DNA of 60,668 bases from Mageeibacillus sp. UBA1243 (GCA_002308595.1 DBWH01000064.1:1-60668); one strand, 5' to 3'; positions 1 to 60,668 are shown, counted from the first letter of the stretch. Notes: generated from the sequence alone by a model not told the origin. A program made the numbers and translations.

Positions 1-33
1 GAGTGTGCAGAAGTTCAGCACACATCTGACTTA

Positions 34-106
34 TGGGGACTACAGGGCTCGAACCTGTGACCCTCTACTTGTAAGGCAGATGCTCTCCCAGCTGAGCTAA
101 ACTCCC
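34..106 (-). tRNA. tRNA-Val (anticodon UAC)
   Basis: Reading the minus strand gives a full 73-nt cloverleaf. It has a D arm with GCTC/GAGC, an anticodon arm TCTGC-CTTACAA-GTAGA that places UAC at positions 34-36 (valine codon GUA), and a T arm ACAGG-TTCGAGC-CCTGT. No CCA is encoded after the discriminator A. The acceptor stem is weak: 5' GGGAGTT faces 3' AGTCCCC, giving an A-C mismatch at 4-69 and two G-U pairs, while the other arms are normal. A consensus promoter lies 43 nt upstream. A small GTGTGC/GCACAC hairpin at 3-23 follows the 3' end and may be the start of a terminator. Confidence 0.93.
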
Positions 107-148
107 AAGTCCACCTTTTCGAGGGAGTCCCTCGCGAGGTGCTTTGCA

Positions 149-177
149 AGTATACTACAAGGGAAAAATGTTGTCAA
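149..177 (-). promoter_or_regulatory. Consensus sigma-A promoter for tRNA-Val
   Basis: On the minus strand the -35 box is TTGACA (172-177) and the -10 box is TATACT (149-154), with a 17-nt spacer. This is one mismatch from the vegetative consensus. Transcription should begin near 142, leaving about 36 nt before the tRNA. That leader carries short GC hairpins (CCTCGCGAGG and GAGGGACTCCCTC). Confidence 0.85.
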
Positions 178-292
178 CACTTTTTTTAAATTTTTTCAAA
201 GACGTGAAGTGAAATTTTCAAAGAAAATCCGGCGTGTGAAACGGGCTGTGAAACGGGCGGAAATCTGAGGGGTGATTTTATAAAAGTGAGAC

Positions 293-1630
293 TTATTGGC
301 AGGTTGGCGCGGCGGCATTGGCGGTTTCGGAGGTGTCGGGCGCGTACATGTAATTGTTCCGGGAGAAGTTTTTCCAGTCGTTTACGTGGAGGCGGTGCAT
401 TTCTTCGGTGAGGAGGAGCATCTTGCCGACACAGGGGATTTTGGGGGTGAACTCGTAGAACTCGCCTTCGACGTAGAAGGCAAACTTTGCGGTGCTCGTC
501 ATTATCGGCAATGCGTAGACAACGCTGTACGGCAGGTCGACCGACCATTCTTCGCCGTGCCTGGTGCCCCGGTAGTGGACGCCTTCGTGGTCAACGGTGA
601 ATTCGCCCTCGCCGCAGGGTTCGGACGTGGCGTAGTTTTTAAGGTACCTGTCGTCGGGGATATCGCCAAGGATGCCCTTGGCGGTGTAGGAGTAGTCCTT
701 GTTGCTGCGAATCTCGCGGATGACGTGCTCGCGCTCCATGGCGACCCATTTTGAGGGCGATTCGGGAATGATGCAGCTGTCGTCAAGCGGAATCATCTCG
801 TATAAGTCATTCACGGTGAAGCCGTTGCCGCATTTGGAGCACCTGACCTCGTCGGGGGTGTTGATCATTTCGACCTCAGAGCCGCATTTGGGGCAGCGGT
901 AGCAGATGTCGGAGAGCCTCGTGCACATGCCAGTTTTGTGCTTCCACTTGATTTTTTGTTCCTTTGCCCATTCGTAGTCGTCAAAATGGAACGCCTCGTT
1001 GAGCCTGTCCGTGACCTCGTCGTCGCTCATGCGTTCAAGGTCCTCGGGGGTGAAAAGAAGCGAAAGTTCAGCCTCAACCCTTCCGTAGCGCTCGTCAAGA
1101 CAGACCTTTGTGCTTGTGAGGTAGCTGCCCTTCAGCTTGACGAAATAGACAGGGATGCGGAAGTGCTTGATGAAGCGCGCCGTGCCGGGCACAATTGGCT
1201 GGTTGGTTCCGTAGATTGAGCTCATGCCTTCGGGGGAGAAGGCCACGCAGCCGCCTTGGCGTATTATCGAATTCATGCCCCTGAGGCCTATCAGATCGTT
1301 TGTGTAGACCTTTTTGGGGATGATATTCATCATTTTAAACACCTTGTGGAGGTGGCCGCGGAAGAACTCGCTGTAGCCGGCAACGATATTGATCGGCCGC
1401 GGATAAGCCGCCTGAAGCACGAAAGCGTGGTCAAGCCTCGAGAGGTGGTTCCATACGAGGAAGCACGGGCCTTTGCAGTCTTTCAGGCTGTCTTTGACAA
1501 CCACGTGCGGCCGGTATTTTTTGGCGATAAAGCCGTTCATCAGGAAATGGTAGATCCAGTAGTAAAAGCGGTTCGGAACCTTGTACTTTCTGCCGGCAAG
1601 TTCATTTCTCAGCGAGCGTGTCTTCTGCAT
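293..1630 (-). CDS. PlsC-like 1-acylglycerol-3-phosphate acyltransferase with zinc ribbon
   Basis: 445 aa. Residues 20-200 form a PlsC-type acyltransferase domain with the catalytic NHxxxxD box (N61, H62, D67) and the FSPEG substrate box (E134-G135). Residues 246-267 hold a CPxCG...CxxCG zinc ribbon, followed by about 175 residues I do not recognise. Known PlsC proteins transfer an acyl group to lysophosphatidate at the inner membrane face. Classical bacterial PlsC is about 200-250 aa, so the zinc-ribbon half is an extension; it may bind a partner or set specificity. No clear membrane segment is visible beyond a weak one at 22-33. The ATG follows an AGAGGAC ribosome site. It lies 55 nt after the methyltransferase gene and may be the last gene of that run. 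Confidence 0.82.
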   Translation of the reverse strand: MQKTRSLRNELAGRKYKVPNRFYYWIYHFLMNGFIAKKYRPHVVVKDSLKDCKGPCFLVWNHLSRLDHAFVLQAAYPRPINIVAGYSEFFRGHLHKVFKMMNIIPKKVYTNDLIGLRGMNSIIRQGGCVAFSPEGMSSIYGTNQPIVPGTARFIKHFRIPVYFVKLKGSYLTSTKVCLDERYGRVEAELSLLFTPEDLERMSDDEVTDRLNEAFHFDDYEWAKEQKIKWKHKTGMCTRLSDICYRCPKCGSEVEMINTPDEVRCSKCGNGFTVNDLYEMIPLDDSCIIPESPSKWVAMEREHVIREIRSNKDYSYTAKGILGDIPDDRYLKNYATSEPCGEGEFTVDHEGVHYRGTRHGEEWSVDLPYSVVYALPIMTSTAKFAFYVEGEFYEFTPKIPCVGKMLLLTEEMHRLHVNDWKNFSRNNYMYAPDTSETANAAAPTCQ

Positions 1631-1685
1631 GGTCTCAGTCCTCTTGTCCCGGTCGGCGTTTTAACGCTTCACGACGCGTAAACGG

Positions 1686-2540
1686 TTAATAACCTTTTTC
1701 TTTCAGCTTTGCCTTGATTGCTTTTACGTACCGCCAATCGCTTCCGCAGCAGCCGCCAATGTAAGTCGCGTACGGGAACGCAGGCGCAACCATCTCCGCG
1801 AACTCCTCGGGGCCTATTGCCGATGCCTCCCGGCCGCCGCCTTTTGATATCGGAAGACCCGCGTTGGGCTTGAAGAAAAGCGGCAGCGAGGTTTTCTCGG
1901 AAAACTCCTTGATTACGGGGATCGCGGCGTCCGGACCGAGCGAGCAGTTGAGACCGATTGAGGCTATTCCGAGCGGCTCAAGCGTCTTTACAACGTCCTC
2001 GACCGAGTTGCCGAACATGGTCTTGCCGACTTTTTCGAAAGACATGGAGCAGAACACGGGGGCGCCTTTTGTGACCGCCCTCTCCGCTGCCACGCGCATC
2101 ATACCGAGGTCGATGAAGGTCTCAAGGAAAATCGCGTCAGGCTTGTAAGGCATTGCCGCGTCAAAAATCTCTTCATATATATCGCCGCACTCGTCCTCTT
2201 CAAGGTCGCCGTACGGTTCGAGCATCTGCATGAGCGGTCCGCAGCTGAGCGTGATCTTAGCGTCCTTGCCCTCAGCCGTTTCGCGCGCAATCTTCATCGC
2301 GGATGCGACAACGTCGCGCACGTCATACTTTGAGCTTCTCTCAACAGCCGGTCTGTTGGCGCCGAAAGTGTTCGCCTGAACGTAGTCCGCGCCCGATTCG
2401 ATGTAGCGGTTCACGATTTCCGCGACAAACTCCGGATGCTCGATATTGTAACGCCAGACAGGCACCTTCTCCACGCCGTGGCTTGCGGCAATGTCCCAAA
2501 GGGTCGTGCCCACTGCTCCGTCAAGTATAATCTTTCCCAT
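1686..2540 (-). CDS. Homocysteine S-methyltransferase family protein (MetH N-domain/BHMT type)
   Basis: 284 aa, a single Pfam S-methyl_trans barrel starting with the typical DGAVGTT motif. The zinc-thiolate triad is present: C199 in GLNCS and C264-C265 in IGGCCGS. Family members transfer a methyl group from S-methylmethionine, betaine or a corrinoid donor to homocysteine. The protein matches the first domain of MetH alone, so it may work with a separate corrinoid protein; a candidate is encoded at 53923-54570. An AGGAGGGG ribosome site sits 3 nt before the ATG. Only 15 nt separate it from the upstream SGNH esterase gene. The methyl donor cannot be told from sequence. Confidence 0.88.
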   Translation of the reverse strand: MGKIILDGAVGTTLWDIAASHGVEKVPVWRYNIEHPEFVAEIVNRYIESGADYVQANTFGANRPAVERSSKYDVRDVVASAMKIARETAEGKDAKITLSCGPLMQMLEPYGDLEEDECGDIYEEIFDAAMPYKPDAIFLETFIDLGMMRVAAERAVTKGAPVFCSMSFEKVGKTMFGNSVEDVVKTLEPLGIASIGLNCSLGPDAAIPVIKEFSEKTSLPLFFKPNAGLPISKGGGREASAIGPEEFAEMVAPAFPYATYIGGCCGSDWRYVKAIKAKLKEKGY

Positions 2541-2555
2541 ATTCCCCTCCTGTTA

Positions 2556-3620
2556 CTAAATGAATTTCTTTAATGTTTTTGTAATTTCACGGGCCATCAT
2601 GTAAAAGCCAAGGTCATTCGGATGCGTCATGTCGACAGTGCAGTTCTCCCTGTCGTGCTTTCCGAAAAGCTTTTTCCCTGAAATAAAACCAACGTTTTTG
2701 TCGCCGCTTCTTCTCGCCAATGCAACCGTCCGCTTTATCACCTTCATCCTCTCAGGGGACGAGGCGTCTGTGTCATAGTCGGGATTGGAGATGAAAACGA
2801 TTGGCGTGTTCGGGTGTTTTTCCCTGAAAATGCGATAAAGTCTGTAGTGCGTCTCTTTGAGGTGCTTCGCGTCCGGCGCGTTGTAATCGTAGTCGCACAC
2901 AAAAACCGACGGGTCAAGGCTCGCCAGGTACTCCGCAATCGCGACCTCGCCAAGGGCAGAGCCCGAGAAGCCAAGGTCAATTATGTCAACGTCAAGCCAC
3001 TTGGAGATGTAGGCTTCGTACATGTTGTCGGGCCTCGACGCGCACCCTCCGTGCGTGATGGACGAACCGTAAAAAAGGATCGGCTTGACGTCCCTGTACT
3101 TCGGCCCGTTTTCGACCGTCGCCTCCTCAGGCACTCCGATCGTCAGTTCTTTAAGGTCAGTGAAAAGAGGCAGGTAGAGCGTGTAGGAACGCATTTTGCC
3201 GCCAAGGAGAGGCTTTTCGGCATAGTACCCGTCCTCAGTGTGCGACTCCTTTAAATTGGCGTAGTGGTTCATCATGAACGCAGCCGCAAAGACGTGTTTG
3301 TCTCCGTCGTCCTCAACCAGGGTGAACCCGTGCGTGCCGGAGAAAGGCATGTGTGCCATCTGGGCCAGCGACGAGCACCTCATCGTTATCGAAAGCCTTG
3401 CCGCGTCTGTTCTGAACCTGATCCTGCCGCCCGCGGGGTGTTTGTTAAGCTCTGCTACCGACGGGCTGACAGCCGCGGCAACGTCCGCAGGCATTCTCAA
3501 AAAGCGGCCTTCTTTTTTGTCGTAGAAGACTCCGTAAAGGTCGAACCTGTCGTCGGGTATCGTGAAAAACTTTTGCCCTGCGGAAACGTCAAAGCCCGCG
3601 GGCGGTGTTGCGGTTTGCAT
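2556..3620 (-). CDS. SGNH/GDSL hydrolase, probable carbohydrate esterase
   Basis: 354 aa from the chosen ATG at 3620, which has AAGGAG 5 nt upstream; an in-frame start 102 nt earlier has no ribosome site. An N-terminal beta-sandwich (about 1-170) precedes an SGNH domain. S187 in FYGSSITHGG is the nucleophile and the late DMTHPND supplies Asp/His. No signal peptide is visible, so the enzyme is probably cytoplasmic and may deacetylate imported sugars. A second SGNH protein of similar two-domain plan lies at 19506. A TATAAT at 3679-3684 may be its -10 box, but no good -35 was found. The substrate is inferred only from the glycan-enzyme context. Confidence 0.82.
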   Translation of the reverse strand: MQTATPPAGFDVSAGQKFFTIPDDRFDLYGVFYDKKEGRFLRMPADVAAAVSPSVAELNKHPAGGRIRFRTDAARLSITMRCSSLAQMAHMPFSGTHGFTLVEDDGDKHVFAAAFMMNHYANLKESHTEDGYYAEKPLLGGKMRSYTLYLPLFTDLKELTIGVPEEATVENGPKYRDVKPILFYGSSITHGGCASRPDNMYEAYISKWLDVDIIDLGFSGSALGEVAIAEYLASLDPSVFVCDYDYNAPDAKHLKETHYRLYRIFREKHPNTPIVFISNPDYDTDASSPERMKVIKRTVALARRSGDKNVGFISGKKLFGKHDRENCTVDMTHPNDLGFYMMAREITKTLKKFI

Positions 3621-3765
3621 ATGAACTCCTTGCCGGGCGCACTGCGGGCGCCTTCCTGACAGCCTTCTTAACAGCTGTATTATAAGCGAAGAGTGAACAG
3701 CCTTGGCGGGCTGCGGGATCAATCCGCTTCCTTCCTGCCTCAGCCGTTCACTCCCGGTTTAAACG

Positions 3766-6700
3766 TCAGTTATATGCGGCTTCGAGTGCCTCGTAGAGCT
3801 GAACTCTTACAGCGTGGAGGTAATCGTCGTCGTTTGTGTACGTCAGAACGCTTGTGCAGACCTTTTTCAGCATATTGTCAAGAGCTGCCGAGCCGAGTTT
3901 GTTTTCAAGCATTGTGAGCATCTCGTAGTCCTCGATACCGTCTCTGATCGACTCGAGTCTGATTGTCGGAACAGGGTAGAGGCTGTGTTCGATGTGGCCG
4001 CTGTAGATGAGCATACCGTCGCCAGCCTGGTTGTTTTCCATAGGCTCGGACGTTCTCCAGTAGCTTGCCTTCCAGACGTTGACGGCCCAGTAGAGCATAC
4101 CTGTGACGCCAAGCTGTTTCATCTGCCAGAGGCTGACGATTGCTTCGGTGCCGTCGCTGTTGATCTGCCAGTTGACGTAAGGCTGCGTCGGGTTGATGCA
4201 GATGTAAGCCCAGAGCTCGCCGCCGTTCTTGACGCCCTCGCGGACTCTGTCAAGGTATACACCGTATTTCTTGTCCTGTGCAACGCTCTGGAGGAACGTT
4301 GCGCCGCCTCTTACGGAGAGTGCCCTTGGCGTGAACGCGTCAAGTTTCGGACAGTAGATGTTGGTGTATTTGAGGAGCATTCCGACGGAGTCCGTGTCAG
4401 ACTTGTTGATGTTGGTGACTGTTCCGTCGTTCATAAGCTCAAGGTCGCGCTCAAGCGGGATAACCATCCTGTAGTCGGGGTCGATCGATTTGATCTGGTT
4501 GGCGACCTGGATGAGCGTCTTGAAATGCTGCTCCGTGCGCGGCTCGTCGACTTCGCCGGGGTAGTAGATTATCTTGCTGAGCCACATCGGTTTCTCGGTG
4601 TATCCGTCGTTCTGGAGATCCGTCCATACGCTGTAGTCGCGGACCGACCACCTTGCCGTGTTGATGCGCTCGTCCTGCATATAGGCAATGCCTCTTCCGG
4701 ATGTCATGCCGTAAGGAAGATCGGTGACGTTGATGCGGTAGTCAAGGAAGAACTCGTAGTAGTTCTGGATGACCTTGTTCCACTCTTCACTGTCGTAACC
4801 GTCGCCGCCTGCCGGGTAGCCGCTTGAGATGTAGTTTGCCCAGAGAGCGAAAGCCGTTCTCAGAGTGGTGGCTGTCGGGAGCGAGAAGTTGTAAACCTTG
4901 ACAGCTATCGGCGATCTCTTGATTTCCTTGTCGGCATCAATGTCGTAAACGTGGATGACGGAGTTGTAGGTGCCCGCCGGTGTGTTCGATTTTGTAGTGA
5001 CGCGGATCATGAACGCCTGAACGTTGCCGGCTTTGACCGCGATCGGATCGCCGATGTGCAGAAGCGCGTCAGGTCTCATGACGCCAATGACGTTGTGGTA
5101 ATACTCGTAGGTGAGATCGGCGGTAAGCGTGTGGCCGTGGCCGTCGTCGAATTCGTCAATCGTAACCACGAGATTCATATCCTTTGAAGGTGCGATGAAG
5201 TACTGCGCGTTCTCACTCTCGTTCTTGGCCATGCTGATTGTGTAGCCGGAGACGTCTTTGGGTGTGAACTGATTCTGGATTGCCTTCTCCGTCGAGTGGT
5301 CGAACCAGACTTTCAGTGACGCGTCTTCGTCCTTGGCGGTAAGCTTGGACGATGCCATCGGGTCTTCGTAGTGAACGTTTGAGTTGTTGAGTTTGTATTC
5401 GGAAAGTCCGCAGGTTTCAAGCGCAACGTTGAGGTCGTCGGTGATAACGACATCGCCAATGTAAACCTTGCCCTGGTTTCTGGTGAGGTTTCCGAATCTG
5501 AGCATGATCTTGCTGATGCTCGCATAGTCGCTGTAGTGGCCGTCAAGGTCAAAGTAGACGCCCTGCCAGCCTGTCTCGTCAACATAGAGGTCAGCCTTGA
5601 TTTCGAAAGACATGACCTTGCCGGTGAGGTCTGAGTAGCCCGTGAGATTGACCGTGCAGGCTGCGTTGTCGACGGTCTTCATTCTGATGGCAATGTAGCG
5701 CTTCTGAGCCGGATATGCCTTCTGGATGGCAGCAAGCTCTCTGACGCCGATGTTAACCTTGACCGTTGCAGATGTGGGGTTGATTTCAACCGCATTGACT
5801 CCGCCGTTCTTTACAAGTGCGAGCGATGCGTTGTCGGCTGTGACGTAGGCTGCCGCGCTGCCGTTGGCAGGGAACGTCATCGTTGAAGTTGTGAGTCCCG
5901 AAGCCTCCGGATTCTCGGGGATGCCTGCATGTGCGTAAGCGTCCGCCTTCTTCTCAAAGAACGCGATCTCGGAGATGATCATGTAGGCGTCTTTCTTTAT
6001 GTAAAGGCTCGCCCAGTCGATGCGCATTGTCGTGAGTTTGTCCTTGGTTACAAAAGTCGTGCCTGTCATGTCAACGACAATGTACTGCCACTGACCGTTC
6101 TGGATGTAGGAAGACTTTCCGCTGTCGCCTGATGCGGGTTTCTGAGTGAAGAGTTCGAAATCGCCGTCGGTGAGTTCTGTCTTAACTTTGAAGACAACGT
6201 ATGATCCGTCTTTTCCTGTAAGAGCTGTCTTTCCGGTGAGGTTTGAGTACTTGGCAATGTCAAACACCGCGTTCGGGTCGCCCGTGCCTGAAGTGCTGTC
6301 GTAATCAAATCTCAGACCTTCGGAGGTCATTGAAACCTTGGACTGCTTGAGCGTTCCGATAACCGATTTAACCGAGTCATCCCATTTGTCAAAAATGTTT
6401 GCGGCTGTGGAAGTCGTCGGCGTGGGAGTCGGTGTAGGTGTAGGTGTGACTGTAGGCGTCGGGGTGGGTGTTGCGGTCGGCGTGGGAGTCGGCGTAGGTC
6501 TGTTCGTCGAAGTCGGTGACGCATTCGGTCCCTTTGAGGGGGTTGGTGTTTTCGATTCACCTGACGCCGAGGGAGCCGGGGTTGAGATTTCAGGCGTCGA
6601 AGACGAGCCTGACGTGATTACAGGCGTTTCGTCAGACGGCGTGTTTTCAGGAGTGTCCGTGGGTTCCTGTGTCACCTCGGGTGTGGATGTGTTTCCTGCG

Positions 6701-6951
6701 TCGGGCGTTTCGGTGCCGGGCGCGGTTGTTTCGTCCGTTGAAGCGGGTGTGCCGCTCTCGGGAGTGTCGGTGGGTACATCCGTCGGTGCGGGTGATGCGG
6801 TGCTCGTGTTTTCGGGTTCTTTTGTGGGTGCATCAGGTTTGGTTGAACCTGTGCAGCCTGCGAGTACCACAGTTAAAACGGTCAGGAGAACCGCAATGAT
6901 CACTGCGATGCTCTTGACTTTTGTTGAACGGATGTTCTTTTGTTCAGACAT
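3766..6951 (-). CDS. Large lipoprotein with DUF4091 / GH123-like C-terminal domain
   Basis: 1061 aa from the ATG at 6951, which follows GGAGG. A lipid-modified signal peptide ends at LAGC (C33). A Pro/Thr linker of about 145 residues, mostly TP repeats, projects the protein from the membrane. Two beta-rich regions follow, then a C-terminal part resembling DUF4091, the domain shared with GH123 N-acetyl-beta-galactosaminidases; visible landmarks are the late SIRDGIEDYEML and the conserved aromatic YWAVNVWK. The family suggests cleavage of N-acetylgalactosaminyl glycans, but GH123 activity is not shown by any residue I can verify. A 17-nt-spaced promoter lies at 7025-7053, so the gene is probably its own unit. 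Confidence 0.78.
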   Translation of the reverse strand: MSEQKNIRSTKVKSIAVIIAVLLTVLTVVLAGCTGSTKPDAPTKEPENTSTASPAPTDVPTDTPESGTPASTDETTAPGTETPDAGNTSTPEVTQEPTDTPENTPSDETPVITSGSSSTPEISTPAPSASGESKTPTPSKGPNASPTSTNRPTPTPTPTATPTPTPTVTPTPTPTPTPTTSTAANIFDKWDDSVKSVIGTLKQSKVSMTSEGLRFDYDSTSGTGDPNAVFDIAKYSNLTGKTALTGKDGSYVVFKVKTELTDGDFELFTQKPASGDSGKSSYIQNGQWQYIVVDMTGTTFVTKDKLTTMRIDWASLYIKKDAYMIISEIAFFEKKADAYAHAGIPENPEASGLTTSTMTFPANGSAAAYVTADNASLALVKNGGVNAVEINPTSATVKVNIGVRELAAIQKAYPAQKRYIAIRMKTVDNAACTVNLTGYSDLTGKVMSFEIKADLYVDETGWQGVYFDLDGHYSDYASISKIMLRFGNLTRNQGKVYIGDVVITDDLNVALETCGLSEYKLNNSNVHYEDPMASSKLTAKDEDASLKVWFDHSTEKAIQNQFTPKDVSGYTISMAKNESENAQYFIAPSKDMNLVVTIDEFDDGHGHTLTADLTYEYYHNVIGVMRPDALLHIGDPIAVKAGNVQAFMIRVTTKSNTPAGTYNSVIHVYDIDADKEIKRSPIAVKVYNFSLPTATTLRTAFALWANYISSGYPAGGDGYDSEEWNKVIQNYYEFFLDYRINVTDLPYGMTSGRGIAYMQDERINTARWSVRDYSVWTDLQNDGYTEKPMWLSKIIYYPGEVDEPRTEQHFKTLIQVANQIKSIDPDYRMVIPLERDLELMNDGTVTNINKSDTDSVGMLLKYTNIYCPKLDAFTPRALSVRGGATFLQSVAQDKKYGVYLDRVREGVKNGGELWAYICINPTQPYVNWQINSDGTEAIVSLWQMKQLGVTGMLYWAVNVWKASYWRTSEPMENNQAGDGMLIYSGHIEHSLYPVPTIRLESIRDGIEDYEMLTMLENKLGSAALDNMLKKVCTSVLTYTNDDDYLHAVRVQLYEALEAAYN
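6418..6514. repeat. Degenerate GT-rich hexamer repeat encoding the TP linker
   Basis: A run of GTCGGn/GTAGGn hexamers that encodes the Thr-Pro linker of the DUF4091 lipoprotein on the minus strand. Unit length is a multiple of three, so slippage would change linker length without a frameshift. A longer run of the same kind lies at 16745-16930. Confidence 0.75.
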
Positions 6952-7024
6952 TTCAGCCTCCGTAAAATGGTAATCTACTGCGCGATTGCCCGCGCGCGTG
7001 AATATTTTAAAATATCTCGGGTTA

Positions 7025-7053
7025 ACGATAACACAGACGTATATTTTCGTCAA
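7025..7053 (-). promoter_or_regulatory. Promoter for DUF4091 lipoprotein
   Basis: Minus-strand TTGACG (7048-7053), 17-nt spacer, TATCGT (7025-7030). The 5' leader is about 70 nt long. The box lies just beyond the polC stop codon, so the two genes can be uncoupled. Confidence 0.6.
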
Positions 7054-7067
7054 GGAGAATAAACGGT

Positions 7068-10000
7068 TTAATCGTCGCCGCCTACGCTTCCGCCAATGTT
7101 AAGGTCAAAGAACGACCACTCGTCCTTTTCGGGAAGCCCTTTGAGGACACCGTTCTTCTTCAGGACCTCGATGACAGTCTTGTTTACCTTCGCCCTCGTC
7201 TGCAGATCGTCAATGCTGCTGAAGGGTTCGCCCTCGGCCGCCGCCTTTTCGATTGACTCGCCCGCAGACACGCCGACGCCCTGCAGCGCGCAGAACGGCG
7301 GCCTCAGTTTTCCGTCCTCCGGGACGAAAACCGTTGCTTTTGACTTATACAGGTCGACGGGCAAAAACTCTATGTGCCTTGCGTACATTTCCATGAGCTG
7401 GTCGTAAATCGTGAGCAGGTCCTTTTCCTTTTCGGTCAGCTTTCTTTCAGCCGATTTAAGGTCCTGCATCGCGAGTTTTGCCCTCTCAAGACCGTGGAGC
7501 ATATTGTTTCCGTCAAAGAAATCAATCTTCAGCGTGAACCTCGTCGCGTAGTAGGCGAGCGGCTCGTAAACCTTGAACCAGGCCATACGGACGGACAGAA
7601 GCACGTATGCGACCGCGTGCGCCTTGGGGAACATGTACTGAATCTTTTCGCACGAGCCAAGGTACCAGTCGGGCACGTTGTGCGCCTTCATCTCCTCTTT
7701 CCACTTCGGCCAGTTTCCGCACTTTCCCGCGGCAACCTTTCCTTTTCTGACAGCCTCCATGATTTCGAAAGCTGTTCCCTTGTCGACACCCATCTTGATT
7801 AGGTACATCATGATATCGTCGCGGCAGCAGATACATTCGGAGAGCGTCGCTGTATTGTCGGCAATGAGCTCCGATGCGTTGCCCTGCCAGACGTCCGTTC
7901 CGTGCGAAAGACCCGAAATCCTGACAAGCTCCGAAACGCGCTCCGGTTTCGTGCTCTTAAGCAGTCCTATAGCGAAGGATGTTCCGAACTCGGGTATTCC
8001 GAGGCTTCCCGTCTCAAGCGGTTCGGGGAGCAGGCTCTCGTCAACGCCAAGGGCCTCCGGCGACGTAAACAGCGACAGAACCTTGGGGTCTGAGATGTCA
8101 ACCTTCATCGGGTCGATGCCCGTGAACGTGCCGAGCAGTTTAATGATCTTCGGACCGTCGTGGCCGAGAATGTCGAGCTTCAGGATCGTATCGTGCAGGA
8201 AGTGGTAGTCGAAGTGGGTGGTGATCTTGCCGGATCCGTCGTCGTCCGCCGGGTGCTGTATTGGCGTGAAGTCAAGGATGTCCTTGTCCCTCGGCACAAC
8301 CATGATGCCTCCGGGGTGCTGGCCGGTGGTCTTTTTCACGCCTTCAAGGCCTGACGAAAGCCTGAGCTTTTCGGCCTCATTGGCGATTTTGCCTTTAACT
8401 TCGAGATATTTTTTGACATAGCCAATGGCGGTCTTCTCCTGCAGACCCGAGATTGTTCCCGCTCTGAAGACGTAGTCGGCGCCGAACATGACTTCGCAGT
8501 ACTTGTGGGCCTGAACCTGGTCCTCGGATGCAAAGTTGAGGTCGATATCAGGCGTCTTGTCGCCTTTGAAGCCAAGGAATGTCTCAAAAGGAATGTCAAA
8601 GCCATCCCTTATGAGCTTCGTGCCGCACTTGGGGCAGTCTTTTTCGGGCATGTCGCAGCCCGCCTCGTATTCCTGGTTAAAGAAGAACTCGCTGTACTTG
8701 CAGTTTGGGCAGCGGTAGTGCGGCGGGAGCGCGTTGACCTCCGTGATGCCGGCCATGTAAGCCGCAAGGGAGGAACCGACCGAGCCTCTCGAGCCAACCG
8801 TGTAGCCGTTCTCTGCCGAATGGGCAACGAGCTTCTGCGCGGCCATGTAAAGCACAGAGTAGTGGTTCGAAATGATGGCGTCAAGCTCCTTGTTGAGCCT
8901 TGCCATGACGTGCTCGGGAACGGGGTCACCGTATGTCGCGACGGCTTTTTCGTAGCAGATGCGCCGCAGGTCGTCGTCCGAGCCCTCGATGGAGGGAGGG
9001 TAGTTGCCGGCAGGGACAGGGCGTATGACCTCTATCATATCGGCAATCTTATTGGTGTTTTCGACGACCACCTCGTACGCCCTCTCCTCAAGGTATGTAA
9101 ACTCCATGAGCATCTCTTCCGTCGTTCTTAGGAAGAGCGGCGCCTGAAAAGCTGCGTCAGTGTAGCCCTGGGCGGTCTGCATGACCTCGCGGTAAATCGC
9201 GTCCTCAGGGTCGAGGAAGTGCACGTCGCACGTCGCAACGGTGAGCTTTCCGAGGCTGTCGGCAAGCTTCACGATTTTTTTATTTATGTTTTCGAGTTCT
9301 CTTTCGGACTCGACTTTGTTCTCGCGCACAAGGTAGCGGTTGTTTGCGGTCGGCTGTATCTCGAGGTAGTCGTAGAACGAGGCGATCTTTGTGAGTTCCT
9401 CGTCGCTTGCGCCGTCAACGATCGCCTGGTAGAGCTCGCCCTCGGAGCATGCGGAACCTATGATAAGACCCTCCCTGTTTGCCTCGATGTCAAATCTCGG
9501 CATCCTCGGGCGCCTGTGGTAGTAGCTCAGGTTCGAGTGCGAGATGAGCCTGTAGAGGTTCTTGAGACCGACAAGGTTTTTCGCGAGTATGATGCAGTGC
9601 CACGTTTTGAACTTTTTGGACTCCTCGTCGCTTGTGCCTTCAGGGAAATCCGTGAGGTAGCACTCGATACCGTAGATGATCTTGATGTCGCTCTTGAGGT
9701 CCTTGGCGGCATTGAAAATGTCGGGGTATGCCTGCACCACGCCGTGGTCCGTAATAGCTATGGCTTTGTGGCCCCACTCGGTCACGCGCTTTATAAGAGC
9801 CTTAGGTCTCGTCACCGCGTCAAGGGCGCTCAGGGAGGTGTGCAGATGCAGCTCGACCCTCTTCACTTCGGCCTTGTCGACCCTCTTTTCGGGCGTGTAG
9901 GTGGCCGCGTTCCTGATCTTGAGGCTCAGTTCTTTAGAATACTTGTCGTAAGCGACGTCACCGTAGAGCGTCATGTGCTTGCCCACACTGAAGTTTTTCT

Positions 10001-10904
10001 CGACGTAGGCCTGGTCCTCGGGCTCGTAGTAGAACTTGGCGGCAAGCGAATACGAGTTGTCCGTGATGAAAATCGACGCGAGACACGACTTGCTGGGAAG
10101 GAGCCTCGTTTCAAGCTTGAAAATCTTTCCTCTGACGGCAATGAACCCTATGTCCGCGTTCACGGTGTCCATCTTGACGGGTTCGTCGATGATTTCACCG
10201 CCAATGAGTATCGTATTCCCCTTGGAGTCCTTCGGGAGCTCCTCGCCCTCCGCCGGAGTCAGTATGCGCTTCTTTCCGGAGCCGCGCCCTTTGTAGGTGT
10301 CGCCGTGGAAGGAGCCCGCGTGGCGGTCGTTTTTCTCCTTCTTCTTGTTGTTTTTTATCGTCTCGGCAATCTCTTTGTTATAGGCCTCTTCGTCAAAGAC
10401 AAACTTTTCCTCATCGGCCTTCTGCTTTTTCTTCACCGCCTCTTTTTTCGCCCTCGGGTCGGTCTCGACAGCCGTTATCGAAACAGGCACAGTCCTTCCG
10501 AACATCGTCTCAAGGAACTCCCCGATCTCAACGGCAATCTTCTCGCTGCTGAGTATCGAGCAGGCGAGCGGGTCGACGACAATGAAAAGGCCCTCCGGAG
10601 TCACCTTGTGTCCGGAGCCCTCAAGCCTTAAAAGCGCGCACGAAGCGGGGTGCCTGTCGCACACAAACTCTTTGACAGTATCCCAGAGCTTTGCGCGCAG
10701 CGACGCATCCGTAACGGTCTCTTCGTACTTCACGTCCCAAATGATGCGGATTCTCAGGTTGTCCCTGTTGATCTCTTTTCCGACGTTGTCGTAAACAAAT
10801 CTCTTCGCCTCGTCAAAGCCGAAAACATGTCCGCTGACGAACACGTTGATGTCGATGCCGTTCCTTGTGACTCTGATTCTCTCTATTTTAAGGTCGTTTC
10901 CCAA
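7068..10904 (-). CDS. polC: DNA polymerase III alpha subunit, PolC type, lacking the 3'-5' exonuclease domain
   Basis: 1278 aa. The start is taken as TTG at 10904 because AAAGGGGGT lies 6 nt upstream; no ATG is available. In order: N-terminal domain (1-165), lysine-rich linker, OB fold (about 230-340), PHP domain with HLHTS, ITDHG and IYGIE, zinc-binding CPNC/CPKC, catalytic PDIDLNF (about 785-791) and KLDILGHD (about 909-916), and C-terminal helix-hairpin-helix region. In Bacillus-type PolC an exonuclease of about 170 residues starting with a DVETTG motif interrupts PHP after the IYGxE strand. Here only about 16 residues separate that strand from the following ILAKNLVGLKNLY segment, and no DxE motif occurs. 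Length fits: about 160 shorter than the usual 1440. The rest looks fully functional. Confidence 0.95.
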   Translation of the reverse strand: MGNDLKIERIRVTRNGIDINVFVSGHVFGFDEAKRFVYDNVGKEINRDNLRIRIIWDVKYEETVTDASLRAKLWDTVKEFVCDRHPASCALLRLEGSGHKVTPEGLFIVVDPLACSILSSEKIAVEIGEFLETMFGRTVPVSITAVETDPRAKKEAVKKKQKADEEKFVFDEEAYNKEIAETIKNNKKKEKNDRHAGSFHGDTYKGRGSGKKRILTPAEGEELPKDSKGNTILIGGEIIDEPVKMDTVNADIGFIAVRGKIFKLETRLLPSKSCLASIFITDNSYSLAAKFYYEPEDQAYVEKNFSVGKHMTLYGDVAYDKYSKELSLKIRNAATYTPEKRVDKAEVKRVELHLHTSLSALDAVTRPKALIKRVTEWGHKAIAITDHGVVQAYPDIFNAAKDLKSDIKIIYGIECYLTDFPEGTSDEESKKFKTWHCIILAKNLVGLKNLYRLISHSNLSYYHRRPRMPRFDIEANREGLIIGSACSEGELYQAIVDGASDEELTKIASFYDYLEIQPTANNRYLVRENKVESERELENINKKIVKLADSLGKLTVATCDVHFLDPEDAIYREVMQTAQGYTDAAFQAPLFLRTTEEMLMEFTYLEERAYEVVVENTNKIADMIEVIRPVPAGNYPPSIEGSDDDLRRICYEKAVATYGDPVPEHVMARLNKELDAIISNHYSVLYMAAQKLVAHSAENGYTVGSRGSVGSSLAAYMAGITEVNALPPHYRCPNCKYSEFFFNQEYEAGCDMPEKDCPKCGTKLIRDGFDIPFETFLGFKGDKTPDIDLNFASEDQVQAHKYCEVMFGADYVFRAGTISGLQEKTAIGYVKKYLEVKGKIANEAEKLRLSSGLEGVKKTTGQHPGGIMVVPRDKDILDFTPIQHPADDDGSGKITTHFDYHFLHDTILKLDILGHDGPKIIKLLGTFTGIDPMKVDISDPKVLSLFTSPEALGVDESLLPEPLETGSLGIPEFGTSFAIGLLKSTKPERVSELVRISGLSHGTDVWQGNASELIADNTATLSECICCRDDIMMYLIKMGVDKGTAFEIMEAVRKGKVAAGKCGNWPKWKEEMKAHNVPDWYLGSCEKIQYMFPKAHAVAYVLLSVRMAWFKVYEPLAYYATRFTLKIDFFDGNNMLHGLERAKLAMQDLKSAERKLTEKEKDLLTIYDQLMEMYARHIEFLPVDLYKSKATVFVPEDGKLRPPFCALQGVGVSAGESIEKAAAEGEPFSSIDDLQTRAKVNKTVIEVLKKNGVLKGLPEKDEWSFFDLNIGGSVGGDD

Positions 10905-10954
10905 TGCGCCACCCCCTTTCGGCAATCTTTAACACGCCGATGCGTTCAAAACAG

Positions 10955-10985
10955 CGGAAAAGGTCTCTTCAAGGGGCCTTTTCCG
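10955..10985 (-). terminator. Hairpin between pfk and polC
   Basis: A perfect CGGAAAAGG/CCTTTTCCG stem with a 13-nt loop. On the minus strand, the direction of pfk transcripts, it is followed by GCTGTTTTG, a weak U tract. On the plus strand the U tract is better (GTGCTTTTTTT) but no plus-strand gene ends here. No promoter was found between it and polC, so partial read-through from pfk into polC is likely. Confidence 0.55.
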
Positions 10986-11015
10986 TGCTTTTTTTCGAAA
11001 ATTTTCAGAAAATAT

Positions 11016-12257
11016 TTATGCTTTCGCGATGATCTTTTTGAGCCTTGCGAACCTCGGGAGACCGTCCTCGCGCACATAGTTCGGCTCGCCCTGGATGAGA
11101 GGCAGAGCGTACTCGACGAACTTTTCGTTCACAAAGTTACCCTCGTCGTTGATCCACTCCCTCGGAACCTTTTTCTCGGTATTGGCGATTTCGGAGAGAG
11201 GAATGAGCTTCATGCCGCACTTGTACTCACCGTTTTTGATGATGCGCTCAAAGCCTACGCAGAAGTCGGTTTTTCCGGAGGTCGCCATCTCGACAGCTGT
11301 CTTTCCCGCCTCGAACGCCTCTTCGACGTCCCTTCCCGAACCGCAGTGCGCACCGCACCTCTGAAGGAGGCTGAGCTCGATGGTTCTCACGCGGTACTCC
11401 GGAATCTCTTCCTTGAGAATTCCGCCGAGTGTGCTCGCGACACCGCCAAGCTGAGCGTGTCCGAACTTGTCCTTAACGCCGCTGTCGGCAACGTATTTTC
11501 CGTCCGGATATTTGACGCCCTCGGAGACCGCGATCATGCAGTTTCCGTTGTTTGCCTTGGCGATACGCCTGACATCCGCAATGAATTTTTCTTTGTCAAA
11601 AGGAAGCTCCGGGAGGTAGATGAGGTCCGGGCCCGCGCCCTTCTCACTCGCCAATGCAGCAGCGCCTGTGAGCCAGCCCGCGTTTCTTCCCATGATTTCT
11701 ATAACGATGATGCAGCCCTTGTCGTAAACCCTCGCGTCGCAGTAGACTTCCATGAGCGAAGTTGCGATGTATTTCGCGGCGCTTCCGAAGCCGGGGCAGT
11801 GGTCGGTTCCGTAGAGGTCATTGTCGATAGTCTTCGGCACACCCATAACGCGGCACTCGTAGCCCGATTTCTGCATGAACTTTGAAATCTTATTGCAGGT
11901 GTCCATCGAGTCGTTTCCGCCGTTGTAGAAGAAATACCTGATATCGTACTTTTTGAAAACCTCAAGAAGCCTCTTGTAATCCGTGTCGTCGACCGATTCG
12001 TCCGCAAGCTTGTACCTTACGCTTCCGAGAGCCGACGAAGGCGTGTTTTTGAGATATAAAAGCTCCTGCCTGTCCTCAAGACCGATGTCGTAAAGCTGCT
12101 CGTCAAGTATCCCCTTAATGCCGTGAGCCGCGCCGTAGACTTTCGTAATGCAGTCGCTGTCAAGAGCGGTCAGAAAAACGCCCGCCGCGCTCGAGTTAAT
12201 AACAGATGTCGGGCCTCCGGACTGTCCGAAAACCGCTGCGCCTTTTAATTGTCCCAT
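11016..12257 (-). CDS. pfp: 6-phosphofructokinase, PPi-dependent type
   Basis: 413 aa. The protein phosphorylates fructose 6-phosphate, the committing step of glycolysis. ATP enzymes carry GGDGS and PGTIDND; here the motifs are GGNDS (G113-S117) and PKTIDND (P141-D147). Asp in place of the second-loop Gly and Lys before TIDND are the family marks of pyrophosphate use. The preceding Asp is Asn (N115), which is less usual. D145 is the catalytic base. MGRNAGW for the sugar phosphate is present. PPi use makes the step reversible and saves ATP. It lies downstream of glgB, but has its own promoter at 12323-12351. Confidence 0.9.
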   Translation of the reverse strand: MGQLKGAAVFGQSGGPTSVINSSAAGVFLTALDSDCITKVYGAAHGIKGILDEQLYDIGLEDRQELLYLKNTPSSALGSVRYKLADESVDDTDYKRLLEVFKKYDIRYFFYNGGNDSMDTCNKISKFMQKSGYECRVMGVPKTIDNDLYGTDHCPGFGSAAKYIATSLMEVYCDARVYDKGCIIVIEIMGRNAGWLTGAAALASEKGAGPDLIYLPELPFDKEKFIADVRRIAKANNGNCMIAVSEGVKYPDGKYVADSGVKDKFGHAQLGGVASTLGGILKEEIPEYRVRTIELSLLQRCGAHCGSGRDVEEAFEAGKTAVEMATSGKTDFCVGFERIIKNGEYKCGMKLIPLSEIANTEKKVPREWINDEGNFVNEKFVEYALPLIQGEPNYVREDGLPRFARLKKIIAKA

Positions 12258-12322
12258 GGTCTTTTCAATACGCTGCAGGCGATCATCCCGCAGGTTTTCC
12301 TCCCTTTGATTAGTCGGTTCGA

Positions 12323-12351
12323 ATTATATCATTTTCGCCCGTCCTCTTCAA
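12323..12351 (-). promoter_or_regulatory. Promoter for PPi-phosphofructokinase
   Basis: Minus-strand TTGAAG (12346-12351), 17-nt spacer, perfect TATAAT (12323-12328), about 65 nt before the pfk ATG. The -35 box lies inside the hairpin at 12339-12367. Confidence 0.65.
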
Positions 12352-12367
12352 CAAAAAAAGAGGACGG
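12339..12367 (-). terminator. Hairpin after glgB
   Basis: A 10-bp perfect stem CCGTCCTCTT/AAGAGGACGG with a short T-rich loop, 57 nt downstream of glgB. No U tract follows on the minus strand, so it may pause rather than terminate. It overlaps the pfk -35 box. Confidence 0.45.
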
Positions 12368-12423
12368 ACCTGCTCAAAAATCCGCCTCTTTCTGCCTGTT
12401 TTGTTCACGAGCCCGCCAATGCG

Positions 12424-14361
12424 TCAGACCGTCTCCTGCTCCTCCGGCGGCAGCTCGAAATAAACGGTCTCGTAGGGCCTCAGATTATAAGTCAGCGTGT
12501 AAGGGAGACCGTCGCAGCTCCTCGCTGCCGCCTCCTCCGGTACCGTATCTTTTGACACCGTCCCGCCGCCCGGCAGGCTGTCAAACGTTGAGAAGATTCT
12601 CTTGTAGAGTCCTTTCACGGGCACCCCGACGGTGTAGTTTTCAAGGTATACGGGCGTAAAGTTGCACACGGCAAGGACCGCCCCGTCGTAGTTCCACGGG
12701 TTCCTGCGGATGAAGCTCACCGTCGAGCGCATTGCGTCGTTCCGGTTGACCCAGTTGAACGTATTGGCGTTAAGCGAATCGGTGTGGAGGCACGGATATT
12801 TCCGGTAAATACCGTTGAGGAGCCTAAGTTCCTCCATGACGTCGCGGTGCCACGTGTCATCGGCAAGGTTCCAGTCGATTTCCGCCCCCTCGTACCACTC
12901 GGTGGGCTCGGCAAACTCCTGACCCATAAAGAGAAGCTTCTTGCCGGGGTGCGCGAACTGGTAGGCGTAGAGCGTCTTTAAAGCGCCGAGCTTGTCGCCG
13001 TCCGCGCCCTGCATCTTGCCGAGAAGCGATTTTTTGAGGTGCACAACCTCGTCGTGCGACAGAACCAGTATAAAGTACTCCGTGAAGGCGTAGTCGACCG
13101 TGTGGGTGAGCTCGCCGTGGTGGTAGCCGCGGAAAATGGGGTCCTTCTGGAAATACTTCAGCGTATCGTTCATCCAGCCGAGGTTCCACTTGAAGGCAAA
13201 ACCGATGCCGCCCTGCTTTGCGGGAGCCGTGACGCCCGACATGATCGATGAGTCCTCGGCAATGAGATACCCCTTGGTCATCTTCTCCACCGCCGCGTTC
13301 ATCTGGCGCATGAAGCCTATACTGTCAAGGTTCTCCTCGCCTCCGTAGATGTTCTTCCGCCCGGTGTTTCTTCCGAAATTAAGGTAAATCATCGAGGCGA
13401 CCGCGTCCACCCTGAGCGCGTCGAAATGGAACTCGTTCAGCCAGTAGCAGGCGCTCGAAATGAGGAAGCTTCTCACCTCGGGTTTCTTGTGGTCAAAAGC
13501 CTTCGTGCCCCACTCAGGGTACTCCTCAAGCATCGGGTCCGCCGGTTCGTAGAGCTTCGTGCCGTCGAAATTCTCAAGTCCGAACGTGTCTTTCGGGAAG
13601 TGCGCGGGCACGAAATCGAGGATGACGCCAATGCCGTTCTCATGCATTTTATCGATAAAATAGCGAAGATCGTCCGGCGCGCCGTACCTTGACGTGGGCG
13701 AGAAAAAGCCCGTTACCTGGTATCCCCAGGAGCCGTCGAACGGGTGCTCGCATATACCTATGAGCTCAACGTGCGTGAAGCCCATGTATTTTACGTATTC
13801 GGCAAGCTCATTGCCGAGCTGCCTGTAGTTAAGGAAGCCGTCCTCGCCCCTTCTGTAGTCTTTCTTCCACGAGCCGAGATGAACCTCGTATATCGACATC
13901 GGCTTCTCATGAACTGTCTCAGGCGACAGCTTTTCCATGTATTCACCGTCGTGCCACTCGTATCTGCTCTTTGGGCACACGAGCGAGAGCGCCGAAGGTC
14001 TCAGCCTTGAAAAGCTCGCCATCGGGTCCGCCTTTTTGCGCAGAATTCCGTCGCTTCCGAGCACCTCGTACCTGTAGGACGCCCATTTCCAGAGGTTGGG
14101 CACAAATACCGTGAAGACGCCGCTCTCATGCCTCTCCATGGGGACGAGCCAGGACGAGCCCTCGTCAAGGTCAACGCCTCTGCCGCCTGCCTCGTACTGC
14201 GACGCGATCCTTACGTTGACAAGTTTTGCGTTGGGCGCATACACTGAGAACCTGACGCCTCTCTGATTATCCTCGATGGTCTCTTTGGCGCCAAGGCATT
14301 TATACAGTTCATAGTGTGTACCTTCGTGAAAAAGGTAGCCGTCGTAATCCGTGAACATCAT
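12424..14361 (-). CDS. glgB: 1,4-alpha-glucan branching enzyme (GH13)
   Basis: 645 aa. It makes alpha-1,6 branches in glycogen. A CBM48-like N-terminal domain (30-115) is followed by the GH13 barrel. The nucleophile is D319 in LRVDAVASM, the acid/base E369 in IAED, and the transition-state pair H436-D437 in LSHDEV. A C-terminal beta domain ends the protein. Its ATG overlaps the nth stop codon (ATGA), with GAGG just upstream, so the two genes are translationally coupled. No other glycogen genes are in the window. An octamer CGCCAATG lies directly after the stop (12414-12421). Confidence 0.95.
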   Translation of the reverse strand: MMFTDYDGYLFHEGTHYELYKCLGAKETIEDNQRGVRFSVYAPNAKLVNVRIASQYEAGGRGVDLDEGSSWLVPMERHESGVFTVFVPNLWKWASYRYEVLGSDGILRKKADPMASFSRLRPSALSLVCPKSRYEWHDGEYMEKLSPETVHEKPMSIYEVHLGSWKKDYRRGEDGFLNYRQLGNELAEYVKYMGFTHVELIGICEHPFDGSWGYQVTGFFSPTSRYGAPDDLRYFIDKMHENGIGVILDFVPAHFPKDTFGLENFDGTKLYEPADPMLEEYPEWGTKAFDHKKPEVRSFLISSACYWLNEFHFDALRVDAVASMIYLNFGRNTGRKNIYGGEENLDSIGFMRQMNAAVEKMTKGYLIAEDSSIMSGVTAPAKQGGIGFAFKWNLGWMNDTLKYFQKDPIFRGYHHGELTHTVDYAFTEYFILVLSHDEVVHLKKSLLGKMQGADGDKLGALKTLYAYQFAHPGKKLLFMGQEFAEPTEWYEGAEIDWNLADDTWHRDVMEELRLLNGIYRKYPCLHTDSLNANTFNWVNRNDAMRSTVSFIRRNPWNYDGAVLAVCNFTPVYLENYTVGVPVKGLYKRIFSTFDSLPGGGTVSKDTVPEEAAARSCDGLPYTLTYNLRPYETVYFELPPEEQETV

Positions 14362-15008
14362 TTCATACCTCGTTTTGTATACTCATCGCAGTATTGTTTC
14401 AGCGTACAGTTTTCGCAATCGGGTTTTTGCGCCCTGCAGACCGCCCTTCCGTGGTCCACAAGTCTGTGGCAGAAATCTCCGCTTTCGCTCTCCGGCACTA
14501 TCTTCCGGAGGTCCTGTTCAATCTTTTCCGGGTCACTGCTGTCCGTGAGCCCTATTCTGTTCGTCAGCCTTATCGCGTGCGTATCGACAACGTAAGACGG
14601 TTTTCCGAAGGCATCGCCAAGGACAAGATTCGCGGTCTTTCTTCCCACTCCGGCAAGAGCCGTAAGCTCCTCCATCGTGTCCGGTACCTCTCCGCCGTGC
14701 CGCTCTAAGAGCTGGTTGCAGCAGTCGATAATGTTTCTCGCCTTGGCCCTGAAGAAGCCTGTCGATTTAATGATCTCCTCAAGCTCCGCCTGATCCGCCT
14801 CCGCAAAAGCTTTGCAGTCGGGGTACCTCGCGAAAAGAGCCGGCGTGACCATGTTGACGCGCACGTCCGTGCACTGAGCGGAGAGCCTTGTGCTTATAAG
14901 CAGCTGCAGGGGCGTCTCGTATCTCAGCGAGCACTGCGCGTCCGGATAGAGCTTTTTGAGCTCCTCGATCACGGGGCCTATTTTCTTTTTCGCATTTTCC
15001 GGTACCAT
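14358..15008 (-). CDS. nth: Endonuclease III, DNA glycosylase/AP lyase
   Basis: 216 aa, the usual length. It removes oxidised pyrimidines and nicks abasic sites. The helix-hairpin-helix has catalytic K124 (GVGRKTA) and D142 (VVDTHA). The C-terminal 4Fe-4S cluster has the standard C-x6-C-x2-C-x5-C spacing (C191, C198, C201, C207). It begins 11 nt after the upstream lipoprotein stop and overlaps glgB at its end. Confidence 0.96.
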   Translation of the reverse strand: MVPENAKKKIGPVIEELKKLYPDAQCSLRYETPLQLLISTRLSAQCTDVRVNMVTPALFARYPDCKAFAEADQAELEEIIKSTGFFRAKARNIIDCCNQLLERHGGEVPDTMEELTALAGVGRKTANLVLGDAFGKPSYVVDTHAIRLTNRIGLTDSSDPEKIEQDLRKIVPESESGDFCHRLVDHGRAVCRAQKPDCENCTLKQYCDEYTKRGMK

Positions 15009-15019
15009 CGGTTATCTCC

Positions 15020-17257
15020 TCAGTCCGCGTAGCCGTAGGTGTAGAAGGCTCTTCCGATCGGGGCGGAGTCGCCGTTCTTGTAGAAACTGAAAATGTCGCC
15101 GACAGTGTTGTTGTCGGCCCATCTGAAGCCGATTTTGGCGTTTCCGGTGATGCCCAGAGCGCTCTTCGGCACCGAGAACATGAGCATGTCCTTGTAGAGC
15201 CTGTAGCGGGCGCTGCCGCACTTTGTGACACTGTATGTATCAGAATCGGCAAGCCTTCCGATCGAAACGGTGCTCTTTGAAGGCGTCTCGCAGTTGATGA
15301 CGTAGTTTGCGCCCTTCCAGCCCTTGGCGGTGTCGGTCGAAATGTAGAGAGTCATCCAGCCGGTCTTGCCGAAGTCGTTGCCGGAAAAGCTTGTGATGTC
15401 AGCCTTCGTTTTCACGAAGAAATAGATGTTTTCGGAGTCTTCGCAGACCTTCATTTCGACGATGTCGTTGCGGTTCGTCTTGTCGACTTTGTTCTCAAAC
15501 GTGCTGTTCGAGCGCTTCACGGTATCGCCAATGTAATCCCTGTAAGCCACGCCGATGTCGTTCCACTGCGAGAATCCGGCGTTTACATCCACACTCGCCA
15601 ATGACCTTCCGGCAGCCGCCTCAAGACCCTTGTACTTTCTGATGTACGAGATCATCTGCATGTAGTAGTTGTCGCCGTAGCCGCCCTCCATGGGCTCGAT
15701 GTCGCGGCTCGTGTTGACGTCTGCGTTGTCGACAAACACTATCGGTTTTTTCTTGTTGGAAACCGGCTGGCGCTGTGCGATCCACTCGTTCCAGCCTGTT
15801 ATGAATATCATCTCGGGGTCCTGCTTGATGGCCCACTCGAACTGCTCGGCGAAGTTGTAGCCGTAGAGGTATGCATTGGCGGTTTTGTCGTTCTTGCCGT
15901 TGTGCCAGCTCCTCGTCCTGTCGTTGGCGCCGTACCACGCGGTGTAGCTGAACGTGCACGTCGCACTGTGCTGCGCAACCGAGACGTTGATGACTTCCTT
16001 GCGGCCGTTGAGACCGTAAATAGCCTGCTTCGTCATGATTCTGCTGAATTCCATCCACGGGAAGCCGTCGTCCGTTCTGCCCGCGTTCGGCCAGACGCTC
16101 GCCTTGATTCTGAAGAAATCCTTGCACTCCTGCGAGAGCTCGCTGTCGGAGGTGACGCCAATGATAAGCGGCTTGCCGTCCCTGTAGTACCAGACGTCCT
16201 GATACTCGGGGTGCGCCTTGTAGATTTCTTTGTAGATCGCGTTTATCGTCTTGCCGGAGTCTGTGTTGGTGTAGAAGCAGACCTTCGGAACCTTCCGGCC
16301 CTGCTCGCTGTACTCGTGAAGAATCTTCATGAGGGCAAGGGCATTCGTCGAATAAGTGTGCGCGTTCGTCGCGTCAAAGCAGAGGAAGTCAATCCCCGCA
16401 TCGGCAAGCATCTGAACGTGCTTTCTGAGCACCCATTTGTCGTTTGACGGATAGTATCCGAACATCGGTTTTCCCCAGAAGTGGAAAGCCTGCTCGCCTC
16501 CGCCGCCCGCCGCGATCCACGCGTCAACGGACTTTATCGCATTGGGATTTTTCGCAATTATAGCGGAATTGTCGCGCAGCACCGTGTCGTGCACCCCGAT
16601 CCAGAGGAAGTAGAAAATGCCCACCTCGCGGTTCTCCCTGATGCCCGTCGAGCCGCTCGTGTAAAGAGCCCTTCCGAGATCGTCCACGCCAACGGTATAC
16701 GGGTTCGAATACGCAACCGTATTCGCGTAAGTGTCCGTGAACTGCGGCGTCGGTGTAGGTGTTGGAGTCGGCGTAGGCGTCGCCGTCGGCGTGGGTGTAG
16801 GCGTCGGTGTAGGTGTAGGTGTGGGCGTCGGAGTCGGTGTGGGCGTCGGGGTCGCGGTAGGCGTAGGGCTCGGAGTCGCTGTAGGCGTGGGCGTCGGTGT
16901 GGCCGTAGGCGTTTCCGTCGGAGTCTCTGTCGGAGTTTCCGTCGGTGCCGCAGTCGGAGCTTCGGTTTCAGTTGGGGCTTCCGTCGCAGTCGCGGTCGCA
17001 GTTTCAGTCGCACCTTCCGTTGCAGTCGGGTTCTCCGTTGCAGCTCCGGTCGCCGCAGCTTCCGGGGTTTCCGTTGCCGCCGGCGTCTCAGTCACGACAG
17101 CCGTCGCAGTCGCCGCCGGCTCCTCGTCATCCCCGCACGCGCATGCGAAAAGCGCGACGCAAAGGGTCAGAAAGGCAAGCAAAAGCAGCCTCGTCAGAGG
17201 GACTGCTTTTGCATTGGCGTCATGTCTTTTGGTATCGGTTTTTCTCTGATCAATCAT
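15020..17257 (-). CDS. GH71/GH99-like secreted lipoprotein with DOMON/CBM9-like C-terminal domain (paralogue A1)
   Basis: 745 aa from ATG at 17257; a GTG 9 nt earlier is possible. A signal sequence ends in LFACAC, so lipidation at C39 or C41 is likely. A Thr-Pro/Glu-Ala linker runs to about 170. The catalytic-type region (about 185-530) has VGIFYFLW, HFWGKPMFGYY, LRKH..MLADAGIDF, WYYRDGKPL and FITGWNEW, in the order expected of the GH71/GH99/WbsX barrel superfamily. The last 200 residues (IDxxxGFSQWND... to FRWADN...GDSAPIGR) look like a DOMON or CBM9 sandwich. The family suggests an endo-acting glycosidase on mannan- or glucan-like chains; the substrate is unknown. Closest relative in the window is the next gene. 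Confidence 0.72.
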   Translation of the reverse strand: MIDQRKTDTKRHDANAKAVPLTRLLLLAFLTLCVALFACACGDDEEPAATATAVVTETPAATETPEAAATGAATENPTATEGATETATATATEAPTETEAPTAAPTETPTETPTETPTATPTPTPTATPSPTPTATPTPTPTPTPTPTPTPTPTPTPTATPTPTPTPTPTPQFTDTYANTVAYSNPYTVGVDDLGRALYTSGSTGIRENREVGIFYFLWIGVHDTVLRDNSAIIAKNPNAIKSVDAWIAAGGGGEQAFHFWGKPMFGYYPSNDKWVLRKHVQMLADAGIDFLCFDATNAHTYSTNALALMKILHEYSEQGRKVPKVCFYTNTDSGKTINAIYKEIYKAHPEYQDVWYYRDGKPLIIGVTSDSELSQECKDFFRIKASVWPNAGRTDDGFPWMEFSRIMTKQAIYGLNGRKEVINVSVAQHSATCTFSYTAWYGANDRTRSWHNGKNDKTANAYLYGYNFAEQFEWAIKQDPEMIFITGWNEWIAQRQPVSNKKKPIVFVDNADVNTSRDIEPMEGGYGDNYYMQMISYIRKYKGLEAAAGRSLASVDVNAGFSQWNDIGVAYRDYIGDTVKRSNSTFENKVDKTNRNDIVEMKVCEDSENIYFFVKTKADITSFSGNDFGKTGWMTLYISTDTAKGWKGANYVINCETPSKSTVSIGRLADSDTYSVTKCGSARYRLYKDMLMFSVPKSALGITGNAKIGFRWADNNTVGDIFSFYKNGDSAPIGRAFYTYGYAD
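16745..16930. repeat. Long GT-rich hexamer repeat encoding TP linker
   Basis: About 30 degenerate hexamers of GTnGGn type encode, on the minus strand, the (TP)n linker of paralogue A1. This is the longest low-complexity tract in the window, and the plus strand reads as a (VG)n shadow. Confidence 0.75.
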
Positions 17258-17281
17258 TTCGATCACATCCGTTGCCGACCG

Positions 17282-19147
17282 TTATTTGTTGCTGTAAACA
17301 AAACCGGCTCTTCCTATCGGTGCGGCATCGCCCTTCGTGTAGAATCCTTCAATGTTGTCGCCGCAATTATCGGCCCATTTGAAGATGATATTGGCGTTGC
17401 CCTTGATGCTGAGCTTGCTCTTCGGGACCTTCACCATCATCATGTTGTCAAGCACCCTGTACTCGACCTCGCCAATGTCTTTAAAGGTGAAGTCTTCCGT
17501 ACCGGCCGTGATTTTAGCTATGTAAAGCTTTCCGTCCTGATCGGGCATCTTGTAGTTGACGCAGAAGTCGTATCCGCCGCGGCCCTTGCCGGACGTTCCG
17601 ATGTAAAGTCTCATCCAGTCATCGTCTTCCGGAGCGGTTATTGCGTCCGCAGTTTTTACGAAGAAACAGACACTTTTTGCGTCTTCACACACCTTCATTT
17701 CAACGATGTCGTTCTCGCCGCTCGTGTCCTCCGCGATCACATCGCCAAAGAGAATCGAGTTCCTGTCAACGGTGTCGTTCTCATAGTCAACGTAGCAGGA
17801 TTTGACGTCGTTCCACTGCGCAAAGCCGGAGCCTATGTCGATGGTCTTCTTTGTTGCAGAGGTGTCCGCGGTCATGCCCTTGAACTTCCTGATGAAGGAG
17901 ATCATCTGCATGTAATAGTTGTCGAAGTAGCCGCCCTCCATGGGCTCTATGTCGCGGCTCGCCTCAAGATTTGCACAGTCGACAAACACTATCGGCTCGC
18001 CGTTTCTGGCGGGCTGCCTCTGGGCCACCCATTCGTTCCAACCTGTTATGAACACTATTTCCGGGTCCATTTTGAGGGCCCACTCGTACTGCTCGGCAAT
18101 GTTATACCCGTACTTGTATGCGTCGGGCGATGTGTCAAACTTGCCGTCGTGCCAGCTCCTGGTGTGGTCGTTGCCGCCGTACCATGCCGTCGCGCTGAAC
18201 CTTATCGTGTCGCAGTGCTGGGCAACCGAAACGTTCACAATCTCCCTGCGTCCGTTCACGCCGTAGACCGCGTAATCCTGCAGAAGCCTTGTGAATTCCA
18301 TCCACGGGAAACCGTCGTCCTTTTTGGCGTCCGTCGGCCACTGGCTCGCCTTGACCCTGAAGAAAGCCGAAGCCTCGTCGCTGAAGCCCGCATCCGTCCT
18401 GTCGCCAATGATGAGCGGCTTGCCGTCCCAGTAGAACCAGGTGTCCTCAAGCTCCGGGAATTTGTTGTAAATCTTGCGGTAGATCTTCTCCATCGTCTCG
18501 CCGGACCTTGTGTTCGTGTAGAAAACGACCTTTGGCGCCTTGAATCCTGCCTGGTTGTACTCGTGAGCGATCTGCATAAACGCCAATGCGTTGTCCGTGT
18601 AAGTCACCCCGTTGGTGGTGTCAAACACGACAAAGTCAACGCCCGCGTCCGTGAGCATCTGTATATGTTTTCTTGTGACCCACCTGTCGGCTGAGACGTA
18701 GTAGTCAAAAAGAGGCTTGCCCCAGTGGTGGTGTGCGTGCACCGGACCGCCGCCCGCGCTCATCCATCCCGATTCTGAATAAAGAGCTCCCATGCCCTTC
18801 TCCGTGATGCTGTTGTCGTAAGGACCGTCCGTGCCGTGCTCGCCCTCCCAGAGAAAATAGAAGATGCCGACGTACTTGCCCTCGCGCTCGCTCTTCACGC
18901 TTTTTGCGGTGAGAAGCTTCCTCCCGAGATCGTCAACGGCATAGGTCACATTGGCGCGTGTACCGGCAGTGTTCTCGTACTCATCAGACTGCTCAAAGGG
19001 TCCCTTGGAGACGCCGTCGTCGCAGCCCGAAAGAACCAACGCAGCTGCCGCCAATACGACAGCCATTGCCGCCAATGCAGCGGCAAGCAGCACTCTGCCC
19101 GATCTTTTTGTGCGCAAACCGGATGTAACCTTGTTTTTTCCGTTCAT
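17282..19147 (-). CDS. GH71/GH99-like secreted lipoprotein with DOMON/CBM9-like domain (paralogue A2)
   Basis: 621 aa from the second of two adjacent ATGs; GGAG lies 7 nt upstream of it. Lipobox LSGC places the lipid on C42. Unlike A1 there is almost no linker. The barrel shares GIFYFLWEG, HHWGKPLFDYY, TRKHIQMLTDAGVDF, FYWDGKPLIIG, VSVAQH, FITGWNEW and SRDIEPMEGGY with A1, and the C-terminal sandwich ends FKWADN...GDAAPIGR. A1 and A2 lie 24 nt apart and are a tandem duplication. Function is inferred as for A1; loss of the linker suggests it sits closer to the membrane. A promoter lies at 19237-19265. Confidence 0.72.
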   Translation of the reverse strand: MNGKNKVTSGLRTKRSGRVLLAAALAAMAVVLAAAALVLSGCDDGVSKGPFEQSDEYENTAGTRANVTYAVDDLGRKLLTAKSVKSEREGKYVGIFYFLWEGEHGTDGPYDNSITEKGMGALYSESGWMSAGGGPVHAHHHWGKPLFDYYVSADRWVTRKHIQMLTDAGVDFVVFDTTNGVTYTDNALAFMQIAHEYNQAGFKAPKVVFYTNTRSGETMEKIYRKIYNKFPELEDTWFYWDGKPLIIGDRTDAGFSDEASAFFRVKASQWPTDAKKDDGFPWMEFTRLLQDYAVYGVNGRREIVNVSVAQHCDTIRFSATAWYGGNDHTRSWHDGKFDTSPDAYKYGYNIAEQYEWALKMDPEIVFITGWNEWVAQRQPARNGEPIVFVDCANLEASRDIEPMEGGYFDNYYMQMISFIRKFKGMTADTSATKKTIDIGSGFAQWNDVKSCYVDYENDTVDRNSILFGDVIAEDTSGENDIVEMKVCEDAKSVCFFVKTADAITAPEDDDWMRLYIGTSGKGRGGYDFCVNYKMPDQDGKLYIAKITAGTEDFTFKDIGEVEYRVLDNMMMVKVPKSKLSIKGNANIIFKWADNCGDNIEGFYTKGDAAPIGRAGFVYSNK

Positions 19148-19236
19148 CATATTTCTCCGTTCGTATGCCGCCCCGTAAAACTGCTGTCTCCACACGGGCT
19201 TCGGGGCGGGATTCATTGGCGTTTTTCGCAGAATTG

Positions 19237-19265
19237 ATTATAGCAAAAGAAACGCGCGCGCGCAA
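19237..19265 (-). promoter_or_regulatory. Promoter for A2-A1 lipoprotein pair
   Basis: Minus-strand TTGCGC (19260-19265), 17-nt spacer, perfect TATAAT (19237-19242). The leader is about 85 nt and contains one CATTGGCG octamer (19214-19221). The divergent space 19148-19505 holds only this promoter, the plus-strand one at 19385 and a second octamer (19438-19445). Confidence 0.65.
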
Positions 19266-19384
19266 ACGGTTAAACCACCGGGGAACGGAATTCGTATTGA
19301 CATTAGTTTCGTTATCAAAGCGGAAAATGAAAATCCGGCCGCCGCGGCACCCCTCAAGCACTCCTCAGGCGGGCAAAAATGAGC

Positions 19385-19413
19385 TTGACGGGTCGGCATT
19401 TCGATATTAAAAT
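19385..19413 (+). promoter_or_regulatory. Promoter for SGNH-GH1-CBM32 run
   Basis: TTGACG (19385-19390), 17-nt spacer, TAAAAT (19408-19413), about 90 nt before the SGNH gene. Another TTGACA at 19297 has no matching -10 box. Confidence 0.65.
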
Positions 19414-19505
19414 CAGCGGTAGGAAAAGCCTTTTTTGCATTGGCGGCAGGCACGCCGTTTTATGCGCAAAAGGCACCGCAAATTTAGATTTGAGAGGCAA
19501 ATACT

Positions 19506-20675
19506 ATGAGTTTTATTGGCAAACCGGTCATCGACAAGTACGATCTCGAAACCTGGATGGCCCCGATCTGGAAAGGCCCCTACGTTTACAACGAATCAGT
19601 GATGTTCGTCGGTTTTAAAGAGAGAGTCACCCTCCTCTACCCCGCCGACAGAATCATTTCAGTCAGGTCGTTTGACCTTAAGACAGAATACAAAGAAGGC
19701 GTCGATTACAGGATGGTTGACGGCGGGCTGGAGCTTATCGAAGGCACGTCCATAAACCCCGTTCCCGAGGAGCTTTACTACTCCGACAACAAGGATTTTC
19801 CCTTCACAATCAAGGTTATGAAGGACGGCGAAGAGACGAGCATCTACTTCAGCGAGGAGATCTGCAAGCACCAGGTGTTCGTAACGTATGCGCACTCAAG
19901 CGGCAGAGAGCTTTTCATCCCCGCAGACGAGAGCGCAAAGTTTAAGAACCTGCTCGGAAAGCTTAACAGGGGCGAGGACGTCACGATGTTCTTCTACGGC
20001 GACAGCATCACGTTCGGCGCGTCCGCGACAGACATGCTCGGGATCGACCCACACACTCCGATATGGGCAAGGATGTTCACGCACTACCTCGCCAAGAAGT
20101 ACGGTTACACGGTTAAGTACGTCGCGCCGGACCTGCCGAGTACGCTTGGCGTGCCGGCCGAGCCGCTGGTGTTCGGAGACCGCGGGACCATAACCTACGT
20201 CAACCCCGCGGTCGGCGGCTGGAGAGTGACGGACGGTATCGAAAAGTTTGACACTTACATCAAGCCTTTCGTCGAAAAATACGGCTGCGATTTCATACTT
20301 CTTGCGTTCGGAATGAACGACGGCGGAAACACGCCGGAGACCGAAAAGGACCTCCAGAAGCAGCTTCTTGAACTTGTCTACGGACTCATGCCCGACGCGG
20401 AGGTGCTCCTCCTCGCGACCATGGTTCCGAACAACGAATCGGTGAACGGCTGGTACGCGTCGCAGCATCTGTTCGAGGCAGTTTTCGACGAGCTTGCGGA
20501 TGAATACACCGCTCTCGGAAAACAGATTGCCGTCGGAAGGATGACGACAATGAGCCTCTCCATTCTTGAGACCAAGCGATTCAGAGACTACACCGGAAAC
20601 AACATCAACCACCCCAACGACTTCATGTCGAGGGTTTACGCCCAGGTCGTCTACGCGACGGTAACAGGCGAATGA
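19506..20675 (+). CDS. SGNH/GDSL hydrolase, two-domain carbohydrate esterase type
   Basis: 389 aa. A beta-sandwich N-domain (1-155) precedes the SGNH fold: GDS with S167, NPAVGGW supplying the oxyanion Gly, GMND supplying Asn, and NHPND near the end supplying Asp/His. This plan is seen in CE2/CE3-like acetyl esterases; I infer removal of acetyl groups from sugars. No signal peptide, so cytoplasmic. GAGAGG lies before the ATG. It heads a plus-strand run with a GH1 glucosidase 70 nt downstream, consistent with intracellular trimming of imported oligosaccharides. Confidence 0.83.
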   Translation: MSFIGKPVIDKYDLETWMAPIWKGPYVYNESVMFVGFKERVTLLYPADRIISVRSFDLKTEYKEGVDYRMVDGGLELIEGTSINPVPEELYYSDNKDFPFTIKVMKDGEETSIYFSEEICKHQVFVTYAHSSGRELFIPADESAKFKNLLGKLNRGEDVTMFFYGDSITFGASATDMLGIDPHTPIWARMFTHYLAKKYGYTVKYVAPDLPSTLGVPAEPLVFGDRGTITYVNPAVGGWRVTDGIEKFDTYIKPFVEKYGCDFILLAFGMNDGGNTPETEKDLQKQLLELVYGLMPDAEVLLLATMVPNNESVNGWYASQHLFEAVFDELADEYTALGKQIAVGRMTTMSLSILETKRFRDYTGNNINHPNDFMSRVYAQVVYATVTGE

Positions 20676-20745
20676 TCTGATACGGTTTTACGGAGAGGCG
20701 CGGCGTTGCCGCGCCTTTTCCTCACCCTGAAAGGATAAACTTGCA

Positions 20746-22104
20746 ATGAACAAAAAGGATTTTACCGACGATTTTCTGTGGGGTATCGCGACCTCTGCGG
20801 CACAGATTGAGGGCGCCGCTCTGGAGGACGGAAAGGGGCTTGAGATTTGGGACGTGTTTTCGAGAATTCCCGGAAAAATAGCCAATAACGAGACGCCGGA
20901 CATGGGCTGTGATTACTATCACAAGTACCCGGAGCAGCTTGAGCTTATGAGGTCCCTTGGCTTCAATTCGCACAGGTTCTCTTTCTCGTGGGCAAGGATA
21001 ATGCCCGACGGTTTCGGAAGAGTGAATCAGAAGGGGCTCGACTTTTACAGGAGAGCCGTTGACAGGATGCTGGAGCTCGGACTTAAGCCCAACGCAACGC
21101 TCTACCACTGGGACCTTCCGTACGAGCTTGAGTGCCGCGGCGGTTTTCTTTCGAGGGACATTGCCGGCTGGTTCGGCGACTATGCGGAGCTCATTTTCAG
21201 GACCTTCAAGGACGAGATACCGCTCTTTGCGACTTTCAACGAGCCGATCGCGACTTACGTCGGGTACGGCCTTGGCGTGTTCGCACCGGGGCGGAAAGGT
21301 GAGAAGTTCGGAAGGCAGGCAAACCACAATCTGCTCCTCGCGCACGGTGAGGCGGTGAGGCGTTTCAGGGACGTCTGCGGACCCAAAAAGGAGTTCGGGC
21401 ACGATCATCCGAACATAGGCATTGTCGTTGACGTGTGGCACCACCACCCGGCAAGGAAGGACAACCCGGAAGACGTCAGGATTGCCGAGCTTGAGAACGA
21501 AAAATCGTACAGGTCGTACCTCGCGCCGGTCTTCAAGGGCTGCTACAGGGAGCCTCTTCTCCGATACATGGAGGAGACAAATTCGATGCCCGACATAATG
21601 CCCGGCGACATGGAGAGCATCTGTGAGCCGATTGATTTCTTCGGGCTCAATTGCTATAATCGGGTCGTTGACAGCTCCGATCCTTCGGCGGCGAAGGAAG
21701 AAATTGAACATCGCGGCGGAAACTTCATGGACAACGGCCAGGAGTACTATCCGAAAGCCATTTACGACGCTGTCGCCAATGTGCGCGACAATTTCATTGG
21801 CGGTCTCCCTGTTTTCATCACCGAAAACGGCACGTTCAGCGTCAGTGAGCAGGTTGAAAAAGGCGACGACGGCAGGCCCGTGGTTCACGACCCGACAAGG
21901 ATCCGCTACTACGAGGGTTTCATCGAGTGGCTCAAAAAGGCGGTCGACGAAGGCGCCAATGTGAAAGGCTACTTTGCCTGGACGCTCCTTGACAATTTCG
22001 AGTGGTCCGCCGGCTACAACTACAGATTCGGGCTTGTCAGAAAAGAAGGCGACGAATACATCAAAAAGGACAGCGCCGCCTGGTTCGAAAAGTTTCTTAA
22101 ATAA
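20746..22104 (+). CDS. GH1 beta-glucosidase family glycoside hydrolase
   Basis: 452 aa, the normal GH1 length, without signal peptide. The acid/base is E166 in TFNEP and the nucleophile E360 in FITENG; the N-terminal DFLWGIATSAAQIEG and HWDLP are family marks. It cleaves beta-linked glucosides, galactosides or their 6-phosphates. I see no phosphotransferase genes, which favours unphosphorylated substrates. An AAAGGA ribosome site lies 11 nt upstream. It sits between an esterase and a binding lipoprotein. Confidence 0.93.
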   Translation: MNKKDFTDDFLWGIATSAAQIEGAALEDGKGLEIWDVFSRIPGKIANNETPDMGCDYYHKYPEQLELMRSLGFNSHRFSFSWARIMPDGFGRVNQKGLDFYRRAVDRMLELGLKPNATLYHWDLPYELECRGGFLSRDIAGWFGDYAELIFRTFKDEIPLFATFNEPIATYVGYGLGVFAPGRKGEKFGRQANHNLLLAHGEAVRRFRDVCGPKKEFGHDHPNIGIVVDVWHHHPARKDNPEDVRIAELENEKSYRSYLAPVFKGCYREPLLRYMEETNSMPDIMPGDMESICEPIDFFGLNCYNRVVDSSDPSAAKEEIEHRGGNFMDNGQEYYPKAIYDAVANVRDNFIGGLPVFITENGTFSVSEQVEKGDDGRPVVHDPTRIRYYEGFIEWLKKAVDEGANVKGYFAWTLLDNFEWSAGYNYRFGLVRKEGDEYIKKDSAAWFEKFLK

Positions 22105-22149
22105 GCCGCGCCTGCAGCCTGCACGCAGCCTGTTTGAAAGGATTTTGAC

Positions 22150-22905
22150 ATGAAAAAAGCAATTCTCTGCATATTTCTGATTCTGACCGCAGCCGCGCTG
22201 CTGCTCTCGGCATGCACAAAAGGCGCTGACCCGGTTTCTCCGACAAAGGATCCCGCGTCATCTACCGCCAATGCCCCTTCCGGTGACGCCACAGCCGCTC
22301 CCACGGAAGAGCCCGCTCCGACGGACGAACCTTCACCAACGGATGAACCCACACCCACGGAAGAGCCGACGCCCTCACCCGCTCCCACAGCGGACCCGTC
22401 AATCGAAAAAGGCGCCAACGTAGCCCTTTCGGCAGAGATTGACGACGTCTCCTCAACAACCGGCGAAACGCACGTTCAGTGGGGCTGGTCTTATGAGTTC
22501 ATTAACGACGGCATCAGATGGGACGCCAATCCGCCCGCAAGCCTCGGCTGGACCACAAACGTCGGCGTCAATCTTGACGACCCACTGCAGGAAGAGTGGA
22601 TCGTATTCGAGCTTGAAAATTATACGCTGATCGACACCGTCAACGTCTGCCCGACAATCAGCGCCGCCTGCTTCCCGATCGACTTTCACATTGAAGTTTC
22701 CCTTGACGGTAAAAACTATGTGACTGTTGCCTCCGTCGAAGGCTGCGACAGAGTCAGGACAGGAAGCGATGAGCCTGTCGTTATGACGTTTGAACCCGTT
22801 ACCGCAAAATACGTTCAGTTCGTCGCGACAAAGCTATATGAGGTACCGTCCGGAAACGACGGCATATTGATGCAGATCGGCGAGATTGAAATTATTGCCG
22901 GTTAA
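22150..22905 (+). CDS. Lipoprotein with F5/8-type C (CBM32-like) domain
   Basis: 251 aa. Lipobox LSAC gives lipid-modified C22. A Pro/Thr/Glu linker (26-82) leads to a C-terminal discoidin-like sandwich (about 84-250) that begins NVALSAEIDD and includes IVFELENYTLIDTV, the common CBM32 opening strands. No catalytic domain is present, so it probably binds a glycan at the surface, perhaps as a transporter or capture partner. It ends at a strong terminator. Confidence 0.78.
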   Translation: MKKAILCIFLILTAAALLLSACTKGADPVSPTKDPASSTANAPSGDATAAPTEEPAPTDEPSPTDEPTPTEEPTPSPAPTADPSIEKGANVALSAEIDDVSSTTGETHVQWGWSYEFINDGIRWDANPPASLGWTTNVGVNLDDPLQEEWIVFELENYTLIDTVNVCPTISAACFPIDFHIEVSLDGKNYVTVASVEGCDRVRTGSDEPVVMTFEPVTAKYVQFVATKLYEVPSGNDGILMQIGEIEIIAG

Positions 22906-22925
22906 AACATATCACAGATAAACAC

Positions 22926-22976
22926 GGAGCCGCCTCGCAGAAACGAACTGTCTGCGCGGCGGCTCCTCTTTTATTT
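22926..22976 (+). terminator. Intrinsic terminator between convergent genes
   Basis: A 16-bp stem with one mismatch (GGAGCCGCC.../...GGCGGCTCC), then CTCTTTTATTT. It ends the SGNH-GH1-CBM32 run; maf converges from the other side. Confidence 0.85.
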
Positions 22977-22983
22977 ACACAAA

Positions 22984-23562
22984 TTATTCAAAAGCTTTTA
23001 AATGTGAATAAACTGCGGCGACGGGGAAGCCCACAACGTTGTTGTAGTCGCCCCGGATGCCCGAAATGTGCTTCGAGAACTCGCCCTGGATTGCATAAGC
23101 GCCGGCCTTGTCCCTGCACTCGCCCGTGGCAACGTAAGCGTCAATCTCATCGTCGGTCAGGTCCGTGAACGTCACAAGCGTGGTCTCGCAGAAAGCGAGG
23201 CGCTCGGTTTTTCCGTTGGCGGTTTTGGCGAGCACAACACCCGTGCAGACTTTGTGAGTCTTTCCGGAGAGCATTCTGAGCATTCGCACGGCGTCTTCGT
23301 CGTCCGCAGGCTTGCCGAGTATCACACCGTCAACAGCGACGCAGGTGTCAGCGGTGATCACGATCTCGTTGTCGCCAATGCCTCTTGCCGCCTCCACGGC
23401 GGCCTCTTTTTCGAGCGCGACGTCCGTCACGTACTGCTCCGGATTGCTGTCGTCGCACTTCTCGTCAGTGTCAACGGAGAAGGTGACAAAGGGTCTGCCC
23501 AGATATTTGATCAGTTCGCGGCGCCTTGGCGAGTTGGACGCAAGGCAGAGTATGTGCTGCAT
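22984..23562 (-). CDS. maf: Maf/YhdE-family nucleotide pyrophosphatase
   Basis: 192 aa. The N-terminal LASNSPRRRELI is the Maf signature (usually SASPRR), and ITADTCV...GKPxD follows. Family members hydrolyse non-canonical or ordinary NTPs and affect septum formation. GGAGG lies 8 nt before the ATG. It stands alone between the terminator and the oxidoreductase operon. Confidence 0.93.
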   Translation of the reverse strand: MQHILCLASNSPRRRELIKYLGRPFVTFSVDTDEKCDDSNPEQYVTDVALEKEAAVEAARGIGDNEIVITADTCVAVDGVILGKPADDEDAVRMLRMLSGKTHKVCTGVVLAKTANGKTERLAFCETTLVTFTDLTDDEIDAYVATGECRDKAGAYAIQGEFSKHISGIRGDYNNVVGFPVAAVYSHLKAFE

Positions 23563-23591
23563 ATGGTGTGCCTCCGGGACATGTAAGAAAT

Positions 23592-23623
23592 CGGGGCTTC
23601 TGCTTTTTAAACAGGGCCCCGCT
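23592..23623 (-). terminator. Terminator after oxidoreductase operon
   Basis: A CGGGGC/GCCCCG stem with a long loop sits directly after the gamma-subunit stop on the minus strand and is followed by ATTTCTT. The stem is short and the U tract modest. Confidence 0.5.
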
Positions 23624-23629
23624 TTTAAA

Positions 23630-24157
23630 TCAGTATTCAGCGCCTTTTTGAAGAGCTGCCATTTCTTCGGGAATCATTCCGTGTTTCTTTGGCGGCAGGA
23701 TTTTGTAGAGCGCCTTTTCGAAACTCTCGCGTGAGACAACGCCCGTGACTTCGAGGAGTTTTCCGAGGAGGATGATGCCTGCGAAGGTTGCGTTGCCGAG
23801 TTCGTAAGCCATCTGGGTCGCGGGGATTGCGTAGACCTCAACGTCTTTTCTCTCGGGCATTACGGGAACGAGGGAGCTGTCAAGGATGACAACGCCGCCG
23901 GGGATAAGATATTTCTCGAATTTTTCCAGCGAAGGCTGGTTCATTACGATTATCGAGGTGGCCTTGTTTACGATTGGCGAGCCCACTTCTTCATCCGCAA
24001 CTATAACGTTGCAGTTTGCGGTGCCGCCGCGCATCTCGGGTCCGTAGGACGGAAGCCAGGAGACGTTCTTGCCCTCTTCAAGGCCGGCCATAGCTATGAA
24101 TTTTCCCATTGACAGGATGCCCTGTCCGCCGAATCCGGCTAAAATGATCTCTTGCAT
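23630..24157 (-). CDS. 2-oxoacid:ferredoxin oxidoreductase gamma subunit
   Basis: 175 aa. The opening ILAGFGGQGILSMGK is the POR-gamma fold signature, with SYGPEMRGG at residues 40-48. It completes a delta-alpha-beta-gamma operon that oxidatively decarboxylates a 2-oxoacid to acyl-CoA and reduces ferredoxin. It begins 1 nt after the beta-subunit stop. The subunit set fits the VOR/KOR type (branched-chain 2-oxoacids or 2-oxoglutarate) rather than single-chain pyruvate PFOR. Confidence 0.92.
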   Translation of the reverse strand: MQEIILAGFGGQGILSMGKFIAMAGLEEGKNVSWLPSYGPEMRGGTANCNVIVADEEVGSPIVNKATSIIVMNQPSLEKFEKYLIPGGVVILDSSLVPVMPERKDVEVYAIPATQMAYELGNATFAGIILLGKLLEVTGVVSRESFEKALYKILPPKKHGMIPEEMAALQKGAEY

Positions 24158-24158
24158 A

Positions 24159-24905
24159 TCACACCTCCAGGTCCTTGCCCTTGAAATTGCCGAGCGGGTA
24201 GTGCTCCATCATGTTCTGTTCAAGCCACTCGAGCGACTTCTGAGGATTCATACCCCAGTTGGTCGGGCAGATTGAGAGAACCTCAACGATTGAGAAGCCA
24301 AGGCCTGCCATCTGGACTTTGAAAGCCTTCTTGATGGCGGCTTTTGCCTTCTTTACATTGGCGACATTGTTTACGGCAACACGCTCAACGTAAACAGCGC
24401 CTTCGAGTGTCGAGAGCATCTCGGAAACTCTTACGGGGTAGCCGTGGAGTTCGGGCTTTCTGCCGAAAGGTGTTGTGGTGGTAACCTGGCCGATAAGTGT
24501 TGTCGGAGCCATCTGGCCGCTTGTCATTCCGTAAATGGCATTGTTGACGAAGATTGTGGTGATCTTTTCGCCTCTTGTTGCGGCGTGAACGATCTCAGCC
24601 GTTCCGATTGCGGCGAGGTCTCCGTCGCCCTGGTATGTGAAAATCTGTCTGTCGGGGAGCGACCTTCTGAGTCCCGTTGCGACTGCCGGAGCTCTTCCGT
24701 GAGCTGCCTGGACCATGTCGCAGTTGAAATATTCGTAGCTGTTGTAGGTGCAGCCGACGCTTGCTACACCGACGGTGGTTCCTTCGATGCCGAGCTCGTC
24801 AATAACCTCTGCCACAAGGCGGTGAATCAGTCCGTGTGTGCAGCCGGGGCAGTAATGAAACGGCTTTTCTGTGAGCGCGTGGGGTTTCTGAAAAACTATT
24901 GCCAT
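24159..24905 (-). CDS. 2-oxoacid:ferredoxin oxidoreductase beta subunit (TPP binding)
   Basis: 248 aa from ATG at 24905, chosen for AAGGAGG 8 nt upstream; an in-frame start 30 nt earlier overlaps the alpha gene. The TPP motif GDGD...NNAIYG is present, and CPGC (C19-C22) opens the domain. It is a short beta subunit without its own ferredoxin clusters, as expected when a separate delta ferredoxin is encoded. SVGCTYN and AHGR are further family marks. Confidence 0.93.
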   Translation of the reverse strand: MAIVFQKPHALTEKPFHYCPGCTHGLIHRLVAEVIDELGIEGTTVGVASVGCTYNSYEYFNCDMVQAAHGRAPAVATGLRRSLPDRQIFTYQGDGDLAAIGTAEIVHAATRGEKITTIFVNNAIYGMTSGQMAPTTLIGQVTTTTPFGRKPELHGYPVRVSEMLSTLEGAVYVERVAVNNVANVKKAKAAIKKAFKVQMAGLGFSIVEVLSICPTNWGMNPQKSLEWLEQNMMEHYPLGNFKGKDLEV

Positions 24906-24918
24906 GTTGCTCGCCTCC

Positions 24919-25983
24919 TTACTTCTGTGCCGCAATTGCGCGGACCTGCTCTAAAATCTCACTCTGGGAAGGAACGTTTCCGCCTGTTCTTCCGTAGAAT
25001 TTGACTTCGTTTTTACCGTTGACGGCAAGTTTGACGTCCTCGATCATCTGACCTGCGCTCATTTCAACGCAAAGGAAGCTCTTGACCTTGTCGGCATATT
25101 TTGCGTACGACTCGGACGGGAACGGCCAAAGTGTGATAGGCCTGATGAGACCGACCTTGATACCCTCTTTTTCGGCATCCTTAATAACGTTTTTAACGAT
25201 TCTGGAGATTGTGCCGTAAGCGGTTACGATGATGTCCGCGCCCTCGCAGTTGTACTCTTCAACGCGTGTTTCATTGGCGGTAATCTCAGCATATTTCTTC
25301 TGAAGCTTGCGAACGTGTGCCTCGAGAACATCTGCCTCAATGTAGATCGAAGTGATCGTGTGGTGAGGTCTCTCGAGTTTGCTTCCGCATGCCGCCCACT
25401 CGGACTTGTCAGCCTTGTAGATAGGCTCCTCGTCTCTGAACGTGACAGCTTCCATCATCTGTCCGAGGTAACCGTCGCCCATAACGACGACAGGGTTTCT
25501 GTACTTGTCGGCAATGTTAAACGCCTCAACGACGAGCTCATACATCTCCTGAACGCTGCAGGGAGCAAGAACGGGAAGGTGATAGTCACCGTGTCCGCCG
25601 CCCTTAACCATCTGGAAATAGTCGCACTGTGCCGGAAGGATACCGCCAAGGCCGGGGCCGCATCTTACGATGTCGATGATGACCATCGGAAGCTCCGAAC
25701 CTGCGGAGTACGAAATACCCTCCTGCTTAAGAGAAATACCGGGGCTCGACGAAGAAGTCATAGCTCTCACGCCTGCGCTCGCCGCACCGTAAACCATGTT
25801 GATGGCTGCGACTTCGCTCTCGGCCTGCACGAATGTACCGCCAAGCTGCTCCATTTTCTTAGCCATGTAATGTGCGACCTCTGTCTGAGGAGTGATCGGA
25901 TATCCAAAGTAGTGCCTGCAGCCTGCTCTCAGCGCAGCCTCGGCAATTACTTCGTTGCCTTTCATAAGAATTCTTTCGCTCAT
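24919..25983 (-). CDS. vorB: 2-oxoacid:ferredoxin oxidoreductase alpha subunit (VorB-like)
   Basis: 354 aa. The POR_N domain opens with MKGNEVIAEAALRAGC and has GYPITPQTE and TSSSSPGISLKQEG; POR domain II fills the C-terminal half. This is the subunit usually named VorB (3-methyl-2-oxobutanoate) in Clostridia, though 2-oxoglutarate enzymes look alike. Branched-chain 2-oxoacids would point to amino-acid fermentation or branched-chain acyl-CoA supply. Twelve nucleotides separate it from the delta ferredoxin. Confidence 0.9.
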   Translation of the reverse strand: MSERILMKGNEVIAEAALRAGCRHYFGYPITPQTEVAHYMAKKMEQLGGTFVQAESEVAAINMVYGAASAGVRAMTSSSSPGISLKQEGISYSAGSELPMVIIDIVRCGPGLGGILPAQCDYFQMVKGGGHGDYHLPVLAPCSVQEMYELVVEAFNIADKYRNPVVVMGDGYLGQMMEAVTFRDEEPIYKADKSEWAACGSKLERPHHTITSIYIEADVLEAHVRKLQKKYAEITANETRVEEYNCEGADIIVTAYGTISRIVKNVIKDAEKEGIKVGLIRPITLWPFPSESYAKYADKVKSFLCVEMSAGQMIEDVKLAVNGKNEVKFYGRTGGNVPSQSEILEQVRAIAAQK

Positions 25984-25995
25984 AGTGCCGCCTCC

Positions 25996-26202
25996 TTACC
26001 TTTCTACGGTAATAACGCAGTCGGGGCACATTGTAGCGCACGATGCACAGCCGATGCATTTTTCCATTTCAAGCACACCCGCAGGGTGATAACCGTTTTT
26101 GTTAAGAACGTCCTCGCGGATGACGACAATCTTTTTCGGGCACGCAACAACGCAATGTTTGCATCCCTTACATCTGTCTATATCAAAAGTTACCTTAGCC
26201 AT
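25996..26202 (-). CDS. 2-oxoacid:ferredoxin oxidoreductase delta subunit (2x[4Fe-4S] ferredoxin)
   Basis: 68 aa. Two classical CxxCxxCxxxCP clusters: C11, C14, C17, C21 and C49, C52, C55, C59. It passes electrons from the TPP centre to soluble ferredoxin. First gene of the operon, preceded by GGGAGG and a 17-nt-spaced promoter at 26247-26275. Confidence 0.95.
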   Translation of the reverse strand: MAKVTFDIDRCKGCKHCVVACPKKIVVIREDVLNKNGYHPAGVLEMEKCIGCASCATMCPDCVITVER

Positions 26203-26246
26203 ATAACCTCCCGTAAAAAGAAAGCTTATTCTTTTACAAAAATAGT

Positions 26247-26275
26247 ATTTTACAACAATATCAGTTGGCGCGCAA
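26247..26275 (-). promoter_or_regulatory. Promoter for oxidoreductase operon
   Basis: Minus-strand TTGCGC (26270-26275), 17-nt spacer, TAAAAT (26247-26252). About 37 nt of leader precede the delta ATG. The hexamers closely match those at 19237, 32051, 36226 and 49098. Confidence 0.65.
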
Positions 26276-26336
26276 ACGGTTTTTACAGCAGGTCTCCCGG
26301 GTTTGCCGTCCTGACGGACTACTAAGCCTATGCGGC

Positions 26337-26392
26337 AAAAAAAAGACCCCTTGGCGGAGGCAGCCTGCTCCTGTAGCGTACTATCGCCAAGG
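26337..26392 (-). repeat. 55-nt hairpin repeat, copy 1 (terminator-like)
   Basis: On the minus strand CCTTGGCG...CGCCAAGG forms the outer stem, an inner GGAGCA/TGCCTCC-type stem lies between, and GGGTC plus eight T follow. The whole element, loop included, recurs at 27978-28033 with only two substitutions. Conservation of the loop goes beyond a simple terminator. It lies in the 402-bp gene-free stretch 26203-26604, which otherwise holds the vor promoter, a CCGTCCTGACGG palindrome (26306-26317) and another terminator. Confidence 0.75.
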
Positions 26393-26460
26393 CGACACGC
26401 TCACGGAAAAGTTCATCAAAGGATGATACACGGATAACAGGTCTGATATCAAAAACAAAG

Positions 26461-26500
26461 AGCCCGAACTCGCCTTCTCATGACAGTTCGGGTTCTTTTA
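26461..26500. terminator. Bidirectional hairpin after island lipoprotein 1
   Basis: AGCCCGAACT/AGTTCGGGTT stem with a 13-nt loop. T tracts occur on both sides (TTCTTTT on plus, CTCTTTGTTTTT on minus). It is 100 nt downstream of the lipoprotein stop. Confidence 0.75.
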
Positions 26501-26604
26501 CAGTCGGCAGCAGAACCGCCTCCGCTAAGTATATTATTGCAACTATCTGTTCGCTAAGGTGTTGCTTTTTAATTATGTTAACTGATTGAAAAAGTAAAGA
26601 CCGG

Positions 26605-27585
26605 TCAATCCAATAATGTTACAAATGTCAAGCAATCGGAACCATCCAGATATTTTGGATAATTCCACTTTTCGACCATATCATCAGGAAGCTCCTCTAT
26701 GAAATTGATTGTAGCTTCCGTATAGACAGCGATATGCGGTTTGTTGTCAACATAAACATAGTCTATGGTTCCATCTTCAATTTCCATGCTCACAAACTCA
26801 AGATAATCATTCTCAATGATTTCATCTATGATTTTTAGACACCTTGTTGATATCGTTTCCTTTATGGCCTCTTTATTATACGACAGTTTTTTTCTGACAA
26901 ATTCCTGCGGAGCGGTTCCTGAAGGAGCACAGAGACCGCAGCTCGATATTTCGCCCTTGGATGTATAATAAACGCAGAATGCTATATAATCCTTTATTTG
27001 TTCATCTGCATAATGGAACTTAACAATATACTCTCTGGAATACTCATTCATTGCTGAATGTGAATCATGAACTTCCAGGACAGGATCAGGACATATTCCG
27101 GTTTTATCGCTGCAGTACTGTTTAAAAAGACTTTTTGCCGACAACAGCAATTCTTCTTCGTCAGCACTGCTCAGCATCTCAATATCAGGAACGCTTGGAT
27201 CTATGGAATAAAAAGCAATCCATGTCGGGTTAAGTTTGTCATCAACCGTAAATGATACGGATTTTCCGGAATAAAAATGGAATAACCGGTCGTTACTATA
27301 TTCGCTGCCTTGGTAATCACCCGTATACCTTTTCCCTTGGAAATCAATTGCGTATTCTTCCGGAACATTCTTAAATTTCACTGATTTACCATTATTCCAA
27401 GAGCGACTAAGTTTATGATTCTGTCCGGATGATATGCTATTTTCAAAACTTGGAGCTGAAAGTGATTCGTTAACTAAGACAAACGTCTCGCCCTTAAGAT
27501 TTTGTTTGTTGCAGCCGGTACAAACCAACAGCAGCAGTACTGTCGCAATTATTGTTGTAACTGTGCTAAAAAAATATCTTTTCAT
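26605..27585 (-). CDS. Island lipoprotein 1, unknown function
   Basis: 326 aa. The signal peptide ends LVCTGC with lipid-modified C25. I recognise no domain; the mature part is acidic and mixed alpha/beta. Codons are clearly AT-richer than in all neighbours outside 26.2-29.3 kb, and the CATTGGCG octamer is absent, which suggests transfer. AAGGAAGG precedes the ATG. The ATG overlaps the stop of a possible upstream peptide gene. Downstream come a bidirectional hairpin and the 55-nt repeat. The second lipoprotein at 28114 has the same arrangement but no obvious sequence match. Confidence 0.75.
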   Translation of the reverse strand: MKRYFFSTVTTIIATVLLLLVCTGCNKQNLKGETFVLVNESLSAPSFENSISSGQNHKLSRSWNNGKSVKFKNVPEEYAIDFQGKRYTGDYQGSEYSNDRLFHFYSGKSVSFTVDDKLNPTWIAFYSIDPSVPDIEMLSSADEEELLLSAKSLFKQYCSDKTGICPDPVLEVHDSHSAMNEYSREYIVKFHYADEQIKDYIAFCVYYTSKGEISSCGLCAPSGTAPQEFVRKKLSYNKEAIKETISTRCLKIIDEIIENDYLEFVSMEIEDGTIDYVYVDNKPHIAVYTEATINFIEELPDDMVEKWNYPKYLDGSDCLTFVTLLD

Positions 27586-27692
27586 TGTTCGTTCCTTCCT
27601 TTCTGAATTTCAGTCAACTGAAAAGTCATAAGCGTAATCATCAAACACATTGCTGCCAACAAAGATGTAAGCCTTCGTATAGTCTTTTGCAT
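27582..27692 (-). CDS. Possible 36-aa membrane peptide upstream of lipoprotein 1
   Basis: 36 codons from ATG at 27692, in a longer frame open to 27848. The basic start (MQKTIRR) and hydrophobic middle (SLLAAMCLMITLMTF) could form one membrane span. Its TGA overlaps the lipoprotein ATG, so it could couple translation. There is no clear ribosome site. A TATAAT at 27703-27708 lies only about 10 nt before the ATG, so the transcript may be leaderless or start inside it. It may be a non-coding leader. Confidence 0.3.
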   Translation of the reverse strand: MQKTIRRLTSLLAAMCLMITLMTFQLTEIQKGRNEQ

Positions 27693-27977
27693 TGATTTTA
27701 CTATTATACTCTGTCCTTCTGCACACTGAGAATATATTGCGGAAACATAAGACGCCGGGAATCGATTTGCCCGTATCACGCCGCAGTCTGTGTTCTCTAT
27801 AACTATTGTACCATCAACAGAAGAGTAAGAAACGGTACAAAATGTCATTTCAAGGCTGTCTTAAGCTTTCAAGGACGATGTGTTAAGAATGCTTTACCCC
27901 GATATTTTACGCATCCCCCGAAAAAAAACACTTCTATACCTGCCTTTGTTTCGTCCTCCGGTCAGTCTTCAGACGAC

Positions 27978-28033
27978 AAAAAAAGACCCCTTGGCGTAGG
28001 CAGCCTGCTCCTGTAGCATACTATCGCCAAGGG
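27978..28033 (-). repeat. 55-nt hairpin repeat, copy 2 (terminator-like)
   Basis: Same element as at 26337-26392, same strand, two substitutions (positions 27997 and 28019 in this copy). It follows island lipoprotein 2 on the minus strand by 80 nt. The gene-free stretch 27693-28113 contains nothing else that I can name. Confidence 0.75.
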
Positions 28034-28113
28034 ATAAGTTCTTCATTAACGGGAAAAACCTCCAAAATATCTTCACATGACACAACTCATATTTAGTATC
28101 GTTCCGGACAACC

Positions 28114-28887
28114 TCATTCAAAATCAATGCTGTCCATATTCTTTATCGAAAAATAGCTCCAATAATCTTCGGATATTTCCCCACCGTCATATTTCCAGAC
28201 AGATACTATATAATCACCAATCAAAAATCTGTAATATACTCTTCCGTTTTTGTGATAATAAACAGTGGAAGAAACATTTAATGCTCCGTTCAGGGTCAAT
28301 GATTGGAATTTGATATTATCGTAGTATTCGGTAAAAGAATCCTTATTGCCCGGTTGAGGGAACCCGGGAGATATCAAATCAATCAATTCGATGTAGTCAT
28401 TGATTCCATCGTTTTTGATTTTTTCGCTAAAACTGCCAAAAGAAACTACGACCGTTTCTTTTTCAGGCTGACAATAGAACCATATCCAAGGTAATCCAAA
28501 CAACTCTTCGGTAAACAGAGAAATGCGCTGCCAATAGGCATCAGAACCGAGCTCCATCGGTTTATCAGCCAAATACGGCAACGGGATGTATTTCTTTTCT
28601 GACAAAATGTTTTCCATAAAGGAATAAAAAACAATTCTGTCTCTATTTCTGCCAAGTTTTTCCAAAAAAGCCTTATGCTCAGACGAGTCTTTACTGTATA
28701 AAGCAGTGAAGAACTCATCATATGAGGAAAAATCGAATACTTCTGAAGAATTCGGTTCCTCGGCAGAATTTGGAATTGAAGTACTGTTCTTGTCATCAGT
28801 CCGCAATTCCCGTTCATTTATAGGGCTGCAAGAGCTCAAAACACAGAGCATTAGTCCAACCAAAACGATTTTTCTTACCATTTTCAT
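28114..28887 (-). CDS. Island lipoprotein 2, unknown function
   Basis: 257 aa from ATG at 28887, with AAGGAG 8 nt upstream. Lipobox LSSC gives C20. A Ser/Asn-rich spacer (21-50) precedes a mixed domain with many aromatic residues (YWQR, PWIWFYC, YYHKNGRVYYRF). No family recognised. AT-rich like lipoprotein 1. It is followed by copy 2 of the 55-nt repeat. A good promoter lies about 300 nt upstream (29185-29213), leaving an unusually long leader. Confidence 0.72.
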   Translation of the reverse strand: MKMVRKIVLVGLMLCVLSSCSPINERELRTDDKNSTSIPNSAEEPNSSEVFDFSSYDEFFTALYSKDSSEHKAFLEKLGRNRDRIVFYSFMENILSEKKYIPLPYLADKPMELGSDAYWQRISLFTEELFGLPWIWFYCQPEKETVVVSFGSFSEKIKNDGINDYIELIDLISPGFPQPGNKDSFTEYYDNIKFQSLTLNGALNVSSTVYYHKNGRVYYRFLIGDYIVSVWKYDGGEISEDYWSYFSIKNMDSIDFE

Positions 28888-29184
28888 AGTTTTTTCTCCT
28901 TCAATGAATATGATGAGCATCTAAATGAGAAATGATTTCAGATAGACACTCCTCTCCTGTAAGTTGCAAACCGTAAAATGTCATCATCCACTGACGTCTT
29001 ATCTTTCGCTGAAGATAAAGGCGAGAGCAAACAAAAAACTTTTAAGAACGTTGCATGGATTACAATTAACCAAATCCCTGTTCGGATAATATTATCTCAT
29101 GTCCTGAAAGCTTAACCGGTCACAAGGGGTTTTACCGCCGGTTCACTGTTTCCGCAAGCGTATTTTATTCCGCTTATGCCTATT

Positions 29185-29213
29185 ATTGTATCACTTGAGT
29201 GCAGAACTGCCAA
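29185..29213 (-). promoter_or_regulatory. Distal promoter for island lipoprotein 2
   Basis: Minus-strand TTGGCA (29208-29213), 17-nt spacer, TACAAT (29185-29190), each one mismatch from consensus. The next minus-strand gene starts at 28887, so the leader would be about 290 nt. The 476-bp stretch 28888-29363 shows no other feature except the terminator at 29315; a leader RNA is possible, but I see no known riboswitch pattern. Confidence 0.55.
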
Positions 29214-29314
29214 CAGAAAAAAGTGTTCGATTTTTAACAACGCTTGGTGTCAACCAATTGCCGATTCAGTCCGAAACAACGCGTTTTCCTTTTTCCGGCA
29301 AAGACTCGGAAACC

Positions 29315-29349
29315 AAACGGCGGCAAAAAAACTTTTGCTGCCGCCGTTT
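29315..29349 (-). terminator. Terminator after paralogue B1
   Basis: Stem AAACGGCGGC/GCCGCCGTTT with an A/T-rich loop, 15 nt after the B1 stop codon on the minus strand. The plus side ends in TTTT. Confidence 0.65.
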
Positions 29350-29363
29350 TAGGCCAAATAAAG

Positions 29364-31919
29364 TCACCTTGCAGGCGTGTTTCTTCTTTTTGTTTTTACG
29401 GTAAGGAAAACCGCGGCGGCCGCAAAAGCGACGGGCAGGAGAACTGCAAGGCCGCCGGCTGCGCTTCCGCCGCAGCCCTTTTTGGCGCTCTTTGGTTTTG
29501 TGGCAAATCTGAAAACAAATCTGCCGCCGGGGGCTGCGTCGCCGTCCGTGTACAGTGTCATGATGTCGCCGTCCTGAATGTTGTCGTCACACCATTTGAA
29601 GCCGAAATCGAGCGACTTGCCGGCATTGCCGAGAAGCTTACGGGGGACCTCGATCACCATTTCGTCGCCGTCGACAACGTATTTCACATTGGCGACAGTC
29701 TCCCAGTTCCAGCCTCCGGTGCTTTTTTCGAGGACCATTGTTCTGTCCGTGGTGCCTTGGCGGCCGATGATGTACTCAAACTCCTCCCAATCTTTGGAGT
29801 TTTTCGTCGCTGCCTGAGCGTCGATGAGGAGGGTCATCCAGCCGGCGGTTTCGTACGGGGTGATCGCATCGGCGGTTTTGACGTAGAACCATATATTTTC
29901 GCTGTCGTAGGAGACTTTGGCCTGAATGAAGTCGTTGCGGAGTCCGTCGTTTACGTAAACGTGCTCGCCGAAGCCCCTGTTGTTGCGCTCAAGAGTGTTG
30001 TTTGCATAGTGGTTGTACGTCACGATTGACGGGTCGTCCCACTGGCTCATGCTGCCGCCAATGTCTATCGTCTTTTTCCCGGGCTGGAAGTCAGCTTTTG
30101 ACGCACCTTTGAAGCGTCTTACATTGGCGACAAGCTGGTAGTAATAGTAGTCTTTTAGTTCGCCCTTTGAGGGTTCGATGTCGCGCGAGTTTTCGTCGTT
30201 GCACTGGTCGGGGAAGGCATTGGCGACACCGCACCATTCCTCATAGCGGCCCATGATCCACTCATTCCAGCCGGTCACGAATATGATTTCGGGGTCTTTG
30301 GCGATAGCGTAGTCCCACTGCTCCTGGAAGTTGCGGCCGTAGAGCTTGCTGTTTTCGATCTTTGAATCGACAACTATCTTTTTGCCTCTGTACGAGTAGC
30401 TGTAGGAGTAGTTTTTCTGCGCCGCGTAAGATCTGCCCATGTTTTTACCGCTGTTCATGGCGCTGAGGCTCTGGGTCTCATAGTTTGCGTTCTGGGCAAT
30501 GCCGACCGTGGTCATCTCGACCGTGCCGTCCTCGTTATAGTAGCACGCCTGCGGGTAGGCGCTGAGCCAGCCCCAGCTGTCGTCCGTGCCGTCCTCCGCG
30601 AAATAGCTCGCAACCGGATGCCTGAACGTGAAGAAAGTGAGCAGCTCGGCCTCATTGGCGATATTCGGGTCAAGCCCCGTGTCGTAGGCCATGACCATCG
30701 GCTTGCCGTCAAGGTAGAACCAGAGGTCCTTGTAGAGCCCTTCCCTGTAGATTTTTGTGTAGACCTGCCAGAGCGACGAACGGGTGTTGCCGCTGTAGCC
30801 GAACTGCATCATAAAGCCTATTTTCGGGGTGTTTACGCCGTCCTCGCGGGCCTTCGACCAGACCTTGAGGAGGTTCATGTACGCGTCCGTCCAGACCAGG
30901 TCGCCGTTCGTGCAGTCAAAAAGTACGAAATCTATACCCGCATCGGCAAGAAGTTCCGCGTGCTTCCTCAGCACGTAGTCGTCCGATTCAATATAGTAGC
31001 CCCACAGGGGTTCGTTCCAGAAATTGGCGCCCTCGGTTTTTGACCAAATCTCGTGGTAGAAGTCGTTCGTCGCCTCCGGGTACTCCTCAAGTATATTGTT
31101 TATGTTCTTTGGGCCTTTCTCGGAGCGGTTTCCCATGTGCCACGTCCAGTAGAACATACCGACAAGCTTGTCCTTTTTATCGCCCGTCGAGCTGTTGTCC
31201 GGCAGAGTCCTTCCGAGTCCGTCAACGGCTCCCCACTTCGTCGAGTCTACGTTCAGCACGGCAATTGCGCTGTCCTCAGCGATCTTCGGTTCCTCGGGAG
31301 GCTCGTTGTATACAAGATTGCGGTTTGCGGACGTTGCGTGGAAAGGATATTTCGACTCCCCTGCAACCTCTATTGCACCCACAAACGTTCCGTAAAATCC
31401 TCTGCCGGCAAGGTAAGACCTGACGCCAAGGGGTGCCGGGAGAAGTCTCTCAACGTACACGTTCCTGTCCGAATTGTTCTCAAACTCAAATACGTACTCG
31501 CCGCTTGCGAGCGGATCTTCGCCGAGGTCGCACCTGACGCCAAGGTTAAGATCAAGTCTTTCATCGTGAAAAGACTCGCATTTTTGCGTAAAAACGGGTT
31601 CCTGCTCAATGGTCGCGACAATGTTTTCTTTCCACTTGTAGACTCTTGCGGTAAACTCAAGTCCCTCTCCGCTGCCCTCCGCCGTGTAAAAGTTCAGCGT
31701 GACAGACTTTATCGGGAGATTCGTGTGAATCTGGTACTGTACGCACATGCCCGGCGACATCTCGTCGTCATCGCGCGAAACGTAATCATCGTACCAAAGC
31801 TGTGCGCTTCTCACGCTCTCCGCTCCTGCCGCGGTGACAAGGCACACGATCAGCATTGCCGCAGCAGTCAGTGCGGCAAATCCTCTTTTAAAAAGTTTTA
31901 AGCCTTTCAATTCTTTCAT
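29364..31919 (-). CDS. GH71/GH99-like secreted protein with KGCGG C-terminal anchor (paralogue B1)
   Basis: 851 aa from ATG at 31919, which follows GAGG closely; an ATG 36 nt upstream is an alternative. A type I signal peptide is cut near AGA|E (A33). An N-terminal beta domain (about 34-200) precedes the barrel with MFYWTWH, FWNEPLWGYY, LRKHAELLADAGIDF, FYLDGKPMVM, VGIAQN and FVTGWNEW, then the DOMON/CBM9-like sandwich (FKWCDDN...GDAAPGGRF). The tail is KKGCGG (Cys about 816), an 18-residue hydrophobic span and KTKRR. It has no lipobox, unlike A1/A2. It is divergent from B2, 228 nt away, with a TATAAT at 31977-31982 as probable -10 box. Glycosidase role inferred. Confidence 0.74.
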   Translation of the reverse strand: MKELKGLKLFKRGFAALTAAAMLIVCLVTAAGAESVRSAQLWYDDYVSRDDDEMSPGMCVQYQIHTNLPIKSVTLNFYTAEGSGEGLEFTARVYKWKENIVATIEQEPVFTQKCESFHDERLDLNLGVRCDLGEDPLASGEYVFEFENNSDRNVYVERLLPAPLGVRSYLAGRGFYGTFVGAIEVAGESKYPFHATSANRNLVYNEPPEEPKIAEDSAIAVLNVDSTKWGAVDGLGRTLPDNSSTGDKKDKLVGMFYWTWHMGNRSEKGPKNINNILEEYPEATNDFYHEIWSKTEGANFWNEPLWGYYIESDDYVLRKHAELLADAGIDFVLFDCTNGDLVWTDAYMNLLKVWSKAREDGVNTPKIGFMMQFGYSGNTRSSLWQVYTKIYREGLYKDLWFYLDGKPMVMAYDTGLDPNIANEAELLTFFTFRHPVASYFAEDGTDDSWGWLSAYPQACYYNEDGTVEMTTVGIAQNANYETQSLSAMNSGKNMGRSYAAQKNYSYSYSYRGKKIVVDSKIENSKLYGRNFQEQWDYAIAKDPEIIFVTGWNEWIMGRYEEWCGVANAFPDQCNDENSRDIEPSKGELKDYYYYQLVANVRRFKGASKADFQPGKKTIDIGGSMSQWDDPSIVTYNHYANNTLERNNRGFGEHVYVNDGLRNDFIQAKVSYDSENIWFYVKTADAITPYETAGWMTLLIDAQAATKNSKDWEEFEYIIGRQGTTDRTMVLEKSTGGWNWETVANVKYVVDGDEMVIEVPRKLLGNAGKSLDFGFKWCDDNIQDGDIMTLYTDGDAAPGGRFVFRFATKPKSAKKGCGGSAAGGLAVLLPVAFAAAAVFLTVKTKRRNTPAR

Positions 31920-32050
31920 ATCCTCTTTGCAACCAATGAAACTGCCGCGGTTCATTTCCGGGGCGCCTTTGTCTTCATTATACAACTTTGCCTCTTTCAA
32001 AAAAACCCGTTTTAAGTGATAAAACACCTCTGCCCGCCGGTCTCTCCGTG

Positions 32051-32079
32051 TTGCCCCGGGTGGCGAAAAATGATAAAAT
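32051..32079 (+). promoter_or_regulatory. Promoter for B2-GH78 operon
   Basis: TTGCCC (32051-32056), 17-nt spacer, TAAAAT (32074-32079), about 62 nt before the B2 ATG. Confidence 0.62.
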
Positions 32080-32147
32080 CAAAGCAGTAAAAAAGCGGGG
32101 TCTGCGTTCCCCGGTCAGCATAAAAGAACGGTTGTGACATTTAAAAG

Positions 32148-34682
32148 ATGAAAAAAGGATTTCTCAGATCTACAGTTGCGTGGCTGATCGCTCTTGCGGC
32201 GGCCTTTTACGCGTTTTACCCCGGAGGTGTATTGAATACTATGGCTGCGGAAAACTACAGGGAATTTTGCGACCCGGATTCGGGCCTGTCCGCGGAGAAG
32301 GCGGACGGAAACACCTATGCGGTCCAGTTTGCTCCAAATGGCGGTATTGAGACCTTCGAAGTCTACATCGCCAATGCGTCCTCCGGCGCAGGCACCGTGA
32401 CCCTCGAGCTGTACAAATGGCTCGGAAGCTACGGCGAGTCCCTTCGCGGCAAAGCGCTTTACTCGCAAAAATGCGACAATTTAAGTGCCGGCGCCTGGGC
32501 TGGGCTTGCTTGTCAGGCGCCGGCAGGTGAGTACATTGGCGTCATAAAAAACATTGACGGCAAGGTCAGGCTCAGAATCGGTTCGGAGCCCTCTTCAGAG
32601 GCAAGGACCTATTACAACGCGTCGGTGAGAACGGGAAATCTTTACGCAAGAGTTTCGTTTAAGGACCCGTCGGGAGGCCTTGGCGGCGTTTCTGAAAACA
32701 ACGTGAAGCTTGTGACTTCCCAGGGGACATGGGTGGCCACGGACATGCTGGGAAGGACCGTCGGAAACTCCTACACCTCCACCGAGAGGAAAAACAAGAC
32801 CGTGGGACTTTTCTTCCACACATGGCACAGCAGCAACGCGGGCATGGGAACCCGCAACATTACGGAGATTCTGAAGGAACACCCGGAGATCAGAAACGAC
32901 TACTCCAGCAAGCTCTGGGGAAACGCGGGCTGCTACCACTGGAACGAACCGGTTTGGGGCTACTACAGAAGCTCCGACGAGTGGGTGCTCAGGCGCCAGG
33001 CGGAGATGCTTGCCGATGCAGGCGTTGACGCGGTGTTTTTCGACAATACAAACGGTACGGCCACGTTCATCGAAGACGTTCTGGTGCTCCTGAAGGTGTG
33101 GTCTCAGGCCAGGGCTGACGGCGTGAATGTGCCTAAAATCTCCTTCATGCTTCCAATGTTCGACTACAACGACGTGGCGGTACAGCTGCGTGAAATCTAT
33201 AAGAACATCTACAAAGACGGTCTCTACCGGGAGCTCTGGTTTTACTGGAAAGGCAAGCCCCTCATGGTAGGATACCCCGGAAGGCTGAATCTCAGCAAGG
33301 CCGAGGACAAAGAGATATACGACTTTTTCAACTACAGGGTCATAAACCACGCCCAGTCCCAGGACCACGTGCAGGTTCAGGACGAAAACGGCAACCCTGT
33401 CGTAATGGGCGCCATCCAAAGCGAGGTCACCGACAGTTTTCAGCTTTGGAACTGGATTTCCACAACGCCCCAGCTTATAAACAGGAACCCGGACGGCACA
33501 CCGGAAGAGGTTGCCGTCGCCATTGCCCACAACTGGTGTGCAGAGACCCACCTCACGGCAATGAACAACGATAAATACAAGGTCTTCGGGCGCCACTACA
33601 GACCTTCCACCGGCGACTACGACAAGAGGGAAAACGCCAAGCTCCTTGGAGCATATTTCGAGGAACAGTGGGAGTATGCCCTTGACGTGGACCCGGAGTT
33701 TATCTGGGTGACAGGCTGGAACGAAGGGGTCGCAGGCAGGTTTGAGGACTTCTGGGGCGTAAAGAACGCTTTCCCCGACAACTTCAGCGACGAGTTCAGC
33801 CGTGACATCGAGCCTTCAAAAGGCGACCTCAAGGACAATTATTACTACCAGCTTGTCAGATATATAAGGCGCTACAAAGGAGTCCCCGCGGCTCAGGTCA
33901 CTGACAGACCCGTAACGGTGGACATTGAGACGGGTGTGGGCTGGGAAGAAGTCTCGACCATATACGAGAGCTACCCCGGCGACACCTTTGACAGAGACTC
34001 CAAAGGATATAAAAACCAGGAAACAGGCAAATATTACGAATACAAGGACAGCAGCGGCAGGAACGACATCGTATCCGCCAAGGCCTCCTACGACGCAAAT
34101 TACGTCTACTTCAGGGCGGAGACTGCGGAGGATCTGACCCCCGCCACCGATGAACTGTGGATGAGGCTTCTCATCGACTTGGATTCCGTTGGCGGCAAAA
34201 AGACCGGCCTTCCCTCCTGGGAATCGTTTAACTATATTGTCAACCGAAAGAGCCCCGGCACATCCGGCAAGGCAGTCCTTGAGCGCTCAACGGGAGGCTG
34301 GAACTGGGAAACGGCGGGGGACTGCGACATGAAGGTTGACGCCAATGTGCTTCAGCTCCGCATCCCCCTCGAGGCCCTCGGCATCAAGCCGGGAGAGCCT
34401 TTCGTCCTCAACTTCAAATGGGCTGACAACAACCTCCGGGACGGCAGCGATCCCCTTGAGCTGTACACCCTTGGCGACACCGCCCCCGGCGGAAGGTTCA
34501 AATACTGTTTTACCGCCAGAAGCACGCCTTCAGGCTCCGACACCGCCAATGCATCCAAAAAATCCAAAGGCTGCGGCGGAGTTTTGACCTCCGGCTTCGC
34601 GGCAGCCTCCGCCGCAGCGCTGGCGGGAGCGGCTGTTTTATCGGTAAAAAAGGGAAAAAAGACAAACAGAAAAGAGCGCTGA
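32148..34682 (+). CDS. GH71/GH99-like secreted protein with KGCGG C-terminal anchor (paralogue B2)
   Basis: 844 aa. Type I signal peptide, probable cut after MAA (A34). The N-terminal beta domain (35-170) has LELYKWLG...CDNLS...AGEYIGVIKN. The barrel has LFFHTWH, HWNEPVWGYY, LRRQAEMLADAGVDAVFFD, FYWKGKPLMVG, VAIAHN and WVTGWNEG (the last residue differs from the usual W). The C-terminal sandwich ends FKWADN...GDTAPGGRF, then KSKGCGG (Cys 809), a hydrophobic span and a basic end. No strong ribosome site before the ATG. The GH78-like gene follows after 2 nt. B1/B2 arose by duplication and now face apart. Confidence 0.74.
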   Translation: MKKGFLRSTVAWLIALAAAFYAFYPGGVLNTMAAENYREFCDPDSGLSAEKADGNTYAVQFAPNGGIETFEVYIANASSGAGTVTLELYKWLGSYGESLRGKALYSQKCDNLSAGAWAGLACQAPAGEYIGVIKNIDGKVRLRIGSEPSSEARTYYNASVRTGNLYARVSFKDPSGGLGGVSENNVKLVTSQGTWVATDMLGRTVGNSYTSTERKNKTVGLFFHTWHSSNAGMGTRNITEILKEHPEIRNDYSSKLWGNAGCYHWNEPVWGYYRSSDEWVLRRQAEMLADAGVDAVFFDNTNGTATFIEDVLVLLKVWSQARADGVNVPKISFMLPMFDYNDVAVQLREIYKNIYKDGLYRELWFYWKGKPLMVGYPGRLNLSKAEDKEIYDFFNYRVINHAQSQDHVQVQDENGNPVVMGAIQSEVTDSFQLWNWISTTPQLINRNPDGTPEEVAVAIAHNWCAETHLTAMNNDKYKVFGRHYRPSTGDYDKRENAKLLGAYFEEQWEYALDVDPEFIWVTGWNEGVAGRFEDFWGVKNAFPDNFSDEFSRDIEPSKGDLKDNYYYQLVRYIRRYKGVPAAQVTDRPVTVDIETGVGWEEVSTIYESYPGDTFDRDSKGYKNQETGKYYEYKDSSGRNDIVSAKASYDANYVYFRAETAEDLTPATDELWMRLLIDLDSVGGKKTGLPSWESFNYIVNRKSPGTSGKAVLERSTGGWNWETAGDCDMKVDANVLQLRIPLEALGIKPGEPFVLNFKWADNNLRDGSDPLELYTLGDTAPGGRFKYCFTARSTPSGSDTANASKKSKGCGGVLTSGFAAASAAALAGAAVLSVKKGKKTNRKER

Positions 34683-34684
34683 AA

Positions 34685-36139
34685 ATGGATTTTCTTAAAA
34701 AAGCTTACAATCTCATGCCCGTCCTCCGGGAAAGCATTGCAAGGCCCGTCTCCGGCATTCCCGAAGGCAGGACAATGCGGGACGGCGACAGTTTTATGCT
34801 TGACTTCGGCACCCACGTTGTGGGCTACATAACACTTGCCGTCAACGTGGAAAAGCCCGGCGGCGACACCGCCGACTCGCCTCTTGCCGTGGAGTTCAAG
34901 TTTTACGAAAACCTCTGCGAGGACAGGTCGAAGGTTTACACGGGAGGCATGTCCCGCTCCTGGTTCCAGGTGCAGACAGTCTTTGCCGACAACCCTTACG
35001 AGCCCCTGGAGCTGCCCCGCAGATACGCCTTCCGCTACGTAAAGATCACGTTTCCCGCCAATACAAGCTACGCAGTGAGCTACAAGGACTGTTTTGTCCG
35101 CACCGTCACCTCCGCAGATGACTCAAAGCCCGCGCCTCTTCCGGCCGGCACCGACCCCCTTCTCAAAGAGATTGACAGGGTCGCCCTCCTCACGCTGAAA
35201 AACTGCATGCAGACGGTTTTCGAAGACGGTCCGAAGCGGGACAGGAGACTATGGCTCGGAGACCTTTATCTTCAGGCAAAGACCAACTACTGCACCTTCA
35301 AAAACAACGATCTCGTGCTGCGATGCCTCTACCTTTTCGCGGGCCTTCCCCATGAAGACGGCTGCCTTTCCTCAGCTGTTTTTCAGGAGCCCGTTCTCCG
35401 GGGCCAGTCCTGGATACTTCACGACTACGCACTGTTTTTTGCAGGCGTATTGGCGGATTATTACAGGGCAGCAGGCCGCAAGGACGTGGTAGAAGAGCTA
35501 TGGCCCGTCGCTTTCAGACAGACCGAAATCGCATATGAAGGGTTTGAAAAAGAGGGTCGGAGAGCCCCCGTAAATATGTACTTTATAGACTGGTGCCCCT
35601 CCCTTGACAAGTCCTGCGCCGCCCTGGGCATACTGGTCTTCATGCTCAAAGAGGCTCTGTACCTGGCTGAGATTGCAGGGACAGAGGCGCAGAAGGAGAC
35701 CCTCAGGCGGGAGATCGAAACCGTTTCGGAGACCTTGGCGGCAATGTATGACCCCTCCGAAAAGCTCTTTTGCACCTCCTCCGGTCAGCTTTCGGTCCAT
35801 TCCCAGATGTGGGCGGTCCTTGCGGGCGTCCTTGATCCTGCGGAAAACGCATCAGTCATGAGCGAGACACTCCGCAGGAAAGACCTTGTAAGCCCCGTCA
35901 CCCCTTACGCAATGCACTATTTCATAGAGGCCCTGATTAGGTCCGGTCTCAAAGACGAAGCTTTTCATTTAATCAAGGAGTACTGGGGCGGCATGCTCGC
36001 CAAGGGCTGCGACTGCTTCCCCGAAGTTTTCGTGCCGGGGCATCCCGACGCCTCTCCCTACGGCTCCGTGGCCATGAACAGCTACTGCCACGCCTGGAGC
36101 TGCACCCCGGCATATTTCATAAGGACCTTCGGAGGCTGA
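34685..36139 (+). CDS. GH78-like alpha-L-rhamnosidase family protein
   Basis: 484 aa, shorter than most GH78 enzymes (700-1000). An N-terminal beta region (1-150) with FGTHVVGYITL precedes an (alpha/alpha)6 barrel with EDGPKRDRRLWLGD, the family general-acid/sugar-binding segment (DGPKRDR), and the late NSYCHAWSCTP with a conserved His. It removes terminal alpha-L-rhamnose or a similar sugar in this family. No signal peptide, so it acts on imported oligosaccharides. It is coupled to B2 (2-nt gap) and ends at a strong terminator, which links the two in one degradation path. Confidence 0.82.
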   Translation: MDFLKKAYNLMPVLRESIARPVSGIPEGRTMRDGDSFMLDFGTHVVGYITLAVNVEKPGGDTADSPLAVEFKFYENLCEDRSKVYTGGMSRSWFQVQTVFADNPYEPLELPRRYAFRYVKITFPANTSYAVSYKDCFVRTVTSADDSKPAPLPAGTDPLLKEIDRVALLTLKNCMQTVFEDGPKRDRRLWLGDLYLQAKTNYCTFKNNDLVLRCLYLFAGLPHEDGCLSSAVFQEPVLRGQSWILHDYALFFAGVLADYYRAAGRKDVVEELWPVAFRQTEIAYEGFEKEGRRAPVNMYFIDWCPSLDKSCAALGILVFMLKEALYLAEIAGTEAQKETLRREIETVSETLAAMYDPSEKLFCTSSGQLSVHSQMWAVLAGVLDPAENASVMSETLRRKDLVSPVTPYAMHYFIEALIRSGLKDEAFHLIKEYWGGMLAKGCDCFPEVFVPGHPDASPYGSVAMNSYCHAWSCTPAYFIRTFGG

Positions 36140-36162
36140 GCCAAGGCCCCTTACTTTGCATA

Positions 36163-36201
36163 GCCCGGAGGTTGTTTTTCCGCGAACCTCCGGCTTTTTT
36201 A
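36163..36201 (+). terminator. Intrinsic terminator after GH78-like gene
   Basis: CCGGAGGTT/AACCTCCGG stem, 11-nt loop, then CTTTTTTATT. Confidence 0.88.
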
Positions 36202-36225
36202 TTGCCCGCCTTCATCGGAAAAATA

Positions 36226-36254
36226 TTGCAACTTCACTCTCCCGGTGGTAAAAT
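36226..36254 (+). promoter_or_regulatory. Promoter for amidohydrolase-aminotransferase run
   Basis: TTGCAA (36226-36231), 17-nt spacer, TAAAAT (36249-36254), about 67 nt before the chosen TTG start. Confidence 0.63.
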
Positions 36255-36327
36255 TCAAAATTTATTCTTGCCGGGTGTCTGCAAGAGCGCCCTCAGGCAG
36301 AATCGGTGCGGCAAAGAGGTGATTCCT

Positions 36328-37149
36328 TTGAAGAACTTTATCTACGATATGCATACCCACATTTTTCCCCAAAAAATAGCGGAAAAAGCGGTTTCTTCCA
36401 TTGGCAGTTTCTACGGACTTTCCATGTCAAGGGGCGGGTTCTCGGAGGACCTCATAGAGTCAGGCGCAAAGGTTGGCGTCGAAAAGTTTCTTGTGTGTTC
36501 CACAGCAACGACCCCCCTTCAGGTGACGGCCATCAACAGTTTTGTGGCGGGCGAAGTTAAAAAGCACCTTGAATTTATAGGTTTCGGGACCATGCATCCG
36601 GGGTTTGAAAACATTGGCGATGAGGTCGACAGGATCGTTGATATAGGTCTTGTGGGCATAAAGCTGCACCCGGATTTTCAGAAGTTCGCTATTGACGATG
36701 CGGAGGCGTACCCGATCTACGAGGCGGCCGAGGGAAGACTGCCGATTCTTTTCCATACAGGGGACAAGCGCTACAGTTATTCGAATCCGGAGCGTATTCT
36801 TAAGATTCTCAAGGATTTCCCGAACCTCACATGTATTTGCGCCCACCTTGGCGGCTACTCGGAATGGGACAAAGTGGCGGCGCTGAAAGGGTACCTGGGA
36901 AACCCGAACATATATTTTGACACCAGCAGTTCCATAAGATTTCTTGACCCCAAGACATCCGTCGACATTATAAGAGCCCACGGCGTTGAGCACGTTTTCT
37001 GGGGCACCGACTACCCCATGGAGCAGCACACCGTTGAGCGGGACAATCTCATGGCACTTGAGCTCACGGATAAAGAAAAACAGATGATTTTCAGAGACAA
37101 TGCGGTGAAATTCATTGGCGATATTGAGCGCAGGCTCAAAAAGAACTGA
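36328..37149 (+). CDS. Amidohydrolase_2 family metal-dependent hydrolase
   Basis: 273 aa from TTG at 36328, chosen because AAAGAGG lies 8 nt upstream and the HxH metal pair (H9, H11) must be included. An open frame back to 36172 crosses a terminator and is not coding. The barrel shows GIKLHPDFQ, LFHTGD (metal His) and WGTDYPM (metal Asp). Relatives decarboxylate or hydrolyse small cyclic or aromatic acids. The substrate is unknown. The aminotransferase starts 15 nt after its stop. Confidence 0.83.
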   Translation: MKNFIYDMHTHIFPQKIAEKAVSSIGSFYGLSMSRGGFSEDLIESGAKVGVEKFLVCSTATTPLQVTAINSFVAGEVKKHLEFIGFGTMHPGFENIGDEVDRIVDIGLVGIKLHPDFQKFAIDDAEAYPIYEAAEGRLPILFHTGDKRYSYSNPERILKILKDFPNLTCICAHLGGYSEWDKVAALKGYLGNPNIYFDTSSSIRFLDPKTSVDIIRAHGVEHVFWGTDYPMEQHTVERDNLMALELTDKEKQMIFRDNAVKFIGDIERRLKKN

Positions 37150-37164
37150 TTCAGGAGGAAGGTT

Positions 37165-38442
37165 ATGGAGTACAAAGACCTCGCAAAAAACGAACTCAAG
37201 GAAATCCTTGCGGAAGAGTACAGAAAGTTTAACGACTACAAGAATCTCGGACTCAGCTACGATATGACGCGCGGCAAGCCCTGCAAACTGCAGCTTGACC
37301 TCTCGAACGAGATGGAGAGCGAGAAATTCCTGCAGGGGTTCCACTCGATTTCCGATCAGGAGGTTCGCAACTACGGCGTGCTCGACGGTATTCCGGAGGC
37401 GAAAAAACTGATGTCGGAGATGCTCGGGGTCGGTACTGACGAGCTCGTTGTCGGCGGCAGCTCCAGCCTTAACCTTATGTACGATATGCTGGTGCGCTTC
37501 ATGCTTTTCGGCACGGGCACCGAAGGCTGCAAACCCTGGTCGAAGGAAGAAAAGATCAAGTGGATCTGCCCTGTTCCGGGTTACGACCGCCACTTCCTGA
37601 TCACCGAAAAGCTCGGTTTTGAGCTCATCGCAGTCCCGCTTCAGGGCGACGGTCCGGATATGGACAGGATTGAGGAGCTCGTGAAAGACGCCAATGTCAA
37701 AGGCATGTGGATGATCCCGAAATACTCGAACCCGACCGGAGAAGTCTACTCGGACGAGAAAATCAGGCGCCTTGCCTCGATGAAAACTGCCGCCAAGGAC
37801 TTCAGAATCCTATGCGACGACGCTTACACCGTTCACTTCCTTAAGAACGGCCCCGCAAAGCAGCTCAACATGCTTGAGGCCTGCAAAGAAGCCGGCAACC
37901 CCGAGAGAGTTTTTCTCTTCGGTTCGACCTCAAAGATCACCTTCCCCGGCTCCGGTCTCTCCGCTGTCTGCGGCTCCGAGAAGAACGTCAAGTACCTTCT
38001 CACCTACCTCAACATACAGACGATCTGCTACGACAAGATCAACCAGCTCCGTCACGCGCGTTTCCTCGGCGACTACAGCGGAATCATCGCGCACATGAAA
38101 AAACACGCAAAAATCCTGCTTCCGAAGTTCGAAGCAGTTGACAAAATCCTCAATGAAGAGTTAAATGGTCTTGGAATTTTAACCTGGACAAAACCCGAAG
38201 GCGGCTATTTCATCAGCATCGACACACTGCCCGGATGCGCTGCGGCCGTTGTCGCCAAGGCAAAAGAGTGCGGCGTCAAGTTCACACCCGCCGGCTCTAC
38301 CTTCCCCTACAAGAAGGACCCTGACGACAGAAACATCCGCATTGCCCCCACTCTTCCTCCCATACAGGAGCTTGAGGCCGCGATCAGAATTCTCTGCGTC
38401 TGCGTGAAAATCTGCTCGATCGAAAAGCTGCTCGAGGCTTAA
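37165..38442 (+). CDS. Aminotransferase class I/II, MocR-type aspartate aminotransferase family
   Basis: 425 aa, fold type I PLP enzyme. K257 in GSTSKITF forms the Schiff base and CDDAYTVH holds the PLP-ring Asp. YSNPTGEVY is the conserved NPTG loop. It resembles the Aminotran_MocR group that transfers amino groups of aspartate or related acids. GGAGGAAGG before the ATG. Nothing in the neighbours fixes the substrate. Confidence 0.87.
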   Translation: MEYKDLAKNELKEILAEEYRKFNDYKNLGLSYDMTRGKPCKLQLDLSNEMESEKFLQGFHSISDQEVRNYGVLDGIPEAKKLMSEMLGVGTDELVVGGSSSLNLMYDMLVRFMLFGTGTEGCKPWSKEEKIKWICPVPGYDRHFLITEKLGFELIAVPLQGDGPDMDRIEELVKDANVKGMWMIPKYSNPTGEVYSDEKIRRLASMKTAAKDFRILCDDAYTVHFLKNGPAKQLNMLEACKEAGNPERVFLFGSTSKITFPGSGLSAVCGSEKNVKYLLTYLNIQTICYDKINQLRHARFLGDYSGIIAHMKKHAKILLPKFEAVDKILNEELNGLGILTWTKPEGGYFISIDTLPGCAAAVVAKAKECGVKFTPAGSTFPYKKDPDDRNIRIAPTLPPIQELEAAIRILCVCVKICSIEKLLEA

Positions 38443-38472
38443 CTTTTCCCGATTTTTACGAGAATACCGACC

Positions 38473-39321
38473 ATGGACGACTTTTCAAAAGCCAATGCGA
38501 TAGGACCCGAAGACTACGCCGAACCGCGCTGTCTTCTCTGTGATGAGCCCTACGGCAAGGAGCCCGAAGTGCGCTCCGTTCCCCAGCAGCGGATCATCGA
38601 AAAAAACGACGAATACCTTGCGAAAAGGGACTACGAAGGCGCCGAGAGGCACCTTTTATACTGGCTTGAGGAGGCCCGCCTCGGCAACGACAGGCGCGGC
38701 ATGCTCGTCATCGCCAATGAGCTCATCGGCCACTACCGCAAGTGCGGCAGCAAAGACAAGGCCCTCGAGAACGTTGACCTTGCCCTGTCGCTGCTTGAAT
38801 CGCTCGGCTTTGGCGACACGCCCACAGCCGGCACCACCTATGTAAACTGCGCAACCGCCTGCAACGCGTTTTCGCTGAACGACCGCTCAATGACCTATTT
38901 CAAAAAGGCCGAGTCGATTTATGAGAGCATACCGGACATCCCGGACGCGCTCCTTGGCGGTTTGTACAATAATATGGGCCTCTGTTGCAAAGCACTCAAA
39001 CGTTTTGACGAGGCCAGAGCCTACTACGCCAAGGCGACAGCCCGCATGTCGAAGGTCGAAAACGGCGAGCTTGAGCGGGCGATCACCTGCCTTAACGTTG
39101 CCGACGTCGCTGCGGAAGAAAAAGGACTTGAAGCCGGCGAGCCGGAGATTTACAATTTGCTTGATGAGGCATATGACCTTTTGAAGAATAACAATGCGCC
39201 GAGGGACGGCTACTACGCGTTCGTTTGCGAGAAGTGCGCCCCGGTGTTCGGATATTACGGTTACTTCCTCGCCGCCGAAGAACTTGGCGGTATCGCAAAG
39301 CAAATCTATGAACGGTCTTGA
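38473..39321 (+). CDS. Tetratricopeptide repeat protein
   Basis: 282 aa, no signal peptide. Starts with a short CxxC-containing segment (RCLLCDEPYG), then about five helical TPR-like repeats (for example GLYNNMGLCCKALKRFDEARAYYAKA). It probably binds a partner. Its last 14 nt overlap the DUF4037 gene, so the two are translated together and may form a complex. Confidence 0.82.
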   Translation: MDDFSKANAIGPEDYAEPRCLLCDEPYGKEPEVRSVPQQRIIEKNDEYLAKRDYEGAERHLLYWLEEARLGNDRRGMLVIANELIGHYRKCGSKDKALENVDLALSLLESLGFGDTPTAGTTYVNCATACNAFSLNDRSMTYFKKAESIYESIPDIPDALLGGLYNNMGLCCKALKRFDEARAYYAKATARMSKVENGELERAITCLNVADVAAEEKGLEAGEPEIYNLLDEAYDLLKNNNAPRDGYYAFVCEKCAPVFGYYGYFLAAEELGGIAKQIYERS

Positions 39322-40249
39322 ACTGTCAAGAGAATACTTTGAAAGCTTCGGGCGGCCCATGCTTGAAAACGATTTCGGCGGGCTGCTTCCTTACGTTGCT
39401 GTCGGGCTCATCGGGAGCGGATCTGAGTGCCTCGGCTTTGATGACGAGGTGTCGCGCGACCACGATTTCGAGCCCGGTTTTTGTATCTTTCTGCCCGGCG
39501 AAGAGACCGTCAGCCGCAGGGACGCTTTTCTCCTTGAAAAGGCATACCTGAAGCTCCCCAAGGAGTTTATGGGCGTGAAAAGAGACGTGCTTTCGCCCGT
39601 CGGCGGCGCACGCCACGGAGTCATCAGAATTCCCGAATTTTTCGAAAAAACTGTCGGTTCACCCGACGGAAATCTTACGTTTTCAAACTGGTTCTCACTC
39701 CCCGAGCAGGCGCTCCTTGAGGCGACCTCAGGCGAGGTGTTTTTCGACAATTACAGCCTTCTTTCGAAAGTTCGCGCGGGCCTTTCGTTCTTCCCGCGCG
39801 ACGTCATGCTGAAAAAGCTTGCCGGCAGACTTTTGCTCATGGGCCAGTCGGGCCAGTACAACTATCAGCGCACCCTTTCGCACGGCGAGACCGGTGCCGC
39901 GCAGCTTGCCGTTTTTGAGTTTGCCGACAGCGCAATCTCAGCCGCATTCCTCCTCTCGGGAAAGTACCGTCCCTACTACAAGTGGGTGTTCAGGGCTCTC
40001 CGCGAGCAGACGCCTTTCTCGCACCTTGCGGCCTCTTTCGAGCAGCTCATAACCGCCGGAAATTCGGCTGACGAGGCAGCGTTTAAGACCTCTTTGATTG
40101 AAAGCATATCGCTTGAGATTATCGGCGCGCTTACCGCCAAGGGCCTCTCGGGCGAAAAAAGCACCTCCCTCGAGGCCCACGCCTATGCCGTCAACGCCTC
40201 AATCGCGGACGCCGGCATAAGGAACGCACACGTACTCGCGGCGGTCTGA
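39308..40249 (+). CDS. DUF4037 / nucleotidyltransferase-like protein
   Basis: 313 aa from ATG at 39308; an upstream frame is a shadow of the TPR gene. The N-terminal GLIGSGSECLGFDDEVSRDHDF resembles the GS...DxD core of the polymerase-beta nucleotidyltransferase fold that marks DUF4037. Overlap with the TPR gene suggests a shared function. Target unknown. Confidence 0.75.
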   Translation: MNGLELSREYFESFGRPMLENDFGGLLPYVAVGLIGSGSECLGFDDEVSRDHDFEPGFCIFLPGEETVSRRDAFLLEKAYLKLPKEFMGVKRDVLSPVGGARHGVIRIPEFFEKTVGSPDGNLTFSNWFSLPEQALLEATSGEVFFDNYSLLSKVRAGLSFFPRDVMLKKLAGRLLLMGQSGQYNYQRTLSHGETGAAQLAVFEFADSAISAAFLLSGKYRPYYKWVFRALREQTPFSHLAASFEQLITAGNSADEAAFKTSLIESISLEIIGALTAKGLSGEKSTSLEAHAYAVNASIADAGIRNAHVLAAV

Positions 40250-40321
40250 GCGCATTGGCGGTTTCGTTATTTTTGTCTGTTTTTAATTAAAATATCAGTC
40301 GCAAAAATCCCCGCAACATGA

Positions 40322-40327
40322 TATAAT
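40322..40327 (+). promoter_or_regulatory. -10 box of M18 aminopeptidase promoter
   Basis: A perfect TATAAT, 31 nt before the ATG. The hexamer 17 nt upstream (TCGCAA, 40299) is a poor -35 match. A CATTGGCG octamer (40253-40260) lies further up in the same intergenic space. Confidence 0.45.
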
Positions 40328-40357
40328 CACCATAAATTCTTTTTTAGGAGGATTATT

Positions 40358-41794
40358 ATGGCCAAATTTGATGAATCTCTTGAATATAAGCGCAAAAATT
40401 CGTGGCAGTACATGACTGACGAGACCAAGAAGGACGTCTTTGATTTTTGCGAAGATTACAAAAAATTCCTCGACAGCAGCAAGACCGAGCGCGAAGCCGT
40501 TGACACCGCTATTGAGATGCTGAGGGCTGACGGATATCTCTCGCTTGACGAGGTCAAGGAGAAGAAGCTTGCCGCCAAGGACCTCCCCGGCACCAAACTT
40601 TACTACGTTCACCACAACAGGTGCATTTTTATCGCCAAGCTCGGCAAGAAGCGCCCCGACGCAGGCTTCAACCTCATCGGCGCACACGTTGACTGCCCGA
40701 GACTTGACCTCAAGCCCTGGCCGTTCGTCGAGAAGAACAATTTCCTCTACTTCAGAACGCACTACTACGGCGGCATCAAGATGTATCAGTGGCCGACCAT
40801 CCCGCTCGCGCTCCACGGCGTCATCGTAAAGGCTGACGGCACCAAGATCAACTTCAGAATCGGCGAGGACGAAGGCGACCCGAAATTCATGATTTCAGAC
40901 CTTCTTCCGCACCTCGGACACGCTCAGACCAGCAAACCCGCCAATTCGTTCATCGACCCCGAAGCACACCTCAACGTGATCATCGGATCGATGCCCGGCA
41001 AGGCAAACGAGGACGATCCCGACGACAAGCCCTTCACGGTCAAACAGTCGATTCTTACCTATCTTGCCGAGAAATACAACATCACCGAGCGCGACTTCAT
41101 CAACGGCGAGCTCGTCATCACCCCTGCCGACAAGGCAGTTGACATCGGCTTTGACAAAGCCCTCATCGCGGCTTACGGCCACGACGACAGAGTCTGCGCA
41201 TTCACCGAGCTCCGCGCCCTCCTCGACATGAAGAAGGTGCCTGAGAAGACCGCTGTTGCATACTTTGCCGACAAGGAGGAGATCGGAAGCGTTGGCGTCA
41301 CCGGCGCAAGATCGAACTCTCTCGAGCTCTTCACAATGGAAGTTGCTTCCCTCTACGGTGTAAAAGAGACTCTTCTCTCAACCAAGCGCTGCCTGGCTGC
41401 CTCCAAGATGCTCTCCGCTGACGTCACCGCAGCTTTCGACCCGTCCTACCCCGAGGTTTACGACGAGACAAACGCAGCATTCATGGCAGGCGGTCTTGCA
41501 ATTGAAAAATACACGGGCAGCGGCGGAAAGTTCGGCACATCAGACGCCCCGGCGGAGTTCGTTGCCGAGATCACGGACATTTTCGATAAGAAAAACGTCG
41601 CTTGGCAGATCAACGAAATGGGCAAGATGAACTGCGGCGGCGGCGGAACCATCGCTCAGTATATGGCCGACAAGGGCGTCGAAGTCATCGACTGCGGCGT
41701 GCCGCTCTTCAGCATGCACTCCCCGCTCGAGCTGGCCTCGAAAGCAGATATTTACTGGGCCTACAAAGGCTACCTTGCCTTCATAGACAGGTAA
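40358..41794 (+). CDS. M18-family zinc aminopeptidase
   Basis: 478 aa. The HxD metal pair is H110-V-D112 in AHVDCPRLD, and DKEEIGSVG supplies the catalytic Glu and a metal ligand. MHSPLE near the end provides the last metal His. M18 enzymes form dodecamers and remove acidic or neutral N-terminal residues in the cytoplasm. A strong AGGAGG site and even codon choice (GACGAC, AAG, CTC) suggest high expression. Confidence 0.93.
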   Translation: MAKFDESLEYKRKNSWQYMTDETKKDVFDFCEDYKKFLDSSKTEREAVDTAIEMLRADGYLSLDEVKEKKLAAKDLPGTKLYYVHHNRCIFIAKLGKKRPDAGFNLIGAHVDCPRLDLKPWPFVEKNNFLYFRTHYYGGIKMYQWPTIPLALHGVIVKADGTKINFRIGEDEGDPKFMISDLLPHLGHAQTSKPANSFIDPEAHLNVIIGSMPGKANEDDPDDKPFTVKQSILTYLAEKYNITERDFINGELVITPADKAVDIGFDKALIAAYGHDDRVCAFTELRALLDMKKVPEKTAVAYFADKEEIGSVGVTGARSNSLELFTMEVASLYGVKETLLSTKRCLAASKMLSADVTAAFDPSYPEVYDETNAAFMAGGLAIEKYTGSGGKFGTSDAPAEFVAEITDIFDKKNVAWQINEMGKMNCGGGGTIAQYMADKGVEVIDCGVPLFSMHSPLELASKADIYWAYKGYLAFIDR

Positions 41795-42007
41795 AACGCA
41801 GATTTTTGGCTCTTTACGTGTTTTGCACGGAGAGAACAGGAACCTTCGTGAACCCGAGATTCTGCAAAGCACATCGGGCATTAATTCGAACAGTTTCGCC
41901 TCAGGAAGGCGAACAACAATAACGTGGCAGCCCTGCGGCTGCCGAAACAGCTGATGCAGGCCGGAATCAAGGCTTCGCATAGATGAAGAAAAAGGAAGGA
42001 AAAAGTT

Positions 42008-42883
42008 ATGAAAAAAGTATTATCAGTTCTCTTGATTTTGGCCGTAATGCTTCTTGGCATTGGCGTTGTCAACGCTGATGAAGTTACAACCGAGCCCGAG
42101 GTTATGTGGCTTGCCGATTATATCGGTGGCGCACCTCTTATCGGTCACTGGTGGGCGCAGCCGAACCAGGTTGACGGTGTTTGGGAAGCCTACAATGACC
42201 TTGACGCATATGCCGCAGTCACGTTCTTTGCAAAGAAGCCCTTCAGCGCGATTGAGATCCCTTACTGGGCAGGCAATCCGAGCCAATTTCCCGGCATCGT
42301 TGAAGGCGAAGTTGAGTTTGCTCTCTTCAAGGCTACGCCGGGCGCAGCTGTCACTGCCGATGAGTACAACAGTGACGACGCGGTAAGAAGAGAAGTTCTC
42401 ACCACCAACTGCGACAACCAGCAGTTCGTATGGAATTTCGAGCAGGTTCCCGGCGGAACGTACTGCCTGAGAATCAAACTCCTCACCGAGGAAGGCGCAT
42501 ACTTCGTTCTCAGCGTTGGCGAGCCCAATGAAGTTGATTGCGAATTTGACATTTACGGCTTAACGGGCGGTTCTGATGACGCGTTTATCGCCAATATCGT
42601 TTTTGACGAAGGCGAAGAAGTTACTCCCGAGCCGAAGCCCACAGCTACACCCGAGCCCGACCCCACAGAGACTCCCGAAGTGACGGCAGAGCCGGAAGCA
42701 ACAGCTGAGCCTGAAGCGACCGAAACCGCTAAGCCCGATGCAACAAAAGAGCCTGACAGCGGCACGTCCGATGGTGAAAAGCCGGCAGCCAAGAAAGGAT
42801 GCGGCGGCGTTATCGCAATTTCCGGTATCTCCGCAGTCGCACTTGCAGCGGCAGTTCTTGTTGTAAAGAAGAAATCCAAATAA
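42008..42883 (+). CDS. Secreted protein with B1/B2-type accessory domain and KGCGG tail
   Basis: 291 aa. Type I signal peptide, cut after VNA (A23). The domain at 24-195 matches the N-terminal domain of paralogues B1/B2 in pattern: VEFALFK corresponds to LELYKW, CDNQQF to CDNLS, and PGGTYCLRIK to AGEYIGVIK. A Pro/Thr/Glu linker (200-258) leads to KKGCGG (C265), an 18-residue hydrophobic segment and KKKSK. So it is an accessory domain on an anchor, with no enzyme part. Possible glycan-binding surface protein; function not shown. AAGGAAGG lies before the ATG and a terminator follows. Confidence 0.7.
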   Translation: MKKVLSVLLILAVMLLGIGVVNADEVTTEPEVMWLADYIGGAPLIGHWWAQPNQVDGVWEAYNDLDAYAAVTFFAKKPFSAIEIPYWAGNPSQFPGIVEGEVEFALFKATPGAAVTADEYNSDDAVRREVLTTNCDNQQFVWNFEQVPGGTYCLRIKLLTEEGAYFVLSVGEPNEVDCEFDIYGLTGGSDDAFIANIVFDEGEEVTPEPKPTATPEPDPTETPEVTAEPEATAEPEATETAKPDATKEPDSGTSDGEKPAAKKGCGGVIAISGISAVALAAAVLVVKKKSK

Positions 42884-42897
42884 GCTAAATCACCAAA

Positions 42898-42934
42898 GCA
42901 TCCCGGACGTCCCCGAGCGTCCCGGATGCTTTTC
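42898..42934 (+). terminator. Terminator after KGCGG protein
   Basis: GCATCC-C-GGACG/CGTCC-C-GGATGC stem with one internal mismatch, then TTTTC. Confidence 0.75.
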
Positions 42935-42976
42935 AGAATTATTCCGCTGCATTGGCGGTAATTTCAGGAGGAAATA

Positions 42977-43840
42977 ATGGTAAGAATTCTTATTAATCCC
43001 AAGTCAAACAATGGCACAGGAAAAGAAGCCGGCAAGGAAATCGAAAAGCTTCTCCCGGGCGAGACGTTTGAGTACGTTGACGTTACAACTATCGAAAACG
43101 CGTACGATTACGTTGAGGCTCTCGAGGGCGACGAGAAAGTGGTTCTCTGCGGCGGCGACGGAACGCTCCAGCATTTCGCCAACGACGTTCACAACAGACC
43201 GCTCTCAAGGGACGTATACTTCTACCCCGCGGGCTCCGGAAACGACTTCTGGTTCGATGTCAAAGGCGGCGTAAAGGATGAACTGCTGCTCATCAATCCG
43301 TATGTTGAAAAGCTCCCCGTCACAATTGTTGACGGCAAGGAATACTGCTTTGTCAACAACGTTGGCTTCGGAATCGACGGTTACTGCTGCGAGGAAGGCG
43401 ACAGACAGCGGGCAAAGAACGACAACAAGCCTATCAACTACACTGCCATCGCTATAAAGGGCCTTCTCTTCAAGTTTAAGCCCAGAACCGCCAAAGTGAC
43501 CGTTGACGGCAAGACATACGAGTTCAAAAAAGCCTGGCTCGCACCCGTTATGAACGGCAGATTCTGCGGCGGCGGTATGAACGTCGCTCCGGATCAGGAC
43601 AGACTCAACAAGGAACGCAACCTCACATGTGTTGTTTTCTACGACAAGGTCCCGCTCCATGCCCTCATGATATTCCCGAAGATATTCAAAGGCGAGCTCG
43701 TTAACGAGAAGAAGCACGTCACCGTTTTCACCGGCAAGGACATCAAAGTTGAATTTGAAAAGCCCTGCGCTATGCAGATTGACGGGGAGACTTTCCTCAA
43801 CATTTCCTCCACGGAAACCCACGCTTACAGGGAAGACTGA
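42977..43840 (+). CDS. Diacylglycerol kinase-family lipid kinase
   Basis: 287 aa. GGDGT (59-63) is the ATP-binding signature, with INPKSNNGTG at the N terminus and PAGSGNDF at the second loop. YegS/DgkB-type enzymes phosphorylate diacylglycerol or related lipids, returning it to phosphatidate. AGGAGG precedes the ATG, and an octamer (42950-42957) lies just upstream. It ends at a shared bidirectional terminator. Confidence 0.9.
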   Translation: MVRILINPKSNNGTGKEAGKEIEKLLPGETFEYVDVTTIENAYDYVEALEGDEKVVLCGGDGTLQHFANDVHNRPLSRDVYFYPAGSGNDFWFDVKGGVKDELLLINPYVEKLPVTIVDGKEYCFVNNVGFGIDGYCCEEGDRQRAKNDNKPINYTAIAIKGLLFKFKPRTAKVTVDGKTYEFKKAWLAPVMNGRFCGGGMNVAPDQDRLNKERNLTCVVFYDKVPLHALMIFPKIFKGELVNEKKHVTVFTGKDIKVEFEKPCAMQIDGETFLNISSTETHAYRED

Positions 43841-43885
43841 GCCGCAAAAAGCTGAAAAGCTCAGAAGCTCAGAAACTTCTTATAA

Positions 43886-43931
43886 AAGAATCCGGAAGCG
43901 TCCTTTGGATGACCGCTTCCGGATTCTTTTA
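43886..43931. terminator. Bidirectional terminator between convergent genes
   Basis: A perfect stem of about 16 bp (AAAGAATCCGGAAGCG and its complement) with A tract on one side and TTTT on the other. It serves the lipid kinase and the convergent HAD gene, whose stop codon overlaps the edge. Confidence 0.88.
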
Positions 43932-44576
43932 TATCTCAATATTGGCGATGTCCTTTATGTCCTCTATTAGGAAGTCAGGCCCCGCGTCTATGAGCTTTTG
44001 TCTTTCGCCCATGCCGTAGAGGCATCCGCAGGTCTTTACCCCCGCCGCCCTTCCGGCGTCGATGTCGGCCTTTGAGTCGCCTACCATCACGGTTCTCTCG
44101 GGAGGTATGCCCGCATCCTCCATGCAGCGCCTTATGCCCTCGGGGTCGGGTTTCCTCTTGGCGAGATTTTCGGGGCAGTAGACGGATGTGAAAACGTCCC
44201 TGATGCCGAAAAAAGCGAGAGTCTTTTCGGTTATCTTAAGAGGCTTGTTCGTAAAAAGCGAAACCGTGTCGCCTCTTTTTGTAAGAAGCGATAGTGTCCC
44301 GGAAAGGCCCGGGTAAGGTATTGACGTGTCGGTGCAGTGGTCAAAATATGCCTCTTTATAGGCAAGAAGTATCTCGTCAACGGATACGCCGGGGACCGTG
44401 AGAACGTTCTCGATGAGGAACCTTGCCCCGTAGCCGACATATTTCAGAACCTCGTCCGTCTCAAGAGGCAAAAGCCCGTATTTTTTCCGCACTACGTTGA
44501 GGGATGTCGCGATATCGTCGCCCGTGTACGAAATTGTGCCGTCAAAATCAAATATATAAAGTCTTTTTTCACCCAT
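43929..44576 (-). CDS. HAD-superfamily phosphatase, phosphoglycolate phosphatase-like
   Basis: 215 aa. DFDGT (nucleophile Asp), LFTNKP (Thr), KRKPDP (Lys) and VGDSKADI (Asp) are the four HAD motifs. A helical cap lies at 15-90. The Gph-like group removes phosphate from 2-phosphoglycolate or similar small phosphates. Its stop lies in the shared terminator. It follows rsfS by about 37 nt. Confidence 0.88.
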   Translation of the reverse strand: MGEKRLYIFDFDGTISYTGDDIATSLNVVRKKYGLLPLETDEVLKYVGYGARFLIENVLTVPGVSVDEILLAYKEAYFDHCTDTSIPYPGLSGTLSLLTKRGDTVSLFTNKPLKITEKTLAFFGIRDVFTSVYCPENLAKRKPDPEGIRRCMEDAGIPPERTVMVGDSKADIDAGRAAGVKTCGCLYGMGERQKLIDAGPDFLIEDIKDIANIEI

Positions 44577-44613
44577 TTTAAGTTACCGTTAAACGCGGGA
44601 TGATGGAAAACGG

Positions 44614-44973
44614 TCAGTCATTCTCCTGCTCGCTCTTGCGCTTTGCCGCAGCAGTGCCGTTCCAGAGTTTCTCAAGATTGTAGAACTCGCGCTCGCTCTG
44701 CTGGAAAAGATGCACAACAACGTCAAGGAAATCGATAAGTATCCATGAAGCCGTGTCGTAACCCTCAACGCCTGCCGGTTTGACGCCAAGCTTGCCGAGT
44801 TCGTGGATGACCTCGTCAGCCATACCGCGAAGGTGTGTTGTCGAGCTGCCGCTTGCGATCACGAAATAGTCCGTCACAATAGTCTTGTCGGCGAGCGGAA
44901 TAACTTCGATGTCCTTGCCCTTCCTGTCCTCAATAATACTTTTGATTTTCTCTGTCATTGCTTCAGATGTCAT
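44614..44973 (-). CDS. rsfS: Ribosome silencing factor
   Basis: 119 aa from ATG at 44973, chosen for GGAGG 8 nt upstream. The RsfS/Iojap core has VTDYFVIASG, GYDTASWILIDF and VVHLF. It binds L14 and blocks 50S-30S joining in starvation. It follows the nadD-yqeK fusion, the usual neighbour of rsfS in Firmicutes. Confidence 0.94.
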   Translation of the reverse strand: MTSEAMTEKIKSIIEDRKGKDIEVIPLADKTIVTDYFVIASGSSTTHLRGMADEVIHELGKLGVKPAGVEGYDTASWILIDFLDVVVHLFQQSEREFYNLEKLWNGTAAAKRKSEQEND

Positions 44974-45060
44974 AAAATGTCCTCCGTTTTTGTTGTTTAT
45001 CACGCCCCCGTCCTATCAAAACGGGGGTTTTGCACCGGCTGTGAGTACCGCCAATGCCTC

Positions 45061-46257
45061 TCAAACCTTTTTTCCCTTTTCCCTGTCGGCAATTGCCGCG
45101 TTTCTCGTGTAGATCGTGCGCACGTCAATCGGCTCGCCGCGCTTCAGTATGATCTTGATTGTCTCGTCGCACGCAAAAGCGATTGCGGGAACAAGGCCCT
45201 CATTGTCGGCAAGGCGCCTTACCTCTTCGAAAAACTCGCCGCACCTGTTCTTTTCGGTGTAGTCCGCGATGAAAACGACCTTGTCAAGAAGGCTCATGTT
45301 TTTGTCGCCCGTCGTGTGCTTCGCGATTGCGCTAAGAACCTCGCTGTCGGTCACACCGTACCTTCTCTCCGCCACGACGGCTCCGAGAGGCCCGTGAAGA
45401 ACCCTGTAGCTGAATCCTGCGGCAGGCTCCGGCGAGAAGTCCTCCGGCGTCATGCCGATCCATTTAAGCTGCGGCACCGTGACGCCTTTTGCGCAGTCAT
45501 GAAGGAGACCCGCGAGGTGCGCCTTGGCGGTGTCGGCCCCGTACTTTTCGGCAAGCCTGACCGCTTCCTCGGCAACGCCCAAGCTGTGAATAAAACGCTT
45601 CGGGGGCAGCACCGAGCGGAGGTCTTCCGTTATTGCCTCTTCGGTCATAGGCCCCTTGCGGTAAAGCCCGTGCTCCGTAATGAACCTTGAAACGCTCTCC
45701 GGCACGGAGCCGTCTTCGGGCGCGGAACCGTTTGCGAAAGCCTCTCTTATATTTGTGGATGAGATCTCGGGGAGCGTCTCGTTTGAGAGGAGCACATTGG
45801 CGCCAATGCCCGAAAGCGCTTTTTGGGCGTCCTCAAGGCCCTTTTCGCCCGTGCCCTTACGCCTGACAAGAATGAAGTTTGCAAATCCGCCGAGCTTTTC
45901 GGCATCCTTCCAGCCGCCGATTCCGACAGCCGTGTCATCGCCGAGGATATAGTAAAATTCCGTCCCGGGGTTCTGCTCTTTGAGCTCCGCGAGCGTGTCG
46001 GCCGCAAACGTGTAGCCGTTCTTTTTAACTTCAATGTCGCAGACAGAGAGCCCGTCAATGCCCGACACCGCAGCCTTTGCAAGCTCAAGCCGAAGGAGCC
46101 CCGGCGTCACAGGTCTTGCGAACTTGTGCGGCGGATTTCCGGCCGGCAGGATGATCACATTGTCAAGCCCGAACTCTTCCTTTATCTTCAGCGCGCACTC
46201 GATATGGCCAATGTGAATCGGGTCAAACGTGCCGCCGAGAATCCCTGTCTTTAACAT
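45061..46257 (-). CDS. nadD: Fused NadD-YqeK: nicotinate-nucleotide adenylyltransferase and HD phosphohydrolase
   Basis: 398 aa. Residues 1-198 are NadD, with GGTFDPIHIGH (8-18) and ISSTNIR (165-171), making NaAD for NAD synthesis. Residues 203-398 are YqeK, with the HD pair H253-D254, a family known to cleave diadenosine tetraphosphate. In Bacillus the two are separate adjacent genes ahead of rsfS; here they are one frame. An octamer palindrome (45795-45808) lies inside the NadD part. Confidence 0.93.
   Translation of the reverse strand: MLKTGILGGTFDPIHIGHIECALKIKEEFGLDNVIILPAGNPPHKFARPVTPGLLRLELAKAAVSGIDGLSVCDIEVKKNGYTFAADTLAELKEQNPGTEFYYILGDDTAVGIGGWKDAEKLGGFANFILVRRKGTGEKGLEDAQKALSGIGANVLLSNETLPEISSTNIREAFANGSAPEDGSVPESVSRFITEHGLYRKGPMTEEAITEDLRSVLPPKRFIHSLGVAEEAVRLAEKYGADTAKAHLAGLLHDCAKGVTVPQLKWIGMTPEDFSPEPAAGFSYRVLHGPLGAVVAERRYGVTDSEVLSAIAKHTTGDKNMSLLDKVVFIADYTEKNRCGEFFEEVRRLADNEGLVPAIAFACDETIKIILKRGEPIDVRTIYTRNAAIADREKGKKV
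45795..45808. repeat. Overlapping CATTGGCG octamers forming a 14-bp palindrome
   Basis: CATTGGCGCCAATG: two copies of the iterated octamer overlap head to head by two bases. It is the only such overlap found. The octamer occurs about 62 times in the window; other copies include 316-323, 1754-1761, 2715-2722, 8378-8385, 12414-12421, 19214-19221, 19438-19445, 25272-25279, 29687-29694, 40253-40260, 42950-42957, 45049-45056 and 58040-58047. Confidence 0.85.
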
Positions 46258-46284
46258 AACCGTTTCCCTGTATTTGCGTCAAAA

Positions 46285-47646
46285 TCAATTTCTGAGGCTG
46301 TGGATCGGAGCCGGTATTCTGCCTCCCCTGTCGATGAAAAGGCTGCTGTCGGCCTTCCTGACGCTCATAACGGGCGCCTCGCCGAGGAGTCCGCCAAACT
46401 CAACCGTGTCGCCCTCAACTTTTCCGGGCGCGGGAATGATTCTGACTGCTGTTGTCTTGTTGTTGATGACGCCGATCGAAATCTCGTCGGCGATGATTGC
46501 CGATATGGTTGCCGCGTCCGTGCTGCCGGGGACCGCAATCATGTCAAGGCCCACCGAGCATACGCAGGTCATCGCCTCAAGCTTCTCAAGCGAAAGCGAG
46601 CCGGCCCTCACGGCTGAAATCATGCCCTCGTCCTCGCTGACCGGGATGAAAGCTCCGCTGAGACCGCCAACGTGCGACGAAGCCATAACGCCGCCCTTCT
46701 TGACCGCATCGTTAAGGAGCGCCAGAGCCGCCGTCGTTCCGGGGCCGCCGCATGAGCTGATGCCCATCTCCTCAATGATTCTTGCGACGCTGTCGCCTAC
46801 AGCAGGTGTAGGTGCGAGCGAAAGGTCTACTATGCCGAACTCAACGCCGAGGCGCTTGCTGGCTTCCTTGGCGACAAGCTGACCCATTCTCGTAATCTTA
46901 AACGCGGTCTTCTTGATTGTCTCTGCAAGAACCGTGAAGTCCTCGCCGCGAACCTTCTCAATCGCGCACTTTACAACGCCCGGGCCGCTGACGCCGACGT
47001 TGATGACCCTCTCGGGCTCTCCGACGCCGTGGAAAGCTCCCGCCATAAACGGGTTGTCCTCAGGCGCATTGGCGAATACCACGAACCTTGCACAGGCCGA
47101 GCCGCCGCTGTCCCTTGTGAGTTCCGCAGCCCTCTTGATGAGAAGGCCGATTTCCTTCACCGCGTTCATGTTGATGCCCGCCTTGGTGGTTGCGACGTTG
47201 ACGCTGGAGCAGACCCTGGAAGTTGCCGCAAGCGCCTCGGGAATGGACGCGATGAGCGCCTTGTCAGCCTCCGTGAAGCCCTTGTGGACGAGCGCCGAGT
47301 AACCGCCAATGAAATTCACCCCGACCGTCTGAGCCGCCTTCTCAAGAGTCACGGCAAGCTCCGCACACTGCTTCGGCGTGGCGCCTCCGCAGATGATAGC
47401 CGCAGGTGTGATCGAAATGCGCTTGTTCACGATCGGTATACCGAGCTCTCTTTCGATTGCCTCGCACTCCGGAACAAGCCTCTCGGCCGATTTGCAAATC
47501 TTGTCGTAAACGGCCTTCTTGGTGGACTCAAAGTCGCTTCTGATGCAGTCGAGAAGGCTTATGCCCATCGTTACGGTCCTTATGTCAAGGTGCTCCGACT
47601 GAATCATGTGTATTGTCTGTCTGATCTCGTCAACTGAAATTAACAT
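46285..47646 (-). CDS. PFL-family (UPF0210/DUF711) protein
   Basis: 453 aa. Opens with [24 protein letters not shown], the UPF0210 signature, and stays collinear with that family to the end. UPF0210 proteins are often next to an ACT-domain protein, as here. Structures resemble pyruvate formate-lyase barrels without the radical Gly, so the activity is unknown. About 97 nt separate it from the ACT gene. Confidence 0.9.
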
Positions 47647-47743
47647 CTCTTATCTTCTTTTCCTCACTGTAACGTGTAAAAATTATGCGCCGGCCTTCTT
47701 GGTCTCAGGTACGGCGCAAACGTCTGTAAGCCGCTTCCGGTCT

Positions 47744-48016
47744 TCAAATCTTATGCATCGACTGGAAAATCTCAGTCTTCTGAATCTGAATCACAACGCC
47801 AAGTTCGCTTCCGAGTGCGTTGAGGTCATTGTAGATCTCATCAAAAGGCTTCGAGGCTTCATTTATGTCAACCATCGTGACCATCGTAAAGAGGTCTTCC
47901 ATGATGGTCTGGTTAATGTCGAGTATGTTTACGTTAACCTTTGCAAGGTAAGTGCTGACCGCGGCGATGATGCCGACCCTGTCCGCGCCCAAAATTGTAA
48001 TTATCGCTTTGTTCAT
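47744..48016 (-). CDS. ACT-domain regulatory protein (UPF0237)
   Basis: 90 aa from ATG at 48016, with AAGGC 7 nt upstream. A single ACT domain (AIITILGADRVGIIAAVSTYLA at the start), which binds amino acids. Partner of the PFL-family protein by constant gene linkage. It begins 2 nt after the stop of the NodB-like lipoprotein, so all three are probably one transcript. Confidence 0.9.
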   Translation of the reverse strand: MNKAIITILGADRVGIIAAVSTYLAKVNVNILDINQTIMEDLFTMVTMVDINEASKPFDEIYNDLNALGSELGVVIQIQKTEIFQSMHKI

Positions 48017-48018
48017 GA

Positions 48019-49062
48019 TCAATGCCTTCTCTCAACGAGTTTAAATTGTATACCCTGGTCGATGCAGTTCGAAATGAAGATTTCAAGCGCCTTGTAGCAC
48101 TTCTCATCGGCCATGAATTCCGAAACCGTTCCGTTGTATCCCGCCCTCGCGTCAAACCAGACGGCAAGTTCCTCGGCGGACTTGTCCTTGTAAGCCGATG
48201 CGTCCGACTGGTACGTGTAAGTTCTGAACACGACCGTGTAACCCATCGCCTCGGCCACCTTGAGCAGCCTCTCGTTAAAGTAGTCCGTCCTGAAAAGATA
48301 CATTCTCTCAGTTGCGCCGAACAGCTTCTGGTACTCCTGCTCAACGGCAAGCAGTCCCTCCGCAAACGTCTCGGCTGTCAGCTGTTTTATATTGTCATCG
48401 CCAATGATCCCTCTGTTGCCGATGATGTGCCCCTCGTTCTTCATCCTGATGACCTTGTCAGGGTAATTGGCGATATAGTCCTTGGTCACAAAGAAAACCG
48501 CCTTCACGTCATACCTCTTGAGCAGGTCAAGGAGCTTGTCCGTGTATCCGTAGTCGTAGTGGAGGATGAACGTCATGTAGTGATTCCAGTCCTCGTCCTC
48601 GCCAATGGTATAGAACACGTAGTCGACGTTCTTAATGATCTCTTTGACGCGGCTGTAGATTACCGCCCTGTTCTGATTGTCGGCACCCGTCTCCCACTTG
48701 GTTGAGAAGTGGTCAAAAGTTGTTCCGTAATTCATGAAATCAACGTTTTTGATCACAGGGAACTCGATCCTCGGCCAGACAGTCGGCACGGGAGTGTTCT
48801 GCGCGGGAGTCTCTTCCGGCGTCTCCGTCGGAGTCGCGTCGGTCGGCGTCGGAGTCTCGGAGCCGCCGTCAGGAGTAGGCGTTGCATCTCCCGGCGTTTC
48901 GGTCTCGTAGGGCTTTATCGTCCTTATGTCTATAGGTTTGTCTGTTTCTTTCGGGGAATTGCTCCCGGTCCCTCCGGGGCTCTGCAAAAAGCATCCTATG
49001 CAGATAAGCACAGATGCAACGATAAGCATTATAAAAAGAGTTATAAATTGGCTTTTCTTCAT
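48019..49062 (-). CDS. NodB/CE4-like lipoprotein with degenerate active site
   Basis: 347 aa from ATG at 49062 (AAAGGA upstream). The signal peptide ends ICIGC (C24), a slightly irregular lipobox; a Pro/Thr linker runs to about 95. The rest follows the polysaccharide deacetylase fold (LLDLLKRYDVKAVFFVTKDY, then IRMKNEGHIIGN). The TFDDG motif is HYDYG (168-172) and the NHxxxH motif is N216-R-G-I-I-G, so the metal Asp and both metal His are missing. Deacetylase activity is unlikely; a binding or regulatory role is inferred. A promoter lies at 49098-49126. Confidence 0.78.
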   Translation of the reverse strand: MKKSQFITLFIMLIVASVLICIGCFLQSPGGTGSNSPKETDKPIDIRTIKPYETETPGDATPTPDGGSETPTPTDATPTETPEETPAQNTPVPTVWPRIEFPVIKNVDFMNYGTTFDHFSTKWETGADNQNRAVIYSRVKEIIKNVDYVFYTIGEDEDWNHYMTFILHYDYGYTDKLLDLLKRYDVKAVFFVTKDYIANYPDKVIRMKNEGHIIGNRGIIGDDNIKQLTAETFAEGLLAVEQEYQKLFGATERMYLFRTDYFNERLLKVAEAMGYTVVFRTYTYQSDASAYKDKSAEELAVWFDARAGYNGTVSEFMADEKCYKALEIFISNCIDQGIQFKLVERRH

Positions 49063-49097
49063 AGCTAAAAGTCCTTTCGGAATGCTTTCGCGAGTTA

Positions 49098-49126
49098 ATT
49101 TTATCACAAAGCCTCATCTGCCGCAA
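49098..49126 (-). promoter_or_regulatory. Promoter for NodB-like lipoprotein-ACT-PFL operon
   Basis: Minus-strand TTGCGG (49121-49126), 17-nt spacer, TAAAAT (49098-49103). The leader is about 30 nt. Confidence 0.63.
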
Positions 49127-49248
49127 TAATATTGGCCCCTTCGGACGGCTTTCGGGCCGCCTGTTTAAGGCAATTTTAATGCTCGCCTGAGAGGGGTTTA
49201 CGGGTAAATTACAGGGTGTGTTTCCGTCCCGGAAATTGCGCCGTAAGG

Positions 49249-50538
49249 TCAGAGTTTCACGAGGCCGCGCGAGATCATCGTCTCAAGGCTCATGAGGATG
49301 CCGAGCTTTGCGTGCGCCCACGTGAGGCCGCCCTGGAAGTAGACCGCGTAGGGTTTCCTGATGGGGCCGTCAGCCGAAAGCTCAATGGATGCGCCCTGGA
49401 TGAAAGCGCCTGCCGCCATGATGACCTTGTCGTCGTAACCGGGCATGTCCCACGGAAGGGGTGTGACGTACGAGTCGACCGGCGCTGCGAGCTGAATGCC
49501 CTTGCAGAACGCGATCATGGCCTCTTCGCTTCCGAGCTCGATCGACTGGATTATGTCGTGGCGCGTTTCGGACGCTTTGGGTACGCACTTATAGCCAAGG
49601 GGTTCGTAGAGCTCCGCGGCGAATATTGCCCCCTTCTCCGCCGCGGCAGTGACTGTCGGCGCGAGGAAAAAGCCCTGATAGAGCCTGTCGATTATACCGA
49701 GGTTTGCTCCGACTTCGCGTCCGAGTCCGGGCGCCGACAGCCTGTAAGCACACCTTTCTACGCACTCTTTGGTGCCGCAGATGTAGCCGCCCGTGGGGGC
49801 AAGGCCGCCTCCCGGGTTCTTTATGAGCGAACCGACGATCATGTCCGCTCCTACGTCCGAGGGCTCGATGAGCTCCGTAAACTCGCCGTAGCAGTTGTCG
49901 ACCATGACCTTAAGGCCAGGTTTCACCTTCTTCACAAAAGCGATCGCCTCGCCTATCTCCGCGACCGAAAAGCTCGGCCTCATAGAGTATCCCTTGGAGC
50001 GCTGGATGGCGACGAGGGCTGTGTCCTTGGTTATAGCCTTTTCGATGGCTTTAAAGTCAAAGCGCCCTTCTTCGTTCAGGTCAACCTGCGAATATCTGAC
50101 GCCAAGCTCTGCAAGCGAGCAGGGGCTCGGCCTTATGCCTATAACCTCCTGCAGCGTGTCGTAGGGCGCGCCGTTTATCGACAAAAGCTCGTCGCCGGGC
50201 TTGAGGTTTGCCGAAAGAGCGGTCGCAAGCGCATGCGTGCCGCACGTAATCTGGGGTCTTACGAGCGCAGCCTCAGTGTGGAAAGTGTCCGCGTAGACCT
50301 TTTCAAGCGTGTCGCGTCCGAGGTCGTCGTAGCCGTAGCCCGTGGTGCCCGAGAAGCATGCGGCGCTGACCCTGTTCTTGCTCATTGCAAGCAGGACCTT
50401 CGCCTGGTTCCGTTCGGCGATTTCGTCTATTTCTTTGAATCTTTTTTCGAGTTTTCCGAGAACGCTCTCACCGTATTCAATAACCCTGTCGGACAAGCCG
50501 AGTTCATTCAGTAGTCTGTTTTTTTCCATTGGCGTCAA
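49249..50538 (-). CDS. Methionine gamma-lyase-like PLP protein (PF06838, 'aluminium resistance' family)
   Basis: 429 aa if it starts at TTG 50538, where GGAAAGG lies 6 nt upstream; an ATG 9 nt later has no ribosome site at a normal distance and is part of an octamer. The fold type I PLP lysine is in SLIKNPGGG, with the PLP-ring Asp in VMVDNCYGEF. The family is linked to carbon-sulfur lyase activity and to an old aluminium-resistance report; the real substrate is open. It overlaps the end of the PAP2 gene by about 35 nt. Confidence 0.85.
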   Translation of the reverse strand: MTPMEKNRLLNELGLSDRVIEYGESVLGKLEKRFKEIDEIAERNQAKVLLAMSKNRVSAACFSGTTGYGYDDLGRDTLEKVYADTFHTEAALVRPQITCGTHALATALSANLKPGDELLSINGAPYDTLQEVIGIRPSPCSLAELGVRYSQVDLNEEGRFDFKAIEKAITKDTALVAIQRSKGYSMRPSFSVAEIGEAIAFVKKVKPGLKVMVDNCYGEFTELIEPSDVGADMIVGSLIKNPGGGLAPTGGYICGTKECVERCAYRLSAPGLGREVGANLGIIDRLYQGFFLAPTVTAAAEKGAIFAAELYEPLGYKCVPKASETRHDIIQSIELGSEEAMIAFCKGIQLAAPVDSYVTPLPWDMPGYDDKVIMAAGAFIQGASIELSADGPIRKPYAVYFQGGLTWAHAKLGILMSLETMISRGLVKL

Positions 50539-51214
50539 TATTTGCCTTTCCGGGTGTGTCACCCATGTCTTTCTTGAATATTTTTTTCAGAAGCTTTCCG
50601 GCATCGATATCATAAAGCACAAGCCGTGCGAGCTTCCTTTTTTCAAATTTCTCTAAAATTGCGTAAATTCCAACAGTGATCGCATAGGCTGTGATGGCTG
50701 AGAAAACGCCGACCGCAATGCCCGCGATAACGTCTGTCGGGTAGTGCGCCATGAGGTAGTTCCGCGACGCGCACATGAGCACGATGTAAGGAATGCCCGC
50801 GTAAAGCACCTTCCTGTTCCAGACAAACGCCAATGCGAAAACGCCCGCCGCCGCGGCAGTCACGTGACCCGACGGGAACGAATAGCCGCTCTCGACGGGC
50901 GCCTTTATGTACCGCCACCAGTTGTAAAAGTCGGAGCCCAGCGCCTCGTACGGGCGGGGTCTTGCAATCATGTCCTTGAGCAGTATGTTTGTGATGAGCG
51001 CGCCGCAGCAGACAGCGCCAAGGAGACAGATGCCTATCTTTCTTGTCTTCGCAAAGCAGATGAGTATGACCGCAAGGACGATCATCCAGATGCCCTTCTC
51101 GCCGATAAACGTAAAGAACCTGGCTATCGGCGTCAGGACCTTGCCGGCATGCTGCGCCGCAACGTGCCAGAACGAGAGAATGTTATTGTCAAGACCGTAG
51201 AAAAGAGAAGTCAT
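50504..51214 (-). CDS. PAP2-family membrane phosphatase
   Basis: 236 aa with five to six membrane spans. The three PAP2 motifs are KDMIARPRP, PSGH and SRNYLMAHYPTD. It removes phosphate from undecaprenyl pyrophosphate or phosphatidate at the outer membrane face. A charged tail (about 195-236) is cytoplasmic. It lies 15 nt after the RACo gene and overlaps the next, so it shares their transcript. Confidence 0.9.
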   Translation of the reverse strand: MTSLFYGLDNNILSFWHVAAQHAGKVLTPIARFFTFIGEKGIWMIVLAVILICFAKTRKIGICLLGAVCCGALITNILLKDMIARPRPYEALGSDFYNWWRYIKAPVESGYSFPSGHVTAAAAGVFALAFVWNRKVLYAGIPYIVLMCASRNYLMAHYPTDVIAGIAVGVFSAITAYAITVGIYAILEKFEKRKLARLVLYDIDAGKLLKKIFKKDMGDTPGKANIDANGKKQTTE

Positions 51215-51229
51215 ATATCCTCCCGAAGA

Positions 51230-52753
51230 TCACTCAAAATACATGTTGTCAACAAATCTTGCGTTGAAATCCTTGGCGTCATTGAGTGAGAAGCTGTCAA
51301 TCTCTGACGCAAGCGCCTCGCAATCGCCAATGAATCCCCGGTCCTTTCCCGCCGCAATCGCCCCTTTCAAGGACGTGCTCGGAAAGACGGTCATTTTGTT
51401 TTCAAATTCAGGCGGGAAAATGCCCGTCGCAACGGCGTCGCGCTCCCTTATGTAGGAGCCGAGCCCTCCTGCGGTATATACGCGAAGAACTTCGTCCGCC
51501 CTGATGCCCGCCTTCTCGAGAAGGATCTCGATGCCCGTGCGGATGGCCGCCTTGGCGAGTTGGAATTCGCGAACGTCCTTTCTCGTAAGAGAGAGGCCCG
51601 TTTTTGTGAAAGCTTCCCTGCCGCCCGCAGAGAGGAGGCCGTCAATCTCATAGTCTTCGTCCATGAGACCGGTCTCGTCAATGATATCATCGCCCAAAAG
51701 CATTGAAATAAGGCTAATAAGGCCCGAGCCGCAGATTCCTACAGGCTCCCTGTCCCAGATTGTCGAAAGCTTTATGCCGCCGCTCGTTTTTTCGACCCCG
51801 GAGATCGCTCCCGGGATGCCGCCCGTGCCGCAGCTGATGTTGGCGCCTTCAAAACAGGGGCCCGCGGCCGATGAAGTCGCGTAGTACCTGCCGTTTGCCT
51901 TGAGCACCATCTCGCCGTTCGTTCCGAGGTCGATGAAAAAAGCCGGCCCGTCGTCGTTTTTTATAACAGCCGCCGCACCCGCAACAACGTCCGCGCCGAT
52001 AAAAGCGTCCGCCGACGGGAGCAGAGTCACATTTTCCGCGTCAATTCCAAGGTCCATGCCCGCAGTTCTCTTTGTCTCCGTAAACTCAGGTTTGAACGGG
52101 TAGGTGCCCATGCCGGCGGGGGAGACGCCAAGGAAAAGGTGCTGCATTGTTGTGTTGCCGGCAACATAAACCTCCCTGACATCAAGCTCCGGGAATGCCT
52201 CGCGGCTCTTCTTCAGCATGTCGTTTATGCATTGGCGGATGTCGCCCGTGAGCCTCTCAAGACCGCCGTCCGTTTTCGAAAAAGCGATCCTTGAGATTAC
52301 GTCCGCACCGTATTTTTTCTGGGGATTTAATACCGCAAAAGGCATCAGCACGCTGCCGCCGGTTTTTTCGCAGAGCGCCGCTTCAACCGTTGTCGTACCT
52401 ATGTCGACCGCAAGAAAAGCCTCGCCGAAGCCAAGGCCTGCATTGTCATTTTTTCCCTTCTTTTCGGCATTTGTAAGTATCTGAGAGTTTCCGAGTATCA
52501 TCCTGGAAGGAAGCTTTACGGACACCATGCCGGAAGTCACTTCCTCGCGGCAGAGCCTCAAAACCTTCTCGCTGCCGTCGGCAAAAACAACGGCCGCCTC
52601 GCACTTGCCGCAGCGCCCGTTTCCGCCGCACGGAAGATCGATGTCAACGCCCGAAAGTCTCAGCGCCTCGGCGACCGTCACGCCCTCATATTTTGCGGAA
52701 AGGCTTACGCAAAGCACGTCTTCCGCCCTTTTGTCAGACGAATCACCAGCCAA
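51230..52753 (-). CDS. Reductive activator of corrinoid proteins (RACo/DUF4445, ASKHA fold)
   Basis: 507 aa from TTG at 52753, with GAGGAG 10 nt upstream and an 11-nt overlap with the UroD gene. The [2Fe-2S] domain has C42-x5-C48-x2-C51...C68. An ASKHA ATPase fold with DIGTTT and IDLGTNGE follows, ending in DUF4445. It reduces cob(II)amide back to the active Co(I) state using ATP. It sits with its likely client corrinoid protein. Confidence 0.93.
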   Translation of the reverse strand: MAGDSSDKRAEDVLCVSLSAKYEGVTVAEALRLSGVDIDLPCGGNGRCGKCEAAVVFADGSEKVLRLCREEVTSGMVSVKLPSRMILGNSQILTNAEKKGKNDNAGLGFGEAFLAVDIGTTTVEAALCEKTGGSVLMPFAVLNPQKKYGADVISRIAFSKTDGGLERLTGDIRQCINDMLKKSREAFPELDVREVYVAGNTTMQHLFLGVSPAGMGTYPFKPEFTETKRTAGMDLGIDAENVTLLPSADAFIGADVVAGAAAVIKNDDGPAFFIDLGTNGEMVLKANGRYYATSSAAGPCFEGANISCGTGGIPGAISGVEKTSGGIKLSTIWDREPVGICGSGLISLISMLLGDDIIDETGLMDEDYEIDGLLSAGGREAFTKTGLSLTRKDVREFQLAKAAIRTGIEILLEKAGIRADEVLRVYTAGGLGSYIRERDAVATGIFPPEFENKMTVFPSTSLKGAIAAGKDRGFIGDCEALASEIDSFSLNDAKDFNARFVDNMYFE

Positions 52754-53870
52754 TTTTCTTGATCTCCTCGCAGTAGTAAACCACAAGTTCGAACTTGCTC
52801 CCCGGCATGAGTCTGTGGTCCGGGCACGGAATGAAACCGCCAAGCGACGCGAGCCTCTTCATGCGCTCAAGCTCCGCGTCAACCGCCTTTTTGTCCTTGC
52901 GGAGAGCCGTCTTGTCCATACCGCCGACGCCGAGCACCGCGTTTCCGAAGCGCTTCCTCGCCTTCTCAAACTGGTCGCCCCACGTTCCGACCTCAATCGG
53001 GAACATCACGTTGACCCCGTTTTCGACCCAGACGGGCAGCAGCTTCTCGACAACGCCGTCGCAGTCGAGCGAAATAATATCAATACCGTGCCTGTGGCAG
53101 AGCTCCGTGCGCTTTTTGTAGTGCTTTGCGCAGAGTTCTTCGAAAAGCGTTGGCGACAGCAGAGGCCCGCCGTTGAAGCAGATGTCCTCCCAGTAGTGCG
53201 CGTAGTCGAATTTTGCGCCTGTCTCGAGAACCGCCTTGGCGACTTCGTACTGCATCTCCGCGAAAGTATCGACAATATCGCCAAAGAGCTCCTCGTCATC
53301 GTCGTACATCAGGTAGCTCATGCCCATAACGGAGGTCATGTCCCTGATGCTGCCCATGACAGAGCCAAGGTGAATGCCGAGCGGCACGTCTGTTTTCCCG
53401 TAAATATCGTTGTTGAACCGCCCGAAAAAGTCAAAATCGACCCTTTTTTCGATGTTCAGCGCCATTTTGGGCTTAAAAAGCGTCTCAAAGGCCTCGCGGT
53501 CCTTGAGAAGGTAGTCGTACTCGGCAGGGATTGAAATGACGCCCGGGTGGATCTTTTCGATGATGCCGTTGCCGTTTTGGACAGCCTGCGAGCCGTCCGG
53601 AAACTCCTTCACGACCTTGTGTTCAAAACGCGGCATGAGACCGTTGTTTCCGCAGAAGACGTGCTGCCAGTTGTAGTCCCAGCCGATTATCCTGTCAAGC
53701 TCGTTGTCCTTCGGGCCGCCGTCGCAGTAACCGTCAAGAATGGACCTGTCAATATACCCCTGCCCGGCCCACTCCTCGAGAAGCTCCGTCCAGTAACCAA
53801 AATGCACCGCCGGCATCCTGTCGGCGGCTTTGAAGTGCAGAATATTGCTTGTCCTTTCACGGTTTGTCAT
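52743..53870 (-). CDS. UroD-family corrinoid methyltransferase (MtaA/MtvB-like)
   Basis: 375 aa from ATG at 53870 (GGGAGG 5 nt upstream). The URO-D barrel lacks haem-type context and ends with FIPCPDHRLMPG, where Cys and His can bind zinc as in corrinoid-dependent relatives. In the family, MtaA-type members move methyl from a corrinoid to a thiol and MtvB-type members load methyl from O-methyl aromatics onto a corrinoid. Neighbours make this function firm in outline; the substrate is unknown. Confidence 0.88.
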   Translation of the reverse strand: MTNRERTSNILHFKAADRMPAVHFGYWTELLEEWAGQGYIDRSILDGYCDGGPKDNELDRIIGWDYNWQHVFCGNNGLMPRFEHKVVKEFPDGSQAVQNGNGIIEKIHPGVISIPAEYDYLLKDREAFETLFKPKMALNIEKRVDFDFFGRFNNDIYGKTDVPLGIHLGSVMGSIRDMTSVMGMSYLMYDDDEELFGDIVDTFAEMQYEVAKAVLETGAKFDYAHYWEDICFNGGPLLSPTLFEELCAKHYKKRTELCHRHGIDIISLDCDGVVEKLLPVWVENGVNVMFPIEVGTWGDQFEKARKRFGNAVLGVGGMDKTALRKDKKAVDAELERMKRLASLGGFIPCPDHRLMPGSKFELVVYYCEEIKKIGW

Positions 53871-53922
53871 ACTGCCTCCCGCATTTTTGCGAAAAAACAC
53901 CGGGTCTTTAATAAGGAGCGGA

Positions 53923-54570
53923 TTATTTTCCGTTCATCTCTTTCAGAGCTTTCTCGGCAACCTCGGCAGCGCTTGCGGCGTCGAGAGTGTAGTAGTCTGC
54001 GCCGATTTCATTGGCGAATTCCTGCGTTACGGGAGCTCCGCCGACCATGACCCTGACCTTGTCCCTGATGCCTGCCGCGACGAGCGCGTCAATGACGTCC
54101 TTCTGAGCGTTCATTGTGGTTGTGAGAAGAGCCGACAGGCACACGATCTGCGCCCCGTTTTCCTTCACCGCCTCAACGACCCTCTCAGCGTCAACGTCCG
54201 TTCCGAGGTCTATGCACTCAATGCCTCTGCCCTCGATCATCATCTTGACGAGGTTCTTTCCGATGTCGTGCATGTCGCCCTTAACGGTGCAGATGACTGC
54301 CCTGCCGAGCGGTTCCGCGCCTGCCTTTGCAAGAGCGGGCTTCAGCACCTGCATACCCTTGTTCATTGCCCTTGCCGCGACGAGCACCTCGGGCACAAAC
54401 ACTTCGTTCAGCTTAAACTTCTCGCCGATGACGTTCATACCCGCCATCAGACCCTTGGTGAGCAGATCCTCAGGATTCTCGCCCTCCGCAAGCGCCTGCT
54501 CGACGAGAGCCACAACTTCTTTTGCCTTGCCGCCAATGACTTTCTCGGCAATGTCTTCACAGTACCCCAT
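53923..54570 (-). CDS. Corrinoid (B12-binding) protein, MtaC/MtvC type
   Basis: 215 aa. A helical cap (1-85) precedes the cobalamin Rossmann domain with D99-x-H101-x-x-G104 (His that ligates cobalt from below), the SALLTTT loop and VGGAPV. It shuttles a methyl group between two methyltransferases. UroD and RACo genes follow directly. Confidence 0.94.
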   Translation of the reverse strand: MGYCEDIAEKVIGGKAKEVVALVEQALAEGENPEDLLTKGLMAGMNVIGEKFKLNEVFVPEVLVAARAMNKGMQVLKPALAKAGAEPLGRAVICTVKGDMHDIGKNLVKMMIEGRGIECIDLGTDVDAERVVEAVKENGAQIVCLSALLTTTMNAQKDVIDALVAAGIRDKVRVMVGGAPVTQEFANEIGADYYTLDAASAAEVAEKALKEMNGK

Positions 54571-54642
54571 GACAAATCCTCCAAAATACTTTGCCTTATG
54601 ATTTAACCTTTTTCCCTTTTGTTTTCCCTGAAACCTTTAAAA

Positions 54643-54918
54643 TCAGTTCTTTTCCGGATTTTTGCGGTAAAGAACGACTGTAAATCCAACCACCTGAATG
54701 ACCTCCGCACCGAGCTCCTTTGCAAAATAATCGGCAACCTCCCTCGGGTCCTCAAGAGACGTGTCAAGTATCCTGATTTTTATAAGCTCGCGCGCAGTCA
54801 GTGCGTCATCGACCTGAGTGATGAGATTCTCCTCAAGTCCGTTCTTGCCGACCTGGAATATTGCCGGCATCTTATTTGCCTGCGCCCTCAGCGCGGCTCT
54901 TTCTTTTCCTTTAAGCAT
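54643..54918 (-). CDS. yhbY: YhbY-type RNA-binding protein (CRM domain)
   Basis: 91 aa from ATG at 54918 (GAGG upstream). CRM domain with QVGKNGL (GxxG loop near) and IKIRIL. YhbY associates with pre-50S particles. Five nucleotides separate it from a SpoU methyltransferase, which fits a ribosome-assembly link. Confidence 0.9.
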   Translation of the reverse strand: MLKGKERAALRAQANKMPAIFQVGKNGLEENLITQVDDALTARELIKIRILDTSLEDPREVADYFAKELGAEVIQVVGFTVVLYRKNPEKN

Positions 54919-54923
54919 AATCT

Positions 54924-55781
54924 TCAACCTCTTTTTATTACGCCCTTTTGCCTCAGAGCGCTCTCGTAACAAACCAATGTGGCCGCAAATCCCACGTTCA
55001 GCGACTCTACGCTTCCGAGCATCGGTATGATGACAGTGCTCGAAAACTTCTTCTCACGCCAAACAGGCGAAATGCCCTTGTACTCGTTTCCGCAGACGAC
55101 CGCGATCCTGCCGCTGTAGTCCTCGTCAAAATAGTTCTTCGTCGCAGTAAGATCGGTCACAACCGCCTTAAAGCCGTTCTTCTCAAGCCAGTCGAAAAGC
55201 TCGTCCTCGTCAGCCTCCACAAAAGGAACCGTAAAAGCGGCTCCGAGACTTGACCTTATAAGCCTCGGGTGCGTGATCTTGCAGCGCCTGTTCACGTAAA
55301 CCGCAAACTCGCCTCCGCACGCATCGACCGTCCTCAGAATGGCACCGATATTTCCCGGCTGCTCCTGCCCGTCAAGCACCACGCCCGTCATGTTCGCGTT
55401 AAGCTTAATGTCCGAAAGCTTCCGTTTGGGCATCACCGCGATGATAAAGCAGTAATCCGCGCCGTCCCTGTCGCTTATCCTTGCGCAGGTCTTTTCGGAG
55501 ATTGCGTAAGTCTCCTTGGCGGCTTTCATGACGCCAATGAGCTTCTCCGCGTTCTCCTGCGCTTCTCTCCTCTCGGGGCACACGAAGAACATCCTGATTT
55601 CGATGTTGTTCTTAAGAAGCATCCCGCAGGCCCAGTCGCCCTCGCATATAAAAAGCCTGTCCGCATCGGGGTCGCCTGCATATTCTTCCGGCAGTTTCTT
55701 CGATGTCGCGAGCCTGTTGGCAAGTTTCACCTGCGGGCTTCCCGCCCCGACAGCCGTTAGGTTTCTGAAAATGTCACCCAT
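54924..55781 (-). CDS. SpoU/TrmH-family RNA 2'-O-methyltransferase (copy 1)
   Basis: 285 aa. N-terminal substrate-binding domain, then the knot: QEQPGNIGAILRT (motif 1), CGNEYKGIS (motif 2) and IPMLGSVESLNV (motif 3). It methylates rRNA or tRNA 2'-OH with SAM. Middle gene of a three-gene run with copy 2 and yhbY. Confidence 0.92.
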   Translation of the reverse strand: MGDIFRNLTAVGAGSPQVKLANRLATSKKLPEEYAGDPDADRLFICEGDWACGMLLKNNIEIRMFFVCPERREAQENAEKLIGVMKAAKETYAISEKTCARISDRDGADYCFIIAVMPKRKLSDIKLNANMTGVVLDGQEQPGNIGAILRTVDACGGEFAVYVNRRCKITHPRLIRSSLGAAFTVPFVEADEDELFDWLEKNGFKAVVTDLTATKNYFDEDYSGRIAVVCGNEYKGISPVWREKKFSSTVIIPMLGSVESLNVGFAATLVCYESALRQKGVIKRG

Positions 55782-55796
55782 TGTCTTCTTCCTGAA

Positions 55797-56585
55797 TCAG
55801 TAATTGTTTTTTCTCAGCCTGTAGATGCCTATCGCCGCGGCAACCGGCAGGTTCAGCGAGTCAACCGTGTCTGCGTGCATGATTCTCACAGGCCTTCCGA
55901 CGCCAAGGAAACTCTCCGGGAGCCCCGCGGCCTCATTGCCGAGTATCAGCGTCGCAGCCTTTCCGGACCCGAAGTCAACCTCCTCAATCGGCCTGCCGTC
56001 AAGCATAAACGGGAAAAAATCTCTTCCGCATTCATCCCCGCCGCTCTTCTCAAGCTGTTTTAAGTAATCTTCAAAGCTTTCGTATTGGCTTATTCTCAGT
56101 CTGAACACAGCCCCCATCGACGCGCGCACGGTCTTCGGGTTGTAAACGTCGCAGCACGGCGTTATAAGGGCAAGGTCAAACATCTCAAACGCAGCCATCG
56201 TCCTCATGATCGTCCCGAGGTTTCCCATGTCGCTCGGATTCACGAGTACAACGTGGTTCCGGTTCCTCTCAGGGCTCTCAAAGCTCTTCATGAAAACACC
56301 CGCCGCGTACACGTTCTCCTTGGGGTAGATGCGCGCCATCGCCTTGTCGTCAGTCACAAAGGGCACGCCAAGGTCATCCGCTATGCTCCTGAGCTTCACA
56401 ACGCCCGCGTTCTCAAGCGAGTTTTTGGTGACAATGATCTTTTTAAGAAGCTCCGGCTTGTTCATCGCAAGCTCGCAGGTCGGAAACACTCCGCACGAAT
56501 ATGAGTGCGCAAAGTCCCTCTTGTAGGGCTTTATCTCAATCTCGCCGCCGTCCCTGTTCGTTTTGGGCTGAATCTTTTCCGTCAT
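55797..56585 (-). CDS. SpoU/TrmH-family RNA 2'-O-methyltransferase (copy 2)
   Basis: 262 aa from ATG at 56585; ribosome site weak. Motif 1 is NPSDMGNLGTIMRT, motif 2 LGNEAAGLP and motif 3 ADTVDSLNLPVAAAI, all conserved. It differs throughout from copy 1, so it is an older paralogue with its own target. First gene of the run. Confidence 0.9.
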   Translation of the reverse strand: MTEKIQPKTNRDGGEIEIKPYKRDFAHSYSCGVFPTCELAMNKPELLKKIIVTKNSLENAGVVKLRSIADDLGVPFVTDDKAMARIYPKENVYAAGVFMKSFESPERNRNHVVLVNPSDMGNLGTIMRTMAAFEMFDLALITPCCDVYNPKTVRASMGAVFRLRISQYESFEDYLKQLEKSGGDECGRDFFPFMLDGRPIEEVDFGSGKAATLILGNEAAGLPESFLGVGRPVRIMHADTVDSLNLPVAAAIGIYRLRKNNY

Positions 56586-56620
56586 TTTCAAAAAGCTTTC
56601 AAAAGCACTTTTTTATGCTC

Positions 56621-56655
56621 AAAATGCACGCATTTTTCGGAAAATACGTGCATTC
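56621..56655 (-). terminator. Terminator after flavodoxin gene
   Basis: Stem AATGCACG/CGTGCATT, extended by TATTTT/AAAAAT, then TTTGAGC on the minus strand. It lies about 60 nt after the flavodoxin stop and isolates the two transcripts. Confidence 0.7.
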
Positions 56656-56717
56656 TTAAAGCGTCGTCCCGTGCGCCGTTATTACTTTCCGGGCGATGCC
56701 TCCCGAAAGGCCTCGCT

Positions 56718-57266
56718 TCAGAATTTGTAAATCGTCTTACGGCGTTCAAACTCTTCTTCTTCGATCATCTTGGCAGCTGTATCGGCAACACCCTGCGCCC
56801 ATTCCGCCGCCTCGTCAAGAATCTTCTTCGTCGACTCTTCGTCATCCTCAAAGATCGGTTCAACACAGTGATACCTGCCGAGGATTACGGAATCCTGGAG
56901 TTTCTTGGCGAACTTATCGAGAGCTTTCTGCTTTTCAGTTGCACCTGTTGAGAAGATAGCAATTTTTCTGTCATAGATTTTGATAACCTGGAAGAGTGTA
57001 TCAAAAGCCGGATTGTATCTGTTAAACCAAACAGGAGTTCCGATGAAAATGAGGTCATAGTCACGAGGGTCGTGCTTGAAGGGGAATATGCCCGGGCGAC
57101 GTTTGAACATTACTTCAAACCAGATGCGGAGCCAATCAATACCGTATGCATGCCTCTTGCTGACGCGAACGATCTTCGAAACGTCCGCACCGGTCTTCTC
57201 GGCAATTGCATTCGCGACGGCCTCTGTGTTACCGTCAACCGTTGTATACAAAACAAGAACTTTCAT
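56718..57266 (-). CDS. Flavodoxin-family protein
   Basis: 182 aa. The FMN phosphate loop is YTTVDGNTEAVA (8-19) and IFIGTPVWFNR holds the isoalloxazine. A HemG/flavodoxin-like electron carrier or reductase; the longer C-terminal helix (150-182, Glu-rich) is unusual. The promoter 50-75 nt upstream has near-consensus hexamers, so it is its own unit. Confidence 0.85.
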   Translation of the reverse strand: MKVLVLYTTVDGNTEAVANAIAEKTGADVSKIVRVSKRHAYGIDWLRIWFEVMFKRRPGIFPFKHDPRDYDLIFIGTPVWFNRYNPAFDTLFQVIKIYDRKIAIFSTGATEKQKALDKFAKKLQDSVILGRYHCVEPIFEDDEESTKKILDEAAEWAQGVADTAAKMIEEEEFERRKTIYKF

Positions 57267-57315
57267 CTGCCAGACAATAACTCCTTTCGGAACCTGTGTT
57301 TTTAGATACTGCTTG

Positions 57316-57344
57316 ATTATACAAAGAAACAGGACTCAAGTCAA
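57316..57344 (-). promoter_or_regulatory. Promoter for flavodoxin gene
   Basis: Minus-strand TTGACT (57339-57344), 17-nt spacer, perfect TATAAT (57316-57321). Confidence 0.72.
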
Positions 57345-57362
57345 TATTAAGAAACGCGCGTT

Positions 57363-58463
57363 TTAAGGAAACTTTGGCAAACCGCCAATCTCTCCCCCGC
57401 AGTAAACCTCGTCCCCGTCGTAGAAAACCACGAACTGGCCGGGGGCGGCGGCTCTTATCGGAGTGTCAAAGCGGGCTGTGACGGTCCCGGTCGATTCATC
57501 GTACTCCAGCGAGCCCGGTACAGACTTCTGGCCGGACCTTGTTTTGATCTGAAGACCGGTCTTTGACATTGGCGGTGTCTCTCCCTTCCGGAGCCAGGGG
57601 AAGTTCGGGTTTATGACCGTGAGCGAGCTTGAGTAGAGAAGCTCGTCGGGGCCCATTATGACCGCACCGTCTTCGGGACGTTTTGCGATGACATACATAG
57701 GGTCCTCGCCAAGGGTCATGCCGACGCCCTTCCGCTGCCCGATCGTAAAGCGCTCCATGCCTCCGTGAGTTCCGAGGACTTTTCCGTTTACGTCAATAAA
57801 ACTGCCGGGGCGGCGGGCTTTGCCGGTTTCTGCGTACCAGTCCTCAATGAAGCCGATATAGTTTCCGTCAGGGACGAAGCAGATGTCCTGACTGTCGCGC
57901 TCCTCAGCGTTTTCAACGCCCGATAGCCTTGCGAGCTCGCGCACGTCGTCCTTTGACTCCACGCCGTCAAGCGGAAAAATGACCTTTTCCATGATCTCAG
58001 GCGTCAGGCCGTAGAGGAAGTAGGACTGGTCCTTTTTGACATTGGCGGCTTTTTTGAGCCTCGGATTTCCGTCCGCGTCCCTTTCGATTTTTGCGTAGTG
58101 ACCCGTTGCGATGAAGTCAAAGCCGAGGGACATCGCCTTGTCAAGAAACAGGCCGAATTTGAGGGTCTGATTGCAGATTACACACGGGTTGGGCGTGCGG
58201 CCGTTTTCGTAGGACTCGCAGAAGTACTTTTTAACGTTCTCGCGAAACTCCTTTTCGAAATCGAACACGTAAAAGTCGATGCCGAGCTTTTTTGCGGCAG
58301 CCTCTGCCCTTTTTATCTGCGCGTCGGCGTCAGGAAGCAGGCGCATGATTGCTCCCGAGACGTCGCAGCCCCTCTCTTTTAGGAGCCTCACCGCCACGGT
58401 GCTGTCAACGCCGCCGCTCATCGCAACAAGAACCTTTTTATTCTGCTTCGCTTCAACTGTCAT
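57363..58463 (-). CDS. mnmA: tRNA-specific 2-thiouridylase
   Basis: 366 aa, normal length. PP-loop SGGVDST (16-22) binds ATP; catalytic C97 (NPCVICN) and C195 (SQDICF) form the persulfide pair. It makes s2U34 in tRNA for Lys, Glu and Gln. Confidence 0.96.
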   Translation of the reverse strand: MTVEAKQNKKVLVAMSGGVDSTVAVRLLKERGCDVSGAIMRLLPDADAQIKRAEAAAKKLGIDFYVFDFEKEFRENVKKYFCESYENGRTPNPCVICNQTLKFGLFLDKAMSLGFDFIATGHYAKIERDADGNPRLKKAANVKKDQSYFLYGLTPEIMEKVIFPLDGVESKDDVRELARLSGVENAEERDSQDICFVPDGNYIGFIEDWYAETGKARRPGSFIDVNGKVLGTHGGMERFTIGQRKGVGMTLGEDPMYVIAKRPEDGAVIMGPDELLYSSSLTVINPNFPWLRKGETPPMSKTGLQIKTRSGQKSVPGSLEYDESTGTVTARFDTPIRAAAPGQFVVFYDGDEVYCGGEIGGLPKFP

Positions 58464-58474
58464 GGCTTTCGGAT

Positions 58475-58508
58475 TTTTAAAACAGGGCTCTTTTTTTACG
58501 AGAGCCCT
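58475..58508 (-). terminator. Terminator after gyrA
   Basis: AGGGCTC/GAGCCCT stem with an 11-nt loop, followed on the minus strand by GTTTTAAAAAT. A T tract also lies on the plus side. Confidence 0.7.
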
Positions 58509-58538
58509 TTTTGATTTTTGTCTAAATATAGGTTGTTA

Positions 58539-60668
58539 TCAGGCTTCGGGAGTCTCTTCGGGAGCGTCCTCTCCGGCGTCCTCTCCGGCTTCTGCTTCAG
58601 CTTCGCCGACGATCTCTTCGAGCTCGCCGTCCGCCTCGTCGGCCCCTTCCTCAACGTCGTCCTCGAACGTGCCCTCCTCGGCGTTCGGATCGGGCTCCGG
58701 CTTTACTGTCTCTTCGTCGAGCATTGCGACTGTGGTGAAGCTCACAACGGGGTTGTCCTCCGTAGCCTTCATGAGGATGACGCCGGACGCGACTCTTCCG
58801 GTCGTGCTGATGTCCTTGACGTGTATCCTGATGACCGTGCCCGAGAGGTTGATGATCATGACGTCCTTGTCGTCGCCGGCAACAACCATGCCGCAGAGAG
58901 GTCCGGTTTTGTCCGTGACTCTGTAGCTGCGCATACCCTTGCCGCCGCGGCCGTGCTCGCTGAATTCCTCCGCAAGAGTGCGTTTTCCGTAGCCGTTTTC
59001 GGTGATGAAGAGCACCTTGTCGTCACTGTACTTGCAGACGTCAAATCCGATAACGCAGTCGTCTTCGCCGGGTCTGATTGCGATAACGCCGAACGAAGTT
59101 CTTCCGACCGACCTTGCGAGCTCACCGTCGAACTTGACCATGAAGCCCTTCTTTGTGCAGACGATGAATTTGTCGCCGTCGTTCGTGAGGATCGCATTGA
59201 CAAGTTCGTCGCCCTCCCTGAGTTCAACGGCTCTCAGACCGCCTTTTCTCAGATTCTTGTAGAGGTCGAGTCTTGACTTCTTTACGATACCGTTCTTGGT
59301 GCACATCGTGAGGTACTGGGCATCCTCGAACGTTCTGATCGGTATGATCGTCTGAACCTTTTCGGAAGGCTCGAGCGGGATGAGGTTGATGATGGGCATG
59401 CCCTTGGCGGTACGTCCGGCGTCGGGAATCTCGTAGCCTTTAATGCCGAACACGCGGCCGAAATTGGTTACAAAGAGTACGAGGTCGTGTGACGAGGTCA
59501 CTATGAGGTGCTGGATGAAGTCCTCCTCCTTGGTTGTGAGACCGAGAACACCCTTGCCGCCTCTGTTCTGCGCCTTGTATGTGTCCGAAGGCGTGCGCTT
59601 CACGTAGCCGTGCTGTGTGAGCGTGATGGCAATGTCCTTCTCCTCGATGAGATCCTCAAGCGGAATCTCGTTCTCCGCGTCGAGAATTCTTGTGCGCCTG
59701 TCGTCGCCGTATTTGTCTCTGATGGCAATGAGCTCCGCCTTGATAACTTCGTACATCTTCGCGTCATCCTCAAGGAGAGACGTGAAATATGCGATATCGG
59801 CAAGCTTCTGCTCATATTCTTCGAGGATTTTGTCTCTTTCGAGGCCTGTCAGTCTTCCGAGCCTGAGATCGACAATGTACTGCGCCTGTCTCTCGGTGAA
59901 GTCGAAGCGCTCCATGAGCTTTTCCTTGGCTTCCTGTTCAAGTCTCGAACTTCTGATGATCCTGATGACTTCCTCGATGTTGTCAATCGCCGTGAGAGTT
60001 CCTTCGAGCACGTGAGCTCTGTCTCTCGCCTTTTCGAGGTCGAACTGAGTCCTTCTCGTGACAACGTTCATCTGGTGGTCGATGTAGTATCTGAGCATCT
60101 CCTTCAGATTCAGCTGCTTAGGCTCATATTTTCCGTTGTCTCCCGGAACGAGGGCAACCATATTTGCGCAGTATGCTTCCTGGAGAGGAGTGTTTGCGTA
60201 GAGCTGGTTGAGAAGAACGTTCGCGTTAACGTGCTGCTTGAGCTCCATAACGATGCGGATGCCCTTCTTGCTGTACTCGTCTCTGAGGTCCGCGATGCCT
60301 TCAATTCTCTTTTCTTTGTGGAGATCGGCAATGCGCTTCACGAGCTGCGCGTTGTTAACTTTATAAGGGAGCTCCGTGACGACGATTCTCTGTCTGCCTC
60401 CGGGCATATCCTCGATGGTCGCTTCAGCTCTGACCACGATGCGGCCCTTTCCTGTGTGGTACGCCTCGCGGATGCCCTGCCTGCCGATGATGTTTGCGGC
60501 CGTAGGGAAGTCCGGGCCTTTAATGTACTGCATAAGCCCGTCAATCGTAATGTCGGGATCGTCTATCATCGCGACGACACCGTCAATGACCTCTCTCAGG
60601 TTGTGCGTGGGAATTTCCGTGGCCATACCGACCGCGATACCCGAGGAACCGTTTACAAGGAGGTTCGG
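58539..60668 (-). CDS. gyrA: DNA gyrase subunit A (5' part outside the window)
   Basis: The frame runs unbroken through the window edge, so only the C-terminal 709 residues are present. At the edge it reads PNLLVNGSSGIAVGMATEIP, which lies after the catalytic Tyr (not in view). The tower, coiled coil and six-blade C-terminal pinwheel follow, with the GyrA-box QNRGGKG that marks gyrase rather than topoisomerase IV ParC. The acidic tail of about 60 Glu/Asp/Ala-rich residues is common. An ATG at 60626 is internal, not the start. Confidence 0.95.
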   Translation of the reverse strand, partial: PNLLVNGSSGIAVGMATEIPTHNLREVIDGVVAMIDDPDITIDGLMQYIKGPDFPTAANIIGRQGIREAYHTGKGRIVVRAEATIEDMPGGRQRIVVTELPYKVNNAQLVKRIADLHKEKRIEGIADLRDEYSKKGIRIVMELKQHVNANVLLNQLYANTPLQEAYCANMVALVPGDNGKYEPKQLNLKEMLRYYIDHQMNVVTRRTQFDLEKARDRAHVLEGTLTAIDNIEEVIRIIRSSRLEQEAKEKLMERFDFTERQAQYIVDLRLGRLTGLERDKILEEYEQKLADIAYFTSLLEDDAKMYEVIKAELIAIRDKYGDDRRTRILDAENEIPLEDLIEEKDIAITLTQHGYVKRTPSDTYKAQNRGGKGVLGLTTKEEDFIQHLIVTSSHDLVLFVTNFGRVFGIKGYEIPDAGRTAKGMPIINLIPLEPSEKVQTIIPIRTFEDAQYLTMCTKNGIVKKSRLDLYKNLRKGGLRAVELREGDELVNAILTNDGDKFIVCTKKGFMVKFDGELARSVGRTSFGVIAIRPGEDDCVIGFDVCKYSDDKVLFITENGYGKRTLAEEFSEHGRGGKGMRSYRVTDKTGPLCGMVVAGDDKDVMIINLSGTVIRIHVKDISTTGRVASGVILMKATEDNPVVSFTTVAMLDEETVKPEPDPNAEEGTFEDDVEEGADEADGELEEIVGEAEAEAGEDAGEDAPEETPEA

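What the first reader, a model, noticed from the sequence alone, without database searches (positions are those of the whole stretch)
1..60668. Highly iterated non-palindromic octamer CATTGGCG / CGCCAATG across the window
Counting by eye I found about 62 copies (27 as CATTGGCG and 35 as CGCCAATG on the plus strand), near one per kb. About 2 are expected for an octamer of this composition in 60.7 kb. The heptamer ATTGGCG occurs about 79 times against about 8 expected. Copies lie on both strands without a marked skew. They occur in coding DNA in several frames (GCC-AAT-G giving Ala-Asn, ATT-GGC-G giving Ile-Gly, and x-TTG-GCG giving Leu-Ala with the otherwise rare TTG codon) and in intergenic DNA (12414, 19214, 19438, 40253, 42950, 45049). 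This points to selection or a mechanism acting on DNA, not on protein. Known parallels are DNA-uptake sequences of Neisseria and Pasteurellaceae and HIP1 of cyanobacteria; I know of none in Clostridia. Lack of strand skew argues against Chi or KOPS roles.
Basis: partly seen in the sequence, partly recalled or inferred. Interest (0 to 1): 0.93.

Follow-up and report, generated by a model that had tools for sequence, protein, structure and literature searches.

The report
Self-DNA uptake tag in Clostridia
A short DNA word, CATTGGCG with its twin CCTTGGCG, recurs 2,739 times in this Clostridia genome, in sampled genes about seven times more often than codon choice explains, and is likely a self-recognition tag for taking up kin DNA through pili, which would be the first such tag known in Gram-positive bacteria.

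Summary
The window holds 62 CATTGGCG plus 48 of a twin, CCTTGGCG. The genome holds 1,549 CATTGGCG against 56 of the reversed word, and 2,739 CMTTGGCG. In 334 kb of sampled genes, 531 copies stand against 77 after synonymous shuffling; intergenic density is equal. Motif codons are kept in the sister species more than the same codons elsewhere, so a process acts on DNA. There is no strand bias, but neighbouring copies alternate orientation (696 of 1,184 pairs; permutation mean 601, s.d. 17). Four of six genus members are enriched beyond codon usage; exactly those four carry a type IV pilus ATPase operon. ComEC and a ComEA-type domain are in all nine family members. One member adds a second word, CATTGGTT. 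My reading: an uptake sequence working like DUS/USS, evolved independently in Bacillota. Uptake, receptor and competence are inferred. Against: the pilus link rests on one clade, the nearest pilus relatives elsewhere lack the motif, and low-GC DNA is not specially motif-poor.

The parts
316..323 (+). CATTGGCG
664..671 (-). CCTTGGCG form
676..683 (+). CCTTGGCG form
1254..1261 (+). CCTTGGCG form
1754..1761 (-). CATTGGCG
2715..2722 (-). CATTGGCG
2948..2955 (-). CCTTGGCG form
3200..3207 (-). CCTTGGCG form
3701..3708 (+). CCTTGGCG form, intergenic
4324..4331 (+). CCTTGGCG form
5082..5089 (-). CATTGGCG
5331..5338 (+). CCTTGGCG form
5454..5461 (-). CATTGGCG
7091..7098 (-). CATTGGCG
8045..8052 (-). 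CCTTGGCG form
8378..8385 (+). CATTGGCG
9701..9708 (+). CCTTGGCG form
10199..10206 (-). CATTGGCG
11555..11562 (+). CCTTGGCG form
11649..11656 (-). CATTGGCG
12414..12421 (-). CATTGGCG, intergenic
13626..13633 (-). CATTGGCG
14289..14296 (-). CCTTGGCG form
14615..14622 (-). CCTTGGCG form
15322..15329 (+). CCTTGGCG form
15526..15533 (-). CATTGGCG
15596..15603 (-). CATTGGCG
15874..15881 (+). CATTGGCG
16156..16163 (-). CATTGGCG
17212..17219 (+). CATTGGCG
17470..17477 (-). CATTGGCG
18403..18410 (-). CATTGGCG
18581..18588 (-). CATTGGCG
18949..18956 (+). CATTGGCG
19070..19077 (-). CATTGGCG
19214..19221 (+). CATTGGCG, overlaps a start codon
19438..19445 (+). CATTGGCG, intergenic
21270..21277 (+). CCTTGGCG form
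21774..21781 (-). CATTGGCG
21795..21802 (+). CATTGGCG
21954..21961 (-). CATTGGCG
22266..22273 (-). CATTGGCG
23373..23380 (-). CATTGGCG
23524..23531 (+). CCTTGGCG form
24356..24363 (+). CATTGGCG
25272..25279 (+). CATTGGCG
25644..25651 (-). CCTTGGCG form
26349..26356 (+). CCTTGGCG form, intergenic, arm of an inverted pair
26385..26392 (-). CCTTGGCG form, intergenic, arm of an inverted pair
27989..27996 (+). CCTTGGCG form, intergenic, arm of an inverted pair
28025..28032 (-). CCTTGGCG form, intergenic, arm of an inverted pair
29687..29694 (+). CATTGGCG
29755..29762 (+). CCTTGGCG form
30056..30063 (-). CATTGGCG
30122..30129 (+). CATTGGCG
30218..30225 (+). CATTGGCG
30653..30660 (+). CATTGGCG
31424..31431 (-). 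CCTTGGCG form
31538..31545 (-). CCTTGGCG form
32369..32376 (-). CATTGGCG
32534..32541 (+). CATTGGCG
32678..32685 (+). CCTTGGCG form
34076..34083 (-). CCTTGGCG form
34340..34347 (-). CATTGGCG
34469..34476 (+). CCTTGGCG form
34544..34551 (-). CATTGGCG
35733..35740 (+). CCTTGGCG form
35998..36005 (-). CCTTGGCG form
36612..36619 (+). CATTGGCG
36846..36853 (+). CCTTGGCG form
37113..37120 (+). CATTGGCG
37689..37696 (-). CATTGGCG
37791..37798 (-). CCTTGGCG form
38253..38260 (-). CCTTGGCG form
38712..38719 (-). CATTGGCG
38952..38959 (+). CCTTGGCG form
39027..39034 (-). CCTTGGCG form
40135..40142 (-). CCTTGGCG form
40253..40260 (+). CATTGGCG, intergenic
40573..40580 (-). CCTTGGCG form
42058..42065 (+). 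CATTGGCG
42950..42957 (+). CATTGGCG, intergenic
45049..45056 (-). CATTGGCG, intergenic
45522..45529 (+). CCTTGGCG form
45795..45802 (+). CATTGGCG, half of a perfect 14-base palindrome
45801..45808 (-). CATTGGCG, half of a perfect 14-base palindrome
46866..46873 (+). CCTTGGCG form
47067..47074 (+). CATTGGCG
47304..47311 (-). CATTGGCG
48399..48406 (-). CATTGGCG
48600..48607 (-). CATTGGCG
50527..50534 (+). CATTGGCG
50828..50835 (-). CATTGGCG
51016..51023 (-). CCTTGGCG form
51271..51278 (+). CCTTGGCG form
51325..51332 (-). CATTGGCG
51550..51557 (+). CCTTGGCG form
52126..52133 (-). CCTTGGCG form
52230..52237 (+). CATTGGCG
53234..53241 (+). CCTTGGCG form
54009..54016 (+). CATTGGCG
54531..54538 (-). 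CATTGGCG
55514..55521 (+). CCTTGGCG form
55532..55539 (-). CATTGGCG
55901..55908 (-). CCTTGGCG form
56366..56373 (-). CCTTGGCG form
57567..57574 (+). CATTGGCG
57707..57714 (-). CCTTGGCG form
58040..58047 (+). CATTGGCG
59402..59409 (+). CCTTGGCG form

Best explanation
CATTGGCG/CCTTGGCG is repeated 2,739 times in this genome and is likely a DNA-uptake sequence, a tag that would let the cell's type IV pilus prefer DNA of its own kind. Shown: the repeat, its excess over codon usage, its equal density inside and outside genes of this genome, its conservation in a sister species, its restriction to one clade among the genomes searched, a second word (CATTGGTT) in one species of that clade, and a type IV pilus operon (PilB, PilC, prepilin peptidase, small pilin-like proteins; in G007 seen only in part) in exactly the motif-rich genomes of the genus. 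Inferred: a fast-evolving minor pilin binds the motif, PilB and PilT move the fibre, the ComEA-type protein and ComEC bring in one strand, and recombination with the preferentially imported DNA raises and maintains the motif (molecular drive). Further guess: recognition is polar, so a neighbour facing the other way adds something that a same-facing neighbour does not, which would explain the alternating orientation.
For: 1,549 CATTGGCG copies against 56 reversed. CDS excess over the synonymous shuffle in 4 of 4 PilB-bearing genus members: 531 vs 77.1, 166 vs 23.0, 68 vs 11.5, 36 vs 8.8; none in the two without PilB: G006 8 vs 8.3, G004 10 vs 15.9. Coding 1.59/kb, intergenic 1.66/kb in G000. 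Same flank preference in 93 intergenic and 528 coding copies. Codon-matched conservation in G008: ATT 24/29 vs 224/459, CTT 28/30 vs 466/753, GCC 59/70 vs 365/584, AAT 28/32 vs 128/214, GGC 64/71 vs 961/1301, all p < 0.003. Species-specific copies lie in more divergent DNA (flank divergence 0.214 vs 0.145), and 75 of 111 differ from the orthologous 8-mer at 2 or more places, against 54% of random changed 8-mers; similar findings are reported for Neisseria DUS (PMC2397512, passages). Dialect CATTGGTT: 853 vs 164 reversed in G005 only. ComEC and ComEA-type domain in 9 of 9. Small pilin-like proteins 58-68% identical between G000 and G008 while PilB is 98%; one of them has 10 hits in a word-based search of 5.8 billion proteins. 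No strand bias.
Against: The pilus-motif link is one phylogenetic event: the four genomes are one clade (100/100), so n = 1; and G006, one of the two without PilB, is only 79% complete. The nearest PilB outside the genus (69% identical; G079, G043) comes with no enriched motif (9 in 117 kb, 4 in 57 kb), and PilB is common in the class (128 of 291, own genome included) without this motif. A second T2SSE-family ATPase of about 400 residues is in all nine family members, so the motif-poor ones do not lack every pilus-type machine. PilT was not found in the window's own genome (77% complete). A pattern scan for typical major pilins hit in G005 but not in the G000, G008 and G007 stretches given to it, apart from one implausible frame in L188. 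Pfam support for the small pilins is below cut-off. Intergenic density is lower than coding in the other motif-rich samples: G008 1.04 vs 1.40, G005 0.37 vs 1.05, G007 0 (6.6 kb) vs 0.67 per kb; G005 also has a gene-orientation bias, 48 to 20. Enrichment over base composition is the same (about 20- to 24-fold) in low-GC and high-GC DNA, so the DUS rule 'absent from acquired DNA' was not reproduced. AAG codons in motifs are no better conserved (22/28 vs 816/1107). The structure model of one small pilin found no significant match in the PDB (best E 0.11). Close inverted pairs outside genes are not in excess. The alternation of orientation has no parallel in the passages that I read. I know of no experiment.
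Confidence: 0.6

Rival explanations
1. A HIP1-like genomic word kept by a DNA modification or repair system: a methylase or repair enzyme specific for the motif biases mutation or recombination towards it, and no uptake is involved.
For: Enrichment is uniform across GC classes and in genes and between them in G000, as a mutational process would give; in low-order Markov terms, words one base off at positions 3 and 5 are rare.
Against: N6_N4 methylase domain (PF01555) occurs in 0 of 4 motif-rich genomes and only in motif-poor G004 and G001. The word is not palindromic. Words one base off at positions 1, 2, 4 (C) and 6 exceed the Markov expectation; against codon shuffles only some of them do, such as TATTGGCG 55 vs 16 and CATTGCCG 95 vs 22, while CATCGGCG (50 vs 49) and CGTTGGCG (36 vs 34) do not. 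Partial over-representation fits gradual drive. Other methylase families were not tested.
Confidence: 0.14
2. A Chi-like or chromosome-organising signal read by AddAB, FtsK/SpoIIIE or a nucleoid protein.
For: Copies in 20 of 21 stretches of the first sample; pairs of opposite orientation are preferred.
Against: 308 forward to 327 reverse; correlation of strand bias with GC skew only 0.19. Enrichment is about seven-fold over codon usage. It is absent in sister species of the same genus, whereas such core machines are expected to be shared (from general knowledge; not tested).
Confidence: 0.08
3. An artefact of codon usage, dipeptide frequency or a mobile repeat.
For: Codon usage alone raises CATTGGCG in CDS to 33-65 copies per 334 kb, well above the base-composition value.
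Against: Observed 281; intergenic density equal in G000; flanks agree only over about 13 bases; gaps between copies follow a Poisson spread, CV 1.02.
Confidence: 0.02

Closest known systems
DNA uptake sequence (DUS) of Neisseriaceae, receptor ComP (PMC3630211, PMC2397512; passages seen)
   Same: Thousands of copies of a short non-palindromic word, no chromosome-wide orientation bias, dialects within one clade, more conserved than comparable sites, species-specific copies in more divergent DNA, type IV pilus present.
   Different: Unrelated sequence; Bacillota, not Proteobacteria; close inverted pairs outside genes not in excess; adjacent copies alternate orientation; no exclusion from low-GC DNA seen; receptor and uptake untested.
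Uptake signal sequence (USS) of Pasteurellaceae (PMC12616744 introduction read, PMC1939737 passages seen)
   Same: Short word in high copy number with a weaker downstream flank; some one-off words over-represented.
   Different: USS has AT-rich blocks about two helix turns downstream; here the flank ends about five bases after the octamer. Different sequence and phylum.
HIP1 of cyanobacteria (sequence and palindromy recalled; PMC6604393 seen as search listing with abstract start)
   Same: Highly iterated octamer in genes and between them.
   Different: HIP1 is palindromic and contains a methylated CGATCG; this word is asymmetric and the one methylase family tested is absent.
Chi sites and KOPS (recalled)
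   Same: Short asymmetric octamer, many copies.
   Different: Those are skewed with replication; this one is not.

Membership tests
DNA uptake sequence (DUS/USS) | Hundreds to thousands of copies genome-wide, far above chance | tested here: met
   1,549 CATTGGCG vs 56 reversed; 2,739 CMTTGGCG
DNA uptake sequence (DUS/USS) | Enrichment not explained by codons or dicodons | tested here: met
   281 vs 33.5-65.2; 531 vs 77.1
[quoted passage not shown]
   308 vs 327; chi-square 9.0 over 20 stretches
DNA uptake sequence (DUS/USS) | Copies more conserved than comparable sites between species | tested here: met
   Five of six codons tested, p < 0.003; AAG not
DNA uptake sequence (DUS/USS) | Dialects among related species that keep a core | tested here: met
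   CATTGGTT 853 vs 164 in G005, which also keeps CMTTGGCG; one such case; not codon-shuffled
DNA uptake sequence (DUS/USS) | Type IV pilus and DNA-import genes present | tested here: met
   PilB in 4 of 4 motif-rich genomes, 0 of 2 others in the genus; ComEC and ComEA-type domain in 9 of 9; PilT in 3 of the 4, not found in the window's incomplete genome
DNA uptake sequence (DUS/USS) | Rare in recently acquired DNA | tested here: inconclusive
   Ratio to base composition about 20-24 in all GC bins; acquired genes were not identified directly
DNA uptake sequence (DUS/USS) | Close inverted pairs serving as terminators | tested here: not met
   8 gaps under 20 bases vs 20.8 expected; non-coding pairs under 80 bases: 9 opposite, 11 same. 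A common side feature, not a requirement
DNA uptake sequence (DUS/USS) | Specific surface receptor (minor pilin) | not testable with these tools
   Candidates named; binding not tested
DNA uptake sequence (DUS/USS) | Motif raises uptake or transformation | not testable with these tools
   Needs an isolate
HIP1 | Palindromic octamer | tested here: not met
   CATTGGCG is asymmetric
HIP1 | Motif-linked methylase | tested here: inconclusive
   PF01555 not found in the motif-rich genomes; other families not tested
Chi/KOPS | Skew with replication direction | tested here: not met
   (G000)

The most novel reading that the evidence does not exclude
A third, independently evolved self-DNA recognition system, the first outside Proteobacteria: a clade of Clostridia tags its genome with CMTTGGCG, read by a fast-evolving minor pilin of a type IV pilus, with species dialects. 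Its tags are laid out with alternating polarity, so that both strands of nearly any fragment carry an entry signal.
Probability: 0.48. Interest if true: 0.94.

Novelty: new variant of a known kind. Interest (0 to 1): 0.86.

Why it matters
[quoted passage not shown] A third case in Gram-positive bacteria would show that the trait evolves repeatedly, would point to regular gene exchange in uncultured Clostridia, and would give closely related species with and without the system (four and two in one genus) to test how uptake sequences arise and decay. It could also give a handle for transforming these uncultured bacteria. The alternating orientation is a testable clue to how such tags are read.

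Tried and rejected
Considered and rejected: codon or dicodon artefact; dispersed mobile repeat (flanks agree over about 13 bases only); Chi/KOPS (no strand skew); terminator role (no excess of close inverted pairs outside genes). Not supported: a methylase of family PF01555. I first suspected that AATAAGTAA in G005 was a third dialect; it is a clustered intergenic repeat. I expected the closest pilus relatives (G079, G043) to share the motif; they do not, and other pilus-bearing genomes of the class that I sampled thinly (G185, G112, G189, G092, G223, G086; 4 to 38 kb each) showed nothing comparable. I expected low-GC islands to lack the motif beyond composition; they do not. The alternation of orientation could have come from dipeptide order; thinned potential dipeptides (0.48-0.50 opposite) and synonymous shuffles (0.465) do not show it, actual in-gene pairs do (346 of 584). 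Six sets of control words gave 0.32-0.55 opposite. A fold search with one small-pilin model gave no significant match. The structure alignment held 9 of 10 homologues found; the weakest (P0010) was left out. Literature: searches showed no report of this motif among the rows listed; the search for CATTGGCG inside words returned 562 papers, of which 15 were listed, so absence there is weak.

Full report
What was checked. The window holds 27 CATTGGCG and 35 CGCCAATG, and 80 copies of the heptamer. Expectation is about 2. The window is contig 44 of a 1.82-Mb, 77% complete assembly that holds 764 + 785 copies against 20 + 36 of the reversed word. A twin word, CCTTGGCG, has 48 copies in the window. 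Together, CMTTGGCG has 2,739 copies in the genome, about one per 0.66 kb.

Codons do not explain it. In 334 kb of called genes CATTGGCG occurs 281 times; shuffles that keep the protein and each gene's codons give 33.5, shuffles that keep neighbouring bases 52.1, and a dicodon model 65.2, maximum 82 in 20 runs. Some of those expectations are probably inflated by the motif itself. CMTTGGCG density in G000 is 1.59/kb in genes and 1.66/kb between them; in smaller samples of relatives the intergenic density is lower (G008 1.04 vs 1.40, G005 0.37 vs 1.05, G007 0 in 6.6 kb vs 0.67) (home-made gene caller). In G000 genes, 222 + 244 of 531 frame assignments use two readings, ATT/CTT-GGC and GCC-AAT/AAG; relative to gene direction the copies are 262 to 269 in G000 but 48 to 20 in G005. 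Flanks agree in 93 intergenic and 528 coding copies: the base after the octamer is almost never C (1 of 93 intergenic, 3% of coding), then Y, A/T, T, C.

Conservation. Against sister species G008, 78 reciprocal-best gene pairs with over 70% protein identity contain 154 motif copies of G000, of which 93 are intact in G008. At sites with the same amino acid, the codon is unchanged more often inside the motif than elsewhere for ATT (0.83 vs 0.49), CTT (0.93 vs 0.62), GGC (0.90 vs 0.74), GCC (0.84 vs 0.62) and AAT (0.88 vs 0.60), but not AAG (0.79 vs 0.74). Copies found in only one species lie in more divergent stretches (0.214 vs 0.145), which is partly expected because changed copies sample changed DNA; 75 of 111 differ at two or more places from the orthologous 8-mer, against 54% of random changed 8-mers. 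With the more distant G005 and G007, most copies sit at different places (22 of 77 and 5 of 33 shared; random 8-mers conserved 0.187 and 0.146), so copies turn over.

Taxonomic spread. In the genus: G000 2,739, G008 2,980, G005 1,785, G007 1,507, G006 554, G004 186. Relative to synonymous shuffles of sampled genes: 531 vs 77.1, 166 vs 23.0, 68 vs 11.5, 36 vs 8.8, 8 vs 8.3, 10 vs 15.9 in the same order; so G006, though above its reversed control (554 vs 165), is at codon level, and G004 is below. G001, of another genus, has 269 vs 69 reversed; it was not shuffle-tested. None of the other genomes among 31 of the order or 291 sampled from the class comes near; the highest densities there are about 0.25/kb against 1.5/kb. 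G005 carries a second word, CATTGGTT, 853 vs 164 reversed; the other eight family members have 16-62. Contig lengths identify G008 with record CACZNV01 (RUG12790) and G005 with JAFSVU01 (RGIG3519, goat rumen); that RUG stands for rumen genomes is recalled. The window's own source is not named.

Pilus. A PilB-type ATPase (about 460 bits) is found in G000, G008, G005 and G007 and in none of G004, G006, G001, G002, G003; G004 and G002 are 97% and 95% complete, G006 79%, G001 76%, G003 69%. A second, roughly 400-residue T2SSE-family protein is in all nine. In G000 (L003 = contig 1, 40001-55000, minus strand) the operon reads: three small proteins, a 402-residue protein without a Pfam match, prepilin peptidase, PilC, PilB, then a GAP1-N2 protein and uvrC. 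Two of the three small proteins have a pilin-type N-terminus by eye; Pfam gave one of them only sub-cut-off ComGE and N_methyl matches (E 0.011 and 0.03). The same order is seen in G008 and G005 (proteins matched to those of G000), and partly in G007. Typical major pilins were picked up next to PilT in G005 but not in the stretches of the other three genomes given to that scan, apart from one implausible frame in L188. PilT is in G005, G007 and G008, and in no other of 31 genomes of the order; it was not found in G000. ComEC and a ComEA-type HHH_3 domain occur in all nine. The polC tree puts the four pilus-bearing genomes in one clade, support 100/100, with G004 and G006 as sisters (90/94): one event, not four. 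The small pilin-like proteins evolve fastest of the operon: 58-68% between G000 and G008 and 31-37% between G000 and G005, against 98% and 87% for PilB. One of them found 10 relatives at E <= 0.001 in a word-based search of 5.8 billion proteins; the AlphaFold2 model of its G008 form (pLDDT 80) has a long N-terminal helix and a four-stranded sheet, as pilins have, but Foldseek found no significant PDB match (best E 0.11, a pseudopilus).

Orientation. Sampled copies show no strand bias (308 to 327) and little relation to GC skew (r = 0.19); gaps follow a Poisson spread. But neighbours tend to face opposite ways in G000: 378 of 641 pairs in the first sample. I then fetched new stretches as a replicate: 318 of 543 (p = 7.6e-5). 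Over all G000 data 696 of 1,184 are opposite, against 601 with s.d. 17 when orientations are permuted within stretches; under 400 bases 354 of 560, above 342 of 624. In G008 it is weaker: first set 128 of 240 (p = 0.33), new stretches 208 of 383 (p = 0.1) with 100 of 164 under 400 bases (p = 0.006), combined 331 of 612 (p = 0.048). G005 (47 of 101) and G007 (25 of 48) show none, with few pairs. Protein composition does not produce it. [quoted passage not shown] The polar-recognition idea is mine and untested.

Reading. The features match uptake sequences (PMC3630211, PMC2397512, PMC1939737, passages): many copies, no strand bias, dialects, conservation, permissive placement, pilus and import genes. 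Features not matched: no excess of inverted terminator pairs outside genes, no exclusion from low-GC DNA, alternation. A 2025 paper says that only Neisseriaceae and Pasteurellaceae are known to discriminate DNA in this way (PMC12616744, introduction read). I found no report of this motif among the rows listed by searches, in an open-access library only. The methylase rival was tested with one family only.

Noticed in passing
window 26349-26392 and 27989-28032; L238 from 17465: A near-identical intergenic element in which an inverted CCTTGGCG pair (36 bases apart) is flanked by an A-run on the plus strand, so it looks like a terminator hairpin read on the minus strand; no Rfam match in the window besides the tRNA.
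   Followed up: partly
window 45795-45808: Two overlapping copies in opposite orientation form a perfect 14-base palindrome.
   Followed up: no
L007:6942-11405 (+): A 1,487-residue open frame with a type IV pilin N-terminal motif (PF07963, over its cut-off) and a sub-cut-off Hint match, in a 4.7-kb stretch free of the motif; perhaps a giant pilus-tip protein.
   Followed up: no
L045-L047, L062, L182, L183 (G005): Clustered intergenic arrays with repeated TTACTTATT/AATAAGTAA units in the goat-rumen relative.
   Followed up: partly
L066 and L067: Two Clostridia records from water buffalo rumen share an enriched word around TATTGACCG (ATTGACCG 8 copies vs 0.6 expected in each); possibly another genomic word in another group.
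   Followed up: no
L031-L040 (G004): Moderate excess of CGGGAACG (76 vs 15) and CATTCCCG (39 vs 7) in the motif-poor sister species.
   Followed up: no
L189-L193 (G001): Moderate excess of CATTATCG (22 vs 1.8) and CATTGACG (23 vs 2.8) in another genus of the family in which no PilB was found.
   Followed up: no
L232 7345-11547: A cluster that looks like ribosomal protein genes (named by eye) is one of the longest motif-free stretches, as expected if the motif avoids codon-constrained genes.
   Followed up: no
window 3766-22104: Carbohydrate-active genes (GH123, alpha-amylase, GH1, and a sub-cut-off GH99 match) around a PolC-type DNA polymerase gene, in keeping with a polysaccharide degrader.
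   Followed up: no
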